Source of the DNA: Sinomonas susongensis
GTDB lineage: Bacteria > Actinomycetota > Actinomycetes > Actinomycetales > Micrococcaceae
Direction: 5' to 3'
Assembly: GCF_005877005.1 (NCBI RefSeq)
Contig: NZ_SSNH01000002.1
Coordinates: forward strand, 186,001 to 250,000
DNA length: 64,000 bases
Every line of letters begins with the position of its first letter. The first letter of the stretch is position 1. Positions 1-64,000 of this stretch are shown here, piece by piece. The translations under genes and the position numbers were made by a program. The notes under the pieces are model-generated. The model did not search any database. It was not told the origin of the DNA and was given only the letters and a program-made list of their open reading frames with translations.

Positions 1-814
1 TGATGACGATGTCGCCGGGCCCCACGGTCCGAAGCTGCGCGGCCACCTGCCACGCGGGGAAGGTCGCTCCGGCGTCGGCGTTCACCGAGAAGTTGACGGG
101 CACCAGTCCGGCGGCGGAGGTTGCGGCCGCCGTGATGTCGTCGTAGTAGGCCGTGCCCGGGCGGAACCACGGAACGGGCGCGCCCGCCAGGGCGGACACG
201 CGGTCCTCGTTGCCCAGCACCTCGTCGAGGGCGGCAGCAAGCGACCTCGTGCCCGGGATTCCGTAGGCGCTCTGCCCCGACACCGAGAGCGGGACGTGGG
301 CCGTCCCATGGTTGCCGATCTCGAACAGCGGGTCTCCGGCGAGCTCCGCGCTGAGCGACGGGTTGGCCTGGATCCAGCGGGCGTTGAGGAAGAGCGTCGC
401 GGGCACCTTGTACCGCCGCAGCGTCTGGATGAGGGTGGAGTCGTACCGCGAGCCGCCGGGCCCTCCGCACGCGTCGAACGTGAGCGCAACCGCCGTCGTC
501 GCCGTCTGCGTCACGACGCCCTTGACAGCGAGCCCCCATTGCCTCGGAGTCTGCCCCCGGAACCGGTCCTCGATCGCCAGCCGTTCGGCGGCGCTGAGCA
601 CGTGGGGCCGCAGCGGCGTCGGCGTGGGCGTGGCGGACGGCGTGACCGGCGCAGGCGGAGGCGTCGAGGGTGCGGGAGTCCCGATGGCGGGCTGGGCGAT
701 CGTCGTCTGGGCGACTTGGGTCGCCCCGCACGCGGTCAGGAGCGCGCCGAGCGAGGCCGAGCCCAGAGTGGTCAGCAGAGTGCGCCGCGAGGCATGCGGC
801 ATCAAGGAGGGCAT
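1..814 (-). CDS. Polysaccharide deacetylase (NodB-type) lipoprotein, 3' part beyond window
   Basis: Predicted extracytoplasmic carbohydrate esterase, probably removing acetyl groups from peptidoglycan or another surface glycan. The frame is open from the ATG to the window edge, so only about 271 N-terminal residues are seen. The N-terminus has twin arginines, a hydrophobic stretch and a lipobox ending LLTAC, so it should be exported (Tat or Sec) and lipidated. A Pro/Thr-rich linker follows, then the NodB fold with the catalytic Asp in ALTFDACGG and the metal-binding motif IGNHGTAH. The second Asp of the classical TFDDG motif is Ala, as in the DACGG subgroup. The chosen ATG has GGAG 6 nt upstream; a second in-frame ATG lies four codons inside. 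It lies 29 bp downstream of the acetyltransferase gene on the same strand. The exact substrate is unknown. Confidence 0.85.
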   Translation of the reverse strand, partial: MPSLMPHASRRTLLTTLGSASLGALLTACGATQVAQTTIAQPAIGTPAPSTPPPAPVTPSATPTPTPLRPHVLSAAERLAIEDRFRGQTPRQWGLAVKGVVTQTATTAVALTFDACGGPGGSRYDSTLIQTLRRYKVPATLFLNARWIQANPSLSAELAGDPLFEIGNHGTAHVPLSVSGQSAYGIPGTRSLAAALDEVLGNEDRVSALAGAPVPWFRPGTAYYDDITAAATSAAGLVPVNFSVNADAGATFPAWQVAAQLRTVGPGDIVI

Positions 815-843
815 GGGCGCTCCAAGGTCGGTGAGCAGGCCGC

Positions 844-2139
844 TCAGAAGTGGGTGAGACAGTGGGCAGGCCGTTCGACGGCGAACATCCGTTCCGCTTC
901 GAGGGCGGCCCCGGGGTTCTCCTCGCTGATGCGCCCTGCTTCCCTCAGGGTAGTCGGTCGGACGCCGCCCACGTACAACGACGCGAGTTCCGCCGTGTCG
1001 AGGACGAGGTCGGGCCGCTCGCCGTCGGCGCGCGAGACGCGCGCCGTCCCACCGTCTACCGCGATCCGGTACCTGCCGGCGGCCAGCCCCAGCCCGTCGA
1101 CGACGTCGAGCACGAGCGAGCCGTCCGCTCCGTAGCGCCTCGCCTCGAGCGCAGCCGGCACGTCGAGGATGCGCAGCCACAGCATGTCCTGCGCTCCCAG
1201 AGCGCGGAGTGCGCGCGCGTCGTCGAGCGCCCACGCCAGCGGGTCCTCGGCTGGGGCCTCGTTCCACACGATCCGGCGCACGAGGTCGAGCGAGCCGAGG
1301 AAGTCCCACAGCGCGAGGTACGCTTCCGGCGTCGCGGCGACGAGGTCCCGGACGTCCATCGTGTGCGGCTCATGGTCCCACCCTTGGAACGCGTAGGTCA
1401 CGTAGCCGTCCGGCGTGCCGTCGGCGTCGAAGTGCAGCGCCGCGCGCAGGGCTCGGTCCTCGCCGCCGCCGTCCCTGTCCCACAGCCCGGCGGCCGCATG
1501 GCGGTACCGCTCCTGGCGGTCGATGGATCCCGGCGTCACGCGGTGGGTGCGCTCGAACACCGACGGCGCGAGGTCGAGGAGGACCCCCGGGTCCGCGGCC
1601 TCGACCCTGCCGTCCGTGGGGACGGCGAGCTTGAAGCGAGGGCCAGTCGTGACTGTGACCCGGCGTTCCGCCGTCGCGACTCCGAAGCCGAAACGGCGGT
1701 AGATGGAGGCCTCGGACGCGGTGAGCGCGGCGATCGGGACGCCGTCGGACTTCGCCCTCGCGAGGTCCTCCGTCATGAGCCGCCGCAGGAGCCCGCGGCG
1801 GCGATGGCTCGTGCGGACCGTCACCGCCGTCACGAGGTGGGCCGGGACAAGCACCCCGTAGCCGGCGTTGAGCGTCTTCCGGAACGTTGCGAACGTCGCG
1901 ACGGGGACCTCGGGGCCGAGCGCCCCGACGGGCACGGGACCCGGCTGATAGGCACCCGTGAGCTCGCGGTCGTCGATCACGAGCGCGGCGGCCGTCTTCG
2001 CGACCAGGTCCTCCGAACGGCGCTCCTCGTAGAAGCCCGCCCCCACGGCCCGGATCCAGTCCCGCGTCTGCGCGTAGCCTTCCTCGCCCGGCCGCGAGGG
2101 CCGGAACCGCCGCAGCTCGTAGTCGCCCGCGAGCGCCAT
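844..2139 (-). CDS. Eis-like GNAT family N-acetyltransferase
   Basis: Acetyl-CoA-dependent N-acetyltransferase of the Eis type (two GNAT-like domains plus an SCP2-like C-terminal domain); mycobacterial Eis acetylates aminoglycosides and protein lysines. The acetyl-CoA loop is seen in VRTSHRRRGLLRRL in the first GNAT domain. The protein ends in LTHF; in Eis the free carboxylate of the terminal Phe acts as the general base, so the C-terminal Phe is a supporting detail. The 431-residue length fits the family (about 400). I chose the ATG whose A overlaps the polA stop (TGATG), which implies translational coupling; an upstream ATG would lie inside polA. The true substrate cannot be read from the sequence, and a resistance role is not implied. 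Confidence 0.88.
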   Translation of the reverse strand: MALAGDYELRRFRPSRPGEEGYAQTRDWIRAVGAGFYEERRSEDLVAKTAAALVIDDRELTGAYQPGPVPVGALGPEVPVATFATFRKTLNAGYGVLVPAHLVTAVTVRTSHRRRGLLRRLMTEDLARAKSDGVPIAALTASEASIYRRFGFGVATAERRVTVTTGPRFKLAVPTDGRVEAADPGVLLDLAPSVFERTHRVTPGSIDRQERYRHAAAGLWDRDGGGEDRALRAALHFDADGTPDGYVTYAFQGWDHEPHTMDVRDLVAATPEAYLALWDFLGSLDLVRRIVWNEAPAEDPLAWALDDARALRALGAQDMLWLRILDVPAALEARRYGADGSLVLDVVDGLGLAAGRYRIAVDGGTARVSRADGERPDLVLDTAELASLYVGGVRPTTLREAGRISEENPGAALEAERMFAVERPAHCLTHF

Positions 2140-4856
2140 CAGTGCCCGGCTTCGTTCCAAGTGCGGCCCACCCCGACCTGGACGTCGAGCGGCACCGAGA
2201 GCTGCGCCGCGGACCCCATGCGTTCGATGACGACCTCGCGGACGGCGGCCTCCTCCCCCGGCGCGACCTCCACCACGAGCTCGTCGTGGATCTGGAGCAG
2301 CAGCCGGGAGGCGAGGCCGCGGGCCTCGAGCTCGTGCTCGACGCCGAGCATCGCCAGTTTGATGATGTCCGCGGCGGATCCCTGGATCGGAGAGTTGAGC
2401 GCCACCCGCTCCGCCACCTCCCGCCGGGCGCGGTCCGTGCTGTTGAGGTCCGGGAGGTAACGGCGCCGCCCGAAGATCGTCGACGTGTAGCCGTCCTTGC
2501 GGGCCTGCTCGACCACCCCGCGGAGGTAGTCGCGGACACCGCCGAACCGGTCGAAGTAGTCCTTCATGAGGTTGCGCGCCTCGTCCACGGAGATGTCGAG
2601 CTGCTTCGAGAGCCCGAACGAGGTGAGCCCGTATGCGAGCCCGTAGGACATGGCCTTGACCTTCGCGCGCATCTCGGAGGTGACCTCGGCTGGCGCCACA
2701 TGGAAGATGCGCGAGCCCACGAAGCGGTGGAGGTCTTCGCCCTCCCGGTACGCCTGGATCAGGCCAGCGTCGTTCGAGAGGTGCGCCATGATGCGCATCT
2801 CGATCTGCGAGTAGTCGGCGGAGAGCAGCGACTCGTAGCCCTCCCCCACGACGAACACGTCACGCACCCGACGTCCCTCCTCGGAACGGATCGGGATGTT
2901 CTGGAGGTTCGGGTTGTTCGAGGACAGCCGCCCTGTCGCGGCGATGTTCTGCGCGTAGGTCGTGTGGATGCGGGAATCGGACGTCACGGACTTCTTGAGC
3001 GTCTCGACCATCTGGCGGAGCTTGCTCGATTCGCGGTGCGCCATGAGCCCTTCGAGGAACGGGTGCCCGGTCTTGTCGAGCAGTTCCTTGAGCGAGGCCG
3101 CGTCCGTGGTGTAGCCGGTCTTGATCTTCTTGGTCTTGGGCAGCTCGAGCTCGTCGAAGAGGACCGTCTGGAGCTGCTTGGGCGAACCGAGGTTGACCTC
3201 GTGGCCGATCGCGGCGTAGGCCCTTCCCGCGGCCTCCTCGCTCGCGCGGCCGAGGTCGTCCATGAGCGCGTCGATCTGCTCCTTCGAGACCGCGATTCCG
3301 GTCCACTCCATGTCGAGCAGCACGCGGGCGAGTGGGAGCTCCATCTCGGCCAGGAGCGAGGCCGCGCCCACTTCGTCGAGGCGCGGCGCGAAATCCGCGT
3401 TGAGTGCCCGTACGACGGCGGCCTCCCGCACGAGCGCTCCGGCGGCCTCGTCGTCCCCTCCGAGGGAGAGGGCGAGCTGCCCGCTCGCGGGAGCCGGGCC
3501 GAGCTGGATGTCGAGGTGGTGCTGGGCAAGGTCGGACAGGGCGTAGCTCCGCCGGTCGGGCTCGATGAGGTAGCCGGAGACCGAGACGTCGTCGACAACC
3601 CCCTCGAGCTCGACGCCGAGCGCCCGCAGGGCCTTCGCGGACTCCTTGTACTCGTGGATCGCCTTGGGCACGGAGGGATCTGCCAGCCATGAGGCAAGCG
3701 GCGCCGGGAACGCGCCGTCGACCGCTACGTAGAGGGCCTGCCCGTGCGAGGCGAGGGCGACGGCGGTCGCCTCCTGCCGCTCCCCCGCCTGCTCGGCGCG
3801 TATCGCGACAGCAACGGGTCTGACGCCCGCGTCGCTCGCGAGGCTCGCGAGCGCCGCGGGAAGCTCGTCCGAACCCGGCCGCGTGTACTCGGGCACCTCG
3901 AAGACGTCGGTGCCCGAGACCTCGGGCTCGGTTGCGAAGATCTCGTACACGCGGGCCCTGAGGTTCTTGAACTCGAGCTCGTCGAAGAGCGATTCGATGG
4001 CGGCGGGATCCGGCTCGGGAGAGGCCAGCTCGTCGAGTGCGACCGGAAGCTCGAGGTCGGTGAGGAGCCGGTTGAGGCGCCGGTTCCGTTCGACGGACTC
4101 GATGTTCTCGCGCAGGCTCTCGCCGGCCTTGCCCTTGATCTCGTCCGCGTGCTCGAGGACTCCCTCGAGCCCGTCGTACAGGGCGATCCACTTCGCCGCC
4201 GTCTTGGGCCCCACGCCCGGGACTCCGGGGAGGTTGTCTGCGGATTCGCCCACGAGTGCCGCGAGGTCCGGGTAGCGCGCAGGTGGGACGAGGTACTTCT
4301 CCTCGATCGCGGCGGCGTCCATGCGCGGAATGTCGCTCACGCCCTTGCGCGGGTACAGGACCGAGACGCGGTCGTTGACGAGCTGGAACGTGTCGCGGTC
4401 GCCGGAGACGAGGTAGACCTCCATGCCGGCGTCCGCGCCCTGGGCTGCGAGGGTCGCGAGGATGTCGTCTGCCTCGTACCCGGGGAGCTCGATGGTCCGG
4501 ATGCCGAGGGCCTGCATGACCCGCTTGATGATGTCGATCTGGCCGCGGAACTCGGACGGCGTCTCGTTGCGCCCGCCCTTGTACTCGCTGTACTCGGCCT
4601 TGCGGTAAGTCGTCTCATCGCTCACGTCGAACGCGACCGCGACGTGGGTGGGCTTCTGGTCCCGCATGAGGTTGATGAGCATTGAGGTGAAGCCGTGGAC
4701 GGCATTCGTGTGCTGGCCTTCGGCGTTCCGGAAGCTCTCGGCGGGCAGGGCGAAGAAGGCACGGAAGGCCATGGAATGCCCGTCGACGACGAGGAGGCGG
4801 CGCGGCTCCTCCTGGGGGTCGAGGACGGCGGTCTCGGCTTTGCTCGTTTGGCTCAC
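2139..4856 (-). CDS. polA: DNA polymerase I
   Basis: Repair and lagging-strand polymerase. About 905 residues from the chosen GTG. The order is an N-terminal 5'-3' exonuclease (starting LLVVDGHSMAFRAFFALP, with the helix-hairpin-helix GVPGVGPKTAAKWI), a degenerate 3'-5' exonuclease region, then the polymerase: motif A LLSADYSQIEMRIMAHLS, motif B KAMSYGLAYGLTSFG, motif C LLLQIHDELVVEV. The middle domain lacks the DxE metal-binding motif expected in proofreading enzymes, so it is probably not proofreading, as in other actinobacterial PolA. In-frame ATGs further upstream would overlap the divergent thioesterase start. The GTG has TAGGCT ending 7 nt before it, which fits a leaderless transcript. 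The stop overlaps the start of the acetyltransferase gene. Confidence 0.97.
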   Translation of the reverse strand: MSQTSKAETAVLDPQEEPRRLLVVDGHSMAFRAFFALPAESFRNAEGQHTNAVHGFTSMLINLMRDQKPTHVAVAFDVSDETTYRKAEYSEYKGGRNETPSEFRGQIDIIKRVMQALGIRTIELPGYEADDILATLAAQGADAGMEVYLVSGDRDTFQLVNDRVSVLYPRKGVSDIPRMDAAAIEEKYLVPPARYPDLAALVGESADNLPGVPGVGPKTAAKWIALYDGLEGVLEHADEIKGKAGESLRENIESVERNRRLNRLLTDLELPVALDELASPEPDPAAIESLFDELEFKNLRARVYEIFATEPEVSGTDVFEVPEYTRPGSDELPAALASLASDAGVRPVAVAIRAEQAGERQEATAVALASHGQALYVAVDGAFPAPLASWLADPSVPKAIHEYKESAKALRALGVELEGVVDDVSVSGYLIEPDRRSYALSDLAQHHLDIQLGPAPASGQLALSLGGDDEAAGALVREAAVVRALNADFAPRLDEVGAASLLAEMELPLARVLLDMEWTGIAVSKEQIDALMDDLGRASEEAAGRAYAAIGHEVNLGSPKQLQTVLFDELELPKTKKIKTGYTTDAASLKELLDKTGHPFLEGLMAHRESSKLRQMVETLKKSVTSDSRIHTTYAQNIAATGRLSSNNPNLQNIPIRSEEGRRVRDVFVVGEGYESLLSADYSQIEMRIMAHLSNDAGLIQAYREGEDLHRFVGSRIFHVAPAEVTSEMRAKVKAMSYGLAYGLTSFGLSKQLDISVDEARNLMKDYFDRFGGVRDYLRGVVEQARKDGYTSTIFGRRRYLPDLNSTDRARREVAERVALNSPIQGSAADIIKLAMLGVEHELEARGLASRLLLQIHDELVVEVAPGEEAAVREVVIERMGSAAQLSVPLDVQVGVGRTWNEAGH

Positions 4857-4875
4857 GGGTGCCAGCCTAGTGGGC

Positions 4876-5412
4876 ATGCATGCGAAAGACACTCGCGCCG
4901 GGACGCCGCTCGCGGGCGCACCTGACCTCGGACTGCACGGCCGCTACGAGCAGGAACTCGTCGATGCCGGAGTCCCCGAACATCTCCGTCGGCAGCTCGC
5001 TGGGAGCGGCGTCGGGGCGCTCGTGGTGAAGCTGGGAATCGTGTTCGAGGAAATCGGGCCCGAACGAGCTGTCGCGACCATGCCGGTGGAGGGCAACACG
5101 CAGGTTGCCGGCATCCTGCACGGCGGTGCGAGCGCGGCCCTCGCCGAGACGCTCGGATCGTTCGCGGCGACTGTCCACGCCGGTCCCGGCCGCATCGCGA
5201 TGGGCGTCGACCTCAACGCGACGCACCACCGGCCGGCCTCGAGCGGAATCGTCCGAGGGGTCTGCACCGCAATCCATCTCGGGCGGACCATGACCTCGCA
5301 TGAGATCGTCGTCGAGGACGAGTCGGGGCGCAGGGTCTGTACTGCGAGGATCACGAACCTGCTCCGCGATCTCCCGGGGAAGGACGCGCCTGGCCCCGCC
5401 GGGCAGGGCTGA
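4876..5412 (+). CDS. PaaI-like hotdog-fold acyl-CoA thioesterase
   Basis: Predicted to hydrolyse acyl- or aryl-CoA thioesters in the cytoplasm. The 178 residues show the hotdog signature HGGASAALAETLGS around residues 78-91, where His-Gly-Gly begins the central helix and the Glu sits at the position of the catalytic acid of the Arthrobacter 4-hydroxybenzoyl-CoA thioesterase type. VDLNATHHRPASSG is the second conserved block of the family. The ATG is the first codon outside polA; the two genes are divergent and only 19 bp separate the starts. The substrate is not evident, and the neighbours are unrelated. Confidence 0.85.
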   Translation: MHAKDTRAGTPLAGAPDLGLHGRYEQELVDAGVPEHLRRQLAGSGVGALVVKLGIVFEEIGPERAVATMPVEGNTQVAGILHGGASAALAETLGSFAATVHAGPGRIAMGVDLNATHHRPASSGIVRGVCTAIHLGRTMTSHEIVVEDESGRRVCTARITNLLRDLPGKDAPGPAGQG

Positions 5413-5426
5413 TGGGCGTGATGCAA

Positions 5427-5464
5427 GCGGCCGCTAGTGATGGAAGCGGCCGCTAGTGATGGAA
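5427..5464. repeat. 19-bp perfect tandem duplication over a stop codon
   Basis: Two identical adjacent copies of GCGGCCGCTAGTGATGGAA (plus strand). The right copy contains the last codons and the TAG stop of the small membrane protein gene; the left copy repeats them after the stop. A further partial copy (GTGATGCAA, one mismatch) lies immediately to the left. Confidence 0.97.
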
Positions 5465-5677
5465 GTACGGCACGATGAGGAACACGCCGTACAGGACCGC
5501 GGCACCCGAGAGCGCGTAGCACGCGCTGCTCGCAGCGGCGAGGCCTTTGCGGTTGCTGCGCCTCGGGTCCGCGCTCTCGGCCCGCAGGCGGACACCGAGC
5601 GCGAAGAACAGCACGATGCAGCCCGCGCCGACGACCGTGGCGATTGCGACGATGAGGAAGGCTCCCCAGTCGATCAC
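5453..5677 (-). CDS. Small two-TM membrane protein coupled to pit
   Basis: A 74-residue protein with an N-terminal transmembrane helix (FLIVAIATVVGAGCIVLFFA), a short basic loop with RSNRKG, and a second helix near the C-terminus (ALSGAAVLYGVFLIV), ending VPYFHH. The GTG start overlaps the pit stop by 4 nt (GTGA) and has GGAGGT upstream, so it is translationally coupled to pit. I do not recognise a named family; small membrane proteins after Pit genes occur in related genomes, and a role with the transporter is inference from linkage only. The 3' end is tandemly duplicated. Confidence 0.8.
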   Translation of the reverse strand: MIDWGAFLIVAIATVVGAGCIVLFFALGVRLRAESADPRRSNRKGLAAASSACYALSGAAVLYGVFLIVPYFHH

Positions 5678-6876
5678 GGCTGACCTCCCTTCCCGGCGCG
5701 GCTGCGGGCGGGGAAGCTGACGGCTTCGCTCGCCTCCTCGACCTCGACGACGTTGTGGTGGCCGACGCGCTCGCGCCGGTTGAGCAGGAACATCCACAGG
5801 ATGGCCGCTGCGCCGACGAGGGCGACGGCGACGACTCCCCCGGGCCCGAGCCCGACCACGATGGCGGCCAGCCCGCCGACGACGGCGGCTGCCGGCAGCG
5901 TGAGGACCCAGCCGAGCGCTATCCGACCGGCGGTTCCCCAGCGGATGGAGGTTCCGCGGCGGCCGAGGCCGGAGCCGATCACCGAACCGCTCGTGACCTG
6001 GGTGGTCGAGAGCGCGAAGCCGAGGTGGGACGAGGCGAGGATCGCTGCAGCCGTGCTCGCCTCGGAGGAGAACCCCTGGGCGGGACGCACCTCGGTCAGT
6101 CCGGTGCCCACCGTACGGATGATGCGCCAGCCGCCGGCATATGTGCCGAGGCCGATCGCGGCGGCGCACGCGGCGATCACCCACCACTGGGGGCCGCTTC
6201 CGGGCGTCTGGGCTCCGGCGGAGATGAGGAGGAGGGTGATGATCCCCATGGTCTTCTGCGCATCGTTCGTCCCGTGCGAGAGCGCCACGAGGCTCGAGGT
6301 GAAGATCTGGCCGATCCGGAAGCCTGCCCGTCCCTGATGCAGCTTCTGGCCGGTCTCGGGGTCACGCCGAGCCGTCACGGCGTAGGCGATGCGCGTGCAC
6401 ACCCAGGCTGAGAGGCCCGCGATGATCGGGGCAGCGACCGCCGGGAGGATGACCTTCGAGACGATTCCCGAGAAGTTGACCGACGAGACGCCGATGCCCA
6501 CGACCGCCGCACCGATGAGGCCTCCGAAGAGCGCATGCGAAGAGCTCGACGGGAGTCCGCGGAGCCACGTGAACATGTTCCAGACCACGGCTCCGATGAG
6601 CCCCGCGAAGATGAGCTCGGGGGTGATGTGGACGCCCGGCGAACCTTCCCGGATGATGCCGCTCGAGATGGTCTTCGCCACTTCCGTCGAGAGGAACGCC
6701 CCCACGAGGTTGAGCCCGGACGCTAGCGCGACGGCGGCGCGGGGCTTGATCGCACCGGTGGCGATCGGGGTCGCCATGGCATTCGCGGTGTCGTGGAAGC
6801 CGTTCGTGAAGTCGAAGAAGAGCGCAAGTGCGACGACGAGCGCGATCATGGCGGTGATGTCCACCCGGGTTCCCAT
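5674..6876 (-). CDS. pit: Low-affinity inorganic phosphate transporter (PiT family)
   Basis: Proton- or metal-phosphate symporter of the inner membrane. The 400 residues carry the two PiT signatures in inverted halves: FDFTNGFHDTANAMATPIAT near the N-terminus and ALSHGTNDAQKTMGI in the second half. About ten hydrophobic segments can be counted, and the basic C-terminus is cytoplasmic. The ATG start has no convincing Shine-Dalgarno; a GTG four codons inside is an alternative. It forms a two-gene unit with the small membrane protein that follows. PiT systems usually move metal-phosphate complexes constitutively. No Pho box is visible to me upstream. Confidence 0.95.
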   Translation of the reverse strand: MGTRVDITAMIALVVALALFFDFTNGFHDTANAMATPIATGAIKPRAAVALASGLNLVGAFLSTEVAKTISSGIIREGSPGVHITPELIFAGLIGAVVWNMFTWLRGLPSSSSHALFGGLIGAAVVGIGVSSVNFSGIVSKVILPAVAAPIIAGLSAWVCTRIAYAVTARRDPETGQKLHQGRAGFRIGQIFTSSLVALSHGTNDAQKTMGIITLLLISAGAQTPGSGPQWWVIAACAAAIGLGTYAGGWRIIRTVGTGLTEVRPAQGFSSEASTAAAILASSHLGFALSTTQVTSGSVIGSGLGRRGTSIRWGTAGRIALGWVLTLPAAAVVGGLAAIVVGLGPGGVVAVALVGAAAILWMFLLNRRERVGHHNVVEVEEASEAVSFPARSRAGKGGQP

Positions 6877-6987
6877 CGGAGATCGAGGTTGTCTGGGGGC
6901 GCTGTGCCCGTGCCCCGCGAGTTCACCCCAAGTTCACCATCTGGATGCCGCGAATTCACCCTGCGCCGAGAAGCCATCCTATACCGG

Positions 6988-7069
6988 TGCCCGAGGAGGG
7001 ACTCGAACCCTCACACCTCTCGATACCGCATTTTGAGTGCGGCGCGTCTGCCGATTCCGCCACTCGGGC
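6988..7069 (-). tRNA. tRNA-Leu (anticodon CAA)
   Basis: The cloverleaf folds from the minus strand: acceptor GCCCGAG/CTCGGGC with discriminator A, anticodon stem CCGCA/TGCGG with loop CTCAAAA giving CAA, a long variable arm typical of a class II tRNA, and T arm loop GTTCGAGTC. CCA is not encoded. It lies alone between pit and pdtaR. Confidence 0.97.
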
Positions 7070-7268
7070 CTGCCGCGCAGCTGCCTTTCGGTGCCGCGCG
7101 GGACCACTCTACCGCCCCCGAGGCTGGCACGTCGTCCTCAGCCCGTTGAACCGCGCGAGCGACTGCGCCGCCAGGGGGGCCAGCAACTGGGCAGGCGAAC
7201 TGCGCGGAGGCGACCCTCCCCGGTAGGATCGTCCTAAGCCCACCCCGAATCTGCAGCAAGGAGCCCGA

Positions 7269-7916
7269 GTGTCCGAGAAGACGTCGGAGAAGACAGCCAA
7301 GCCCACGCCGTCGCCCAAGAGCGCGACGCCGTCGGACCAGGCACGTGCCGCGCGCCGCGTGGTAGTCGCGGAGGACGAGACCCTCATCCGCCTCGACATC
7401 ATCGAGATCCTGCGCGGCGAGGGCTTCGACGTGGTCGGCGAGGCCGACAACGGCGAGAAGGCCGTCGCGCTCGCGGAAGACCTTCGCCCGGACCTCGTGC
7501 TGATGGACGTCAAGATGCCCGTCATGGACGGCATCACGGCGGCCGAGAAGATCGTCAAGGCACGCATCGCGCCCGTCGTCCTCCTCACGGCGTTCAGCCA
7601 GAAGGAGCTCGTCGAGCGCGCCCGGGACGCCGGTGCCATGGCGTATGTGGTCAAGCCGTTCACACCGAACGACCTGGTGCCGGCGATCGAGATCGCCCTC
7701 TCGCGCCACGAGGAAATCCGCGCGCTCGAGGCCGAGGTCACCGACCTCCAGGAGCAGTTCGCCACGCGCAAGCTCGTTGAGCGCGCCAAGAGCCTCCTCA
7801 TGACCAAGATGGGGCTCAGCGAGCCCGAGGCGTTCCGGTGGATCCAGAAGACGTCCATGGACCGTCGCCTCAGCATGCGAGAGGTCGCCGAGACCATCAT
7901 CAACCAGGTGAGCTGA
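7269..7916 (+). CDS. pdtaR: ANTAR-domain response regulator, PdtaR type
   Basis: RNA-binding antitermination regulator controlled by phosphorylation from a PdtaS-like histidine kinase. The N-terminal 30 residues are a low-complexity tail. The receiver domain follows, with acidic pocket Glu35/Asp36, phospho-acceptor Asp80 in LVLMDVKMPVMDG, the Thr of VVLLTAFS and Lys in VVKPF. The C-terminal ANTAR helices (about 148-209) contain LMTKMGLSEPEAFRWIQ. The start is GTG with AAGGAG about 6 nt upstream. It stands alone; the partner kinase is not in the window. It is followed by a strong hairpin and converges with pyk. The last codons and the stop lie in a 19-bp tandem duplication. Confidence 0.92.
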   Translation: MSEKTSEKTAKPTPSPKSATPSDQARAARRVVVAEDETLIRLDIIEILRGEGFDVVGEADNGEKAVALAEDLRPDLVLMDVKMPVMDGITAAEKIVKARIAPVVLLTAFSQKELVERARDAGAMAYVVKPFTPNDLVPAIEIALSRHEEIRALEAEVTDLQEQFATRKLVERAKSLLMTKMGLSEPEAFRWIQKTSMDRRLSMREVAETIINQVS

Positions 7917-7941
7917 CGCCGGCCAGGTGAGCTGACGCGGG
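7904..7941. repeat. 19-bp tandem duplication over the pdtaR stop codon
   Basis: Two adjacent copies of CCAGGTGAGCTGACGCCGG, differing at one base (the second ends CGGG). The first copy contains the last codons and the TGA of pdtaR; the second lies just after the gene. Confidence 0.96.
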
Positions 7942-7963
7942 CCTCGAAAAGGCCCGGCACCGA

Positions 7964-8008
7964 GACGACGAGGGCGGCACCCCCAGAAGGGGTGCCGCCC
8001 TCGTCGTC
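7964..8008. terminator. 20-bp perfect stem-loop between convergent pdtaR and pyk
   Basis: Inverted repeat GACGACGAGGGCGGCACCCC with a 5-nt loop (CAGAA). No T-tract follows on either strand, so it fits the GC-rich bidirectional terminators of actinobacteria. It serves both genes by position. Confidence 0.85.
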
Positions 8009-8023
8009 TGACGGGCGGGAGGA

Positions 8024-9508
8024 TCAGACCTCAGGCCACGGGCCAACGTGCTCGCGCGCAGGCTTCACCGCGCCGTCGAGCAGCTGCCCTGCGTCGGCGA
8101 GGTCTCCGACCTTGTGCACGCGCAGCGCGTTCGTCGAGCCGGCAACGCCGGGAGGCGAACCGGCGGCGACTACGACAAGGTCATTCGGCTGGGCCATCCC
8201 GGCCCGCAGGAGGTACTCGTCGACCTGGGCGATCATCTGGTCGGTGTGCTCGGCGAACTCCACCATCCGTGGCTGGATGCCCCAGCACAGGCTCAGGATG
8301 TTGAGCGTCGAGGTGAGCGGCGTGAACGCGAAGATCGGCTTCTGGGGCCGGAGGCGGCTGAGCCTCCGGGCCGAATCGCCCGACTGCGTGAACGTGCAGA
8401 TGTACTTCGCGTCCAGCTGGTCTGCGATGGTCACGGCGGCCCGCGTGATCGCGCCGCCTCGCGTCTTCGGCTGCGAGCCGAGGGGAGGAACGCGCTCGAG
8501 GCCGTGGTCCTCCGTCGACTCGATGATCTTCGCCATCGTGCGCACCGTCTCGATGGGGTACGCCCCAACGCTCGTCTCGCCCGAGAGCATCACGGCGTCT
8601 GCGCCGTCGAGCACCGCGTTGGCGCAGTCGGACGCCTCGGCGCGGGTCGGGCGGGGGTTCTCGATCATCGACTCGAGCACCTGGGTCGCAACGATGACGG
8701 GCTTCGCCCAGCGGCGAGCCAGCTCGATCGCCCGCTTCTGCACGAGCGGAACCTCCTCGAGCGGAAGCTCCACGCCGAGGTCGCCACGGGCGACCATGAT
8801 CGCGTCGAACGCGTCGATGATCTCGTGGAGCTGCTCGACGGCCTGGGGCTTCTCGATCTTGGCGATGACAGGGACGCGGCGGCCCTCCTCGTCCATGATC
8901 GTGTGGACGCGCTCAACGTCGGACGCATCGCGGACGAACGAGAGGGCGATGAAGTCCACACCCCGCCGGAGCGCCCAGCGGAGGTCCGCCTCGTCCTTGT
9001 CGCTCAGCGCCGGGACGTTCACCGCGACGCCGGGAAGGTTGATTCCCTTGTTGTTCGACACCATGCCGCCGACGACGACCTCGGTGACCACCTTCACGTC
9101 GTCGACCGCGGTGGCGCGCAAGGCGACCTTGCCGTCGTCGATCAGGAGCGTGTCTCCGACTGAGACGTCCTCGGTGAGGCTCTTGAGCGTCGTGGAGCAG
9201 ATCTCCTTCGTGCCCGGGACGTCCTCCGTCGTGATCGTGAAGACGTCGCCGGGAGCAAGCTCGTACGGGCCGTCCACGAAGCGGCCGAGGCGGATCTTCG
9301 GGCCTTGGAGGTCGGCCATGATGCCGACTGGCTTGTGGAGCTCGGCCGACGCCTTACGCACGTTCTCGTAGGTCGCGTCGTGCACCGAGTGGTCGCCGTG
9401 GCTCATGTTCAGGCGGGCCACGTCGACGCCGGCCTCGATCACTGCGAGGGTCTTCTCGTAGCTCGAGATGGCCGGCCCAAACGTGGCAACGATTTTCGCT
9501 CGTCTCAT
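8024..9508 (-). CDS. pyk: Pyruvate kinase
   Basis: Last step of glycolysis: phosphoenolpyruvate plus ADP to pyruvate plus ATP, cytoplasmic. The 494 residues have the family length and motifs: RLNMSHGDH near the N-terminus, the catalytic Lys region VIAKIEKPQAVEQLHE, the metal site MVARGDLGVELP, and SGETSVGAYP. The ATG is preceded by GGTGAGG as Shine-Dalgarno, and TAGGGT ends 7 nt before it, so initiation may be leaderless; a GTG three codons upstream is a weaker alternative. It faces pdtaR across a shared hairpin and follows gltD by 127 bp. Confidence 0.98.
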   Translation of the reverse strand: MRRAKIVATFGPAISSYEKTLAVIEAGVDVARLNMSHGDHSVHDATYENVRKASAELHKPVGIMADLQGPKIRLGRFVDGPYELAPGDVFTITTEDVPGTKEICSTTLKSLTEDVSVGDTLLIDDGKVALRATAVDDVKVVTEVVVGGMVSNNKGINLPGVAVNVPALSDKDEADLRWALRRGVDFIALSFVRDASDVERVHTIMDEEGRRVPVIAKIEKPQAVEQLHEIIDAFDAIMVARGDLGVELPLEEVPLVQKRAIELARRWAKPVIVATQVLESMIENPRPTRAEASDCANAVLDGADAVMLSGETSVGAYPIETVRTMAKIIESTEDHGLERVPPLGSQPKTRGGAITRAAVTIADQLDAKYICTFTQSGDSARRLSRLRPQKPIFAFTPLTSTLNILSLCWGIQPRMVEFAEHTDQMIAQVDEYLLRAGMAQPNDLVVVAAGSPPGVAGSTNALRVHKVGDLADAGQLLDGAVKPAREHVGPWPEV

Positions 9509-9635
9509 GTACCTCACCCTAGGGGTTGTGTGGTGAACGTGGATGTCTGGGGGATGAACTTCACGGATTCCGCCGGAGCGGAACGTGTCGGATCAGGCAG
9601 GGGCCCTTTGCTTCTGTCCGGGACCTCTGCGCACG

Positions 9636-11093
9636 TCAGAGGACGGAGATCGCGCGATCCGTCGGAGCCACCGGCGCCGGCAGGATCGTGCTGCCCATCA
9701 GGAACTTGTCGACCTCCGCCGCGCAGGCCCGCCCTTCCGCGATCGCCCACACGATGAGCGACTGGCCGCGGCCGGCGTCGCCCGCCACGAAGACGCCCGG
9801 GGTTGGGGTCATGTACTCGCCGTCGCGGGAGACGTTCCCGCGCTCGTCGAACGGAGCATTGACCTGCTCGGGGAGGCCCGACTCCTCTGCCCCTGTGAAT
9901 CCGAGGGACAGGAGGACGAGGTCCGCCGGAATGACGCGCTCAGTGCCGGCCTTCGGGATGCGCCTGCCGTCCACGTATTCCGTCTCGGCGACCTTGAGGC
10001 CCGTCACCTTCCCGTCCTCGCCGATGTATTCGACCGTCGAGGCAAGGTACGTCCGCTCGCCGCCCTCCTCGTGGGCGCTGGCAACTTCGAAGAGCGTAGG
10101 GAACATCGGCCACGGCTGGTGGCCCGGACGCTCCGCGGGAGGCTGCTTGCCGATGGCGAGAGTCGTGACCGAGGCAGCCTGCTGGCGATGCGCGGTGCCG
10201 AGGCAGTCGGCACCTGTGTCGCCGCCGCCGAGGATCACAACGTGCTTGCCTCGCGCGTCGATCTGATCCTCGACCACATCGCCGGCGACGACGCGGTTGG
10301 CCTGGACGAGGTACTCCATGGCGAAGTGGACGCCGTCGAGCTCGCGGCCCGGGATCTTGAGGTCGCGCGGAACCGTCGCTCCCGTCGCCACGACCACCGC
10401 GTCGTACCGGCGGCGCAGCTGGTCCCAGCTCACGTCGCGGCCGACCTCGACGCCGGTGCGGAAGCGCGTGCCCTCGGCCTTCATCTGCGCGAGACGGCGC
10501 TCGAGGATCTCCTTCTCCATCTTGAAGTCCGGGATGCCATAGCGCAGGAGGCCGCCGATCCGGTCGTCGCGCTCGTACACGGCGACCGTGTGGCCGACCC
10601 GCGTGAGCTGCTGCGCGGCCGCGAGCCCGGCGGGCCCGGAGCCGACGACGGCGACCGTCTTGCCCGTGAGGCGCGCCGGCGGAAGGGGCTCGACATAGCC
10701 GCCCTCGAAGGCCTGCTCCGCGATCGAGACCTCGATCTGCTTGATGGTCACGGCGGGCTGGTTGATGCCGAGCACGCACGCGGACTCGCACGGCGCCGGG
10801 CACAGCCGGCCCGTGAACTCCGGGAAGTTGTTGGTCGCGTGCAGGCGCTCGCTCGCATCCTGCTCCTTGCCGCGCCACGTGAGGTCGTTCCACTCGGGAA
10901 TGAGGTTACCGAGCGGGCAGCCGTGGTGGCAGAAGGGGATACCGCAATCCATGCAGCGTGCAGCCTGGCGCTTGAGGACGCCGTTCTCCTGGGCCTCGTA
11001 GACCTCCTTCCAGTCCATGATGCGGACGGGGACGGGACGGCGCGGCTGCGTCTCACGCTGCCGAACCTTCAGGAATCCGCGTGGGTCAGCCAC
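9636..11093 (-). CDS. gltD: Glutamate synthase (NADPH) small subunit
   Basis: Passes electrons from NADPH through FAD to the large subunit for glutamate formation from glutamine and 2-oxoglutarate. The 485 residues begin with the cysteine clusters of the dihydropyrimidine-dehydrogenase-like ferredoxin domain, [14 protein letters not shown] and [12 protein letters not shown], followed by an FAD motif ([15 protein letters not shown]) and an NADPH motif ([13 protein letters not shown]). The GTG start overlaps the end of gltB by 8 nt and has GGAGGTG upstream. This is the standard GltBD partner arrangement. Confidence 0.97.
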
Positions 11094-14000
11094 CGGTCAC
11101 CTCCAGGATGCGAGACCAAACTTCTTCCCCGTCCGGGTCCAGGCCCTCTTCGAGGGCCCCCAGACGGGTCTGCTGCACCGCCGCGTAGTCGCGGGGCAGC
11201 ACCTTCGTCATGCGGGCTGCCGTGTCGTCGAAGTTGTCGAGCAGGCGCTGCCCCAACTGCGAGCCCGTCTCCTCGACGTGCTTGGCGATGAGATTCCGCA
11301 CGATGTCCCGGTCCTCGTCGTCGAGTTCGAGGAGCGTGAGCTCGCCCGAGCCGAGGGCCTGGGTGTTGACCTTCGCCGCGTCGAGGTCGAGGACGAACGC
11401 GGTGCCGCCCGACATCCCTGCGCCGAAGTTGCGGCCCGTGCGCCCGAGGATGACCGCCTGGCCACCCGTCATGTATTCGCAGCCGTGGTCGCCGATGCCT
11501 TCGACGACGGCGGTCGCGCCCGAGTTGCGCACGAGGAACCGCTCGCCGACCATTCCGCGGAGGAAGATCTCCCCGCTCGTGGCGCCGTAGCCGATCACGT
11601 TGCCCGCGATCACGTTGTCCTCGGCCGGGAACACGTTGCTGCGGTCGGGACGGACGATGACGCGGCCTCCGGACAGGCCCTTCGCGACATAGTCGTTCGA
11701 GTCGCCGAACAGCCGCAGCGTGATGCCTGCGGGCAGGAACGCCGCGAGGGACTGCCCGGCAGTACCGGTGAGGGTCACGTCGATCGTGTCCGTCGCGAGC
11801 GTGTCGGTGCCGAACGTACGGGTGACCTCGTGGCCCAGCATCGTCCCCACCGAGCGGTCGGTGTTGACGACCGGGAGGCTGATCTTGACCGGGCTGCGGT
11901 CCATGAGCGCCTCTTGCGCCATCTCGATGAGCTGGACGTCGAAGTGCTTGTCGAGCTCGTGGTTCTGGCCCGTCGTGTTGCGCAGCGGCGCGTCCTCGTC
12001 GAAGTCCATGCCCGCGAGGATCGGCGTGAGGTCGAGCCCCTCGGCCTTCCAGTGGTCGATCGCGTCCTTCGTGTCGAGGAACTCTGAACGACCGATCGCC
12101 TCTTCGAGCGAGCGGAAGCCGAGCTGGGCCAGGATCTCGCGGATCTCCTCCGCGATGAACTCGAAGAAGTTCACCACGAACTCGGGCTTGCCCGTGAAGC
12201 GCGCCCGCAGCTCAGGATTCTGCGTTGCGACGCCGACGGGGCACGTGTCCAGATGGCACACGCGCATCATGACGCAGCCCGAGACGACGAGCGGTGCCGT
12301 GGCAAAACCGAACTCCTCGGCACCCAGCAGCGCAGCGATGACGACGTCGCGGCCCGTCTTCAGCTGGCCGTCGACCTGGACCACCACGCGGTCCCGCAGC
12401 CCGTTGAGCATGAGCGTCTGCTGGGTTTCGGCGAGGCCGAGCTCCCACGGGACGCCCGCGTGCTTGAGCGAGTTCAGCGGCGAGGCGCCCGTACCGCCGT
12501 CGTGCCCCGACACGAGCACGACGTCGGCCTTCGCCTTCGTCACGCCCGCGGCGACCGTGCCGATCCCCACCTCGGAGACGAGCTTGACGTGGACCCGTGC
12601 GCTCGGGTTGGCACGCTTGCAGTCGTAGATGAGCTGCGCGAGGTCCTCGATCGAGTAGATGTCGTGGTGTGGGGGCGGCGAGATGAGGGTCACGCCCGGC
12701 GTCGAGTGGCGGGTCCGCGCCACCCACGGGTAGACCTTCTGGGCCATGAGCTGGCCGCCCTCGCCGGGCTTCGCCCCCTGGGCCATCTTGATCTGGATGT
12801 CGGTCGCATTGGTCAGGTAGAGGCTGGTCACGCCGAAACGGCCGGACGCGACCTGCTTGATGGCCGAGCGCCGCTCGGGGTCGAGCAGACGGTCGACGTC
12901 CTCGCCGCCCTCCCCCGTGTTCGACCGGGCGCCCAGACGGTTCATCGCTATCGCAAGCGTCTCGTGGGCTTCCTTCGAGATGGACCCGTAGCTCATCGCG
13001 CCGGTCGAGAACCGCTTCACGATGCTCGCGACGGACTCGACGTCGTCCACGGGGATCGCGGGGCGAAGCCCCTCGCGGAACGCGAGAAGGCCGCGCAGCG
13101 TCATGAGGTTCTTGGACTGGTCGTCGACCCCCTTCGTGTACGCCTTGAACACGTCATAGCGGCGCTCGCGCGTCGCGTGCTGCAGGCGGAAGACGGTCTC
13201 CGGGTTGAACAGGTGCGGCTCGCCGTCGCGACGCCACTGGTACTCGCCGCCGTTCAGGAGCGCCCGATGCGGCTGCTCGATCCCGGACGCCGGGTACGCC
13301 ATCTCGTGGCGGGCTGCGACCTCGGCGGCAATGACGTCGAGCCCGACGCCGCCGAGCTGGCTGTGCGTGCCGGCGAAGAATTCGTCGACGAGGTCTTGCG
13401 AGAGGCCGAGCGCTTCGAACGTCTGGGCGCCGCAGTAGGAGGCGACAGTCGAGATGCCCATCTTGGACATGATCTTGAGCACGCCCTTGCCGAGGCCCTT
13501 GATGAGGTTGTAGACCCCGTCCTCAGGGGTGACGCCCGGCAGGTCGCCCGAGCGGATGAGCTCCTCGACGGACTCCATCGCGAGATAGGGGTTCACCGCG
13601 GACGCGCCATAGCCGATGAGCGTGGCGACATGGTGCACCTCACGGACGTCCCCGGCCTCGACGACGAGCGCGGTCTTCGTACGGTTCGCGCTGCGCAGGA
13701 GGTGGTGGTGGACGGCGGAGACGAGGAGCAGAGACGGGATCGGGGCCCACTGCGCGTTCGAGTCGCGGTCGGAGAGCACGACGTACTGCACCCCGCGGTT
13801 GATGGCTCCCGAGACCTGCTCGCAGATCTCCGTCAGCCGGGCGCGCAGCGCCGCCTCGCCGCCCTCGGGACGGTAGAGGCCGCGTACCTTGATCGCGATC
13901 CGGTCGCCGTGGCTGTTCTCGATGTTGGCGATCTTCGCGAGCTGGTCGTTGTTGATCACCGGGAACGGCAGGATGACCTGCCTCTCCTTGACCTGCCCCA

Positions 14001-15696
14001 TGCTGAGGAGGTTCCCGTTGGGTCCGATCGCACCGTTGAGGCTCGTGACGAGCTCCTCGCGGATGGCGTCGAGGGGCGGGTTCGTGACCTGGGCGAACGA
14101 CTGCACGAAGTAGTCGAAGAGCAGCCGGGGCCGCTTCGAGAGGACCGCCACCGGGGTGTCGGAGCCCATGGCGCCGATCGGCTCGGCGCCGTTCCGGGCC
14201 ATCGGGCCGACCAGGATGCGGAGCTCCTCCTGCGTGTAGCCGAACGTGCGCTGCCGGACGTTCACCGACTGGGGGGTGTGGATGACGTGCTCGCGTTCGG
14301 GGAGGTCGGCGAGGCGGATGACGTTCTGGTCCACCCACTCCTGCCACGGGTTCGCGCCCGCGACCTCGGCCTTGACCTCGGCGTCCTCGATGATCCGGCC
14401 GGCCTCGGTGTCCACGACGAACATCTTGCCCGGCGCGACGCGGCCCTTCTTGACGACCTTCGCCGGCTCGACGTCGACGACACCGACCTCCGAGGCGAAG
14501 ACGACGAGGCCGTCCTCGGTCACCCAGTAGCGGCAGGGGCGCAGGCCGTTGCGGTCCAGTGTGGCACCCACGAGGGAACCGTCGGTGAACGAGACGGCGG
14601 CCGGCCCGTCCCAGGGCTCCATGAGGAGCGAGTGGTACTCGTAGAAGGCCCGGCGGGCAGGATCCATCGTCGCGTGGTTCTCCCACGCCTCGGGGATCAT
14701 CATCATGATCGCGTGCGTGATCGGACGTCCCGAGAGCCACAGCAGCTCGGCGACCTCGTCGAACGAGGCGGAGTCCGAGGCGCCCGGGGTGCAGATCGGG
14801 AAGAGCTCCTCGGGAACCTCGCCCAGGAGCGGGCTCGAGAGCTGGGACTGACGCGCCCGCATCCAGTTGCGGTTGCCCTTGACCGTGTTGATCTCGCCGT
14901 TGTGGGCGATCGTCCGGAACGGCTGGGCGAGCGGCCACGAAGGGAACGTGTTCGTCGAGAAGCGCGAGTGGACGATCGCGAGCTTGGTCGTGAACCGATC
15001 GTCGGAGAGGTCCGGGTAGAACGGCTCGAGCTGGGCCGTCGTCAGCATCCCCTTGTAGACGATGGTGCGCGAGGAGAGTGACGGGAAGTAGACGCCATGC
15101 TTGTTCTGCGCGCGCTTGCGGATCCGCCACACCCGCGCGTCGAGGTCGTTGCGGTCCAGCTGCTCCCCCGTGAGCGAGACGAAGAACGGCTGGGCGAAGC
15201 GGGGCATGCACGCGCGGGCCATCGCGCCGACGAGCTCGGCGACCACGGGCACCTCGCGCCAGCCGAGGACCTTGAGGCCCTCGGTCTCGGCCAGGGCTTC
15301 GATGCCCCCGCGCGCCGCGGCGTCCTCGCGGTCGTCGGCCGGAAGGAATGCGATGCCCACGGCGTATTGGCCGAGAGCGGGCAGCTCGAAGTCGACGGTT
15401 GCCCGGAAGAACTCGTCGGGGAGCTGCAGGAGGATGCCCGCGCCGTCGCCCGTGCCCTCGTCGGCACCGACCGCGCCGCGGTGTTCGAGGGCTCGGAGGG
15501 CGTGGAGCGCGGCGTCGACAATGTCATGCCCGCCCTCGCCCCGGAGCGTCGCGACGATCGCGAGACCGCACGCGTCCTTCTCCTGCTCCGCCTGGTAGAG
15601 CCCTGCGGACGCGGGAAGCGACGAGAACCGCTCGAACGGCGAGACCGCCTCTGCGGGCGGGAACTCGACGGCAGTGCCGTGTGTCGGGTGAGTCAT
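11086..15696 (-). CDS. gltB: Glutamate synthase large subunit
   Basis: Catalytic subunit of GOGAT. At 1536 residues it has full family length. The class II amidotransferase nucleophile is Cys43 in [12 protein letters not shown], so about 42 residues form a propeptide to be cleaved. The central and FMN-binding domains follow ([26 protein letters not shown]), then the 3Fe-4S cysteines in [15 protein letters not shown], and the C-terminal beta-helix with repeated GxxGG motifs. The ATG has AGGAAGG upstream. It is coupled to gltD. A -10 element lies about 100 bp upstream. Confidence 0.98.
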
Positions 15697-15794
15697 GACG
15701 AAACGTCCTTCCTCCTGATCGATTCGCGACAGGGGACAACGCTGGCCCCGGCGTTGCTGGCCGCAAGGGGCCCAGCACGGCGCTGATTACTGGA

Positions 15795-15800
15795 ATTGTA
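15795..15800 (-). promoter_or_regulatory. Candidate -10 element for gltBD
   Basis: TACAAT on the minus strand, five of six matches to TATAAT, about 98 bp upstream of the gltB ATG. No good -35 is found at 17 bp; a GGCGGC/GCCGCC hairpin lies in that place instead. Confidence 0.45.
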
Positions 15801-15838
15801 GGGGCGGCTCCGCGCCGCCGAACAGCGTCAGGTGCCTC

Positions 15839-15973
15839 CTACGTCGGTCCGGGGAAGTGCTCCCACGGCCGGTGGTCCACTTCCTTGTGGAGCGAGCGTC
15901 GCTTGCGGGCGGTGGCCCGGGGCGTGGCGAGCGGGGCTGGGCCCTCTTCACCGTCGTCCTCCTCTGAAGGCAT
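15839..15973 (-). CDS. Possible 44-residue ORF, perhaps a relic of the Lgt tail
   Basis: Reads MPSEEDDGEEGPAPL at the N-terminus, then a basic stretch ARKRRSLHKEV, and ends RPWEHFPGPT before TAG. Codon third positions are G or C in most codons. No clear Shine-Dalgarno is seen. The acidic-then-basic hydrophilic composition and the position between trpA and gltB would fit the C-terminal tail of a deleted lgt gene, but this is inference; it could also be chance in GC-rich DNA or a small protein. I do not recognise a family. Confidence 0.3.
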   Translation of the reverse strand: MPSEEDDGEEGPAPLATPRATARKRRSLHKEVDHRPWEHFPGPT

Positions 15974-16151
15974 CGCGTCCTGAGTGCGGGACACGACTCG
16001 TCGGAGACGGCTCGATGTGTCGCAAGACTAGCACGGGCGCCGTATACCGAGACGGTCGCGTCCGGATGCTGGACTGGGATGGCCCTTCCTGCATCCTGTG
16101 TTACGCTCGGCGCCCTTCGCCACTCTGTGCGGGACGAAGCAAGGCCCTTCG

Positions 16152-17021
16152 TCAGGCACCCGCACCGCGTTCAAGGCCGCGACTCAGCTCTGCCGCAAGC
16201 TCGCCGACCGCATCAGGCCCGCCGTCGCGGAGAGCACTCACGATGGCGGTGCCGACGATGACTCCGTCGGCGTAGGCGGCGATCTCGCGGACGTGCTCGG
16301 CGTTCGAGACGCCGAGGCCGACGCACACGCGCTCAGCACCCGCGGCCCGCGCCTCCGCGACGACCCGTCGGGCGCTCTCGTCCACCGAGGCCCGCGCACC
16401 GGTCACGCCCATGAGCGAAACCGCATAGGTGAATCCCCTCGTTGCGGCGACGGTCATCGCCATCCGCTCTGCGGTCGAGGACGGTGCGACAAGGAAGACG
16501 CGGTCGAGGCCGTACTTGTCGGAGGCCTGGATCCACTCCGCAGCCTCGTCGGGAATGAGGTCCGGCGTGATGAGCCCCGCTCCCCCCGCCTCGGCGAGGC
16601 GCCGCGCAAACTCGTCGACGCCGAGGCGCATGACGGGGTTCCAGTACGTCATCACCAGGACCGCGGCCTCCGTCGCGTCGGTCACCGCCTTGACGACGTC
16701 GAAGACGCTCGCCACGTGGAACCCGTTCGCGAGAGCCTCGGTCGTCGCCGCCTGGATGACGCTGCCGTCCATGACGGGATCCGAGTAGGGGATGCCGATC
16801 TCGATCACGTCGGCGCCGTTGCGCGCGAGCGCGATGGCGGCGTCGATGCTCTCCTGGACCGTGGGGAACCCGGCGGGAAGATAGCCGACGAGGGCCGCGC
16901 GGCCCTCCGCCCTGGCGCGGTCGATGGCAGCGGCGGCCTTGCTCGCCGTCGTCCTGCCTGTGCTCTCGGCGCTTCCGCTCTGCGTGCCCTGCTGCTGCGC
17001 GTGCTGATCCGTCGCGCTCAT
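16152..17021 (-). CDS. trpA: Tryptophan synthase alpha subunit
   Basis: Cleaves indole-3-glycerol phosphate to indole and glyceraldehyde 3-phosphate, handing indole to TrpB. The 289-residue TIM barrel carries the catalytic Glu and Asp in [16 protein letters not shown], the conserved LMTYWNPV-like block [14 protein letters not shown], and the phosphate loop [10 protein letters not shown]. The first ~25 residues are a Gln/Ser-rich extension. The ATG overlaps the trpB stop by 4 nt (ATGA) with GGAGGAG upstream. It is the last gene of the leftward trp operon. Confidence 0.97.
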
Positions 17022-18382
17022 GCCAACTCCTCCACCGCGCCGGTGCCCTCGCCCGGCACGAAGCCCTTGGGCCGGCGCGTCGAGAGCGTCGTCCCCTTCA
17101 CCTGGCCGTTCTCGTCGAGCATGCCGAACCATTCGGCCGCCGTCTGGACGTCCTTGTCGCCGCGCCCTGAGAGGTTCACGATCACGATGCGGTCGGCGGG
17201 GTCGCCGCCTTCGGCCGCTAGACGTCGGCCCACCTTGATGGCCCCGGCGAGCGCATGCGAGGACTCGATGGCGGGGATGATGCCCTCGGTCCGGCACAGG
17301 ACGCTGAAGGCCTCCATCGCCTCGGTGTCCGTGATCGGCTCGTAGGTCGCGCGGCCGATGTCGTGGAGGTACGCGTGCTCGGGCCCGACGCCCGGGTAGT
17401 CCAGGCCAGCCGAGATGGAATGGGACTCGATCGTCTGCCCGTCTTCGTCCTGCATGAGGTACGAGCGCGCGCCATGGAGCACCCCGGGGCGCCCGAGCGT
17501 GATGGTCGCCGCGTGGTGCGCCGTCTCGACCCCTTCGCCGCCGGCCTCGAAGCCGTAGAGGCGCACGGACGGGTCGTCGAGGAAGCCGTGGAAGATGCCG
17601 ATCGCGTTCGAGCCGCCGCCCACGCACGCGCACACGGCATCCGGGAGCCGGCCGGTCTGCTCGAGGACCTGCTCGCGTGCCTCCTCGCCGATGACCTCGT
17701 GGAAGAAGCGGACCATGGCCGGGAACGGGTGGGCCCCGGCCGCTGTGCCCAGGAGGTAGTGGGTCGTGCTCACGTTCGCGACCCAGTCGCGGAGGGCGTC
17801 GTTGATCGCGTCCTTCAGGGTCTGCGAGCCGTTCGTGACCGGGACGACGGTGGCTCCCAGGAGCTGCATGCGCGCGACGTTCAGGGCCTGCCTGCGGCAG
17901 TCCTCCGCGCCCATGTACACGACGCATTCGAGGCCCAGGAAGGCCGCGGCCGTCGCGCTGGCGACGCCGTGCTGCCCCGCGCCGGTCTCGGCGATGATCC
18001 GGGTCTTGCCCATGCGCTTCGCGAGGAGCGCCTGCCCGAGGACGTTGTTGATCTTGTGCGAGCCGGTGTGGTTGAGGTCCTCGCGCTTGAGGAAGACCCG
18101 GACGCCGCCTGCGTGCTGGGAGAACCGCTTGGCCTCTGTGAGGAGCGAGGGCCGCCCTGAGTAGTTGCGGTTGAGGTCCGCGATCTGGGCGAGGAAGTCC
18201 GGATCCTGCTTCGCCTTCTCGAAGGTCTCGTCGAGCTCGTCGAGCGCCGCGATGAGGGACTCGGGCATCCAGCGCCCACCGTAGGCCCCGAAGTACGGGC
18301 CTGGGGCGTGCCGCAGGCTGCCCGCGAGGAAGGCGTCCGCCGGGTGGGTCTCTGCCGATGCTTCTGGTGCGTTCTCGGCCAC
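17018..18382 (-). CDS. trpB: Tryptophan synthase beta subunit
   Basis: PLP enzyme condensing indole with serine to tryptophan. The 454 residues include the PLP lysine in [13 protein letters not shown], the indole-tunnel and catalytic Glu region [10 protein letters not shown], and the phosphate-binding [10 protein letters not shown]. The start is GTG with GGAG upstream. A ~30-residue N-terminal extension precedes the usual core ([12 protein letters not shown]). It is coupled to trpA by a 4-nt overlap and separated from trpC by 56 bp. Confidence 0.98.
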
Positions 18383-18438
18383 CAGTGTCTCCGTCCTAGT
18401 TGAAGTCCGCCGGATGGGGCGTCGGGCGCCCGTCCGGC

Positions 18439-19269
18439 TCAGTGCGCGCCGAGGCGTTCGGCGATGGCTGCCGCGCCGCTGCGCTGGAATGCTGCGATCC
18501 GCTCGCGCGGCGAACCGTGCGTCACGAGGGCCTCGCCCACGAGCACTGCGTTGGCACCCAGGGCCGCGTACTCCGCAACGTCCTCGGGTCCGCGCACGCC
18601 GGATTCGGCCACCACGACGGGTCCGGCCGGGATGCGGTCGGCGAGGCGGGCGAACACGGCGCGGTCGACGTCGAGCGTCTTCAGATTGCGCACGTTCACG
18701 CCGAGGATACGAGCGCCGGCCGCGAGGCCGCGGTCGATCTCCTCCTCGGTGTGGGTTTCGACGAGCGCGTTCATGCCCAGTTCGTGCGTCAGGTCGAGGA
18801 AGCCCTTGAGCTCTGCGTCGTCGAGCGCCGCGACGATGAGCAGGACGAGGTCGGCCCCGTGCGCCCTCGCCTCATGGATCTGGTACTCGTCGACCGTGAA
18901 GTCCTTGCGGAGGAGCGGCGTCGCGACCGCTGCACGAACGGCGTCGAAGTCCGCGAGGCTCCCGCCGAACCGGCGCTGCTCGGTCAGCACGCTGATGACG
19001 GAGGCACCGCCGTCGGAATACTGCCGCGCGAGGGCCGCCGGGTCGGCGATGTCCGCAAGATCTCCCTTGGAGGGGCTGCGCCGCTTGACCTCGGCAATGA
19101 CCTTCAGCTCGCCCCGGGGCTCGTCCGCCCCGCCGAGCGCCGCGAACGCGTCGAGGGCGGACGGCCTCGCGGCCGCCGCCTCCCGGACCGCCGTCAGGGG
19201 CAGGTCGCGGCGTCGCGCCTCGAGGTCCTCGCGGACCCCCGCGATGATGTCGTCGAGGACGGTCGCCAT
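18439..19269 (-). CDS. trpC: Indole-3-glycerol phosphate synthase
   Basis: Closes the indole ring from carboxyphenylamino-deoxyribulose phosphate. The 276-residue TIM barrel shows [15 protein letters not shown] (catalytic Lys and substrate loop), [13 protein letters not shown] (second catalytic Lys), [10 protein letters not shown] and [12 protein letters not shown]. There is no fused TrpF. The ATG overlaps the stop of the upstream small membrane protein (TGATG), so translation is coupled. Confidence 0.97.
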
Positions 19270-19532
19270 CAGTGGGTGTTGTTGAGCTTGCTGCCGCCCA
19301 CGCCGTAGCCGGCGCGACGCATGAACCAGCCGACAATCAGGCCGATAGCGATGATCACGACGCCGGCCCAGAAGATCGGGGCGTTCGCGATGGCAAACGC
19401 GATGCTCGAGACGAGCGCGCCGATCAGCATGATGAAAACGCACGTCCACGCGGCTGGGCTGTTCCCATGGCCGAGGTCCTCGCCGTGGAGGGCCACCTTG
19501 GTGCTGTCCTGGGAACCGCTCGCGTTGCTCAT
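19269..19532 (-). CDS. Small two-TM protein inside the trp operon (DUF6704-like)
   Basis: An 87-residue protein with a hydrophilic N-terminus ([15 protein letters not shown]) and two transmembrane helices ([18 protein letters not shown] and [17 protein letters not shown]), ending with a basic, Gly-rich tail. Small [15 protein letters not shown] proteins recur just before trpC in Micrococcales; I believe the family is DUF6704, but the number is from memory. Function is unknown. It is coupled to trpC through TGATG, so it is made with the tryptophan enzymes. Confidence 0.8.
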
Positions 19533-19616
19533 GTCGTCCTTCTCCTCGCTTGGGTGTCTTGTGCCATTCTGCCATCTCCGGCGCCGCGGTCGGCGCTGCG
19601 TGACGTCCCGGCCCCT

Positions 19617-20297
19617 TCAGTCCGTCGGGTCCTCGCCCCGGGTCAGGCGGTCCCATCCGTCGATCTCGTCGACGCGGGCGCGGGCAGCGGCAGCCCCAGG
19701 TTGCGCCGGCTCGCCGTGTGAGCCGCTCGCGCGTCCCCGGCGCCCCGACGCGGCGTCGTACCTCGTGCGGGTGGGCCAATGCCTGGCGGCGATTATCGCG
19801 AGGACTCCGCACAGCGCGAGCAGGGCGCCGGCGACCGCGGCGGCGGCGGGGAACCAGGTGAGCACCGTCGTCGCGGGTCCCCCCGAGACGCCCGTGGCCT
19901 TGGCGATCGAACTGGCGGCGGCCGCCCTCGGGTCCGCCATCACGGCGATGCAGGAGGCGGCGACGCCGAACCCGGCCAGGACGACCACCACGCTCGCGAC
20001 GAGGCGACCGATGCGGCCCGCGACGGCCGCTGCCAGGACGCCGGCGAGGCCCACGAGCGCCAGGGCAGTCACGGCGGTCGCCGCGTTGCTCCCCTGGACC
20101 ATCACGTGGGCCGTGCGCACCGCCGCGCCCTGGACGTCCGCGTCGATCCAGGTCTGCGTGGTCGATGCGAACGCAAGGATCGCCACGAGGACGCTGAGCC
20201 CGACGACGGTCGACTTCCGCGCCCACGCGGGCACTCGCGCCGGCTCGTGGCCGGCCGACGGGACGGTGTTCGCAGTTCCGGTCACGCTAGATCCCAT
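19617..20297 (-). CDS. Trp-biosynthesis-associated membrane protein (TIGR02234 type)
   Basis: A 226-residue integral membrane protein with four hydrophobic segments and the pattern of the actinobacterial Trp-operon membrane family: TQTWIDA after the first helix, repeated Ala/Val-rich helices, a [12 protein letters not shown] segment, and a C-terminal cytoplasmic tail with [13 protein letters not shown]. The function of the family is not known; linkage to trpE-trpC is what defines it. The ATG lies 11 nt inside the trpE end; a GTG four codons inside would follow the trpE stop directly. It is transcribed with trpE and the small two-TM gene. Confidence 0.87.
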
Positions 20298-21843
20298 CCC
20301 CGACGCCCGGCAGCGTCGCCGCAGACCGCAGTGCGGAGGCTGTGTGCACGGCGCGCAGCGGTGCCGCGGCCTTGTTGACGGACTCGAGCGCCTCGGCTAC
20401 CGGATCCGAGTCGGCGACGATTCCGCCTCCCGACTGCACGTACGCCCGGCCCTCCCGCAGCAGGGCGGTGCGGATCGCGATGGCCATGTCCATGTCGCCC
20501 GCGAAGTCGAAATAGCCGACGACGCCACCGTACACGCCGCGGCGCCTCGGCTCGACCTCGTCGAGAAGCCGCAGGGCGCGCGGTTTGGGAGCGCCGGAGA
20601 GCGTCCCCGCGGGGAACGTTGCGGCGAGCACGTCGTAGGCCGTCGCGTCCGGCCGAAGACGGCCGTCGACGGTCGAGACGAGGTGCATGATGTGGCTGAA
20701 CCGCTCGACCGCCATGAACTCGCTGACCTCGACGGTTCCGGGGCGGCACACCTTCGAGAGGTCGTTCCGGGCGAGGTCGACGAGCATGAGGTGCTCGGCG
20801 CGCTCCTTGTCGTCCGCGAGGAGCTCCTCGGCGAGGGCCCGATCGGCCTCGACGGTCGGCCCGCGCGGGCGCGAGCCTGCGATCGGGTGGGTGACGACTT
20901 GATCTCCCGTGACCGTGACGAGGGCCTCGGGCGAGGAGCCGACGATCGAGTATTCGCGCCCGTCCGCGTCCGCGAGGCTCAGCAGGTACATGTAGGGGCT
21001 GGGGTTCATGGCCCGGAGGATCCGGTAGACATCGAGCGGCGGGGCGGCGAAGTCGAGTTCGAAACGGCGCGAGATGACGACCTGGAAGACTTCGCCGTCG
21101 ACGATGGCCTCCTTGCCGCGGGCAATCGCGGCGAGGTACCCGGATTCCTCCCAGTTCTCGACGACCTTGTCGCGGTAGTCCACCACGGGCCCGAGGACGG
21201 AGACCGCAGCGTGCGCGGGCTCCAGGACGCGCTCGACCATGCGGGTCAGGCGTGCCACGGCGTCGCGCCAGGCCTCGTCCACGCGGTCGTTGCTGTTGTC
21301 GAAGTTGATCGCATTGGCGACAAGGGTCACCGTCCCGTCCACGTTGTCGTGCACGGCCAGGTCGGTCACGAGGTTCATGGCGAGCTCGGGCAGCTCGAGA
21401 TCGTCCTCGGGCGGCGAGAGGAGCTTCTCCCAGCGACGCACGGCCTCCCAGCCGACGAAGCCGACCATCCCCGACGTGAGCGGGGGCAGGGAGTCGAACC
21501 GCTCGGTGCGCAGCGCGGCGACGGTGTCGCGCAGCGCCTCGAGCGGGTTGCCCTGCGTGGGCACACCGACGGGCGGCTCACCCGTCCAGTATGCCTGGCC
21601 GTCCTTGCTCGTGAGGGTAGCCCTGGACTCGGCCCCGATGAACGAATAGCGCGACCACGAGCCGCCGACCGCCGCGGACTCGAACAGGAAGGTCCCCGGA
21701 TGCCCGTCCGCGAGCTTGCGGTACAGGCTGATGGGGGTCTCGGCGTCGGCCAGCAGCTTCACGCGCACGGGGATGACGCGGCGGTCGGCGGCGAGCTTCC
21801 TGAACTCCCCGAGCGTGGGTTCGATGACTCCTAGGTCCAGCAT
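20287..21843 (-). CDS. trpE: Anthranilate synthase component I
   Basis: Converts chorismate to anthranilate with ammonia from a TrpG/PabA glutaminase that is not in the window. Conserved blocks seen are FLFESAAVGGSWSRYSFIG (Trp-sensing N-terminal domain), GSSPEALV, HPIAGSRPRG, EHLMLVDLARNDLSKVC and FPAGTLSGAPKPRALRLLDE. I start at the ATG giving MLDLGVIEPTLGEF, where family conservation begins. The frame stays open upstream to an ATG at 21,960, adding a Pro-rich 39-residue extension that overlaps hisI by 38 nt; this cannot be excluded. No trp attenuator with tandem Trp codons is evident. It follows hisI. Confidence 0.95.
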   Translation of the reverse strand: MLDLGVIEPTLGEFRKLAADRRVIPVRVKLLADAETPISLYRKLADGHPGTFLFESAAVGGSWSRYSFIGAESRATLTSKDGQAYWTGEPPVGVPTQGNPLEALRDTVAALRTERFDSLPPLTSGMVGFVGWEAVRRWEKLLSPPEDDLELPELAMNLVTDLAVHDNVDGTVTLVANAINFDNSNDRVDEAWRDAVARLTRMVERVLEPAHAAVSVLGPVVDYRDKVVENWEESGYLAAIARGKEAIVDGEVFQVVISRRFELDFAAPPLDVYRILRAMNPSPYMYLLSLADADGREYSIVGSSPEALVTVTGDQVVTHPIAGSRPRGPTVEADRALAEELLADDKERAEHLMLVDLARNDLSKVCRPGTVEVSEFMAVERFSHIMHLVSTVDGRLRPDATAYDVLAATFPAGTLSGAPKPRALRLLDEVEPRRRGVYGGVVGYFDFAGDMDMAIAIRTALLREGRAYVQSGGGIVADSDPVAEALESVNKAAAPLRAVHTASALRSAATLPGVGDGI

Positions 21844-21922
21844 GGCTTGGGTGGGGGGCCTTCCGTAGGCGGGCGGGTAGGGGCGGGTGGCGGGCGGTGT
21901 GGTCCGAGAGGCCGGGTGGGCT

Positions 21923-22351
21923 TCAGGCTTGGCCGACGACGGCGGGAAGGCCTCTGCCATCGAAGCATGTCCTCGTGCCGGTGTGGCAGGCCGCGCCGAC
22001 CTGGTCCACCTGGACGAGCAGGGCGTCTCCGTCACAGTCGAGGGACACCGACTTGACCCACTGGACGTGCCCGGACGTGTCGCCCTTGCGCCAGTACTCC
22101 TGCCTCGAACGCGACCAGAACGTCACGCGGCCGCTCGTGAGCGTGCGCCGCAGCGCCTCGTCGTCCATCCACCCCACCATGAGCACCTCGAGGGTGTCGT
22201 ACTGCTGGACGACGGCGGCCACGAGCCCCGCCGCGTCTCGCTTGAGGCGCTCGGCGACGTCGGCGGCGAGGCCGGGTAGGCCGACGTCGCCCGCCGCCTC
22301 TTCTGGGGCGGTCCGGACGCGCTTGGAGGTGGGCTCATTCTGCTCAGACAT
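21923..22351 (-). CDS. hisI: Phosphoribosyl-AMP cyclohydrolase
   Basis: Third step of histidine synthesis, a zinc/magnesium hydrolase. The 142 residues carry [20 protein letters not shown], the metal ligands in [12 protein letters not shown], and the zinc cysteines in CHTGTRTCF. There is no fused HisE; hisE is a separate gene 2.5 kb away. TAGACT ends 7 nt before the ATG, consistent with a leaderless promoter, though GAGGGG could also act as a ribosome site. It heads the hisI-trpE-trpCBA unit and diverges from the DinB-like gene. Confidence 0.97.
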
Positions 22352-22429
22352 CCCCTCAAGTCTAGTGGTCGGCGGGGCCCGGCCCGACCGTGCGCGCAGG
22401 CGCCCCCGCGCGTGCTAGTTTCGCTAGTG

Positions 22430-23074
22430 ATGCACTTCGTTCCGCCATCCCGGGAAGTCCTGGCCGAGACCTTGCTCGCGGCCGGACCGAACGCGCCCAC
22501 CCTGTGCGAGGGGTGGGCCACCAAGGAGCTCGCGGCCCACCTCTACCTCCGCGAGCGGAACGCGCGCGTCGGATTCGGCCTCGCCGTCCGCCGGCTTCGC
22601 GGCGTGTCCGACGCCGCGACGGCACGGCTCGCAGCGAAGTCGTCCACGCCGAGTGCCTATGCCCAGCTCGTCGCTTCGTTCCGGGCCGGCCCTCCGAGGA
22701 CCTCTCCGCTGCGGATCTCCCGGCTGGACGAGGCTGCGAATCTTGCGGAGTTCTTCGTGCACACCGAGGACGTGCGCCGGGCCACCGAGCGCTGGGCCCC
22801 ACGCGCACTCGACGACGGGTACGCGGACGCCCTGTGGGAGCACCTCGTGCGGCAGGCCGCAATCCTCTACCGCGGCGTCGATCTCGGCATCGTGCTCGTC
22901 AGCCCCCACGGCCCCCGTCACGTGGCCAAGCGGGCGGCAGTCTCGGTGGCGATCGTCGGCGAGCCCGGCGAACTCCTCCTGCACGCGACGGGCCGCGGTT
23001 CGCACGCGCTCGTGACGTTCGAGGGGCAGCCCGACGCCGTGGCGCTCCTCACCGCCGCCGACGTCGGCTTCTAG
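22430..23074 (+). CDS. TIGR03085-family DinB-like metal-binding protein
   Basis: A 214-residue protein of the mycothiol-dependent maleylpyruvate isomerase/DinB four-helix fold, recognised from MHFVPPSREVLAETLLAAG, TLCEGWATKELAAHLYLRER (the conserved Trp and His) and AEFFVHTEDVRRA (second His motif). These histidines would form a metal site. Family members occur only in actinobacteria, and their reaction is unknown; a mycothiol-related role is inference from the fold. ATG start with TAGTTT ending 8 nt before it (leaderless type). It converges with hisF. Confidence 0.85.
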   Translation: MHFVPPSREVLAETLLAAGPNAPTLCEGWATKELAAHLYLRERNARVGFGLAVRRLRGVSDAATARLAAKSSTPSAYAQLVASFRAGPPRTSPLRISRLDEAANLAEFFVHTEDVRRATERWAPRALDDGYADALWEHLVRQAAILYRGVDLGIVLVSPHGPRHVAKRAAVSVAIVGEPGELLLHATGRGSHALVTFEGQPDAVALLTAADVGF

Positions 23075-23095
23075 CCGCCGGCCCTGCTCCTCCGT

Positions 23096-23869
23096 TCAGC
23101 GGACCTCGTGCCCCGCGGCGCGGATCGCGTCCTTCACCTGACGGATCATGTCGTCGGGGCCGAAGTGGAACATCGACGCCGCGAGCACGGCGTCGGCCCC
23201 CGCACTGATGGCGGGCGGGAAGTGCTCGGGAGCTCCCGCTCCCCCTGAGGCGATGAGCGGGACGGCGACCGCCGCACGGATCAGCCGGATCAGCTCGAGG
23301 TCGAAACCCTCCTTCGTGCCGTCGGCGTCGATCGAGTTCAGGAGGATCTCCCCCACCCCCCGGTCGGCGGCCTCCTTCGCCCACTGGACGGCGTCGATGC
23401 CCGTCCCGCGGCGTCCCCCGTGCGTCGTCACCTCGAAGCCGGAAGGCGTGCTGGCCTCCCCCTGGACACGTCGCGCGTCGACGGAGAGGACCAGGACCTG
23501 TGACCCGAAATGCCGCGTGATCTCGTCGATTACGTCGGGTCTCGCGATGGCCGCCGTGTTGATCGAGGCCTTGTCCGCCCCGTCGCGGAGGAGGCGGTCG
23601 ACCTCCGCGACTCCCCGGACACCTCCGCCCACGGTGAGCGGGATGAAGACCTCCTCGGCAGTGCGGCGGACGACGTCGAACGTCGTCTCGCGCTCCGACG
23701 ACGACGCGGTGACGTCGAGGAACGTGAGTTCGTCGGCGCCCGCGCGGTCGTAGCGGTGGGCGAGTTCGACCGGGTCGCCGGCGTCGCGGAGACCCTTGAA
23801 GTTGACGCCCTTGACGACGCGCCCGGCGTCGACATCGAGGCATGGGATGACGCGGACGGCTACGCCCAT
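23096..23869 (-). CDS. hisF: Imidazole glycerol phosphate synthase, cyclase subunit
   Basis: Makes imidazole glycerol phosphate and AICAR from PRFAR with ammonia supplied by HisH, which is not in the window. The 257-residue TIM barrel has the catalytic Asp in [24 protein letters not shown], the second Asp in LVLSVDARR, and the phosphate loops [13 protein letters not shown] and LIASGGAG. The ATG follows GGGGAGGGGC. It comes 14 bp after hisG in a hisE-hisG-hisF run. Confidence 0.97.
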
Positions 23870-23883
23870 GGTTCGCCCCTCCC

Positions 23884-24729
23884 CTAGATCCGGCAGGCGT
23901 GGATGCTGCTCACGAGGATCGCCCGCGCACCCAGGTCGTACAGCTCGTCCATGACCCTGTTGGTGTCCCTCTTCGGGACCATCGAGCGGACGGCGACCCA
24001 TTCCGAGTCGCGCAGCGGCGAGACGGTGGGCGACTCGAGCCCCGGCGTGAGGGCAGACGCCTGCTCGACGAGCTCCTTGCGGACGTCGTAGTCCATGAGG
24101 ACGTACTTCCGGGCCACGAGCACGCCCGTGAGCCGGCGGATGAGCACCTCGATCGCGGGCACGGAATGGCCCTGCCGGCCGATGAGCACGGCCTCGGACT
24201 CGAGGATCGGATCGCCGAAGACCTCCATGCCCGCGGCCTTGAGGGTGTTGCCCGTCTCGACGACGTCGGCGATCGCATCGGCGACCCCGAGCCGCACCGA
24301 CGACTCGACCGCCCCGTCGAGGCGGACAATCCGCTCGGGCTTCACGCCCTGCTCGGCGAGGTACGTGCGGACAAGGCCGTCGTAGCTCGTCGCGACGCGG
24401 CGGCCGTCGAGCTGGGCAACCGAGACGAATTCGCCGGCGGGGCCCGCGAACCGGAAGGTCGACGCCGCGAAGCCGAGGGGCAGGAGCTCCTCGGCCTCGA
24501 CCTCGGCGTCGATGAGGAGGTCGCGCCCGGTGATGCCGACGTCGAGGGTCCCCTGGCCGACGTAGACGGCAATGTCGCGGGGGCGCAGGAAGAAGAACTC
24601 GACGTCGTTCTCGGGATCGAGCATGACAAGCTCGCGGCCCTCACGGCGCTGGCGATAGCCGGCCTCGGAAAGCATCGACGAGGCCGCCTCGGAGAGGGAG
24701 CCCTTGTTGGGAACTGCTACACGGAGCAT
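23884..24729 (-). CDS. hisG: ATP phosphoribosyltransferase (long form)
   Basis: Committed step of histidine synthesis: ATP plus PRPP to phosphoribosyl-ATP. At 281 residues it is the long, HisZ-independent form with a C-terminal ACT-like domain for histidine feedback. Conserved parts are [37 protein letters not shown] and the PRPP loop [15 protein letters not shown] start at the ATG matching family N-termini; an upstream in-frame ATG would add 25 unlike residues. It is separated from hisE by 80 bp holding a hairpin. Confidence 0.97.
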
Positions 24730-24777
24730 GGTGGTCTTTCTGGTCTCGAAGGAGTGTGCTCGGCTTCCGCCACGGAC

Positions 24778-24800
24778 GCGCTCGAAGTGATTTCGAGCGC
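24778..24800 (-). terminator. Hairpin between hisE and hisG
   Basis: GCGCTCGAA/TTCGAGCGC, 9 bp with a 5-nt loop and no T-tract. In the operon direction it may reduce read-through from hisE or protect the hisG mRNA end. Function is inferred. Confidence 0.45.
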
Positions 24801-24809
24801 GCACCGCGG

Positions 24810-25073
24810 CTAGAGATGCGTGTACACGTCCTTGAGCGTGAGGCCCTTCGCGATCATCAGCACCTGCACGTGGTACAGGAGCTGGGAGATCTCCTCGGCG
24901 GCCGCGGCATCCGACTCGTACTCGGCCGCCATCCAGACCTCGGCGGCTTCCTCCACGATCTTCTTGCCGATGCCGTGGACCCCCGAGTCCAGTTCGACGA
25001 CGGTGCGCGAGCCCTCAGGGCGGCTCGTGGCCTTCTCGCTGAGCTCGGCGAACAGCGACTCGAAATCCTTCAC
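24810..25073 (-). CDS. hisE: Phosphoribosyl-ATP diphosphatase
   Basis: Second step of histidine synthesis, an all-alpha MazG-like pyrophosphohydrolase. The 87 residues include the metal-binding [14 protein letters not shown] helix and [16 protein letters not shown]. The start is GTG with no real Shine-Dalgarno; TAGTCT ends 7 nt before it, so a leaderless message is likely. It begins the hisE-hisG-hisF run and lies 157 bp from ribH, with no evident terminator between. Confidence 0.95.
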
Positions 25074-25210
25074 GGGGTCAAGACTATCGGAGCGAATCCG
25101 GCCTCCCGCATCCCACGCTGCCGTGTGACTGGGCGCATGTGACGAAGCCGACAGGCCCGGAGGGGTTCGCTGGTCCCCTAGGTTTGCCCGGCCCGGGGAC
25201 CCGCTGCTTC

Positions 25211-25761
<551 letters not shown>

Positions 25762-26442
25762 TCAGTCGTTGTCGGGCTGCGTCGTGGGAAGGGCCGCCTG
25801 CACGTCGAGCGTGAGCAGGTGCGCCATGCGTTCCTTCTTCGTCTGCAGGTAGCGAAGGTTCTCGACGCGCGACGGAACCTCGGTGGGCACCATCTCGACC
25901 ACCTGGACGCCTGCCTGCGCGAGCCGGTTCTGCTTGTCCGGGTTGTTGCTCAGGAGCCGTATGTGCGTGAGGCCCATCTCGGAGAGGATCTGCGCGGCTG
26001 CGTGGTAGGAGCGGGCGTCGACCGGGAGGCCCAGCTGCTCGTTCGCCTCGACCGTGTCGAAGCCGGCCTCCTGCAGCGAGTAGGCCCGGATCTTGTTGGC
26101 GAGCCCGATGCCGCGGCCCTCGTGGCCGCGGAGGTAGAGGAGCGTTCCCCCCTGCTCTCGGATGAGCCCGAGCGCGTAGGCGAGCTGTTCCCCGCAGTCG
26201 CAGCGGTAGGAGCCGAAGACGTCGCCGGTCAGGCATTCGGAGTGGAGCCGCACGAGCGGCGCGACGCCGGGCGCGGGCGGCTCGGGCGAGCTCACCGCGA
26301 GGTGCTCCGCTCCGGTCTCCTCGTCGATCCACGCTTGCGCGACGAACTCGCCGAAGGCTGTGGGCAGCTTCACCACGGGACCACTCGTCACTGGGTGGCC
26401 GGGCCGTCTGGCTCCGTTGGCCGGGACCGTACTGGTCGTCAT
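25762..26442 (-). CDS. ribA: GTP cyclohydrolase II (stand-alone)
   Basis: First step of the pyrimidine branch of riboflavin synthesis. The 226 residues contain the zinc cysteines Cys70, Cys81 and Cys83 in CLTGDVFGSYRCDCGEQ, LRGHEGRGIGL, DARSYHAAAQ and LLSNNPDKQ. It is normally fused to RibB in actinobacteria, but here it starts 2 nt after the ribB stop in a different frame, with its own GGGGAGGA site and a ~20-residue N-terminal tail. It is a real split rather than one frame with a stop. Confidence 0.95.
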   Translation of the reverse strand: MTTSTVPANGARRPGHPVTSGPVVKLPTAFGEFVAQAWIDEETGAEHLAVSSPEPPAPGVAPLVRLHSECLTGDVFGSYRCDCGEQLAYALGLIREQGGTLLYLRGHEGRGIGLANKIRAYSLQEAGFDTVEANEQLGLPVDARSYHAAAQILSEMGLTHIRLLSNNPDKQNRLAQAGVQVVEMVPTEVPSRVENLRYLQTKKERMAHLLTLDVQAALPTTQPDND

Positions 26443-26443
26443 G

Positions 26444-27091
26444 TCATTCCTCCCCGGCGCCCCGGCGGGCCGCCACGAACTCTGCGAGGTCCTCGATGGA
26501 GATGAGCGGGCATCCATGCTCGTCCGCGAACTCCCGCAGTGCGGGGAGGCGCATCATCTCTCCATCGTCGTGGACCACTTCTGCAATCACTCCTGCCGGA
26601 GCCAAGCCTGCCAGACGGCAGAGGTCGACTGCCGCCTCGGTGTGTCCCCTGCGGGCCAGCACACCACCGTCAACCGCACGCAGCGGGAATATATGCCCCG
26701 GCCGCGTGAAGTCCGCCGCCGTCGAACGCGCGTCGGCGAGGGCCACCACGGTCTTCGAACGATCGGTCGCGCTGATTCCCGTGGACACACCGCTCCGCAG
26801 GTCGCAGGACACCGTGTAGGCGGTGCGCTTGGCGTCCTGGTTGTCCACGACCATGGGCGGGAGCGCGAGCCGGTCCGCCGTCTCGCCAGAGAGCGGGACG
26901 CAGACGACGCCGGACGTGTGCCGGATCGTCCAGCCCATGAGGGCAGGGGTGGAGAACTGGGCGGCGAAGACGATGTCGCCTTCGTTCTCACGGTTCTCAT
27001 CGTCCACGACCACGACGGGGCGCCCTGCGCGGAGGGCGTCGACTGCCGCTTGGACCGGCTCGAGCCGGGTGGTCTGCACCTGCGCGCTCAT
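26444..27091 (-). CDS. ribB: 3,4-dihydroxy-2-butanone 4-phosphate synthase (stand-alone)
   Basis: Converts ribulose 5-phosphate to the four-carbon unit of the xylene ring. The 215 residues carry the acidic metal-binding loop VVVVDDENRENEGDIVFAA, TSGVVCVPLSG, the His block RPGHIFPLRA and RRGHTEAAVDLCRLAG. The ATG overlaps the ribE stop (ATGA) with GGAGGTG upstream. It ends just before ribA; there is no fused cyclohydrolase domain. Ribulose 5-phosphate is also the product side of Rpe, encoded upstream. Confidence 0.96.
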   Translation of the reverse strand: MSAQVQTTRLEPVQAAVDALRAGRPVVVVDDENRENEGDIVFAAQFSTPALMGWTIRHTSGVVCVPLSGETADRLALPPMVVDNQDAKRTAYTVSCDLRSGVSTGISATDRSKTVVALADARSTAADFTRPGHIFPLRAVDGGVLARRGHTEAAVDLCRLAGLAPAGVIAEVVHDDGEMMRLPALREFADEHGCPLISIEDLAEFVAARRGAGEE

Positions 27092-27777
27092 GCCGACACC
27101 TCCTGTCCTGCCGGGTGGTGCCCCTGTCCTGCCGTGCTCGCGCGTCCTGCCTGTTCCGGCGCCCGGCCGTGGGGTTCGAACGAGAGCAGTCGCGCGGTGT
27201 ACTTCGCGAGGACGTCGACCTCGAGGTTGACGGCTGCGCCGACGGGCTTCGATCCCAGGCCCGTTTCCGCGAGGGTTGCAGGGATGAGCCCCACCTCGAA
27301 CCACTGGTCCTCGTCTCCGGCCGGGCTCACCCCCGTCACGGTGAGGGACACGCCGTCGACTGCGATCGAGCCCTTCTCGGCGATGTAGGGCGCCAGTGCG
27401 TCCGGCACCGAGAACCGGAGGCGATGCCAGTTCTCGAGCGGCTCGCGCTCGGCGAGGAGTCCGACGCCGTCCACGTGGCCCTGGACGACGTGCCCATCCA
27501 GACGGCCGCCCGCGGGAACGCAGCGCTCGAGGTTCACGGTGTCCCCGGCTTCGAGCCCGCCGATCGTCGTGCGGGCGAGGGACTCCCCCATGACGTCGAC
27601 CGTGAACGTGTGGCCGTCGTTGCGGGTCGCCGTGAGGCAGCACCCGTCGACGGCGATCGAGCCGCCGAGGGGAAGGTCGGCGGCGAGGGTTGGGGCCGAG
27701 AGGGTGATCACGGCGCTCTCGCCGGTCGAATCGACAGCGACGACCGTGCCGCGTTCGGCGATGATCCCGGTGAACAT
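27088..27777 (-). CDS. ribE: Riboflavin synthase alpha subunit
   Basis: Dismutates two lumazines to riboflavin. The 229 residues show the two-fold beta-barrel repeat: MFTGIIAERGTV, SIAVDGCCLTAT and MGESLARTT in the first half, and GHVVQGHVDGVG, SIAVDGVSLTVTGV and IPATLAETGLG in the second. A ~20-residue hydrophilic tail is extra. The ATG overlaps the ribD stop by one base (TGATG), and the stop overlaps ribB. Confidence 0.97.
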   Translation of the reverse strand: MFTGIIAERGTVVAVDSTGESAVITLSAPTLAADLPLGGSIAVDGCCLTATRNDGHTFTVDVMGESLARTTIGGLEAGDTVNLERCVPAGGRLDGHVVQGHVDGVGLLAEREPLENWHRLRFSVPDALAPYIAEKGSIAVDGVSLTVTGVSPAGDEDQWFEVGLIPATLAETGLGSKPVGAAVNLEVDVLAKYTARLLSFEPHGRAPEQAGRASTAGQGHHPAGQEVSA

Positions 27778-28880
27778 CAGTTGCTTCCTTCTGAGAGGGG
27801 ACGGGTCTGGTCAAGGGGCAGCGCCTCGGCGGGGCGGAGGTGGAGCCGGAGGTCGGCGCCGAGGCGGCGGACGGCTCCCCCGCCGCTCTCGTCCCACTCC
27901 CAGTGCTGGGCGTCGGAAAGGGTCCGGATGCCGAGGTCGGCCACGGAGGTCTTGCCCGCCCCGAGCAGCATGGGGGCCTGGTAGACGATGAGCTCGTCGA
28001 CGAGCCCGGCCGCGAGGAAGGCGGCGATGATCCTCGAGCCGCCCTCGACCATCACGTGGCGTACGCCGAGCTCGAAGAGCATGGCGAGTGCCTCGGCGGG
28101 GTCTTGCGTGCGGAGGTGGTGGAAGCGTCCGTCGTCGCCTCGGACCGCAGCTTGGTCAGGCACCTCGCGCAGGCCCATGACGGCGCGCAGCGGCTGATGC
28201 TCGACGAGGGCACCGTCCTCGCCGCGGGCCGTGAGCCGGGGATCGTCGATGACGACGGTCTGGCTTCCCACGAGGATGGCGTCGATCCGGCTGCGGAGGG
28301 CGTGGTTGTCCGCGAGTGACGGGGGGCAGGTGATCCACTGGCTCGTCCCGTCCTCGGCCGCTATGCGGGCGTCGAGGGTCTGGGCGATGTGAAGTGTCAC
28401 GAACGGGCGCCGGTCCAGGACGGCCGTGAGCCAGCGCTCGTTGAGGCGCGTCGCGTCCTCGGCGAGCAGGCCGGCGTCGACCGGGATCCCGGCGTCGCGC
28501 AGGGTCCGGGACCCGCCTGAGGCTACGTCGTGGGGATCGTCGATCGCGTAGACGACGCGCCCGACTCCGGCCCTGATGAGGGCCTGCGCGCACGGACCGG
28601 TGCGACCGGTGTGGTTGCAGGGTTCGAGCGTGACGTACATCGTCGCGCCCGCGAGGTCGACGCCGTCGCGCTCGGCGTTCCGGATCGCATCCGCCTCGGC
28701 GTGGGCCGTTCCCGCGCCGCGATGGAAGCCGGTGGCGAGGATCCCTCCGTCTGCCCCGACGGCGACAGCACCGACGAGGGGGTTGGCCCCGCGCACGCCC
28801 TGCGCTGCGAGTTCGAGGGCCTCGCGCATGTAGGAGATGTCCTCCGCCGTCCAGACGGCGGCTTGGGTGGCGGCGCTCAC
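27777..28880 (-). CDS. ribD: Bifunctional riboflavin deaminase/reductase
   Basis: Second and third steps of the pyrimidine branch. The 367 residues are an N-terminal cytidine-deaminase-like domain with the zinc motif GTAHAEADAI and TLEPCNHTGRTGPC, and a C-terminal DHFR-like reductase (TLDARIAAEDGTSQWIT, VMVEGGSRIIAAFL). The GTG start overlaps the stop of a 23-codon ORF by 4 nt and has GAGG 7 nt upstream. First enzyme gene after the FMN riboswitch, so it should be shut off by FMN. Confidence 0.96.
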   Translation of the reverse strand: MSAATQAAVWTAEDISYMREALELAAQGVRGANPLVGAVAVGADGGILATGFHRGAGTAHAEADAIRNAERDGVDLAGATMYVTLEPCNHTGRTGPCAQALIRAGVGRVVYAIDDPHDVASGGSRTLRDAGIPVDAGLLAEDATRLNERWLTAVLDRRPFVTLHIAQTLDARIAAEDGTSQWITCPPSLADNHALRSRIDAILVGSQTVVIDDPRLTARGEDGALVEHQPLRAVMGLREVPDQAAVRGDDGRFHHLRTQDPAEALAMLFELGVRHVMVEGGSRIIAAFLAAGLVDELIVYQAPMLLGAGKTSVADLGIRTLSDAQHWEWDESGGGAVRRLGADLRLHLRPAEALPLDQTRPLSEGSN

Positions 28881-28948
28881 GCGGCCGCCTCGGGCTGCCC
28901 CGAGGGCAGGACCGACCCGTGACCGAAGAGCCACTGCCTGATGTCCAT
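28877..28948 (-). CDS. 23-residue leader ORF between FMN riboswitch and ribD
   Basis: Begins MDIRQWLFGHGS and ends PEAAA. It has the best ribosome site in the region (AAGGAAGG, 6 nt before ATG). Its TGA overlaps the ribD GTG (GTGA), the same coupling used between the other operon genes, and the two frames differ, so it is not an N-terminal extension of RibD. It may be a leader that carries ribosomes from the riboswitch-controlled site to ribD, or a genuine micro-protein. No homolog is known to me. Confidence 0.6.
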   Translation of the reverse strand: MDIRQWLFGHGSVLPSGQPEAAA

Positions 28949-29027
28949 CGCAACCTTCCTTTCCGGACCGCAGCGGCTCCGGGGTTGCGACAGCGGCGGC
29001 GCGCCGCAGGGCACACCGCAGACTGCA

Positions 29028-29165
29028 CGTGCTTCTCCCATCCAGACTCTGACTGTCGGTACCGGAATTCCACCGGTTCAACCGAGGGCCCGCCCTTGTC
29101 TCGAGCGGACCATCGGGTCGCGGACTTTGACCGCCGGTTCGGACTTTCACCGACCCCGGAGCACG
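29028..29165 (-). promoter_or_regulatory. FMN riboswitch (RFN element)
   Basis: Conserved blocks of the RFN aptamer are present in order on the minus strand: GGGTCGGTGAAAGTCCGAAC, CCGGCGGT, AGTCCGCGACCC, GGTTGAACCGGTGGAATTCC, ACCGACAGTCAGAGTC and GGATGGGAGAAG, closed by P1 CGTGCT/AGCACG. It lies about 80 nt before the leader ORF and 150 nt before ribD. FMN binding should repress the rib operon; whether the switch acts on translation or termination is not clear, since no T-tract terminator is seen. Confidence 0.97.
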
Positions 29166-29301
29166 TTCATCTATTTCGGCCGACCGTCTCCCCGCCATGA
29201 TCACGGCTCAACCGTCGGCCTTTCACATTGTGGCACACGGCGTAGTTGCCTCCGTGACAGGGCGTCACGTTCCGCCGTTCGCCCTGAGCGGAGGCCTCAC
29301 G

Positions 29302-29970
29302 TCAGGCGCGGACGCTGGACTCCGCGGCAGCCCGGAGTGCTTCGATCGCCGCGGCCGGATCCTCCGCGCCGTAGACCGCAGATCCGGCGACGAACACGTC
29401 CGCTCCAGCCTCGGCGGCACGCTCGATCGTCGACGAGGAGATCCCGCCGTCGACCTGGATCGCGACCTTGGCACCGCTCCCGTCGACGGCCGCGCGCGCC
29501 TTTCGGATCTTCGGAAGCGTCAGGTCGAGGAAGGCCTGGCCGCCGAAGCCGGGCTCGACCGTCATCACGAGGAGCATGTCGATCTCGCCGAGCATGTCGA
29601 GGTAGGGCTCGACGGCGGTCGTCGGCCGGAGCGCCATGCCCGCCTTGGACCCACGGGCCCTGAGCTCCCGGGCGAGTTTGATCGGTGCGATCGCAGCCTC
29701 CGCGTGGAATGTGACGGAGGCGAGGCCGAGATCCGCGTACACGGGGGCCCAGCGGTCGGCGTCGGCGATCATGAGGTGCGCGTCGATCGGGAGGGGGCTC
29801 ACGGCCTGGAGCCGCTCGACAACGGGCAGCCCCAGAGTGAGATTCGGCACGAAGTGGTTGTCCATGACGTCGACGTGCACGGCGTCCGCCGTCGCGATGC
29901 GCGAGAGCTCTGCCTGCAGGTTCGCGAAGTCGGCGGACAGGATGCTCGGGTGGATGCTGCAGCGGCTCAC
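29302..29970 (-). CDS. rpe: Ribulose-phosphate 3-epimerase
   Basis: Interconverts ribulose 5-phosphate and xylulose 5-phosphate. The 222-residue barrel has [29 protein letters not shown] (metal His/Asp), [25 protein letters not shown] and [12 protein letters not shown]. The GTG overlaps the rsmB stop by 4 nt. Last gene of the def-fmt-rsmB-rpe run; the rib riboswitch follows about 136 bp later. Confidence 0.97.
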
Positions 29971-31514
29971 TCAGGACTCCTTGCTGGGTGCGTCGGTCGG
30001 CGCGCCGGGCCGCGGCGCTTGCGGAAGAGGGCGAGGAACATGGCGTCCGTTCCGTGGAGGTGGGGCCAGAGCTGCGCAGTCCCCTCATGGCCGGCGCCGA
30101 GCGGGCGGAGTGCAACGGCGTCGAGGGCCTCACCGGCGTCGAGCTCCTCGACGTCGGAGCGGCGGCGCAGCGCGTCCTGGACGACGGCAATCGTCTCGGC
30201 CGGATGCGGAGAGCAGGTGACGTAGCCGACGACGCCGCCGGGAGCAGCGGCGTCGATCGCCGCGTCGAGAAGCTCGCGCTGGAGCGGCGCGAGTTCGGCG
30301 ACGTCCCCGGGCGTCCGCCGCCAGCGTGATTCCGGGCGGCGCCGCAGCGCACCGAGCCCGCTGCACGGCACGTCCGCGATGACGCGGGTGAAGGTGCCGT
30401 GGAGCTCGGGGGCGAGCGTGCGGCCGTCACCAGTACGCACGGCCCACGCCTCGGCGGGCACCGGCCGCAACGCCTGCCGGACGAGTTCCGCGCGGTGCTC
30501 GGCGGGTTCATTGGCGAGCAGGGCCGCGCCGCGCTGGGCCGCGAGGGCGCCGAGGAGCGCGGCCTTGCCTCCCGGTCCGGCGCACAGATCGAGCCAACGC
30601 TCGCCCGAGCCGGACGCCAGGGCGCCCTCCTCGACCGGCGCGGCCGCGACGGCACGGGCAACCAGCTGCGAGCCGACGTCCTGTACGCGGATCGTTCCGC
30701 TCCTCACCGAGGACCACCGGCCCAGGTCGCCGCCCGCGGAGAGCGCCGAGCCCTCGACGAGGTCACCGGCCGTTGCCCCCTGCTCGAGCGCCTCCTCGAG
30801 GTCACCGATCCCGGGGAGGGCCACGAGGTTGACGACCGGGGCGGCGTTGTCGGCCTCGAGCAGCGCACCGATCTCCGAGACGGGGCGTCCGTGGGCCACG
30901 AGGGACTGGCGAAGCGCGCGAACGATCCAGACGGGGTGCGCCTGGCGAATCGCTGCTGCCTCGGTGTCGTCTGCCGTGGCCGTCAGCTCGTCGAGCCACT
31001 CGTCAAGGCTCCGCTCGCTCGCCCGTCGGAGCACGGCATTCACGAGGGCTCCGGGGCCAGCCCCCACCACAGCACGGGTCAGGGCGACAGTCTGGTTGAG
31101 TGCCGCGTGCGGAGGGACGCGCATCGCGAGGAGCTGATGGGCTCCGAGACGCAGGACGTCGAGCACCGCCGGGTCCAGGCGGTCGAGCGGGCGGTCAACA
31201 CATCGGGCGAGAATCGCGTCGTACATCCCCTGCCCGCGGAGCGCACCATACGCAAGCTCCGTCGCGAAGCCCGCGTCGCGCCGGTCGAGGCGGTGGTGCC
31301 GGATGCGCGCGGGCAGGACGAGATTCGCGTAGGCGTCGTCGCGCGAGACCGCGCGGAGCACCTCGAACGCGACGAGCCGGGCAGGGTCTGCCGTGCGGGA
31401 GCGCTCACTCGGGGCCTGCTGGCTGAAGCGCCTCGGGGCGGCTCCGCCCCGATTGCGCTCGCGGCCCTGATCATTCCGGCGTCCGTCCCTCGACCCCATG
31501 CCCCCCGCAGTCAC
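29967..31514 (-). CDS. rsmB: 16S rRNA (cytosine-C5) methyltransferase
   Basis: Methylates C967 (E. coli numbering) of 16S rRNA using SAM. The 515 residues comprise an N-terminal NusB-like RNA-binding domain ([20 protein letters not shown]) and a C-terminal MTase with the SAM motif [16 protein letters not shown], motif [20 protein letters not shown] (release Cys) and motif [13 protein letters not shown] (catalytic Cys). The GTG overlaps the fmt stop and has GAGG upstream; an ATG five codons inside is possible. The frame is open much further upstream, but that overlaps fmt. Confidence 0.95.
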
Positions 31515-32449
31515 TCGAACCTCATTCCGCCGGCGTTCCACGCACCGCGGGCCCACTCGGCCGCGGCCATCATCTTCTTCCCGGCGGGCTGGACGCGGAC
31601 AAGCTCGAGTGCGTGCGTAGCCGTCCCGACGAGGAGCGCCTTGCCGTCCCACGAGAGGACGCCCGACGGGAGTCCTTCGACGTCGGGGCGCAGCCGTGGG
31701 GGCTCGAGCTTGAAGCGCTGGCCAGCCAGGACGGTCCATGCCCCGGGCTCCGGAGTCACTCCGCGCGCTCGTCGGTCGAGCGCCCGAGCCGGCTGCCTCC
31801 AGTCGAGCCGCCCATCGTCGAGGGAGAGCTTGGGGGCATAGCTCGGCTCCCCTTCCTGCGGGCGCGGCACGAGGCTCTGGTCCTCGATTCCCTCGAGCGT
31901 CCGCAGCAGCAGGCCTGCACCCCTCTCCGCGAGTTCGGCGAGCAGCTCCCCCGCCGTCGCATCCGGGCGCGGCGTCATCGCCATGGTTCCGTAGACGGGA
32001 CCCGTGTCGAGGCCCTCCTCGAGCCGGAAGGTCGAAGCACCGACCACGTCGTCGCCGTGGATGACCGAGTGCTGCACCGGTGCGGCACCGCGCCACGCCG
32101 GAAGGAGGGAGAAGTGCAGGTTCACCCAGCCGCGTCTCGGCACCTCGAGTGCTGCGGGGGGAACGAGGCCCCCGAACGCGACGATCGCCGCTACATCCGG
32201 GGCGAGCGATGCGAGCTCGGAGGTGACTTCGGCGGTGATCCGCGTGGCCTTGACGATGGGCAGGCCGAGCTCCGCGGCGCGGACCGCGACGGGCGACGGC
32301 GTGAGCACCCGCTTTCGGCCGACCGGCGCATCCGGGCGGGTCAGGACCCCGACGAGCTCGAAGCTGCCGTCTGCCACTCCGTCTTCGCCGGCAATGCGGT
32401 CAAGGGACGGGACCGCAACAGCCGGCGTCCCTGCGAAGAGGACCCTCAC
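31511..32449 (-). CDS. fmt: Methionyl-tRNA formyltransferase
   Basis: Formylates initiator Met-tRNA using 10-formyl-THF. The 312 residues contain MRVLFAGTPAVAVPSLDRI, AIVAFGGLVPPAALEV, the catalytic Asn-less Actinobacteria-like block NLHFSLLPAWRGAAPVQHSV with the His and Asp of HGDDVVGAS, and a C-terminal OB-like domain. The GTG overlaps the def stop by 4 nt (GTGA), with GGGAG upstream. Paired with def, which later removes the formyl group. Confidence 0.97.
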   Translation of the reverse strand: MRVLFAGTPAVAVPSLDRIAGEDGVADGSFELVGVLTRPDAPVGRKRVLTPSPVAVRAAELGLPIVKATRITAEVTSELASLAPDVAAIVAFGGLVPPAALEVPRRGWVNLHFSLLPAWRGAAPVQHSVIHGDDVVGASTFRLEEGLDTGPVYGTMAMTPRPDATAGELLAELAERGAGLLLRTLEGIEDQSLVPRPQEGEPSYAPKLSLDDGRLDWRQPARALDRRARGVTPEPGAWTVLAGQRFKLEPPRLRPDVEGLPSGVLSWDGKALLVGTATHALELVRVQPAGKKMMAAAEWARGAWNAGGMRFE

Positions 32450-33054
32450 GCGGTCGCTCCCGACGCGGCGCCGCCGAAGGAAGCTCCCCCTCCGAAGGAG
32501 GCTCCCCTGCCGAACGCGGAACCGACGTGGCCGGCGCGCCTTGTGACCGTCTCGCTCGCGACGCTCGAGTAGTCGAGGGCCCGGATGGCCCGCTGCGCCG
32601 CCCGGCGGTCATCCCCCTCGAGCCGGTCGACGAACAGCACGCCGTCCAAGTGGTCGGTCTCGTGCTGGAAAGCCCTCGCCAGCATCCCTTCCGCCGCGAT
32701 CTCCACCGGGTTCCCGTGCACGTCATAGCCGCGGGCGCGTGCAGCGCGGCGGCGTCGGACGGGGAACGCCACGCCCGGGATGCTCAGGCATCCCTCGACG
32801 ACATCCTCCTGGAAGTCGTCGGAGAGCGTGAGGACCGGGTTCACCAGATGCCCCCGCTGTCCGTCGATCTGGTACGTGAACACCCTCTGGCCGACACCGA
32901 TCTGGGGAGCGGCAAGGCCTGCCCCGTCGACGTCCTCCATCGTCTCCATCATGTCCGCGACGAGACGCTCGAGTTCGGGCCCGAATTCGGTCACAGGGTC
33001 CGCGGGCGTGCGCAGCACGGGGTCGCCGATGATCCGGATGGGCAGGATGGCCAT
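32446..33054 (-). CDS. def: Peptide deformylase
   Basis: Removes formyl from nascent proteins. The 202 residues contain the three family motifs GAGLAAPQIG, EGCLSIPG (Cys89) and QHETDHLDG (His131, Glu132, His135). The C-terminal ~35 residues form a Gly/Ala-rich tail with two FGGGAS/FGGAAS-like repeats, longer than usual and likely disordered. The ATG has only AAAGG about 11 nt upstream. First gene of the def-fmt-rsmB-rpe unit. Confidence 0.97.
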   Translation of the reverse strand: MAILPIRIIGDPVLRTPADPVTEFGPELERLVADMMETMEDVDGAGLAAPQIGVGQRVFTYQIDGQRGHLVNPVLTLSDDFQEDVVEGCLSIPGVAFPVRRRRAARARGYDVHGNPVEIAAEGMLARAFQHETDHLDGVLFVDRLEGDDRRAAQRAIRALDYSSVASETVTRRAGHVGSAFGRGASFGGGASFGGAASGATA

Positions 33055-33120
33055 GGCGCAGGCAGCCTTTCGGTACGGTGGAGGACCGGGGTCAATACAG
33101 GTGGGGGACTCGGGGCAAGT

Positions 33121-34035
33121 CTAGTCGCCGGCGCCCTGCACCGACGGGGGAGCCGCCGCCGGGGTCGGGTCAGCCGGCAGCTGGACGCGCGGAGGCGGCG
33201 GGGGCAGCGGCAGTAGGGTCCGACCGGCGGCGGCGACCTCGACGCGGGCCTCCCAGACGCGCCGGAGTCCGCAGAAGGTGACCCAGTGGTGCCGGCGGAC
33301 GTCCGGATTGACCCGGACAGCCGCGAACTCCGTCTCGCCTACAGCGACGGCGATGAGCAGCGGGTCCTCCCCGTACTTCCACGGCTCCCACTCTCCCGCC
33401 GCGGGGTCGACGACGCTCTCTTCGGCCTTCATGCCGGCAACGAGCTGCATCGCCACCTTCTCGTCCGGCGGCTTCACGCGACCGTCACGGGTCGTGCCCT
33501 TCGTCTTGTAGTCGACGAGGCAGATCCTCCCGTTGATGCGCGCCACGAGATCCAGGGTTCCCGCGTAGCCGAGTGACGTGTTCCACACCGTCTGCTCGGC
33601 GGCGATCGGCTCCACTCCGAAGCTCTCCCACCATCGTTCGACGCTCAGCGCGAAGCCCTCCTCATCATGGGCGCGGAGGAGTTCGCGTGCCTCGGCCAGC
33701 TGATGCGGGCGACCCAGTTCACGGAGGGCAAGCTGCTCCGCGAACGAGTGGACGCGGTCGCCACGCTGGGCGGCCGACCGCGCGTACTCCTCCGAGGCGT
33801 CGACCGCCGTTCGCACGAGCTGCCGGATCCGCGCAGGGCTGTCGAGCGCCGTGCGGAGTTCGGGGTGATCGGCGAGGTGCCGCGCCGCCGTATAACTGCG
33901 CCAGCCGTCCAGATCGAGCGGCTGCTGGGCGATGACGGTCGTGATGGAGGGGACGCTCGGATCTGCAGTGAGCGAGCGCCGGTACATCCTGCCGAGGCCG
34001 TCGGGAGACTGTACGGCAAGGCCGGGAACTGTCAT
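33121..34035 (-). CDS. PD-(D/E)XK nuclease-like protein (RecB/Cas4 fold)
   Basis: A 304-residue protein. The central region GYAGTLDLVARINGRICLVDYKTK has the PD-(D/E)XK core pattern: an Asp in GTLD, a beta strand, and the Asp-x-Lys pair in VDYKTK. An upstream RGDRVHSFAEQLALRELG helix could supply the further acidic residue. The C-terminus is Pro-rich. I see no helicase or Cas partner, and the gene stands alone between def and a tRNA. Whether it cuts DNA or is a domesticated fold is unknown. The ATG has weak context. Confidence 0.7.
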   Translation of the reverse strand: MTVPGLAVQSPDGLGRMYRRSLTADPSVPSITTVIAQQPLDLDGWRSYTAARHLADHPELRTALDSPARIRQLVRTAVDASEEYARSAAQRGDRVHSFAEQLALRELGRPHQLAEARELLRAHDEEGFALSVERWWESFGVEPIAAEQTVWNTSLGYAGTLDLVARINGRICLVDYKTKGTTRDGRVKPPDEKVAMQLVAGMKAEESVVDPAAGEWEPWKYGEDPLLIAVAVGETEFAAVRVNPDVRRHHWVTFCGLRRVWEARVEVAAAGRTLLPLPPPPPRVQLPADPTPAAAPPSVQGAGD

Positions 34036-34085
34036 AGGGGCACCCTTTCACACGGGTCCGACAATCACAGGCAGACGAAACAGAA

Positions 34086-34112
34086 GGACCCCTGGACGGC
34101 GTCCAGGGGTCC
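34086..34112 (-). terminator. Terminator after tRNA-Val(CAC)
   Basis: Perfect 12-bp stem GGACCCCTGGAC with a 3-nt loop, 5 bp after the tRNA 3' end, followed on the minus strand by the T-rich TTCTGTTTCGT. Confidence 0.88.
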
Positions 34113-34117
34113 AAGGG

Positions 34118-34189
34118 TGGGCGATACTGGGTTCGAACCAGTGACCTCTTCGGTGTGAACGAAGCGCGCTACCACTGCGCCAATCGCCC
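34118..34189 (-). tRNA. tRNA-Val (anticodon CAC)
   Basis: 72 nt; acceptor GGGCGAT/ATCGCCC with discriminator A, anticodon stem CTTCG/CGAAG, loop TTCACAC giving CAC, T loop GTTCGAACC. Its body is nearly identical to the tRNA-Val(GAC) copies on the other strand, apart from the anticodon arm. Confidence 0.97.
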
Positions 34190-34354
34190 GTTCGCCCGTC
34201 GCCGAGCGCTCTACGACTCTAGCCCAACGGACCGGCCGATCTCAAATCACCAGTGGGGCGCCCCGGGCGCTTGGGCCAGCGCCTCCGCGAAGAATTGCAC
34301 TGGTGTGGTTCGCACGCTCCGAGCGGCCTCCCTGCCCGCCCCGCGATTTGTGCA

Positions 34355-34383
34355 TTGACCACCGGTCCTATAGAGTCTTTATT
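34355..34383 (+). promoter_or_regulatory. Candidate promoter for the tRNA cluster
   Basis: TTGACC, a 17-bp spacer and TTTATT, 105 bp before tRNA-Gly. The surrounding stretch is unusually AT-rich for this window. The rest of the 298-bp gap between the divergent tRNA-Val(CAC) and tRNA-Gly shows nothing else. Confidence 0.5.
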
Positions 34384-34487
34384 CGTTGAAGCGCGGCCTA
34401 GTGCCCGGCCAGCAACCCGAAAAGTTCGCCCGCAGAGTTGGGTGAATGGAGCGGGTCAGGACGGCACAGTGGCAGCGCGAAGACCCT

Positions 34488-34560
<73 letters not shown>

Positions 34561-34600
34561 CGCAGGACACTGTCGGAAGCATCTTCACGGATGCCAACAC

Positions 34601-34671
34601 GGTGGGGTGGCCGAGAGGCGAGGCAGCGGCCTGCAAAGCCGTATACGCGGGTTCGAATCCCGTCCCCACCT
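34601..34671 (+). tRNA. tRNA-Cys (anticodon GCA)
   Basis: 71 nt; acceptor GGTGGGG/CCCCACC, anticodon loop CTGCAAA giving GCA, T loop GTTCGAATC, discriminator T. Only the first half of the duplicated cluster contains it. Confidence 0.98.
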
Positions 34672-34705
34672 CGGTGCAATCCTGATTCCCGGCCTACGGG
34701 ATTCC

Positions 34706-34777
34706 GGGCGATTGGCGCAGCGGTAGCGCGCTTCCCTGACACGGAAGAGGTCACTGGTTCGATCCCAGTATCGCCCA
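34706..34777 (+). tRNA. tRNA-Val (anticodon GAC), copy 1
   Basis: 72 nt; acceptor GGGCGAT/ATCGCCC, anticodon stem CTTCC/GGAAG with loop CTGACAC giving GAC, T loop GTTCGATCC, discriminator A. Identical to copy 2. Confidence 0.98.
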
Positions 34778-34801
34778 CGGAGAGGCTTCACGGCCTCCCC
34801 T

Positions 34802-34874
<73 letters not shown>

Positions 34875-34931
34875 CTGTCGCTTCCAGGACGGAAGGTGTC
34901 CCTTCGGGACCCGCTCCTGGGGGAAGCACTT

Positions 34932-35003
34932 GGGCGATTGGCGCAGCGGTAGCGCGCTTCCCTGACACGGAAGAGGTCACTGGTTCGATCCCAGTATCGC
35001 CCA
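34932..35003 (+). tRNA. tRNA-Val (anticodon GAC), copy 2
   Basis: Identical over all 72 nt to copy 1. Last gene of the cluster, directly followed by a terminator. Confidence 0.98.
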
Positions 35004-35008
35004 CTCAC

Positions 35009-35033
35009 ACGGCGCCCTGCGGGCGCCGTTTTT
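35009..35033 (+). terminator. Rho-independent terminator of the tRNA cluster
   Basis: CGGCGCCC/GGGCGCCG stem with a TGC loop followed by TTTTT, 5 bp after the last tRNA. Confidence 0.95.
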
Positions 35034-35074
35034 GCTTCGGGCGCCGTTCTTGCTTCGAGCGCCGTTCTCGCTTC
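35021..35074. repeat. Three 18-bp tandem copies of the terminator 3' half
   Basis: GGGCGCCGTTTTTGCTTC, then GGGCGCCGTTCTTGCTTC, then GAGCGCCGTTCTCGCTTC, with a decayed fourth copy (GGCGCTGTTTTCCGTAC). The unit is the right arm of the terminator plus its T-tract. The 210 bp from here to the next promoter show nothing else I can name. Confidence 0.93.
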
Positions 35075-35212
35075 GGCGCTGTTTTCCGTACGCTCCGTTT
35101 TCTGCTGAGTGCGCGTCATGAAGCAGGCGAAGCCCGCTCTCAACTACCACGTAGCCACGTGTCCGCCGCACCCAGCAGCCTCCTTCGGGAAACCCCCGAC
35201 CTCCGAAGAGAG

Positions 35213-35241
35213 TTGGATTGGGCGCGACACGTGGCTACCAT
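35213..35241 (+). promoter_or_regulatory. Candidate sigma-70-like promoter for the 32-codon gene
   Basis: TTGGAT, 17-bp spacer, TACCAT. A transcript would start near 35,248 and carry a small hairpin (GGAGC/GCTCC) just before the ribosome site of the following gene. Confidence 0.5.
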
Positions 35242-35287
35242 CATTCGTGGTGGAGCGCAGTAGCTCCCTGAGTGAAAGGAGGTGGCC

Positions 35288-35386
35288 GTGTCTTCAAGCG
35301 ACGACATCATGGACGGGGCCGGTATCAGCGTCAGGAAGCTCGACAGCATCGAGATTCTCTCCCGAATGCTCGGGGGCCAGTCCTAG
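35288..35386 (+). CDS. Uncharacterised 32-residue protein
   Basis: Starts GTG with an excellent site (AAAGGAGGTGG) and ends TAG. The peptide begins MSSSDDIMDGAGISVRKLDS and ends ILSRMLGGQS: an acidic N-terminus, then an amphipathic helix-like segment. About 84% of third positions are G or C. It has its own candidate promoter and is followed by a hairpin terminator, so it looks like a complete small transcription unit. It stands between the tRNA cluster and zapE, which converges on it. No family is known to me; a small regulatory protein or a secreted peptide are both possible, but no signal peptide is seen. Confidence 0.65.
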   Translation: MSSSDDIMDGAGISVRKLDSIEILSRMLGGQS

Positions 35387-35433
35387 AGACTTAGCCGGCG
35401 CAACGCCGGACCGACCCACGATACGTCACAGGG

Positions 35434-35465
35434 ATGCCGGTACCGCTGAGAGGCGGGACCGGCAT
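35434..35465. terminator. Stem-loop between the 32-codon gene and zapE
   Basis: ATGCCGGTACCGC pairs with GCGGGACCGGCAT (one mismatch) around a TGAGAG loop, followed by TTCTG on the plus strand. Shared by the convergent genes. Confidence 0.8.
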
Positions 35466-35499
35466 TTCTGCGTCCACGGACCGGCACTTCTGCGTTCAG
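35456..35499. repeat. 22-bp tandem duplication after zapE
   Basis: GGACCGGCATTTCTGCGTCCAC and a directly adjacent copy with three substitutions. The first copy is the right arm of the preceding hairpin; the second ends 5 bp from the zapE stop. (Shown motif exceeds the unit by none; only 22 bp per copy.). Confidence 0.9.
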
Positions 35500-35504
35500 G
35501 CGCC

Positions 35505-36647
35505 TCAGGACCGCTCGTGCGCCTGCGCCTCGCGGGCCAGGGCTGTCAGCCTGGACACCGCCCGGAAGTACTTCTTGAGATACCCGCCCGCCATCATCTC
35601 CTCCGTGAAGAGCTGGTCGAACGGAACACCTGAGGCCAGAATCGGCACGTCCTTGTCGTAGAGACGGTCCGCGAGCACGACGAAACGCAGGGCGACAGCC
35701 TGCTCCTCGATCGTGTGCACGTCCTTCCAGACGATCCCGTCGATCCCGTCGATGAGCTGCCGGTACCGGCTCGGGTGCACCCCGGCGAGGTGCTTCAGAA
35801 GGACGCCGAAGTCGTCGACGGCGACGACGCCGCCGTCGAACTCGGCGTTCATCCGCGCGTCGAGCTCGTCATTGCGCAAAGGCACCGGCGGCGCCGGCAG
35901 GCCACGGTGCCGGTAATCCTCGCCGTCGATGCGCACGACGTCGAACTGGTCGGCCAGGACCTGGATCTCGCGCTGGAAGTCGACTGCGGCGAACCTGCCT
36001 TCGCCCAGCGCGCCCGGAAGCGTGTTCGACGTCGCGGCGAGCTTGACGCCGGCGTCGGCGAGCTCGCGCATGAGCCTCGACATGAGCACCGTGTCGCCCG
36101 GGTCATCGAGTTCGAACTCGTCGATGCAGACGAGCCGGTAGGAGCTCAGGGCCTCGACCGTCTTCCGGAACGACAGTGCTCCGACGAGGTTTGTGTACTC
36201 GACGAACGTGCCGAAGGCCTTGGGGCCGGGCGAGGTGTGCCAGAGCGAGGCGAGGAGGTGGGTCTTGCCGACTCCGAACCCGCCGTCGAGGTAGATGCCG
36301 GCGCGCGCCTTGGGCTTGCTCCCGTTTCCGCCGAAGAGCTTCGAGAAGAGCCCCCCGCCGCTGCGTCCGCCGTCGATGGACGCGCCGAAGTCCTGGAGCG
36401 ACCTGACGGCCGCCGCCTGCGAGGGCTGCGCGGGGTCGGGCCGGTAGCTCTCGAACGACACCTCACCGAAGCGCGACGATGGATGGAGGCCTGCGAGGAG
36501 CTCGTCCACGGACACTCTGGGCGTGCGGGTGGTCAGGTGTGCGACAGTCGCCAAGGAATCCGTCCGTCTCGGGCCCTGAGGGGCATACATCGGCATGTGG
36601 GGCAGTGGCAAGGATATCGCGCGGCCGGACGTCATGTTGCGCCCCAT
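35505..36647 (-). CDS. zapE: Cell division protein ZapE (AFG1-like ATPase)
   Basis: P-loop ATPase of the AFG1/LACE1 family; E. coli ZapE acts at the division ring. The 380 residues show VSFESYRPDPAQPSQ, Walker A YLDGGFGVGKTHLLASLW, Walker B VCIDEFELDDPGDT, sensor region AATSNTLPGALGEGR and a C-terminal FRAVSRLTALAR. The start is uncertain: ATGs at residues 1, 5, 18 and 20 are all possible, and the one at residue 5 has GGGGCG upstream. Divergent from the rhodanese gene, convergent with the 32-codon gene. Confidence 0.92.
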   Translation of the reverse strand: MGRNMTSGRAISLPLPHMPMYAPQGPRRTDSLATVAHLTTRTPRVSVDELLAGLHPSSRFGEVSFESYRPDPAQPSQAAAVRSLQDFGASIDGGRSGGGLFSKLFGGNGSKPKARAGIYLDGGFGVGKTHLLASLWHTSPGPKAFGTFVEYTNLVGALSFRKTVEALSSYRLVCIDEFELDDPGDTVLMSRLMRELADAGVKLAATSNTLPGALGEGRFAAVDFQREIQVLADQFDVVRIDGEDYRHRGLPAPPVPLRNDELDARMNAEFDGGVVAVDDFGVLLKHLAGVHPSRYRQLIDGIDGIVWKDVHTIEEQAVALRFVVLADRLYDKDVPILASGVPFDQLFTEEMMAGGYLKKYFRAVSRLTALAREAQAHERS

Positions 36648-36766
36648 GACAACGGGCGACGACGACCCTCACGGTCGCGGCTGCCGCTGACTACGCTGGA
36701 AGGGACATTTCAGGGGCGTGCGTCCATGCCGCGCGTCCTTGGCTCAGCCGAGCGAAAGGCCATGCC

Positions 36767-37681
36767 ATGAGCTACCCTCTCGACACGAACGAGAAGTTCG
36801 CTGCCTACGCCCACCCCGAGCGCCTCGTCTCGACGGAGTGGCTCGCCGCCCAGCTCGCCGACGGCGCGCTCGAGGGCGGCCAGCTCGCCGTCGTCGAATC
36901 CGACGAGGACGTCCTCCTCTACGAGACGGGCCACATCCCCGGTGCCGTGAAGATCGACTGGCACACGGACCTCAACGACGAGGTGGCGCGCGACTACGTC
37001 GACGGCCCCGCTTTCGCGAAGCTCCTCGCCTCGAAGGGCATCTCCCGCGACACGACCGTCGTCATCTATGGCGACAAGTCGAACTGGTGGGCGGCCTACG
37101 CGCTCTGGGTGTTCACCCTCTTCGGCCACGAGGACGTCCGCCTCCTCGACGGCGGCCGCGACAAGTGGATCGCCGAAGGCCGCGAGCTCACCACCGACGT
37201 GCCGACCCCCATCGAGGGCGACTATCCCGTCGTCGAGCGCAACGACGCCCCGATCCGTGCCTTCAAGGACGACGTCCTCGCCCATCTGGGCAAGCCGCTC
37301 ATCGACGTCCGTTCCGCGGACGAGTACACGGGCCGGCGCACGCACATGCCCGCCTACCCTGAGGAAGGCGCGCTTCGCGGCGGCCACATTCCGACGGCCG
37401 CCTCGATCCCGTGGGCCCGGGCGGCCGCGGAGGACGGAACGTACAAGTCGCGTCAGGAGCTCGAGGACCTGTACCTCGGCGAGGCCGGACTGACTGCCGG
37501 CGACGAGGTCGTTGCCTACTGCCGCATCGGCGAGCGTTCGAGCCACACCTGGTTCGCCCTCAAGTACCTGCTGGGCTTCGACAACGTCCGCAACTACGAC
37601 GGCTCGTGGACCGAGTGGGGCAACGCTGTGCGGGTTCCGATCGTGAAGGGCGAGGACCGCGGGACCTGGCCGCTCTCCTAG
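36767..37681 (+). CDS. sseA: Thiosulfate/3-mercaptopyruvate sulfurtransferase (rhodanese)
   Basis: Transfers sulfane sulfur to an acceptor. Two rhodanese domains in 304 residues: the inactive N-terminal domain ([28 protein letters not shown]) and the active C-terminal domain ([24 protein letters not shown]) with the persulfide Cys in [18 protein letters not shown] with AAAGG 7 nt upstream. Followed by a GC hairpin and then sufE, a conserved sulfur-metabolism pairing. Confidence 0.96.
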
Positions 37682-37696
37682 CCAACGACCTGGCGC

Positions 37697-37719
37697 GGCG
37701 GCCCCGCCAGGGGGCCGCC
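37697..37719 (+). terminator. Stem-loop after sseA
   Basis: GGCGGCCCC/GGGGCCGCC with a 5-nt loop, 16 bp after the stop; no T-tract. TAGTCT near 37,741 may be the -10 for sufE. Confidence 0.65.
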
Positions 37720-37810
37720 ACGCCCTCCTGTCGCCCGGCGTAGTCTGGTTGGAGCAGCCGAGCCGATGAGCCCAACCAGTCGGATCGGCCAGGCAGAGTC
37801 TGGAAGGAAC

Positions 37811-38281
37811 ATGACGACGAACACCACCATCCCCGCTCCCCTCGCGGAAATCATCGACGAGTTCCAGGGACTCGAGGAGCGCGAACGGCTTCAGCTGCTG
37901 CTCGAGTTCGCCCAGTCGCTCCCCGAGCTGCCAGAGCGCTTCCAGGACCACCCGGAGCGGCTCGAGCAGGTGGTGGAGTGCCAGTCGCCGGTCTTCATCG
38001 CCATCGAGACCGAACCTGCCGCGGATGCCGCCTCGCAGGTCGTCCGCCTGTTCCTCACAGCCCCCCGGGAGGCGCCGACGACGCGCGGCTTCGCGAGCAT
38101 CCTCTTCGAGGGGCTCGACGGCCTGACGGCAGGCGAGATTCTCGCGGTTCCGGACGACGTCGCCCACGAGCTCGGCCTCGACCGCGCCGTCTCACCCCTG
38201 CGCCTGCGCGGCATGACAGCGATGCTCGTCCGCATCAAGCGCAAGGTCGCCGGCGAATGCCGGCTCGGGCAGACCGCCTGA
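37811..38281 (+). CDS. sufE: SufE-like cysteine desulfurase activator
   Basis: Accepts sulfur from SufS and passes it on for Fe-S assembly. The 156 residues have the SufE fold with acceptor Cys57 in QVVECQSPVFI, LLEFAQSLPELPE before it and LFEGLDGLTAGEI after it. ATG with GGAAGGA upstream; a frame extension of 15 codons upstream has no ribosome site. With sseA this forms a sulfur-transfer pair; the main suf operon is elsewhere. Confidence 0.95.
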   Translation: MTTNTTIPAPLAEIIDEFQGLEERERLQLLLEFAQSLPELPERFQDHPERLEQVVECQSPVFIAIETEPAADAASQVVRLFLTAPREAPTTRGFASILFEGLDGLTAGEILAVPDDVAHELGLDRAVSPLRLRGMTAMLVRIKRKVAGECRLGQTA

Positions 38282-38305
38282 GCTTCAGAGGGCAGAGGGA
38301 GCTGG

Positions 38306-38815
38306 GTGGCCAAGGGCAGATCGGCGGCCGGTCCGGGGACGCCGGCGACGGCGGCTCTCGACGCCGCCCGGGTGAGGTACATCGCGCACCCCTACGAGCA
38401 CGATCCCGCCTCCCCGAGCTATGGGCTCGAGGCCGCTGACGCTCTCGGCATCCCGGCAGAACGGGTCTTCAAGACGCTTGTCATCGACCTCGGCGGGAAC
38501 GCCTCGGGGAGGTTGTGCGTCGCCGTCGTGCCTGTGAGCGGCAGTCTCGATCTCAAGGCGGCCGCCGCCGCATTCGGCGCGAAGAAGGCGTCGATGGCGG
38601 ATCCGTCGGCCGCCGAGCGCCGGACCGGCTACGTGCTCGGAGGCATCTCGCCCCTCGGCCAGCGCCACCCCTCCCCGACCGCCGTCGACGAGTCCGCGCT
38701 CGACTACGAGACGATCCTCGTCTCAGGGGGTCGTCGTGGCTTCGACATCGAGCTTTCGCCGCCAGACCTCATCCGGCTCACGGGAGCGTCCGTCGCCCGC
38801 CTTCGGGGTCATTGA
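38306..38815 (+). CDS. ybaK: Cys-tRNA(Pro)/Cys-tRNA(Cys) deacylase YbaK
   Basis: Editing enzyme that hydrolyses mischarged Cys-tRNA(Pro). The 169 residues fit the YbaK family: HPYEHDPASPSYGLEAADAL, RVFKTLVIDLGG with the conserved Lys, VVPVSGSLDLKAAAAAFGAKKASMAD and TGYVLGGISPLGQR. The GTG has GGGAG upstream and lies 24 bp after sufE, so the two are probably co-transcribed. The end overlaps the convergent hydrolase gene by 7 nt. Confidence 0.95.
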   Translation: MAKGRSAAGPGTPATAALDAARVRYIAHPYEHDPASPSYGLEAADALGIPAERVFKTLVIDLGGNASGRLCVAVVPVSGSLDLKAAAAAFGAKKASMADPSAAERRTGYVLGGISPLGQRHPSPTAVDESALDYETILVSGGRRGFDIELSPPDLIRLTGASVARLRGH

Positions 38816-40071
38816 GTCGCCAGCCTCCCGGCTCCGGGCGTGGGCCGCGGTGCCAGAGTCTCCGCTAGCCAGGAGACCACCGTCCCCTCCCACCGTTCCG
38901 GGTCGACGTTCCATTCCTTCGTGTGGCGGGCCTTCCGGAAGGTCTCGAGCGTCACCATCTCCGGGTTGCGCCCCGCGAGGAGGGCTGAGGGGCCGAACGG
39001 GACGAACTCGTCGTCCGCGCTGTGCAGGATGAGTGTCGGCGTCCGGAGTTCGACGGCGCGCGTGACCCAGTCCATGGCACGGAAGTCCACGGGCGCCGCG
39101 AGCCCCGTGATCCGCCTCCCCCACGGGTGTGCGAGGAGCAGCTGGCCGAACCGGCCGACGCCGCGGGGGATCCGGTTCTTCTGGGCCTGATGGGCCAGGA
39201 CGTCGACCCAGTCGACGACGGGGGCATCGAGCACGAGTGCGCGGATGCACTGGCGGCGCGACGAGAGGTCGGCGGCCGCAAGGCTGATCGCTCCGCCCAT
39301 GGACCAGCCGAACAGGACGACGTCCGTCGCACCGTGGTCGAGCGCGTAGCCGATCGCCGCCTCGACATCTCGCCACTCGGTCATCCCCAGGCCGTAGCGT
39401 CCATCCGCTGTGGCGGGCGCGTCCCCGTCGTTGCGGTAGGAGACGACAAGGCTCGTGAGCCCGAGCCGACGGGCCGGGAGGAGGCCCCGGAGGGACTCCT
39501 GCCGGGTCGCCCCGCGCCCGTGCACCATGATGGCCCACGTAGTCGACGGGCCGTTCGGGGCGGGCACAAGCCAGGCCGGCGCGGGCCCGAGCTCCGTCTC
39601 GATGAGGACCTCGTCGAAATCGCAGCCGAGGTCTGCGGGGGAACTGAAGACAACACCGCTCCAGCGGCCCCGGACTGCTCGGTCGAGGTCCCCGCTGTAC
39701 TCCGCGACGACGGGCCTCGTCACCGTGCCTTCGCCCGGGACGTAGTCCTCGAGGCGGCCCAGGCGCGCGTGTCCCGCGCCGCCGTCGAAGAAGAAGCTGT
39801 AGTCGCCGTCGACCACCGTCTCCGGCGTCGCCTTGAGGATGACACGCCGATCGGTGCCCGCCCCCTGGACGGCCAGGACCTGCTGATCCTCCGTGCGCAC
39901 GCGCTCCGGCGTCACGATCCGCCGGGCGAAGTAGGCGGCGAGGGCAGAACTCGAGGCTGCGACGGCGGAGGCGGCCCCCAGGCCGACGCCGGCACCCAGG
40001 AGGGCCCAGAAGCTGCGGGGCAGCCCTTCATCGGGCTCGGGCTGCGGTTGCGCCATCCGTGCTGGGGACAT
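38809..40071 (-). CDS. Membrane-anchored alpha/beta hydrolase
   Basis: Predicted serine esterase/acyl hydrolase of 420 residues. Residues 15-50 form a transmembrane anchor (FWALLGAGVGLGAASAVAAS). The catalytic domain shows the oxyanion region MVHGRGATRQES, nucleophile elbow LFGWSMGGAIS, the Asp in LHSADDEFVPFG and the His in RKARHTKEWNVD. The anchored domain is extracytoplasmic or cytoplasmic depending on topology, which I cannot settle. The substrate is unknown. The ATG follows a TAAGAAT stretch. Confidence 0.85.
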   Translation of the reverse strand: MSPARMAQPQPEPDEGLPRSFWALLGAGVGLGAASAVAASSSALAAYFARRIVTPERVRTEDQQVLAVQGAGTDRRVILKATPETVVDGDYSFFFDGGAGHARLGRLEDYVPGEGTVTRPVVAEYSGDLDRAVRGRWSGVVFSSPADLGCDFDEVLIETELGPAPAWLVPAPNGPSTTWAIMVHGRGATRQESLRGLLPARRLGLTSLVVSYRNDGDAPATADGRYGLGMTEWRDVEAAIGYALDHGATDVVLFGWSMGGAISLAAADLSSRRQCIRALVLDAPVVDWVDVLAHQAQKNRIPRGVGRFGQLLLAHPWGRRITGLAAPVDFRAMDWVTRAVELRTPTLILHSADDEFVPFGPSALLAGRNPEMVTLETFRKARHTKEWNVDPERWEGTVVSWLAETLAPRPTPGAGRLATQ

Positions 40072-40217
40072 ACGGCCATTCTTACAGCCCGAAAGGCTCC
40101 GTACTGCCCGTGGGACTTCTCGCTGCCCACGGGGCTCTGACAGGCCCACAGGACCCGAAGCGCGCCACCCGCTCGGGAGACTGTGGTGAATCGTGGGGCG
40201 ACGGCTAGTCTGAACCC

Positions 40218-40706
40218 ATGACGGCGCCGATCCTCATACTGACCGAAGTCGCCCTGGGCCCCGCGGAGCGGACCGCGGTGTCCGAGCTCGTCGAGGGCAC
40301 TGACGCCCCGCTCGAGGTGCTCGTCCCCACGGGCCGCAAGCGCCGCCTGGTCGTGGACTTCCTTGATCACCTCTCGATGCTCGAATTCGGGAAGGCCATC
40401 GAGGAGCTCTCGGCCAAGACGGATCCCGCAGCCCAGCGGGCCGTTGCACAGACGGCGCTCAACGGCTCCCTCGCCGCCCTCGAGGGGCTCGGCGCAGGGA
40501 CGTCGGGAAGCCTCATCGAAGGCGATCCGGTTGTGGCGCTCGCCAACCGGGCGAGCGCGTCCGGCGCCACCCAGGCCGTCGTCGTGACCCTTCCCCACGC
40601 AGTCGAGGACACCTTCCACACAGACTGGGCCAACCAGGCCCAGCGGAAGCTCGGGATCCCCGTCCTCCATCTCTACGCCGGGACGGGATTCATCGGCGAC
40701 TCCTGA
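40218..40706 (+). CDS. USP-like alpha/beta protein of unknown function
   Basis: A 162-residue protein alternating strands and helices (APILILTEVALGP, PLEVLVPTG, LDHLSMLEFGKAIEEL, TQAVVVTLPHAVED, IPVLHLYAGTGF), resembling the universal stress protein arrangement without its GxxGxxxGS ATP loop. The region is conserved in actinobacteria but uncharacterised. TAGTCT ends 6 nt before the ATG, a leaderless signature. It lies 14 bp before msrB and may share its message. Confidence 0.6.
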   Translation: MTAPILILTEVALGPAERTAVSELVEGTDAPLEVLVPTGRKRRLVVDFLDHLSMLEFGKAIEELSAKTDPAAQRAVAQTALNGSLAALEGLGAGTSGSLIEGDPVVALANRASASGATQAVVVTLPHAVEDTFHTDWANQAQRKLGIPVLHLYAGTGFIGDS

Positions 40707-40720
40707 GCGTTGTGATCAGT

Positions 40721-41185
40721 ATGGAAGCTTCATTCGAGCCAGCCGCGGCAACGACCCGGCAGCCCCATCCGAACACCGACGCCGTTCCCGCCACCCGGAG
40801 CGAGGCGGAGTGGCGCGAGCGGCTCACCCCAGAGGAATACCACGTGCTGCGGGAAGCAGGCACGGAGCGCGCGTACACGGGCGAGTATTGGGACACCCGC
40901 ACGAAGGGCAGCTACCGCTGCCGCGCGTGCGGGGCCGAGCTCTTCACCAGCCGTGAGAAGTTCGATTCCCACTGCGGATGGCCGTCCTTCTGGGCGCCGC
41001 TCGCCGACGACGCCGTCGTGTACCTGCATGACCGCGCCTTCGGGATGGACCGGGTCGAGGTGCGGTGCGCGCGCTGCAACTCCCACCTCGGCCACGTCTT
41101 CGAGGGCGAGGGCTACGGCACGCCCACGGACCAGCGCTACTGCATCAACTCGATCTCGTTGACCCTCGTCCCCGACGAGGACTGA
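40721..41185 (+). CDS. msrB: Peptide methionine-R-sulfoxide reductase
   Basis: Reduces R-methionine sulfoxide in oxidised proteins. The 154 residues have zinc cysteines Cys67/Cys70 (CRACG) and Cys116/Cys119 (CARCN), catalytic Cys141 in QRYCINSISL, and the substrate residues FDSHCGWPSFW. An ~25-residue N-terminal tail is extra. I chose the ATG; a GTG three codons upstream is also in frame, and neither has a good ribosome site. Followed by an AT-rich terminator. Confidence 0.96.
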   Translation: MEASFEPAAATTRQPHPNTDAVPATRSEAEWRERLTPEEYHVLREAGTERAYTGEYWDTRTKGSYRCRACGAELFTSREKFDSHCGWPSFWAPLADDAVVYLHDRAFGMDRVEVRCARCNSHLGHVFEGEGYGTPTDQRYCINSISLTLVPDED

Positions 41186-41232
41186 GATCCGGAGAGCGAG
41201 CCGCAAGCGGGCGCTGTTCACCAGATCGCGAA

Positions 41233-41273
41233 AAAGGCCTCTAGCAATAGACTTTCTGTTGCTAGAGGCCTTT
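41233..41273 (+). terminator. AT-rich terminator after msrB
   Basis: AAAGGCCTCTAGCAA/TTGCTAGAGGCCTTT, a perfect 15-bp stem with an 11-nt loop, with A residues before and T residues after, so it is usable on both strands. Its composition differs clearly from its surroundings. Confidence 0.9.
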
Positions 41274-41352
41274 CAGCTTTAGCGATCCTTCTCCATGGCT
41301 ACTCTCGGATCAGTTCCTCCACGTGTTCCCACCGAGAGAAAGCGAGACCCTC

Positions 41353-42762
41353 GTGACGACTACCGCGCCTGAAACCCGAGGCACCAGCACCTCAACAGCC
41401 ACCGAAGCGTGGACCGCCGCCGCGGACCCCGCGTGGCTCGCGCTCAAGTCGGCCGCCATCCGCCTCCAGCCCCTGCAGGCCCACGACGGGTCGATCCCCG
41501 AGCAGTCGGACCACACGCTCGCGTCCGAGCTCGTCGAGCAGATCGTCGCGGGCATCGAGGGCCTCGCGCCCCGCTTCCCGCACGACTCCGAATACCTCGG
41601 CCTCGCCGTCGCCGACTTCCGGAGGTGGGCAGCCGACGGCTTCGGCGTACCCGACTTCCTCGACTCGCTCGTAGCCTTCCAGCCCCAGCAGCATCGCGTG
41701 GACGGCCTCCAGCACCTCGTCGTCTTCCCCATGTACACCCAGAACGGGAGCCGCGACCGTCTCGTCGAGGCAGTCCTGGTCGAGGTCGTGTGGCCGGACT
41801 TCGTCGCCGAGCTCGAAGCCGGGGCCTACAGCAACAGGCTCTTCGTGCCCATCCGCTTCCTCGACTTCACGCCGGGCTATGCCACGAACTCGGCCGTCCT
41901 GTTCCCCGAGACCGTTGCGATGCGCGAGGTGCCCGCGTTCACGTGGGGCGCGATCTTCGCCGACCGCGAGGCGGCCCGATTCCGCCGCGTGCTCGACGCG
42001 GCCGCGAAGGTCACGAATCTCGAGCTGCCCGCCGACGCCGCCGAGCTCGTGGCGGACCAGAGGCTCGCGCAGGAGACGTTCGTCATGTGGGACCTCATCC
42101 ATGACCGGACCCACATGCGCGGCGACCTCCCGTTCGACCCGTTCATGATCAAGCAGCGCATGCCGTTCTTCCTCTACTCCCTCGAGGAGCTCCGCTGTGA
42201 CCTCACCGCGTTCCGCGAATCCGTCAGGATCGAGCACGACGACGACGCCACGCCGGAGGCGCGCCGGCACGCCCGACTCGTCCAGTTCGCAGTGATCTTC
42301 GACCGGATCTTCCGCTTTGCCATCACGGGAAGCCGCGTCCGCAACTACGACGGCCTCGGAGGACAGCTCCTCTTCGCCTGGATGCACCAGCACCGCGTCC
42401 TGCACTGGACGGACACGAAGCTCACGATCGACTGGGCGGAGGTCCCCGCGGTGGTCAGCGCCCTCGGCGACGCGATCGACGAGCTGTACTGGCGTTCCAT
42501 CGATCGTCCCAAGGTGGCACACTGGCTCGCAGCCTACGAGCTCGTCTCCGGGACGGTCACCCCGAACCCGGCCTCGGTGTGGGCAAAGGGCCCCGACGCC
42601 CTCCCCCTCACTGGGACGCCCCGAGAACTCACCGACCAGGTGCTCGACGACGAGTTCCCCCTGTCGATGTTCTACGAGGCCTTGGAGAAGAAGATGCGCG
42701 CAGTCATCGAGTCGACGGCCGGGATCACGGGCGAGATGCCCCTTCCCGGCGCGACCGCGTGA
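41353..42762 (+). CDS. DUF6421-family protein
   Basis: A 469-residue cytoplasmic protein of unknown function (I recall the family as DUF6421). Notable blocks are WDLIHDRTHMRGDLPFDPFM (His-Asp-x-Thr-His, a possible metal or substrate site), MPFFLYSLEELRCDLTAF and FAWMHQHRVLHWTDTKL. No transmembrane segment. The start is GTG; an upstream GTG would add 10 residues. The following SDR gene overlaps its stop by 4 nt and a PLP lyase follows, a set I believe recurs in actinobacteria. Confidence 0.75.
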   Translation: MTTTAPETRGTSTSTATEAWTAAADPAWLALKSAAIRLQPLQAHDGSIPEQSDHTLASELVEQIVAGIEGLAPRFPHDSEYLGLAVADFRRWAADGFGVPDFLDSLVAFQPQQHRVDGLQHLVVFPMYTQNGSRDRLVEAVLVEVVWPDFVAELEAGAYSNRLFVPIRFLDFTPGYATNSAVLFPETVAMREVPAFTWGAIFADREAARFRRVLDAAAKVTNLELPADAAELVADQRLAQETFVMWDLIHDRTHMRGDLPFDPFMIKQRMPFFLYSLEELRCDLTAFRESVRIEHDDDATPEARRHARLVQFAVIFDRIFRFAITGSRVRNYDGLGGQLLFAWMHQHRVLHWTDTKLTIDWAEVPAVVSALGDAIDELYWRSIDRPKVAHWLAAYELVSGTVTPNPASVWAKGPDALPLTGTPRELTDQVLDDEFPLSMFYEALEKKMRAVIESTAGITGEMPLPGATA

Positions 42763-43511
42763 GTTCCCACGTGCAGGACGCGCGGGGCGCGATCGTCGTT
42801 GTCGCGGGAGCCAGCTCGGCCTCCGGGATCGCGGCGGTCCGCGCCCTGCGCGCCGCGGGGGCGACGGCTATCGCCGTCGGAAGCAGCCGAGAGCGGCTTG
42901 CGAGCGCGTTCGGCCCGGCGGATTCGGACGACGGCGTGCCGCAGCGGGTATGCGATCTCGGTGACTTCCCGGCAGTGCAGTCACTTGCGGCCGAGGTCCG
43001 CACCACGTTCGGAGCGGTCGACGGCGTCGCCCACCTCGTCGGCGGCTGGCGTGGCGGACGTTCGCTCGCGGACCAGTCCGACGAAGACTGGGACTTCCTT
43101 GCGCGCAGCGGGATCACGACCCTCCGCAACACGAGCCGGGCCTTCTACGAGGACCTGCTCGCGTCGCGCCGCGGTCGCTTCGCCATGGTGTCCTCGACCC
43201 TCATAGAGCACCCGAGGGCCGGCTACGCCAACTACGCCGCAGCCAAAGCCGCAGCCGAGGCGTGGACTCGGGCGATGGCCCGCGGGTTCGCATCCGAACA
43301 GTCCGCACGGGAAGGCGACCCTTCCCCCCTGACGAGCGCCGCCGTCGTGCTCGCGGTCAAAGCGCTCCTCGACGACAGCATGCTCGCGAGCCAGCCCGAG
43401 CGCCGGTTTCCGGGCTACACCCACGTGGACGCTCTGGCCGACCGCTTCGTCGCCCTCTTCGGGGATGACGCCGGCGCCGTCAACGGCGCACGCCTCGACC
43501 TGACCACCTGA
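42759..43511 (+). CDS. Short-chain dehydrogenase/reductase
   Basis: A 250-residue NAD(P)-dependent oxidoreductase. The nucleotide loop is VVVAGASSASGIAAVRALR, near the family GxxxGxG but with Ser/Ala replacements. VSST and YANYAAAKAAAEAW give the catalytic Ser and the Tyr-x3-Lys. VAHLVGGWRGG replaces the usual NNAG strand. The GTG overlaps the DUF6421 stop (GTGA), so it is translationally coupled to it. The substrate is unknown. Confidence 0.88.
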   Translation: MSSHVQDARGAIVVVAGASSASGIAAVRALRAAGATAIAVGSSRERLASAFGPADSDDGVPQRVCDLGDFPAVQSLAAEVRTTFGAVDGVAHLVGGWRGGRSLADQSDEDWDFLARSGITTLRNTSRAFYEDLLASRRGRFAMVSSTLIEHPRAGYANYAAAKAAAEAWTRAMARGFASEQSAREGDPSPLTSAAVVLAVKALLDDSMLASQPERRFPGYTHVDALADRFVALFGDDAGAVNGARLDLTT

Positions 43512-43595
43512 GCCCGCCGCGCGCGGGACGACCATCCTGAGGCAGCGCGGCCGCGGCCCGCTCGTCTCGGGGCGACACCTACCTTAGGCAATACT

Positions 43596-44714
43596 GTGAC
43601 AGTGACTTCGATCCACCCTGACCATTCCATCGCTTCTGCCGGCACGGTGACAGGCGGCCCCGCCGGATGGCCGCTCCACGACGCGACGGTGCGCGGCTTC
43701 GCCTCCGACAACTACTCCGGCGCCCACCCCGAAGTGCTCGCGGCCCTCGTGGCCGCGAACGGCGGCCACCAGACCTCGTACGGCGGCGACGACTACACGG
43801 CGCGCCTCCAGGAGGAGATGCGCCGGCTGTTCGGCGACGGTGTCGAGTCCTACCCCGTCTTCAACGGGACCGGCGCCAACGTCCTGTCGCTCCAGTCGCT
43901 CATTCCGCGGTGGGGCGCCGTCGTGTGCGCGTCGACCGCCCACATCAACGTGGACGAGAACGGGGCACCCGAGCGGGTCGGCGGCATGAAGCTCCTCGCT
44001 GTCCCCACGGAAGACGGCAAGCTCACGCCCGAACTCATCGACCGTGAAGCCTGGGGCTGGGGCGACGAGCACCGCGCCCAGCCGCTCGCCGTCTCGCTCA
44101 CGCAGACCACCGAGCTGGGGACGCGCTACTCGGTGGACGAGCTCCGCGCGATCACCGACCACGCCCACTCCCTGGGGATGAGGGTCCACATGGACGGGGC
44201 GCGCCTCGCGAACGCCGCCGCGGGACTCGGGCTGCCAGTGCGCGCCTTCACGCGCGATGCGGGAATCGACATCCTCTCCTTCGGAGGCACCAAGAACGGG
44301 ATGCTGTTCGGCGAGTGCGTGGTCGTCCTCGCGCCCGAGGCCACCCACGGCCTCGACTACCTCCGCAAGATGGACATGCAGCTCGCGTCCAAGATGCGTT
44401 TCGTCTCGGCCCAGTTCCTCGCGCTCCTCGAGGACGACCTCTGGCTCCGCTCCGCCGAGCACTCGAACGCGATGGCAGCACGGCTGCGCGCGGCTGTCGA
44501 GGGACTCGAAGGCGTCGAGCTCACGCAGGAGACGCAGGCGAACGGCGTGTTCGCCATCCTGCCCGAGGGGATCGCCGACCGGCTGCGGCAGCGGTTCCGC
44601 TTCTACGACTGGGACGCCTCCCGCCGCGAAGTGCGCTGGATGTGCTCTTTCGACACGACGGAGAGCGACGTGGATGCCTTCGCATCGGCCCTCAGGGAAG
44701 AGCTGGCCCGCTAG
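43596..44714 (+). CDS. Threonine aldolase/beta-eliminating lyase family PLP enzyme
   Basis: Fold-type I PLP enzyme of 372 residues, like low-specificity L-threonine aldolase (threonine to glycine and acetaldehyde). Conserved blocks are FASDNYSGAHPEV, TSYGGDDYTARLQEEM, FNGTGANVLSLQSL, HMDGARLANAAA and the PLP Lys near 233 in LSFGGTKNGML. The GTG start is 84 bp after the SDR gene. Linkage to DUF6421 and SDR suggests a shared pathway, so the true substrate may not be threonine. Confidence 0.85.
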   Translation: MTVTSIHPDHSIASAGTVTGGPAGWPLHDATVRGFASDNYSGAHPEVLAALVAANGGHQTSYGGDDYTARLQEEMRRLFGDGVESYPVFNGTGANVLSLQSLIPRWGAVVCASTAHINVDENGAPERVGGMKLLAVPTEDGKLTPELIDREAWGWGDEHRAQPLAVSLTQTTELGTRYSVDELRAITDHAHSLGMRVHMDGARLANAAAGLGLPVRAFTRDAGIDILSFGGTKNGMLFGECVVVLAPEATHGLDYLRKMDMQLASKMRFVSAQFLALLEDDLWLRSAEHSNAMAARLRAAVEGLEGVELTQETQANGVFAILPEGIADRLRQRFRFYDWDASRREVRWMCSFDTTESDVDAFASALREELAR

Positions 44715-44732
44715 GTCGGCCGGCCCCGACCT
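44713..44732 (+). terminator. Weak hairpin at the end of the aldolase gene
   Basis: AGGTCGG/CCGACCT with a 6-nt loop beginning in the stop codon; an alternative GGCCCC/GGGGCC fold overlaps it. No T-tract. Confidence 0.4.
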
Positions 44733-44809
44733 GGGGCCGGACTCGAGAACGACGAGGTTCCGGCGTGCCTTCGGGCTCCCGCCGGGACTCCTCGACGTAC
44801 CCTGTGAGG

Positions 44810-45421
44810 GTGACCGCACTAGCTCAACTGCCTGCGGACTTCCTGAGTGCGCTGCGCTCCCTGCGCGCCGCCGTCGGCCGCCCCGAGCTCCGGCTCCAGG
44901 AGATCCCGGCACCCGCCCGGCTCGCACCGTATGCGGTGGCGCTCGAGGCCGAGGTCCTCGACCCCTCGGGCGAGGGCGGGAACCCCGGTGGGGGCGGTGA
45001 CGCCACTGTCTCCCCCGAACTCGCCACTGGCCGCTTCATCCTGCTCCACGACCCGGAGCCGCCTGCGGTCTGGCAGGGGACGTTCCGCGTCGTCACCTAC
45101 ATCCGGGCTCGGCTCGAACCCGAGATGGCGGAGGACGCGCTGCTCGGCTCCATCGCGTGGACCTGGCTGGTCGAGGCGCTGGAGAAGCACTCAGCGGACT
45201 ACACGGCCGCGGGCGGAACCGCGACTCGCGTCCTCTCCGAGAGCTTCGGAACGCTCGAGGGACGCAGCGAGTCGATCGATATCGAGCTGCGGGCGTCCTG
45301 GACCCCGCAGAGCCCGGCCGTCAGGAACCACCTCGAAGCGTGGTCGGACATGGTCTGCACGTTTGCAGGGCTCCCGCCCCTGCCCGAAGGGGTCTCCCTC
45401 CTGCCCCGCCGCCGCGACTGA
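44810..45421 (+). CDS. DUF3000 family protein
   Basis: A 203-residue actinobacterial protein of unknown function, recognised by FRVVTYIRARLEPEMAEDAL, GSIAWTWLVEALE, SESFGTLEGR and the C-terminal WSDMVCTFAGLPPLPEGVS. A Gly-rich loop near residue 60 is variable. The start is GTG; TACCCT ends 6 nt before it, a leaderless pattern, and another GTG lies two codons upstream. It is followed by the RNase D-like gene 26 bp later, a pairing I recall as common in actinobacteria. Confidence 0.85.
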   Translation: MTALAQLPADFLSALRSLRAAVGRPELRLQEIPAPARLAPYAVALEAEVLDPSGEGGNPGGGGDATVSPELATGRFILLHDPEPPAVWQGTFRVVTYIRARLEPEMAEDALLGSIAWTWLVEALEKHSADYTAAGGTATRVLSESFGTLEGRSESIDIELRASWTPQSPAVRNHLEAWSDMVCTFAGLPPLPEGVSLLPRRRD

Positions 45422-45447
45422 AGACCCGGGCGTAGACTCAGGAAATC

Positions 45448-46839
45448 ATGACCGCACAGTCCCAGGGCTCCACTCAGACCGGTTCGGAACCCGGCCGCAT
45501 CCCGGCTTCGCCCGCCTCAGCGCCCGCTTCGACCCCCGCTTCAGATGGAACGGACAACGGCTCTGCCCACGTTCACATCGAAGGATTCGCCGACCCGGTA
45601 CCGACCGTCGTCGAGCTCGACGCGCCGCGCGAGGGCGTTCCCCTCGTCATCGATACGCCGGAGGGCCTCGAACGGGCCGCCCGTGCCATCGCCGCCGGGA
45701 CCGGTCCCGCCGGGGTCGACGCCGAGCGGGCCTCGGGCTTCCGGTACGGCCAGCGGGCGTTCCTCGTGCAGATCCGCCGCGAGGGGGCGGGCACGTGGCT
45801 CATCGACCCGGAGCCGTTCGACGACCTTGCGATCATCGGGGAGGCCCTACGCGGGGTCGAGTGGGTCCTGCACGCGTCGACCCAGGACCTCCCCTGCCTC
45901 GCCGAAGTGGGAATGTGGCCGGATCGGCTCTTCGACACCGAGCTGGCCGCGCGCCTCGCGGGGCTTCCACGCGTGGGCCTGGCCGCCGTCGTCGAACAGC
46001 TTCTCGGCTTCGGGCTCGCCAAGGAGCACTCCGCCGCCGACTGGTCGACCCGTCCTCTCCCAGAGCCCTGGCTGCGCTACGCGGCGCTCGACGTCGAGGT
46101 GCTCGTCGAGCTCCGGGACGAGCTGGCCGAGCTCCTCGCCGCTCAGGGAAAGCTCGGCTTCGCCGAAGAGGAGTTCGAGGCGATCCTCAAGGCGGGGCTC
46201 CCCGAACCGAAGCCCGACCCCTGGCGCCGGACGTCCGGCGTCCACCAGATCCGAGATCGCCGGCAGCTGGCCGCCGTGCGCGAACTGTGGCTCGAACGGG
46301 ATGCGCTCGCACGCAAGCGGGACATCGCTCCGGGCAAGCTCATCCCCGACGCGGCGATTGTCGCCGTCGCCCGCGCGATGCCGACCACCGTCCCGCAGCT
46401 GCTCGCGACGAAGGGCTTCCACGGTCGCGCGGCCCAGCGGGAGGCGCCGCGCTGGCTGCGAGCCGTCTCCACCGCCCGGAGCCTGCCCGCCGAGATGCTC
46501 CCACCCCTGCACCTGGCCACGAGTGCGCCGCCGCCGCCGCGTGTGTGGGAGGACCGCGACCCCGAGGCGGCCGCGAGGCTGCAGACCGTCCGTCCCCGCG
46601 TCGCCGCCGTCGCCGAGTCGCTCGGCATGCCTACCGAGAACCTCCTGACACCAGACCACCTTCGGCGCATCGCCTGGCGGCCGCCGGCGCCGCTCACGGC
46701 AGGGGCGCTCGCGGACGGGCTGCGCGAACTCGGCGCACGCAGCTGGCAGATCGACCGGGTGCTGGCCACTGTCCTCGAGGCGTTCGAGCATCCGGAGCCG
46801 CTCAGCGCACGGAGGAAGGCGCAAGGCGCAGCCGAGTAG
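45448..46839 (+). CDS. rnd: Ribonuclease D-like DEDDy exonuclease
   Basis: 3'-5' exoribonuclease for tRNA or other small RNA 3' ends. The 463 residues include a disordered N-terminus, the DEDD motifs ([35 protein letters not shown]) and an HRDC domain (DRRQLAAVRELWLERDALAR). A further ~150 C-terminal residues are typical of actinobacterial members. The ATG has AGGAAATC, with TAGACT ending 9 nt upstream. Confidence 0.9.
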   Translation: MTAQSQGSTQTGSEPGRIPASPASAPASTPASDGTDNGSAHVHIEGFADPVPTVVELDAPREGVPLVIDTPEGLERAARAIAAGTGPAGVDAERASGFRYGQRAFLVQIRREGAGTWLIDPEPFDDLAIIGEALRGVEWVLHASTQDLPCLAEVGMWPDRLFDTELAARLAGLPRVGLAAVVEQLLGFGLAKEHSAADWSTRPLPEPWLRYAALDVEVLVELRDELAELLAAQGKLGFAEEEFEAILKAGLPEPKPDPWRRTSGVHQIRDRRQLAAVRELWLERDALARKRDIAPGKLIPDAAIVAVARAMPTTVPQLLATKGFHGRAAQREAPRWLRAVSTARSLPAEMLPPLHLATSAPPPPRVWEDRDPEAAARLQTVRPRVAAVAESLGMPTENLLTPDHLRRIAWRPPAPLTAGALADGLRELGARSWQIDRVLATVLEAFEHPEPLSARRKAQGAAE

Positions 46840-46905
46840 AGCCTCAGCCCGAGAGCACCCGTTGAGGGCCTCGCCCGAGGGTGATGGGAGGGCATTGCGC
46901 CCTAA

Positions 46906-46921
46906 GTTACCGACCAGTAAC
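46906..46921. promoter_or_regulatory. Candidate operator upstream of fadA-fadB
   Basis: Perfect inverted repeat GTTAC-CGACCA-GTAAC, 59 bp upstream of the fadA ATG. Its form (5-bp arms, 6-bp spacer) suits a TetR-family repressor of fatty acid genes. The regulator is not in the window. Confidence 0.5.
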
Positions 46922-46980
46922 ATGGGGGCTCGGGGCGGACGTCCGCCCGACGGAATCACCCCTACTCGCAGGAGCGGCCC

Positions 46981-48198
46981 ATGTCATCGAGCAGGCACAT
47001 CCGGGACGTCGTCTTTGTCGACGGCGTCCGAACACCCTTCGGCAGAGCTGGCGAAAAGGGCATGTACCACGGGACGCGCTCCGACGACCTCGTCGTCAAG
47101 GCGATCCGCGAACTGCTGCGCCGGAACCCCTCTCTTCCCGCCGACCGCGTCGACGAGGTCTCGATTGCCGCAACGACGCAGACGGGCGACCAAGGACTCA
47201 CCATCGGGCGCAGCGCGGCGCTCCTCGCAGGCCTCCCCCGCTCGGTCCCCGGCTTCGCCGTCGACCGCATGTGCGCCGGTGCCATGACCGCCGTGACGAC
47301 GACGGCGAGCGGCATCGCCTTCGGTGCGTACGACGTCGTCGTTGCCGGAGGCGTCGAACACATGGGGAACCACCCGATGGGGCAGGGAACGGACCCCAAC
47401 CCGCGGTTCATGGCTGAACGCATCGTGGATCCGAGCGCCCTCACAATGGGGAGCACCGCGGAGAACCTCCACGATCGGTTCCCCGCCATCACGAGGGAGC
47501 GCGCGGATCGCTACGCCGTCGCCTCCCAGGCGAAGCTCGCGGCCGCGTACGAGAACGGCAGCATCCAGCAGGACCTCGTTCCCGTCGCGACCCACCGGCC
47601 CGGCGAGGGCTTCGGCCTCGCCACCGCCGACGAGCCACCGCGACCCGGGACGACCCTCGAGGACCTCGCAGCCCTCAGGACCCCGTTCCGCCCGCACGGG
47701 AGGGTCACCGCGGGCAACGCAGCTGGCCTCAATGACGGGGCGACGGCATGCCTGCTCGCCTCGGCCGAGGCCGCGGAGGAGCTCGGGCTCACGCCGCGGA
47801 TGCGGCTCGTCTCGTTCGCCTTCGCCGGGGTCGCTCCCGAGGTCATGGGCATCGGACCAGTTCCGGCGACCGAGAAGGCGCTTGCGAAGGCCGGGCTCAG
47901 CATCGAGGACATCGGCCTCTTCGAGATCAACGAGGCGTTCGCCGTCCAGGTCCTGAGCTTCCTCGACCACTTCGGGATCCCTGACGACGACCGACGCGTC
48001 AACCGCTATGGCGGCGCGATCGCCGTCGGCCACCCCCTCGCGTCCTCGGGCGTCCGCCTCATGACCCAGCTCGCGCGGCAGTTCGCCGAATCCCCCGAGG
48101 TCCGCTACGGCATGACGACCATGTGCATCGGGCTCGGCATGGGCGGCACCGTGATCTGGGAGAACCCGAATCACCCCGACTACCGGAAGGGCGAGTGA
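46981..48198 (+). CDS. fadA: Acetyl-CoA C-acyltransferase (thiolase)
   Basis: Last step of beta-oxidation: 3-ketoacyl-CoA plus CoA to acyl-CoA plus acetyl-CoA. The 405 residues contain the acyl-accepting Cys98 in VDRMCAGAMTAV, INEAFAVQVLSF, the active His in GGAIAVGHPLASSG and the second Cys in TMCIGLGMGG. The gene directly precedes the multifunctional FadB with no gap, so the two form a trifunctional complex-like pair. A palindrome upstream is a likely operator. Confidence 0.96.
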   Translation: MSSSRHIRDVVFVDGVRTPFGRAGEKGMYHGTRSDDLVVKAIRELLRRNPSLPADRVDEVSIAATTQTGDQGLTIGRSAALLAGLPRSVPGFAVDRMCAGAMTAVTTTASGIAFGAYDVVVAGGVEHMGNHPMGQGTDPNPRFMAERIVDPSALTMGSTAENLHDRFPAITRERADRYAVASQAKLAAAYENGSIQQDLVPVATHRPGEGFGLATADEPPRPGTTLEDLAALRTPFRPHGRVTAGNAAGLNDGATACLLASAEAAEELGLTPRMRLVSFAFAGVAPEVMGIGPVPATEKALAKAGLSIEDIGLFEINEAFAVQVLSFLDHFGIPDDDRRVNRYGGAIAVGHPLASSGVRLMTQLARQFAESPEVRYGMTTMCIGLGMGGTVIWENPNHPDYRKGE

Positions 48199-50349
48199 AT
48201 GACCGCCTCAGTCTTCGACCAGTTCGAACCCCTCGCCTCCAGCGTTCCTGACGAACTCGTCACGCACTCCCTCGTCAAGGAGGCCGTCCTGCCGGGGACG
48301 GCGGACGCCCGGAGCCTCAGGATCGCGCTCATCACCCTCGACAACGGGCTCGACCACACCAAGCCGACAACGCTCGGGCCGAACACGCTCGTCGAGCTCG
48401 GGCGTACCCTCGAGGCGCTCCGCGACCGGGCGGCCGCAGGCGAGATCGACGCCGTCGCCGTCGCCGGGAAGCCCTACTTCCTCGTCGCGGGCGCGGATCT
48501 CACGACCGTCAAGCAGCTCCGCGACCCCGAACAGGGGGCGCAGATGGCCCGGCTCGGCCACGCCGCCTACGACCTGCTCGCAGACCTGGGCGTGCCCACC
48601 TTCGCGTTCATCAACGGCGTCGCACTCGGTGGAGGGCTCGAGATCGCCCTTGCCTGCACGTACCGGACTGTCTCCTCCGCAGCGAACGGGATCGGGCTGC
48701 CCGAGGCCTTCATCGGACTCGTGCCCGGGTGGGGCGGCGTGTACCGCCTTCCACGCCTCACGGGCCCGGAGGCCGCGCTCAAGGTCATGATCGAGAATCC
48801 GCTCAGCAACAACCGCACGATCGGCGGGCGCGAGGCGTTCGAGCTCGGCGTCGCCGACGCGCTCTTCGAGCCGGCCGACTTCCTCGAACGCTCGCTCGAA
48901 TGGGCGGGGGCAGTTCTCTCCGGCGAGCAGGCGGTGCAGCGGCCGGACGCCGTCGACCCCTCTGCCGACCCGTCGGTCGCCGACCGGTGGGACGCCGCGG
49001 CGAAGGCCGCGCGGGCGTTCGTCTCGAGCCGCACGGGCGACGCCGCCCCTGCTCCTGGCAAGGTCCTCGACGTGTTCGAGGCGGGCAAGCTCGCGAGCCA
49101 GAAGGAATCCGCAGCGCTCGAGGTCCAGGCTCTGACGGAACTCATGCAGACCCCCCAGTTCCGGGACACGGTCTATGCGTTCCTGGACCTGGTCCAGCGC
49201 CGGGGGAAGCGTCCGGCTGGGGCGCCCGACGCGAAGCTCGCGCGGCCGATCACCAAAGTGGGTGTCGTGGGCGCGGGCCTCATGGCCAGCCAGCTCGCCA
49301 TCCTGTTCGCGCGCCAGCTCAAGGTCCCCGTCGTGATGACCGACATCGACCAGTCGAGGGTCGACAAGGGTGTGGCCTACGTCCAGGGCGAAGTCGAGAA
49401 GCTGCTCGCCAAAGGCCGGGTCTCCCCCGATGCGGCGAATCGGACCAAGGCGCTCGTCTCGGGATCCGTCTCGAAGGAAGCCTTCGCCGACGCCGACTTC
49501 GTCATCGAGGCGGTATTCGAGGAACTCGCCGTCAAGCAGCAGGTGTTCGCCGAGGTCGAGGCCGTGGTCTCCCCCGACTGCATCCTCGCGACCAACACGT
49601 CGTCCCTCTCGGTGACGGCGATGGCGGAGGGTCTCGAGCACCCCGAACGGGTCGTGGGCTTCCACTTCTTCAATCCGGTTGCCGTGATGCCGCTTGTGGA
49701 GGTCGTACGCGCGCCGCGCACCGACGACGCCGTCCTTGCGACTGCCTTCGTCCTCGCGAAGTCCCTCAAGAAGACGGCCGTCCTTGTCAAGGACGCTCCC
49801 GCCTTCGTGGTGAACCGGGTCCTCCTGCGCCTCATGGGCGAGGTGACGGCCGCCTTCGATGAGGGCACTCCCGCAGAGGTGGCCGACTCGGCGCTCAAGC
49901 CCCTGGGGCTGCCGATGTCCCCGTTCACGCTCGCCGCGATGGTCGGGCTGCCCGTCGCGCAGCACGTCGCGGAGTCGCTGCACGACGCGTTCGGCGACCG
50001 CTTCCCCGTCTCAGCCAACCAACAGGCACTGATCGACGCGGGGATCAAGGGCCTATGGGCCCCGACGGCGGACGGCGGCCAGGAGATCCCGGAATCGACG
50101 CGGGCGCTCCTTCGGCTCGGAAGCAAGCCCTCGAGTGGCGAGGAGGTGCTGAGACGGTGCCAGGACGCCTTGGCTGAGGAGATCGGGCTGCTGCTTGACG
50201 AGGGAGTGGTGGCCGGCCCCGAGGACGTGGACCTCTGCATGATTCTCGGTGCGGGCTGGCCAATGCACCTCGGCGGCATCACGCCGTACCTCGATCGGGT
50301 CGGAGCATCCGAGCGGGTCAACGGCAGAAGGTTCCACGCGGACAGCTGA
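48199..50349 (+). CDS. fadB: 3-hydroxyacyl-CoA dehydrogenase/enoyl-CoA hydratase
   Basis: Multifunctional beta-oxidation protein of 716 residues. The N-terminal crotonase domain has the oxyanion loop AGADLTTVKQL, FINGVALGGGLEIALAC and the acid GLPEAFIGLVPGWGG. The dehydrogenase half has the NAD motif VGVVGAGLMASQLAILFA, TNTSSLSVTAMAE and the catalytic His in VVGFHFFNPVAVMPLVEV. The ATG starts at the base after the fadA stop, with GGAAGGGCG upstream. It converges with the next gene at 12 bp. Confidence 0.95.
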   Translation: MTASVFDQFEPLASSVPDELVTHSLVKEAVLPGTADARSLRIALITLDNGLDHTKPTTLGPNTLVELGRTLEALRDRAAAGEIDAVAVAGKPYFLVAGADLTTVKQLRDPEQGAQMARLGHAAYDLLADLGVPTFAFINGVALGGGLEIALACTYRTVSSAANGIGLPEAFIGLVPGWGGVYRLPRLTGPEAALKVMIENPLSNNRTIGGREAFELGVADALFEPADFLERSLEWAGAVLSGEQAVQRPDAVDPSADPSVADRWDAAAKAARAFVSSRTGDAAPAPGKVLDVFEAGKLASQKESAALEVQALTELMQTPQFRDTVYAFLDLVQRRGKRPAGAPDAKLARPITKVGVVGAGLMASQLAILFARQLKVPVVMTDIDQSRVDKGVAYVQGEVEKLLAKGRVSPDAANRTKALVSGSVSKEAFADADFVIEAVFEELAVKQQVFAEVEAVVSPDCILATNTSSLSVTAMAEGLEHPERVVGFHFFNPVAVMPLVEVVRAPRTDDAVLATAFVLAKSLKKTAVLVKDAPAFVVNRVLLRLMGEVTAAFDEGTPAEVADSALKPLGLPMSPFTLAAMVGLPVAQHVAESLHDAFGDRFPVSANQQALIDAGIKGLWAPTADGGQEIPESTRALLRLGSKPSSGEEVLRRCQDALAEEIGLLLDEGVVAGPEDVDLCMILGAGWPMHLGGITPYLDRVGASERVNGRRFHADS

Positions 50350-50361
50350 CCGGGACGGGTC

Positions 50362-51012
50362 TCAGTCCGCCCCGAATCCGCGGTGCAGGAAGGAGCGCAG
50401 CGGCTCTGCGAGCCCGTCGAGAGCCGCTGCCTCTGTGAATGCGAACGTGAGCGCGCCGCCCGCGGCCCCCCGGACGAGCCTGCCGTCGTGCGACCACCAG
50501 GTGGCCACCCGCAGCCCGCCGGCCACGACCTCCCACCGCTCCGCCCGAAGGCTCCGGCCCTCGGGCAGGTCGATCGTCTCTACGGCGCGCCGGTGCACCT
50601 CGGCAGGCGCCGCGGGGGCGGCGGGATCGGCCTCGTCCACGCGGCGGAAGGCGGCCGTTGCCAGGTTGCTCGGGGCCAGGCGCGCGACCAGAAGGTACTC
50701 ACCGCTCGACGGGAGGCTGTCAGGCCCGTGCCCCGAGCCGTCCCGCCACGCCCCGGAGCGCAGGCCGCCGGGCTCCTGCCGATACAGGAACCCGCTCCAC
50801 GTCTCCCCGCTGGAGCTCAGCCGCAGGAGGGATTCGCCCAGGAAGGGCGAGCCGGCGCCGTCGTCGAACGCGGTCCGCGTGACAAGGAGTCCGGCGTCGA
50901 ACTCGCGGAAGACGGCGCCGCGGCGGGTGCCGCCGACCCAGAAGCTGTCCCACCGCTCCCACGCCGACCCCAAGCTGCCTCCTCCGGCCGTCCGCGCCAC
51001 AGCCTTCGACAC
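50362..51012 (-). CDS. Conserved hypothetical protein downstream of the ECF genes
   Basis: A 216-residue protein I do not recognise. It looks beta-rich: WERWDSFWVGGTRRGAVFRE, GFLYRQEPGGLRSGAW, EYLLVARLAPSNLAT and RAERWEVVAGGLRVATWW. No signal peptide or TM segment. The start is GTG, 22 bp after the ATPase stop, without a strong ribosome site. It is possibly part of the ECF operon, but nothing in its sequence ties it to transport. Confidence 0.65.
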   Translation of the reverse strand: MSKAVARTAGGGSLGSAWERWDSFWVGGTRRGAVFREFDAGLLVTRTAFDDGAGSPFLGESLLRLSSSGETWSGFLYRQEPGGLRSGAWRDGSGHGPDSLPSSGEYLLVARLAPSNLATAAFRRVDEADPAAPAAPAEVHRRAVETIDLPEGRSLRAERWEVVAGGLRVATWWSHDGRLVRGAAGGALTFAFTEAAALDGLAEPLRSFLHRGFGAD

Positions 51013-51034
51013 TACCGGACGCGCCCCCAGCCGC

Positions 51035-52573
51035 TCACGCGGCCTCGAAGCGGCCGCGCGTGAGCACGAGGCCGCGATGCGCCTGGCGTCGCGCCCATGC
51101 GAGGGCATGGGTCGAGAGGACGACGGCGGCGCCGCTCTCTGCTGCGCGCCTCACCGCGGCTTCGAGGCGGGCCAGCCCGAAACGGTCGAGGCCCACCGTG
51201 GGCTCGTCGAGGAGCAGGACTCGCGGCTGCCGGGCGAGCACCGTTGCGAGGGCGAGCAGCCGCTGTTCGGACACTGGGAGCTCGTAGGGGTGCGTGTCGG
51301 CACGCCCGGGGAGGCCCACTGCCTCGAGCGCCTCGGACGCCCGACGCCGGGCTTCGTCACGGGAAAGCCGCAGCGAGCCGGGGCTCCGCCCGCTCAGCCC
51401 GAACGCGACCTCACGCAGGGCGGTGCGCTCGAACAGCTGGTCCTTCGGCTCCTGGAAGAGGGTGCCGACAGTCCCGGCAACACGGCCGGCCGGGTCGTCC
51501 AGGATGTCGCGGCCGTCGATCCGGACCTGGCCCCGATCGGGGCGCAGGAGGCCTGCGAGATGTCGCAGCGACGTGGACTTGCCGGCTCCGTTCGGTCCCG
51601 TGAGGGCGACGACCTCGCCGGGGAAGACGGCGAGGCTGGCCTCGTCGAGGACGGGGCGCCCCGAGTTCACGGTTCCTCCGCGCGTGGCCCGCGCCCCGTC
51701 ATAGGCGAACGTGACGCGGTCGAGTTCGGCGAGCGGCGCTGGGCCTTCGGGTGCCCTGACGGGCCCTGGCCTCCACGCCGCGACTGCGGCCTCCTCGCGC
51801 AGCACCCCGGAGGCGGCGAACGCGGCGCTTGCCTCGGCCTCGGCAGGGGTCCCGTCCACCGCGGCGGTCCCGCCCTCGAGCAGCAGCCAGCGGGAGGCAC
51901 CCCTCGCGAGCGCATCGGCAGTAGCCGTGAACACCACGACGGCGGTTCCGGCTGCCCGCAGGGCGCCGACGAGCCGCGACAGGGATGCGGCGCCCTCGGC
52001 ATCGAGCGAAGCAGTGGGCTCGTCGAGCAGGACGACGGCGGGGCGGCCGACGATCGCGCACGCTATCGCGGTACGGCGCTGTTCGCCTCCCGAGAGCTGG
52101 CCGGGTTCCCGTTCGAGGAGCCCGCCGAGCCCCATGACGCGGGCCGCGGAGTCCACCTGGGCGAGCATCTCGGCGCGGGGGGTGCCCCGCTGCTCGAGCC
52201 CGAAGGCGAGTTCCTCCCCGACTGTCGCGGCCGCGCCGGTCAGAAGGTCGGCGGCCCGCTGCGGCACGTAGGCGACGTGCTGCCCCCAGGCTCCGAGCCG
52301 CAGCCGCGGATCGTCCGGGGAGCCCCGGAAATCGAGGTGTTCGCGGCGGCCGTCCCGCGCGAGCTCGAGCGTGCCCTGGAGCCTGCCGTGCCCTCCCGCC
52401 ACAGCCCAGCCTGCGAGCACTTTCGCAAGCATCGATTTGCCGCTCCCCGACGCTCCGAGGACCGCCGTGAGCGAACCGGGGACGATCTCGAGGCGGATGT
52501 CGTGCAGGAGGGGCGCGGCGCCGTCGTCGTACGCGAAGCGGCGGACGTGGGCGGCCAGCACTGGCGCGCTCAC
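51035..52573 (-). CDS. ECF transporter ATPase with two fused ABC domains
   Basis: Energises an ECF vitamin/nutrient importer. The 512 residues hold two nucleotide-binding domains. The first has Walker A GASGSGKSML, signature LSGGEQRRTA and Walker B VVLLDEPTASLD. The second has Walker A TGPNGAGKSTSL and Walker B VLLLDEPTVGLD, but the signature is LPVSEQRLLAL rather than LSGGQ, so one composite ATP site is probably impaired. The GTG overlaps the EcfT stop by 4 nt. Fusion of A1 and A2 is common in actinobacterial ECF systems. Confidence 0.9.
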   Translation of the reverse strand: MSAPVLAAHVRRFAYDDGAAPLLHDIRLEIVPGSLTAVLGASGSGKSMLAKVLAGWAVAGGHGRLQGTLELARDGRREHLDFRGSPDDPRLRLGAWGQHVAYVPQRAADLLTGAAATVGEELAFGLEQRGTPRAEMLAQVDSAARVMGLGGLLEREPGQLSGGEQRRTAIACAIVGRPAVVLLDEPTASLDAEGAASLSRLVGALRAAGTAVVVFTATADALARGASRWLLLEGGTAAVDGTPAEAEASAAFAASGVLREEAAVAAWRPGPVRAPEGPAPLAELDRVTFAYDGARATRGGTVNSGRPVLDEASLAVFPGEVVALTGPNGAGKSTSLRHLAGLLRPDRGQVRIDGRDILDDPAGRVAGTVGTLFQEPKDQLFERTALREVAFGLSGRSPGSLRLSRDEARRRASEALEAVGLPGRADTHPYELPVSEQRLLALATVLARQPRVLLLDEPTVGLDRFGLARLEAAVRRAAESGAAVVLSTHALAWARRQAHRGLVLTRGRFEAA

Positions 52574-53388
52574 CGCGCTGCCCCCGCGAGGACACCCGCG
52601 ACGGCGGGAACGACGACCGACGCGACGACGACGGCGCACACGCAGGCCAAGGTCCAGCGCAGGACGCGCTGCAGCTGGGAGTCTGGTTCGTCGACGTATG
52701 AACTGCGGCGACCGGGCAGCGCGTTGCCGCGGGCCTCGAGCGCCGCGGCGCGCTCGCCGGCTTCGTCGACGAGCTGGAGGACGAGCGGCACGACCTGCAG
52801 CCGCGCCGCCAGGATGCGGCCGCCCGGCCCCTTCCGGACGACGAGGCCGCGCGCTTCCTGGGCTTCCCGGATGCGCCGGAGCCGCTCGCCCACTGCAGCC
52901 GCAAGTCCGAGCGCCGAGGCAAGGACGTACCCGAGCTGCGCGGGCACGCCCCTCCGGACGAGGGCCGCGCGCAGCGTGGGCACGCGGACCCACAGCGAGA
53001 AGGCCAGCATGACGACGACGAGCGAAGCCGTGCGGAGGATGATGGCCCCCGCGTACGCGAGCCCCTCCGAGGTCACACGCGCCGGCCCGACGACGACGAG
53101 CACTGTGCGGCCCTCGGGGAAGAACAGTCCGTGGATCACGAGCGCCCAGACGGCGAACGGGACGACGACGACCGAGGCAGCCGCAACGACGCGCCTGAGG
53201 ATGCGGGCCTTCGCTGCGACCACAAGGGCCGCCGCAAGGACGGCGGCCCAAGTGCCCCACGAGGCCCAGGCGAGGCATGCGACAGCGCCCGACCCAGCGA
53301 GCACGAGCCCGGTGAGGGGGTTCAGCCGGCCAGAGGCCGTGCGCCCGGAGGATGCGAGGGCCGCCGGGCCCGCTTCGGGGCGAGTCAC
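52570..53388 (-). CDS. ecfT: ECF transporter transmembrane (T) component
   Basis: Couples the ATPase to the substrate-binding S subunit. The 272 residues have about five hydrophobic segments and two Ala-Arg-Gly coupling motifs, QEARGLVVR and LEARGNALPG, in the cytoplasmic helices that contact the ATPases. The GTG is one base after the S-component stop, and its own stop overlaps the ATPase start. Confidence 0.9.
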   Translation of the reverse strand: MTRPEAGPAALASSGRTASGRLNPLTGLVLAGSGAVACLAWASWGTWAAVLAAALVVAAKARILRRVVAAASVVVVPFAVWALVIHGLFFPEGRTVLVVVGPARVTSEGLAYAGAIILRTASLVVVMLAFSLWVRVPTLRAALVRRGVPAQLGYVLASALGLAAAVGERLRRIREAQEARGLVVRKGPGGRILAARLQVVPLVLQLVDEAGERAAALEARGNALPGRRSSYVDEPDSQLQRVLRWTLACVCAVVVASVVVPAVAGVLAGAAR

Positions 53389-53389
53389 C

Positions 53390-54229
53390 TCATGCAGCCG
53401 GCGCGGCCTCGCCGTCCGGACGTCCGGCAGCAGCCTGCTTCGGTCCGGCGAGCACGCGATGACGGCGGACGAATTCGAACCGCTGCGTGCTGCGGCGCGG
53501 CAGGGCGTACGCGAGAGCGGCCGCGACGGAGAACGTCACGAGCTTGTCCGGGAGGTCGGACGTGAAAGCGCCCGTCGTGACCGATTGGACGAGGTTCTGG
53601 CCCGCCGCTCGGAAGAGTGCGATGACGGCCCCCGTGGCGCCTGTGGCTGTGCCGCCGAAGACGATGACCGCGATGGGCGCCGAGATGGCCGCCGCGACGA
53701 AGCCCGTGACGACCCCCGCAATGGGGACAAGGTAGAACCGGCGGACGACGCCGAACCGCGCCGCGAGGCCGGCCAGTGCGCCGATCGCCGCAGCGCCGGC
53801 CGCGAACGGAAGCACGGTCGGATTGAAGAACGACCAGACGAGAGTGCTCAGCAGCCCCGTCGCGGCCCCCGCCGCGGACCCCGCGAGGAAGCCCACGAGC
53901 ACTGTCCCGATCGAATCGAGGTAGATAGGAACGAGAGTGCTGCCGACGAACTGGCCGAGGACGATGTTGAGCACGAGTGCGACCGGGATGAGGGCGAGCG
54001 TCGTCGTCGGGAGCGTGGGGAGGATGCCCGCAAAGAGGAGCACCATCGCGATGCCGAAGCCGGTGAGCGCTACGAGGGCGCTGGCGGCCGTCGGCCCGTT
54101 CGCGACATCAGCGGGCTGGGAGACGATGAGGAAGGCGTAGGTCGCCACGACGGCCACGGCACCGAGAGCGGTGAGCGTGGTCCTCAGGGGCGAGCGGCGG
54201 GGCGCCTCGACCGTCAGGGAATGCGACAT
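53390..54229 (-). CDS. ECF transporter substrate-binding (S) component
   Basis: Membrane-embedded substrate receptor of 279 residues with six or more hydrophobic segments, including YLDSIGTVLVGFLAG and GAATGLLSTLVWSFFNP. The specificity cannot be assigned from sequence. The nucleoside hydrolase directly upstream on the same strand suggests a nucleoside, nucleobase or Q-like compound (inference). The C-terminus is a basic, hydrophilic tail. The ATG has AAGGA upstream. Confidence 0.85.
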   Translation of the reverse strand: MSHSLTVEAPRRSPLRTTLTALGAVAVVATYAFLIVSQPADVANGPTAASALVALTGFGIAMVLLFAGILPTLPTTTLALIPVALVLNIVLGQFVGSTLVPIYLDSIGTVLVGFLAGSAAGAATGLLSTLVWSFFNPTVLPFAAGAAAIGALAGLAARFGVVRRFYLVPIAGVVTGFVAAAISAPIAVIVFGGTATGATGAVIALFRAAGQNLVQSVTTGAFTSDLPDKLVTFSVAAALAYALPRRSTQRFEFVRRHRVLAGPKQAAAGRPDGEAAPAA

Positions 54230-54343
54230 GAGGGCGCGGTCCTTCGGTTGTGGGTTGCTGAATGATGGATTCGCCTATGTCACCTCGGCGGCCCCGCTTG
54301 CACGGGAACGGTCAGAAGTCTAGCCCAGCGCGCTGCAAAGCCT

Positions 54344-55378
54344 TCAGGCGGGGCGGCTACCGATCTGCCGCGCGAGCGCCCCGACCGACCGCACGAGCTC
54401 GTCGAACGCTTCCTCCGGCCGATTGCTCCACACGATCCGAGCGTTGGGCGGTTCGCCCCACAGGCCGCGATAGTCGGCGATGGTCGTGCCGAGGAGCCGT
54501 GGCGCGGTCGTCTCGACGTGGACGGTGGCGGTCCGGGTCGAGTACGCGGCCGTGCCCGCGGCGACGCTCGCGGCGAAGTAGTCGTGGACGTGGGCCACGT
54601 AGCCCTGGTCGTAGTCCCGGTGGAACTCGAAGTAGAACCGGAGCATGTCGCTCAGGTGGCGGACGAGCGGGTTCGATGCACGGCTGCGCAGCCCCCGCTC
54701 GTGTTCCGGGTCGACCAATTCGGGCTCCACGCACCCGGCGGCGCGGGCGAGGGCCGCGACGTGCTCCGGCCGCAGCTCTATGCGCTCAGTCGTCTCGAGG
54801 GCGCACACGATCGGCAGCCGTTCCGCGGGCTGGCCGGCGAAGGCCCGGAACACCTCCGCCGCCGCGTGGGGATCGACGTGCGTGTTCCACTCGGCGGTGG
54901 GCGTCGTGTTGCCCTGGTAGTAGTAGGAGCCTCCCATGATGACGACGCCGCGCAGCAGCTCCGGCAGCCGGGGCTCGGCGCGGAGGGCGAGGGCGAAGTT
55001 CGTCAGCGGCGCCGTCAGGAGCGCGGTGAGCTCCCCCGGGCGTGCGCGCGCTGCCTCGACCCAGAGCTCGACGGCGTCCCGCCTGTCCGGATGCTGACCG
55101 GGCGCCGGGAGCTCGGCGTAGCCGATCCCCTGCGGCCCGTGGGTCTCGGGGGTGGTCACGAGCGGGATGCCCAGAGGACCCCTCGCCCCGATCGCAACCG
55201 GCACGTCCGGGCGCCCGCACAGCTCGAGGAGTGCGAGGTTGTTTCGCGCCACCTGCTCTGCATCGACGTTCCCCGGCGTGCTCGTGACGGCAACGAGCTC
55301 GACGTGCGGCTGGCTGCAGAGGTAGACGAGCGCGAGGGCGTCGTCGATGCCCGTGTCGCAGTCCATGAGGACGGACAC
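54344..55378 (-). CDS. Inosine-uridine preferring nucleoside hydrolase family protein
   Basis: Cleaves N-glycosidic bonds of nucleosides with Ca2+. The 344 residues start with the metal motif VLMDCDTGIDDALALVYL (DxDxGxDD), followed by TSTPGNVDAEQVARN, LTAPLTNFALAL and the active-site block GGSYYYQGNTTPTAEWN. A chosen GTG (VSVLMDCDTG) has GAGAG upstream; a GTG 16 codons upstream is also open. It is 55 bp after the aldo/keto reductase and 114 bp before the ECF S gene. Confidence 0.9.
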   Translation of the reverse strand: MSVLMDCDTGIDDALALVYLCSQPHVELVAVTSTPGNVDAEQVARNNLALLELCGRPDVPVAIGARGPLGIPLVTTPETHGPQGIGYAELPAPGQHPDRRDAVELWVEAARARPGELTALLTAPLTNFALALRAEPRLPELLRGVVIMGGSYYYQGNTTPTAEWNTHVDPHAAAEVFRAFAGQPAERLPIVCALETTERIELRPEHVAALARAAGCVEPELVDPEHERGLRSRASNPLVRHLSDMLRFYFEFHRDYDQGYVAHVHDYFAASVAAGTAAYSTRTATVHVETTAPRLLGTTIADYRGLWGEPPNARIVWSNRPEEAFDELVRSVGALARQIGSRPA

Positions 55379-55433
55379 GGGCTCTCGTCGCGCCTCGTGC
55401 GCTACGGGACGGGAACTCTCGTGCACGCCGCGC

Positions 55434-56411
55434 CTAGAAGAGGGCGACCTTCGGTGTGCGCGGGAAGATCTCGTCGAGCTCGGCGAGGTCCTCGGCGCTC
55501 GGCTGCCAGGAAGCGGCCTCGGCATTCTCACGGATCTGCTCGGGCTTCGTCGCGCCCGCGATGACGCTCGCGACCGACGGCTGCGCCGCGAGCCACGAGA
55601 ATGCGACCTGGAGCTCGGTCAGGCCTCGCTCCTCCGCGAAGGCGGAGAAGCGGTCGAGCTGGTCCCAGTCGGCGTCGTGCACAAGGTTCCTGCGCGTATG
55701 CGAGAGCCGGGAGCCCTCGGGTGCGACGCCGCGCGAGTACTTGCCCGTGAGCAGCCCGTTCGCGAGCGGGAAGTACGGCAGGACCCCGAGGCCGTACGCC
55801 TCGGCTGCCTGGGTCACCTCGAGCTCGGCGCGGCGGTCCAGGAGGTTGTAGTGGTTCTGGCTCGAGACGAACGGCGTGTAGCCGCCGATCCGCGCCGCGA
55901 ACTCCGCCTCGGCAACCTGCCAGCCGGCCCGGTTCGAGTGCCCGATGTAGCGGACCTTGCCCTCATGGATGAGGTCGTCGAGCGCCGAGAGCGTCTCCTC
56001 GATCGGCGTCTCGGGGTCCGGGGTGTGGAACTGGTAGAGGTCGATCCAGTCCGTGTCCAGCCGGCGCAGCGACGCCTCGACGGCCTGCTTGATGTAGCGG
56101 CGCGAGCCGCGTGCACCGAAGTCCCGGCCGTTCGCGCCGTGCATGTCCATGCCGAACTTCGTGGCGACCACGACGTCGTCGCGCCGCCCCTTGAGGGCAC
56201 GGCCGAGCATCTCCTCGCTCAGCCCCGGCGTCTTGCCGTACACGTCCGCCACATCGAACAGGGTGATCCCGGCGTCGATGGCCGCGTGGACGACGGCGTC
56301 GGTGCCCTCCTGTGTCTCGGTCGGGGTGTTGGCGCGGCCCAGGTTGTTGCACCCCAGGCCAACGGTGGACACGGTCAGGCCAGAACGGCCCAGACGGCGA
56401 TAGTCAGTCAT
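55434..56411 (-). CDS. Aldo/keto reductase
   Basis: NADPH-dependent carbonyl reductase of 325 residues in the AKR fold. The tetrad is Asp53 and Tyr58 in FDVADVYGK, Lys85 in VVATKFG and His near 129 in LYQFHTPD. TPFVSSQNHYNLLDRR and VIAGATKPEQI are the usual later blocks. TAGGCT ends 6 nt before the ATG (leaderless type). The physiological substrate is unknown; linkage to the hydrolase may be chance. Confidence 0.93.
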   Translation of the reverse strand: MTDYRRLGRSGLTVSTVGLGCNNLGRANTPTETQEGTDAVVHAAIDAGITLFDVADVYGKTPGLSEEMLGRALKGRRDDVVVATKFGMDMHGANGRDFGARGSRRYIKQAVEASLRRLDTDWIDLYQFHTPDPETPIEETLSALDDLIHEGKVRYIGHSNRAGWQVAEAEFAARIGGYTPFVSSQNHYNLLDRRAELEVTQAAEAYGLGVLPYFPLANGLLTGKYSRGVAPEGSRLSHTRRNLVHDADWDQLDRFSAFAEERGLTELQVAFSWLAAQPSVASVIAGATKPEQIRENAEAASWQPSAEDLAELDEIFPRTPKVALF

Positions 56412-56472
56412 AGCGCCAGCCTACTCGCGCCCGGCGGCGCAGCTGGCAGCCCGCCTCCGGCCTCCCTTGCGC

Positions 56473-57030
56473 TCAGAGCGAGAAGCTGTGGATCCCGGCG
56501 GGGCCGTGCTTGAGCCTGAAGTCCTCGGGCGCATCCGCCTTGGCGACGGCAATTGAGAGCTTCGTGAAGTCGCTCGTGTTCTCGCGCAGGCACGTCTTGA
56601 CGGCAGCGACGGCCTTGGAGGAATCGACCGTGCGCATGAGGATCGTAAGGCGCCCGGCACCGATGGCGCTCTCCTCGACCGTCCCGAGGCCCCGCCACGC
56701 GAGGTGTGCCGTGAGCGCGCGCACGGCCTGGCGCTCGAGGAAGCGGTCCCGTTCGGTCCCGGTCTGGCTCTTGAGCGCGAACTGGGCCGCGACGCGGTCC
56801 TGCTCCGCCTCGGGGATCTCGGCGAATCCATCGTCCTCGCACTGGGACGCGAAGGCGGCGAGCAGACTCTCGGCCGCGTCGGCGTCGACGTTGTCCGTCT
56901 CCTTTGTGGTCGAGACGTGCCCGACGATCCCGCGGTTGACGACGAACTGCGCGGTGTCCTCGTCGTGCCAGGCCTCGCGGAATTGGAGGGTGCCGTCGTC
57001 CTGTTTGCGGTAGAGGCGCAGAAAACTCAT
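56473..57030 (-). CDS. Uncharacterised protein in the dxs operon
   Basis: A 185-residue soluble protein I cannot assign. It begins [20 protein letters not shown] and contains GRLTILMRTVDSSKAVAAVK and a C-terminal FRLKHGPAGIHSFSL. Charged and mixed alpha/beta. ATG with AAGGAAGGA upstream; the ATG overlaps the stop of the DUF402 gene (ATGA), so it is the third gene of a coupled dxs-DUF402 run. No metal or nucleotide motif is evident. Confidence 0.75.
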   Translation of the reverse strand: MSFLRLYRKQDDGTLQFREAWHDEDTAQFVVNRGIVGHVSTTKETDNVDADAAESLLAAFASQCEDDGFAEIPEAEQDRVAAQFALKSQTGTERDRFLERQAVRALTAHLAWRGLGTVEESAIGAGRLTILMRTVDSSKAVAAVKTCLRENTSDFTKLSIAVAKADAPEDFRLKHGPAGIHSFSL

Positions 57031-57623
57031 GTGAAGTCCTTCCTTCCTTGGGCGAGCCACGCATCGGCGATGCCGTCGAACGGGCCAGTCCCCTCACGTA
57101 CAAGACCGAGAATGCGCTCGCATTCGGCCTTCACAGCCCGTACAAGCTCATCGGGATATGCCATGCTCGCGCTGTGCTCTTCGAATTCGTCCTCGTCGTC
57201 GACGAACACGCCGCGGCCGGCCGCACGGATCACGTCGAGGTCCATGTCGATCATGTGGAACTCGACCGTCCCGTCGGGTTCTTCCCGGATCCGCCGCCAC
57301 GAGAGGTCCCACGCGAGGTCCACGTAGACGCGGAACTCGCCGGGATTCGCGTCGTCGTAGAACGTCGCCGCATAGTTGCCCTCGCGGGGCACGAGCAGCA
57401 CGGCGTCGGTGAGCGTGTAGAGCGCCATGCCGGGCCGCGAGATGAACTCGCCCCGCCCCTGGTACGTCCACCAGCCGTGCTCGTCCTCGCCAAGGTGGAT
57501 CCCGGGCACGACCCAGTGCGCTCCGCCGTCCCACTTGCGGTTCCGCGCGACGACGAGATCGCCCGGGCGCGGAAAGTCAGCAGGGCTGTGGCCGGCGAAG
57601 GGGATGGCGGAACCTTGGGTCAC
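57027..57623 (-). CDS. DUF402 domain protein (possible nucleotide phosphatase)
   Basis: A 198-residue protein with the DUF402/FAU-1 pattern: [58 protein letters not shown] and [12 protein letters not shown]. Staphylococcal relatives are nucleoside di-/triphosphatases; the same activity here is inference. The acidic cluster would bind Mg2+. The GTG overlaps the dxs stop by 4 nt, and the stop overlaps the next gene. Confidence 0.8.
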
Positions 57624-59596
57624 AGCTGCGGGAGGCTCCCGGTTCGCGGCGCCGTCTGCCCGGGGAGGGGACGGGCGAAGGGGACCTTCATGCCGAGCAC
57701 CTGGGCGACGACGTCGTGCGTGATCTGCTGCGCGGTGAGGCCCACTCTGGCGAGGACCTCGGATCGCGTCCCGTGGTCGAGGAACTCGGCGGGGAGCCCG
57801 ACCTCGTTGAGCGCGGTGTCGACGCCGACCGCCCTCATCTCCTGCCGGATCCGCGAACCCACCCCGCCCGCACGGACGCCGTCCTCAAGGCACACGACGA
57901 TCCGGTGTTCGGCGGCCAGCCGGAGGACGCTCTTCGGAACGGGCAGGACCCACCGCGGGTCCACCACCGTGGAGCTGATGCCCTGGCGGTCGAGCCGCTC
58001 GGCGACGTCCAACGCGAGATCGCTCATCGCTCCGACGGCGACGAGGAGCACGTCCCCGCCCTTGCCTGCCTCGGTTCCGGTGCGGCGCAGCACGTCGACG
58101 CCGTCGGCGAGGCGCTCGAGGGCCTCCGTCTCCGGACCGACACTCCCCTTCGAGAACCTCACGACGGTTGGCGCGTCCGAGACGGCGACGGCTTCCCGCA
58201 GCTCCTCGCGGAGCCTCGTGGCGTCACGCGGGGCCGCAAGATGCAGGCCGGGAACACTCTGCACGAGGGCCATGTCCCACTGGCCGTGATGGCTCGCGCC
58301 GTCGGGTCCCGTCACGCCCGCTCGGTCGAGCACGATCGTGACTCCGGCTTTGTGCAGGGCCACGTCCATGAGGAGCTGGTCGTATGCGCGGTTGAGGAAC
58401 GTCGAGTAGACGGCCACGACGGGGTGGAGACCACCGAAGGCCATGCCTGCCGCGCTCGTCATGGCGTGCTGCTCGGCGATGCCGACGTCGAAGACGCGAT
58501 CGGGGTGGCGGGCGGCGAACTTGTGCAGGCCCACAGGGATGAGCATGGCGCCGGTGATCCCGACGACGTCCGGCCGCTCGTCGGCGATCGCAGCGATCTC
58601 GTCGGCGAAGACGCTCGTCCAGGACGCGGGGCCCCCCACGGTCAGGGGTTCGCCCGTAAGGGGGTCGATGATGCCGACGGCGTGGAACTGGTCCGCCTCG
58701 TTCGCACGCGCCGGGGCATAGCCACGGCCCTTCTCGGTCATCGCGTGCACGATCACGGGTCCGGCGAAGTGCTTCGCGGCGGTGAGGGCGTTCTCGATGG
58801 CCCGTTCATCGTGCCCGTCGACAGGTCCGAGGTACTTGAGGCCCAGGTCCTCGAACATGCCCTGCGGTGCCCACCAGTCCTTGACGCCCTTCTTTGCGGC
58901 GTGAAGGCCCTTGTAGGTGAACCGGCCCACAGGTCCGCCCTCTTGGAGGCGCTTCTTCCAGAACGCGAGCGTGCCCTCGTAGGCGGGCGCTACGCGCACG
59001 GCGTCGATCGCGGGACGGAGGGACGCGAGGTAGTCGGCGAAGCCGCCGACCGTCGGGGCGTACGAGCGGCCGTTGTCGTTGACGACGATCACAATCCGGC
59101 GGTCCTTATCGGCCGCGATGTTGTTGAGCGCCTCCCAGGCCATGCCTCCCGTGAGTGCCCCGTCGCCTATGACGACGACGGTGTGGCGGTCGCCTTGGCC
59201 GGTCAGCTTGTGGGCCTTGGAGATGCCGTCCGCCCACGAGAGGGACGACGACGCGTGCGAGGACTCGACGATGTCGTGTTCGCTCTCGGCACGGGAGGGG
59301 TAGCCCGAGAGGCCCCCCTGCTGCCGGAGGGAGGAGAAGTCCTGCCGGCCGGTGATGAGCTTGTGGACGTAGGACTGGTGGCCCGTGTCGAAGATGATGC
59401 TGTCTCTCGGCGAATCGAAGACCCTGTGGATCGCGAGGGTGAGTTCGACGACGCCGAGGTTCGGGCCCAGATGGCCTCCGGTCTGCGCGACGTTGCGGAT
59501 GAGGAAGCGACGGATCTCGTCGGCCAAATCCGTCAGTTCCTGGGAGGTGAGGCGGTCGAGGTCCTTCGGTCCGCGGATGCTCTCCAGAATGCCCAA
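57620..59596 (-). CDS. dxs: 1-deoxy-D-xylulose-5-phosphate synthase
   Basis: First step of the MEP isoprenoid pathway: pyruvate plus glyceraldehyde 3-phosphate, TPP-dependent. The 658 residues include [26 protein letters not shown], the TPP/Mg loop [18 protein letters not shown], and [16 protein letters not shown] (the catalytic Glu). The best start is TTG with AAGGAG 6 nt upstream (second residue Gly-Ile-Leu); further upstream the frame stays open but has no good site. Coupled to DUF402. Confidence 0.97.
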
Positions 59597-59673
59597 GGGC
59601 TTCTCCTTGCTCGAAATCTGCTCAACCCACTGTAGCCCCTTCGGTGAGGGGCGCCCGGGTCCAGCCGAAACGG

Positions 59674-59705
59674 CCGAGGGCCCCCACCGCGGTGGAAGCC
59701 CTCGG
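59674..59705 (-). terminator. Terminator after acnA
   Basis: CCGAGGGC/GCCCTCGG outer stem with an inner CCACCGCGGTGG palindrome, 42 bp after the acnA stop. No T-tract, as for other GC-rich terminators here. Confidence 0.75.
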
Positions 59706-59747
59706 ACGTAGGGAGGCAACAGCCTCGTCAGCGATGCGCGCTGCGCA

Positions 59748-62597
<2,850 letters not shown>

Positions 62598-62653
62598 TGC
62601 ACCACTCCTCTCGCAACACTGCCATCTTTGCCGCGCACAGTGACCGTTGCTAG

Positions 62654-62672
62654 TTAGGCAAGCCTTAGCTAG
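62654..62672. promoter_or_regulatory. IdeR/DtxR-like iron box upstream of acnA
   Basis: TTAGGCAAGCCTTAGCTAG matches the 19-bp consensus TTAGGTTAGGCTAACCTAA at about 14 positions and has a palindromic core (AAGGCTTGCC). It lies 57-75 bp before the acnA start, a normal operator distance. Confidence 0.65.
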
Positions 62673-62752
62673 CTTGCGTCCGACGCGGACGGGCTTTCAG
62701 CGCCAAGGCCATCCTAGTTCGGGGCCCGTGCGGGAGCGATGGGCAAGAGATG

Positions 62753-62874
62753 TCTCCCCCACCCTGGTCCCGCTGCCCTACGAGCCGGGCTTCAGCAGTG
62801 CCACTGTCCGCACTCTCCCCCACCCTGGTCCCGCTGCCCTACGAGCCGGGCTTCAGCAGTGCCACCGTCTCTAC
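62753..62874. repeat. 61-bp tandem duplication over the methyltransferase stop codon
   Basis: A 52-bp block (starting TCTCCCCCACCCTGGTCCCG) occurs twice with a 61-bp period. The right copy contains the last codons and the TAG stop of the RNA methyltransferase; the left copy repeats them outside the gene. The remaining 9 bp of each unit have diverged. Confidence 0.96.
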
Positions 62875-64000
62875 GTGGTGCGTCTGCGGGTACAGATCCA
62901 GCGCCCGCAGCCACTCCAGGCTCCAGCCCGCCTCGAGGAACCAGCCAAGGTCGCGTGCGAAGGATGCGGGGTCGCACGCGACGTAGGCGACGGCGCGGGG
63001 GGCCGCCGCAACGAGCTGCCGGACCACCTCGCGTCCCGCCCCCGCGCGGGGCGGATCCAGGACGACCGCGTCGAGCCGTTCCCCGGCGCGCTGCCGCAGC
63101 ACCCGCTCGACGCGCCCCTGGACGACGTCGACCTGCGCCTGCCGTTTGAACGTGCGGCGCGCGTCGCGGCTCGTCCCGGGCGATCCCTCGACGGAGAGCA
63201 CCGAACCCGACGGCCCGACACGGGCCGCAAGCGGCGCCGTGAACAGTCCCGCACCGGCGTAGAGGTCGGCGACCGAAGCTCCCTCGTCGATTTCAGGTCC
63301 TACCGCATCGAGCACCGCGGCCATGAGCGTCTCCGGGGCCCTGTGGTGGATCTGCCAGAAGCCCTCGCCTGTGACCGTGTAGTGATGGCCGCCGGCCTGC
63401 TCGGAGACCGAGCCCCGGCCGCGGAGGGTGAGCGGGGCCCCGCCTCGCGGCGAGATGACGCTCACCGACGCGTCTGTCGCCACGGCCCCGGCGAGTGCGC
63501 TGAGCCTTGCGGACCCCAAGTCCTCGGCCAGCGTGAAGATGACGAGCGGTGTGTCTCCGGATGCCGGCGCCGCGACCTCGACCCGCTCGACACCCGAGAG
63601 ATCCGCATCCCACAGGCCAAGGCGCTCGATCTCCTCGACGGCGAGGGGCATGTCGCGGACGGGAATCACCGTCTCGGACCGGTGGGCATGCATGGCCAGC
63701 CGGCCGTCGTCGTCGACCGCGAAGCTGCAGCGGGTTCGCCAGTGCAGCCCATCGGCGCCCGGCGACCCGCCCTCCGGGCCCACCGCCTCGACGTCGACCT
63801 CGAGGTCGAGGTGCGCGAGACGGGCCAGCTGCTCGCGGATGACGACGCCCTTGAGCCTCCGCTGCTCCGCGAGGGCGATGTGGCCGAACTCCGCGCCACC
63901 GACGGGGAGGCTCCCGGACGCGTAGGCCTCGAGCGAATCGGCAGGCGCCCATACGTGGGGGCGCCGCTCGGGCGAGCCCTCGAGGACCTCGACGACGTCC
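62839..64000 (-). CDS. RNA (uracil-C5) methyltransferase, TrmA/RlmC family, 5' end beyond window
   Basis: SAM-dependent RNA m5U methyltransferase; 387 C-terminal residues seen. EFGHIALAEQRRLKG and WRTRCSFAVDDDGR are family blocks, then SVADLYAGAGLFTAPL (SAM), VVLDPPRAGAGREV (catalytic Asp/Pro) and VAYVACDPASFARDLG with the nucleophilic Cys. The region before EFGHIAL, where TrmA/RlmD proteins carry the CxxC 4Fe-4S cysteines, has no Cys in the seen part, so it is probably a cluster-free, TRAM-domain actinobacterial member. The C-terminus ends LLKPGS, inside a 61-bp tandem duplication. Confidence 0.93.
   Translation of the reverse strand, partial: DVVEVLEGSPERRPHVWAPADSLEAYASGSLPVGGAEFGHIALAEQRRLKGVVIREQLARLAHLDLEVDVEAVGPEGGSPGADGLHWRTRCSFAVDDDGRLAMHAHRSETVIPVRDMPLAVEEIERLGLWDADLSGVERVEVAAPASGDTPLVIFTLAEDLGSARLSALAGAVATDASVSVISPRGGAPLTLRGRGSVSEQAGGHHYTVTGEGFWQIHHRAPETLMAAVLDAVGPEIDEGASVADLYAGAGLFTAPLAARVGPSGSVLSVEGSPGTSRDARRTFKRQAQVDVVQGRVERVLRQRAGERLDAVVLDPPRAGAGREVVRQLVAAAPRAVAYVACDPASFARDLGWFLEAGWSLEWLRALDLYPQTHHVETVALLKPGS

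Follow-up and report, generated by a model that had tools for sequence, protein, structure and literature searches.

Replication slippage between microhomologies yields short tandem duplications, arranged head to tail and 10–60 bp long. Bacterial VNTR and minisatellite loci, for example the MIRU-VNTR and ETR loci of mycobacteria, are likewise short head-to-tail arrays in intergenic DNA, and one VNTR array is reported to begin 40 bp past a stop codon and to differ from strain to strain (PMC2734929). The Borg tandem repeats of methane-oxidising archaea are reported to be similarly recent, independently arising arrays, although host and scale differ (PMC9879509). The TAACTGA repeats of Beggiatoaceae are also short direct repeats in intergenic DNA, but those loci share one 7-base sequence, whereas each locus described here has its own (PMC4679880).

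The window, by which we mean the whole 64-kb stretch of Sinomonas susongensis DNA that was analysed, contains arrays whose copies also run head to tail, as found by TRF and by an ungapped finder. In contrast to VNTR and minisatellite loci, however, the S. susongensis arrays mostly have about two copies, lie on the stop codon itself and occur at many genes, and the stop-straddling ones have no common sequence. We found no description of such a stop-codon pattern in searches of the open-licence literature.

Sample, tools and definitions

By TD we mean a short head-to-tail tandem duplication and by stop-straddler a TD that covers a gene's stop codon. The S. susongensis genome is a 3.77-Mb draft in 36 contigs, of which the sampled part comprised 1,166 kb (31%; 68.7% G+C). 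Comparison genomes were G009 (3 contigs) and G002 (1 contig) from the same genus, G015 from the same family and G018 from another family; pooled rates combine S. susongensis, G009 and G002 and exclude G015, G018 and the named relatives. The last comprise 79 loci (496 kb of the corresponding gene region) taken from the best 80 named matches of one window protein, mostly Arthrobacter and allies, among which the records closest to S. susongensis may be missing. One contig, L099, is titled Vibrio cholerae and carries an Arthrobacter-like regulator at 88% identity; it is probably a contaminated or mislabelled record, and was excluded from the TD count of the named loci and from the junction analysis.

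Arrays were found with TRF and with the ungapped finder (period 12–150, minimum identity 0.85, minimum score 14), whose score cut-off misses units shorter than about 14 bp and old copies. Genes came from a custom codon-usage caller, and every TD in the 1,166 kb was assigned to a class. The null for stop-straddlers gave equal chance to all placements save those wholly within a gene.

Arrays in the window

The ungapped finder reports 7 arrays in the window, against a mean of 0.05 and a maximum of 1 in 60 dinucleotide shuffles. These arrays and the features around them are as follows.

5418–5465: TD of 19 bp, 2.5 copies, over TAG 5453–5455 of the minus-strand gene 5453–5677 (TRF and ungapped finder)
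5453–5677, minus strand: 74-aa gene, no Pfam match, TAG within the array, start uncertain
7269–7916, plus strand: ANTAR response regulator (Pfam PF00072 and PF03861)
7904–7943: TD of 19 bp, 2.1 copies, over TGA 7914–7916 of the plus-strand gene (TRF and ungapped finder)
7963–8009, plus strand: strong terminator-like hairpin, intact, downstream of TD 7904–7943; z −7.4 over a 94-nt stretch
25211–25247: TD of 18 bp, 2.1 copies, over TGA 25231–25233 of the minus-strand gene (TRF and ungapped finder)
25231–25704, minus strand: ribH, 6,7-dimethyl-8-ribityllumazine synthase (Pfam PF00885)
32474–32514, minus strand: imperfect 18-bp array inside CDS 32446–33054, period divisible by 3
35020–35076, plus strand: 18-bp array, 3.2 copies, built from the hairpin that follows tRNA-Val 34932–35004, namely its 3' arm and T-run (TRF and ungapped finder)
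35456–35495: TD of 22 bp, 1.8 copies, intergenic, 9 bases away from the stop at 35505 (ungapped finder only)
35505–36509, minus strand: AFG1-like ATPase gene, adjoining TD 35456–35495
62753–62869: TD of 61 bp, 1.9 copies, over TAG 62839–62841 of the minus-strand gene (TRF and ungapped finder)
62839–63783, minus strand: RNA (uracil-5-) methyltransferase-like gene (Pfam PF05958); the gene call continues to about 64158, past the window edge

An earlier, sequence-only reading of the window had reported duplications of 18–61 bp over the stop codons of four genes, all of which both programs recover, and two more at transcript ends near 35.0 and 35.5 kb. The latter are also present, just beyond those ends, the array at 35456–35495 being absent from the TRF list at score 30. 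Array 5418–5465 starts 5 bases past the stop of a converging plus-strand gene (4870–5412); the gene that it straddles has matches in 11 of the 15 genus genomes, S. susongensis included, and its open frame continues upstream of the assigned start. The response regulator at 7269–7916 is presumably PdtaR-like. The first hairpin after tRNA-Val (35009–35029) is intact, with a fold z of only −1.5 over a 41-nt stretch. In the 61-bp array, the unit consists of the gene tail, TAG and about 31 bp, and is then repeated. Between the methyltransferase gene and an aconitase gene (59748–62588), at 62640–62680, lies a TTAGGCAAGCCTTAG palindrome that we take to be DtxR/IdeR-box-like.

Duplications are concentrated at stop codons

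Across the sampled 1,166 kb of S. susongensis we counted 121 TDs, in classes that number in the tens: 49 in CDS, 25 stop-straddlers, 7 start-straddlers, 2 straddling both, 21 in co-directional gaps, 10 in convergent gaps, 5 in divergent gaps and 2 past the last called gene. Stop-straddlers thus make up 25 of the 72 non-CDS TDs, with 8.3 expected (p=2e-7), so the enrichment proposed from the window alone holds beyond it. It also recurs in related genomes, with 8 stop-straddlers among 17 non-CDS TDs in G009 (1.8 expected, p=1.6e-4), 4 among 10 in G002 (1.0 expected, p=0.015) and 4 among the 16 non-CDS TDs of the named relatives (1.2 expected, p=0.03). Neither outcome that had been named as refuting the proposal, no enrichment at stops or no recurrence in relatives, was thus observed. 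In G015, both non-CDS TDs straddle a stop (0.2 expected), these being the only two in 400 kb. A 250-kb control from E. coli K-12 contained no short non-CDS TD; its two arrays, one in frame within a gene and one a 91-bp intergenic repeat, are too few for a location test.

Two further statements of the sequence-only reading concerned where duplications are missing. The first, that no comparable tandem repeats were noticed inside coding sequence, is not quite right, given the array at 32474–32514 in the window and the 49 of 121 TDs that lie in CDS in the sample. The second, that 5' regions appear to lack them, is nearly right, although the 7 start-straddlers and 5 divergent-gap TDs of S. susongensis are exceptions. 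Per kb of possible placements, the pooled density is 1.79 at stops (37 TDs) and 0.41 at starts (9 TDs); in gaps it is 0.59 when convergent (15 TDs), 0.28 when co-directional (28 TDs) and 0.11 when divergent (6 TDs). TDs are therefore 4.4-fold denser in stop-straddling than in start-straddling placements, and 16-fold denser than in divergent ones. In S. susongensis, density falls from 2.47 per kb at the stop to 0 at 80–120 bp and is 0.68 past 120 bp, and the start-side bins, with all gaps counted, range from 0 to 0.48 per kb.

Frame, junctions and age

The units of stop-straddlers are copies of each gene's own tail. In an 850-kb subset, the stop codon lies within the first copy in all 18 straddled-stop rows listed, in one of them by its last base only, and the protein is therefore unchanged. 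Periods not divisible by 3 occur in 20 of the 25 stop-straddlers of S. susongensis, compared with 1 of 49 TDs in CDS and none of 7 start-straddlers. The rule at starts is not absolute, since one start-straddler in G009 and one in G002 have a frame-breaking period. We considered selection for a spare in-frame stop and rejected it, as the period is divisible by 3 in only 5 of 25 straddlers.

Junction homology (L−p) of recent two-copy straddlers, all samples pooled, has a median of 0 (n=31), against simulated medians of 1 (blunt copying) and 5 (4-bp homology). Three of the 31 have a value of at least 4, and 9 are negative because the copies are incomplete at their edges. The junctions of recent straddlers thus resemble those of a blunt copy, without 4-bp microhomology, in a test that covers homologies of at least 4 bp. 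Slippage between microhomologies would give the same product, but slippage between microhomologies of several bases does not fit these values.

Recent TDs of S. susongensis (identity at least 0.97) number 10 at stops, 4 in convergent gaps, 6 in co-directional gaps, none in divergent gaps and 2 at starts. They are in equal excess at stops, so slower decay of stop-straddlers is not the cause of the peak.

Probable tolerance at the border between two units

We favor, with a probability of about two in three, a reading in which TDs arise widely and survive where no functional element contains the whole duplicated unit, as at the border that a stop codon forms. Short TDs, mostly of 13–25 bp, would form all over the genome with little or no flanking homology. 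Duplication of an interval [x, x+p) would leave everything to the left of x+p and everything to the right of x complete, and could therefore harm only those elements that wholly contain the unit. Within a gene, only a p that is a multiple of 3 would preserve the frame; a TD over a start would sit inside the unit formed by promoter, ribosome site and CDS; and one within a hairpin would break the terminator. A TD across a stop, in contrast, would copy the border of two independent units, CDS and terminator, and harm neither. Selection would then leave a peak at stops and in the short stretch between stop and terminator. Arrays would turn over, gain copies and decay, giving each species its own set, in which now and then an old array, for example the 61-bp one, is kept and homogenised.

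The distribution of periods agrees with what such tolerance predicts, as frame-breaking sizes are free at stops and near-absent in CDS and at starts. Several other observations concern the gene end itself. In the comparison of S. susongensis with G009, a single species pair, large indels of any kind (12–100 bp) number 40 over the 3247 columns at −10 to +15 around stops, whereas the 6360 columns farther than 15 bp upstream of starts contain 23, a rise of about 3.4-fold near stops. Identity in the same pair is minimal 0–10 past the stop, at 0.789, a value equalled only by the far 90-column bin. We used total indel counts here, as the pairwise alignment scored a single large tandem insertion over all zones, others being missed because of gap placement. 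Pooled TD density is 0.18–0.24 per kb inside hairpins and 0.05 per kb in the post-hairpin DNA of the last 80 bp ahead of the next start. Relative to the best hairpin, 42 of 61 TDs near 3' ends lie wholly before it, 12 partly overlap it, 5 are inside it and 1 comes after it, a class that is undercounted because the count takes in TDs up to 60 bp from a stop; the remaining one is at an end without a hairpin. Terminator breakage, which had been suggested as a source of the arrays, is thus unlikely as a general cause.

Much of the stop peak, then, matches tolerance: there is an indel hot spot after stops, few TDs lie in hairpins and the protein stays intact. We infer that tolerance is probably the main cause of the peak and that the copies probably form in the way set out above. 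There are several implications. First, the border between functional units would be a simple rule for the survival of short duplications. Second, stop-straddling TDs could be a source of new 3' tails and of minisatellites. Finally, TDs may be a footprint by which a bacterial duplication process that needs almost no homology can be measured.

A residue at stops and a possible process linked to 3' ends

Tolerance in its simplest form does not account for all stop-straddlers. A simple model that assumes a single rate, whether or not called hairpins and a 5' unit of 0–120 bp are masked, predicts 3.6–5.1 of them among the 37 frame-breaking TDs of S. susongensis, where 20 are found, and the one-rate fit fails. 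The same model gives about 1 for G009, where 4 of 11 are found (p about 0.01–0.02), and about 0.7 for G002, where 2 of 6 are found (p 0.10–0.18, not significant). In addition, TDs ought to be tolerated in the spacer before a hairpin no less than at the stop, but stop-straddling units before a hairpin number 22 in 9.7 kb against 8 spacer-only units in 10.3 kb, a pooled density ratio of 2.9 (CI 1.2–7.5, p=0.009). Nor does the simple model predict that TDs are not sparser in post-hairpin DNA than in the spacer: in co-directional gaps there are 14 in the 29.9 kb beyond the hairpin that lie over 80 bp from the next start, against 2 in 6.2 kb of spacer. TDs also rise more steeply at stops (4.4-fold over start-straddling and 16-fold over divergent placements) than large indels do near them (about 3.4-fold). 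A modest stop-codon excess stays beyond tolerance.

The sequence-only reading had proposed a mechanism linked to 3' ends, in which a mutational process raises TD formation around the stop and selection only trims the result. Its source could be breaks or template switching from convergent or terminating transcription, or the naked mRNA left after ribosome release. As a replacement for tolerance we regard such a process, and such a source, as possible but rather unlikely. The 2.9-fold excess over the spacer speaks for it, as does the density at convergent stops (22 in 6.5 kb), which is 3.0 times that at co-directional stops (14 in 12.4 kb; p=0.0013). The convergent excess is not significant among hairpin-bearing ends with the unit before the hairpin, however, where 13 in 3.75 kb at convergent ends compare with 9 in 5.99 kb at co-directional ones (2.3-fold, p=0.077). 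The fall in S. susongensis to 0 at 80–120 bp also favors it, but the bin of highest density there is −10 to 0, on the CDS side, and not downstream as naked mRNA or terminators would give; in G009 the top bin is +10 to +20. General indels peak at the same place as TDs, which also speaks against such a process. The other-family genome G018 points both ways: its TDs are dense 10–30 bp past stops (8 in 3.1 kb), but it has no stop-straddler excess (3 of 31 non-CDS TDs, 2.3 expected). Finally, independent TDs have arisen at one orthologous stop, that of gene 5453, with a unit of 19 bp in S. susongensis and 15 bp in G008. The proposal thus survives in part, in that the residual 2.9-fold and 3.0-fold excesses allow a collision-type contribution, whereas much of the peak fits tolerance.

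A more specific form adds to tolerance a process, active in the genus, that raises TD formation itself at stops and most at convergent pairs, is independent of Ku and nearly homology-free, and is coupled either to translation termination or to transcription that collides; we consider this slightly more doubtful still. If the residual excess were mutational, gene ends would be linked to DNA damage in bacteria.

Improbable origins: end joining, dispersed families and artefacts

The blunt junctions led us to consider end joining, in which fill-in of staggered breaks followed by Ku/LigD joining would give blunt duplications. The lack of 4-bp microhomology suits this route, and so does the occurrence of Ku, which is matched in 15 of 15 genus genomes and has no match in TD-poor G015 (2 non-CDS TDs in 400 kb); to our knowledge E. 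coli K-12, in which 250 kb held no short non-CDS TD, lacks Ku. Among the named relatives, however, TDs are about equally frequent with and without Ku. The comparison covers 40 of the 79 loci, 20 from genomes with a Ku match and 20 from genomes without; non-CDS TDs number 5 with and 6 without, where 2 of the 5 come from a genome with a fragment Ku match, genome completeness is not given and 5 of the 16 TDs of the named loci lie in the genomes outside the 40. Moreover, both stop-straddlers in these 40 loci (L107 and L129) belong to genomes without a Ku match. Ku is seemingly not required, these loci lend no support to Ku-dependent scars as an account of the arrays, and Ku/LigD joining as their origin is improbable.

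Insertion of a dispersed, MIRU-like repeat family at 3' ends is a still less probable origin. Such families exist. S. susongensis has a dispersed intergenic tandem family of about 31–32 bp (C1 41726, 239217, 383452, 383625 and 690203), and several gene ends of G009 (C1 about 2288372–2424998) carry a tandem family of 22-bp units built around a palindromic AGTGGCCACT core, with 18 near-matches in 400 kb, of which all 14 listed follow stop codons, and no match in the sampled parts of S. susongensis, G002, G015 and G018. G009 has 2 of its 8 straddlers in such sequence-sharing groups, and G002 has 1 of its 4. However, an all-against-all comparison of arrays gave, at the threshold used, 14 matching pairs of 2556 (5 in a shuffled control), and none of the 25 straddlers of S. 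susongensis is in any of them, in keeping with the earlier remark that the straddled genes share no sequence; the units, moreover, are copied from each gene's own tail. When members of matching pairs were removed by hand from the pooled counts, 34 straddlers and 8 convergent-gap arrays remained, so the contrast between stops and convergent gaps is not weakened.

An assembly or gene-calling artefact, conceivable for a 36-contig draft with genes from a custom caller, deserves next to no credence, since the pattern repeats in the 3-contig G009 and single-contig G002 genomes, arrays have diverged copies and the stops agree with orthologous protein ends.

Turnover among orthologues

Straddlers are mostly species-specific. 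Among 16 gene-end rows with a TD in S. susongensis and an orthologue in G009, 2, both from one convergent site with a different period, have a TD in G009; conversely, the same two rows are the only ones shared among 12 G009 gene-end rows with a TD. The 61-bp locus behaves differently from this majority. We compared it at 10 of the 15 genus loci and found a copy of the gene tail 32–33 bp past the stop in six species, S. susongensis and five others, at the same offset, each copy matching its own species' gene tail best (with one tie). G010 has no copy, and G005, G008 and G013 have at most a weak remnant. Copy number is 2 or 3 between species (one genome per species), with three in G006 and G001. 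The simplest reading is one old duplication followed by homogenisation of the copies.

A 61-bp TD over the stop of another gene in G009 (C1:2412185–2412328) shares the G-rich motif ATCAGGGTGGSGGA with the array at 62753, which may be chance or a hot spot. A genus-wide pattern search gave 20 matches, against 7 for a reversed-pattern control; 6 of the 20 are at the two known loci, and the arrays of S. susongensis and G001 are not among the 20. We considered a shared inserted element at the 61-bp loci and set it aside.

Array 25211–25247 has no TD in G009 or, by the finder, at 12 further orthologous gene ends, and array 5418–5465 has none in the G009 orthologue. The G011 (L302) orthologue of gene 5453 has a partly decayed 18-bp direct repeat from the stop codon, seen by eye where the finder is silent. 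Array 35456–35495 has a related partial direct repeat in G009, also by eye. The TD over the stop at 7914–7916 occurs, by eye, in S. susongensis only among 15 genus orthologues. The spacer that separates the response-regulator stop from its hairpin shows, by eye, a tandem insertion that distinguishes G014 from G003 (L261 and L262), two genomes that look alike in this region; it is probably a recent gain.
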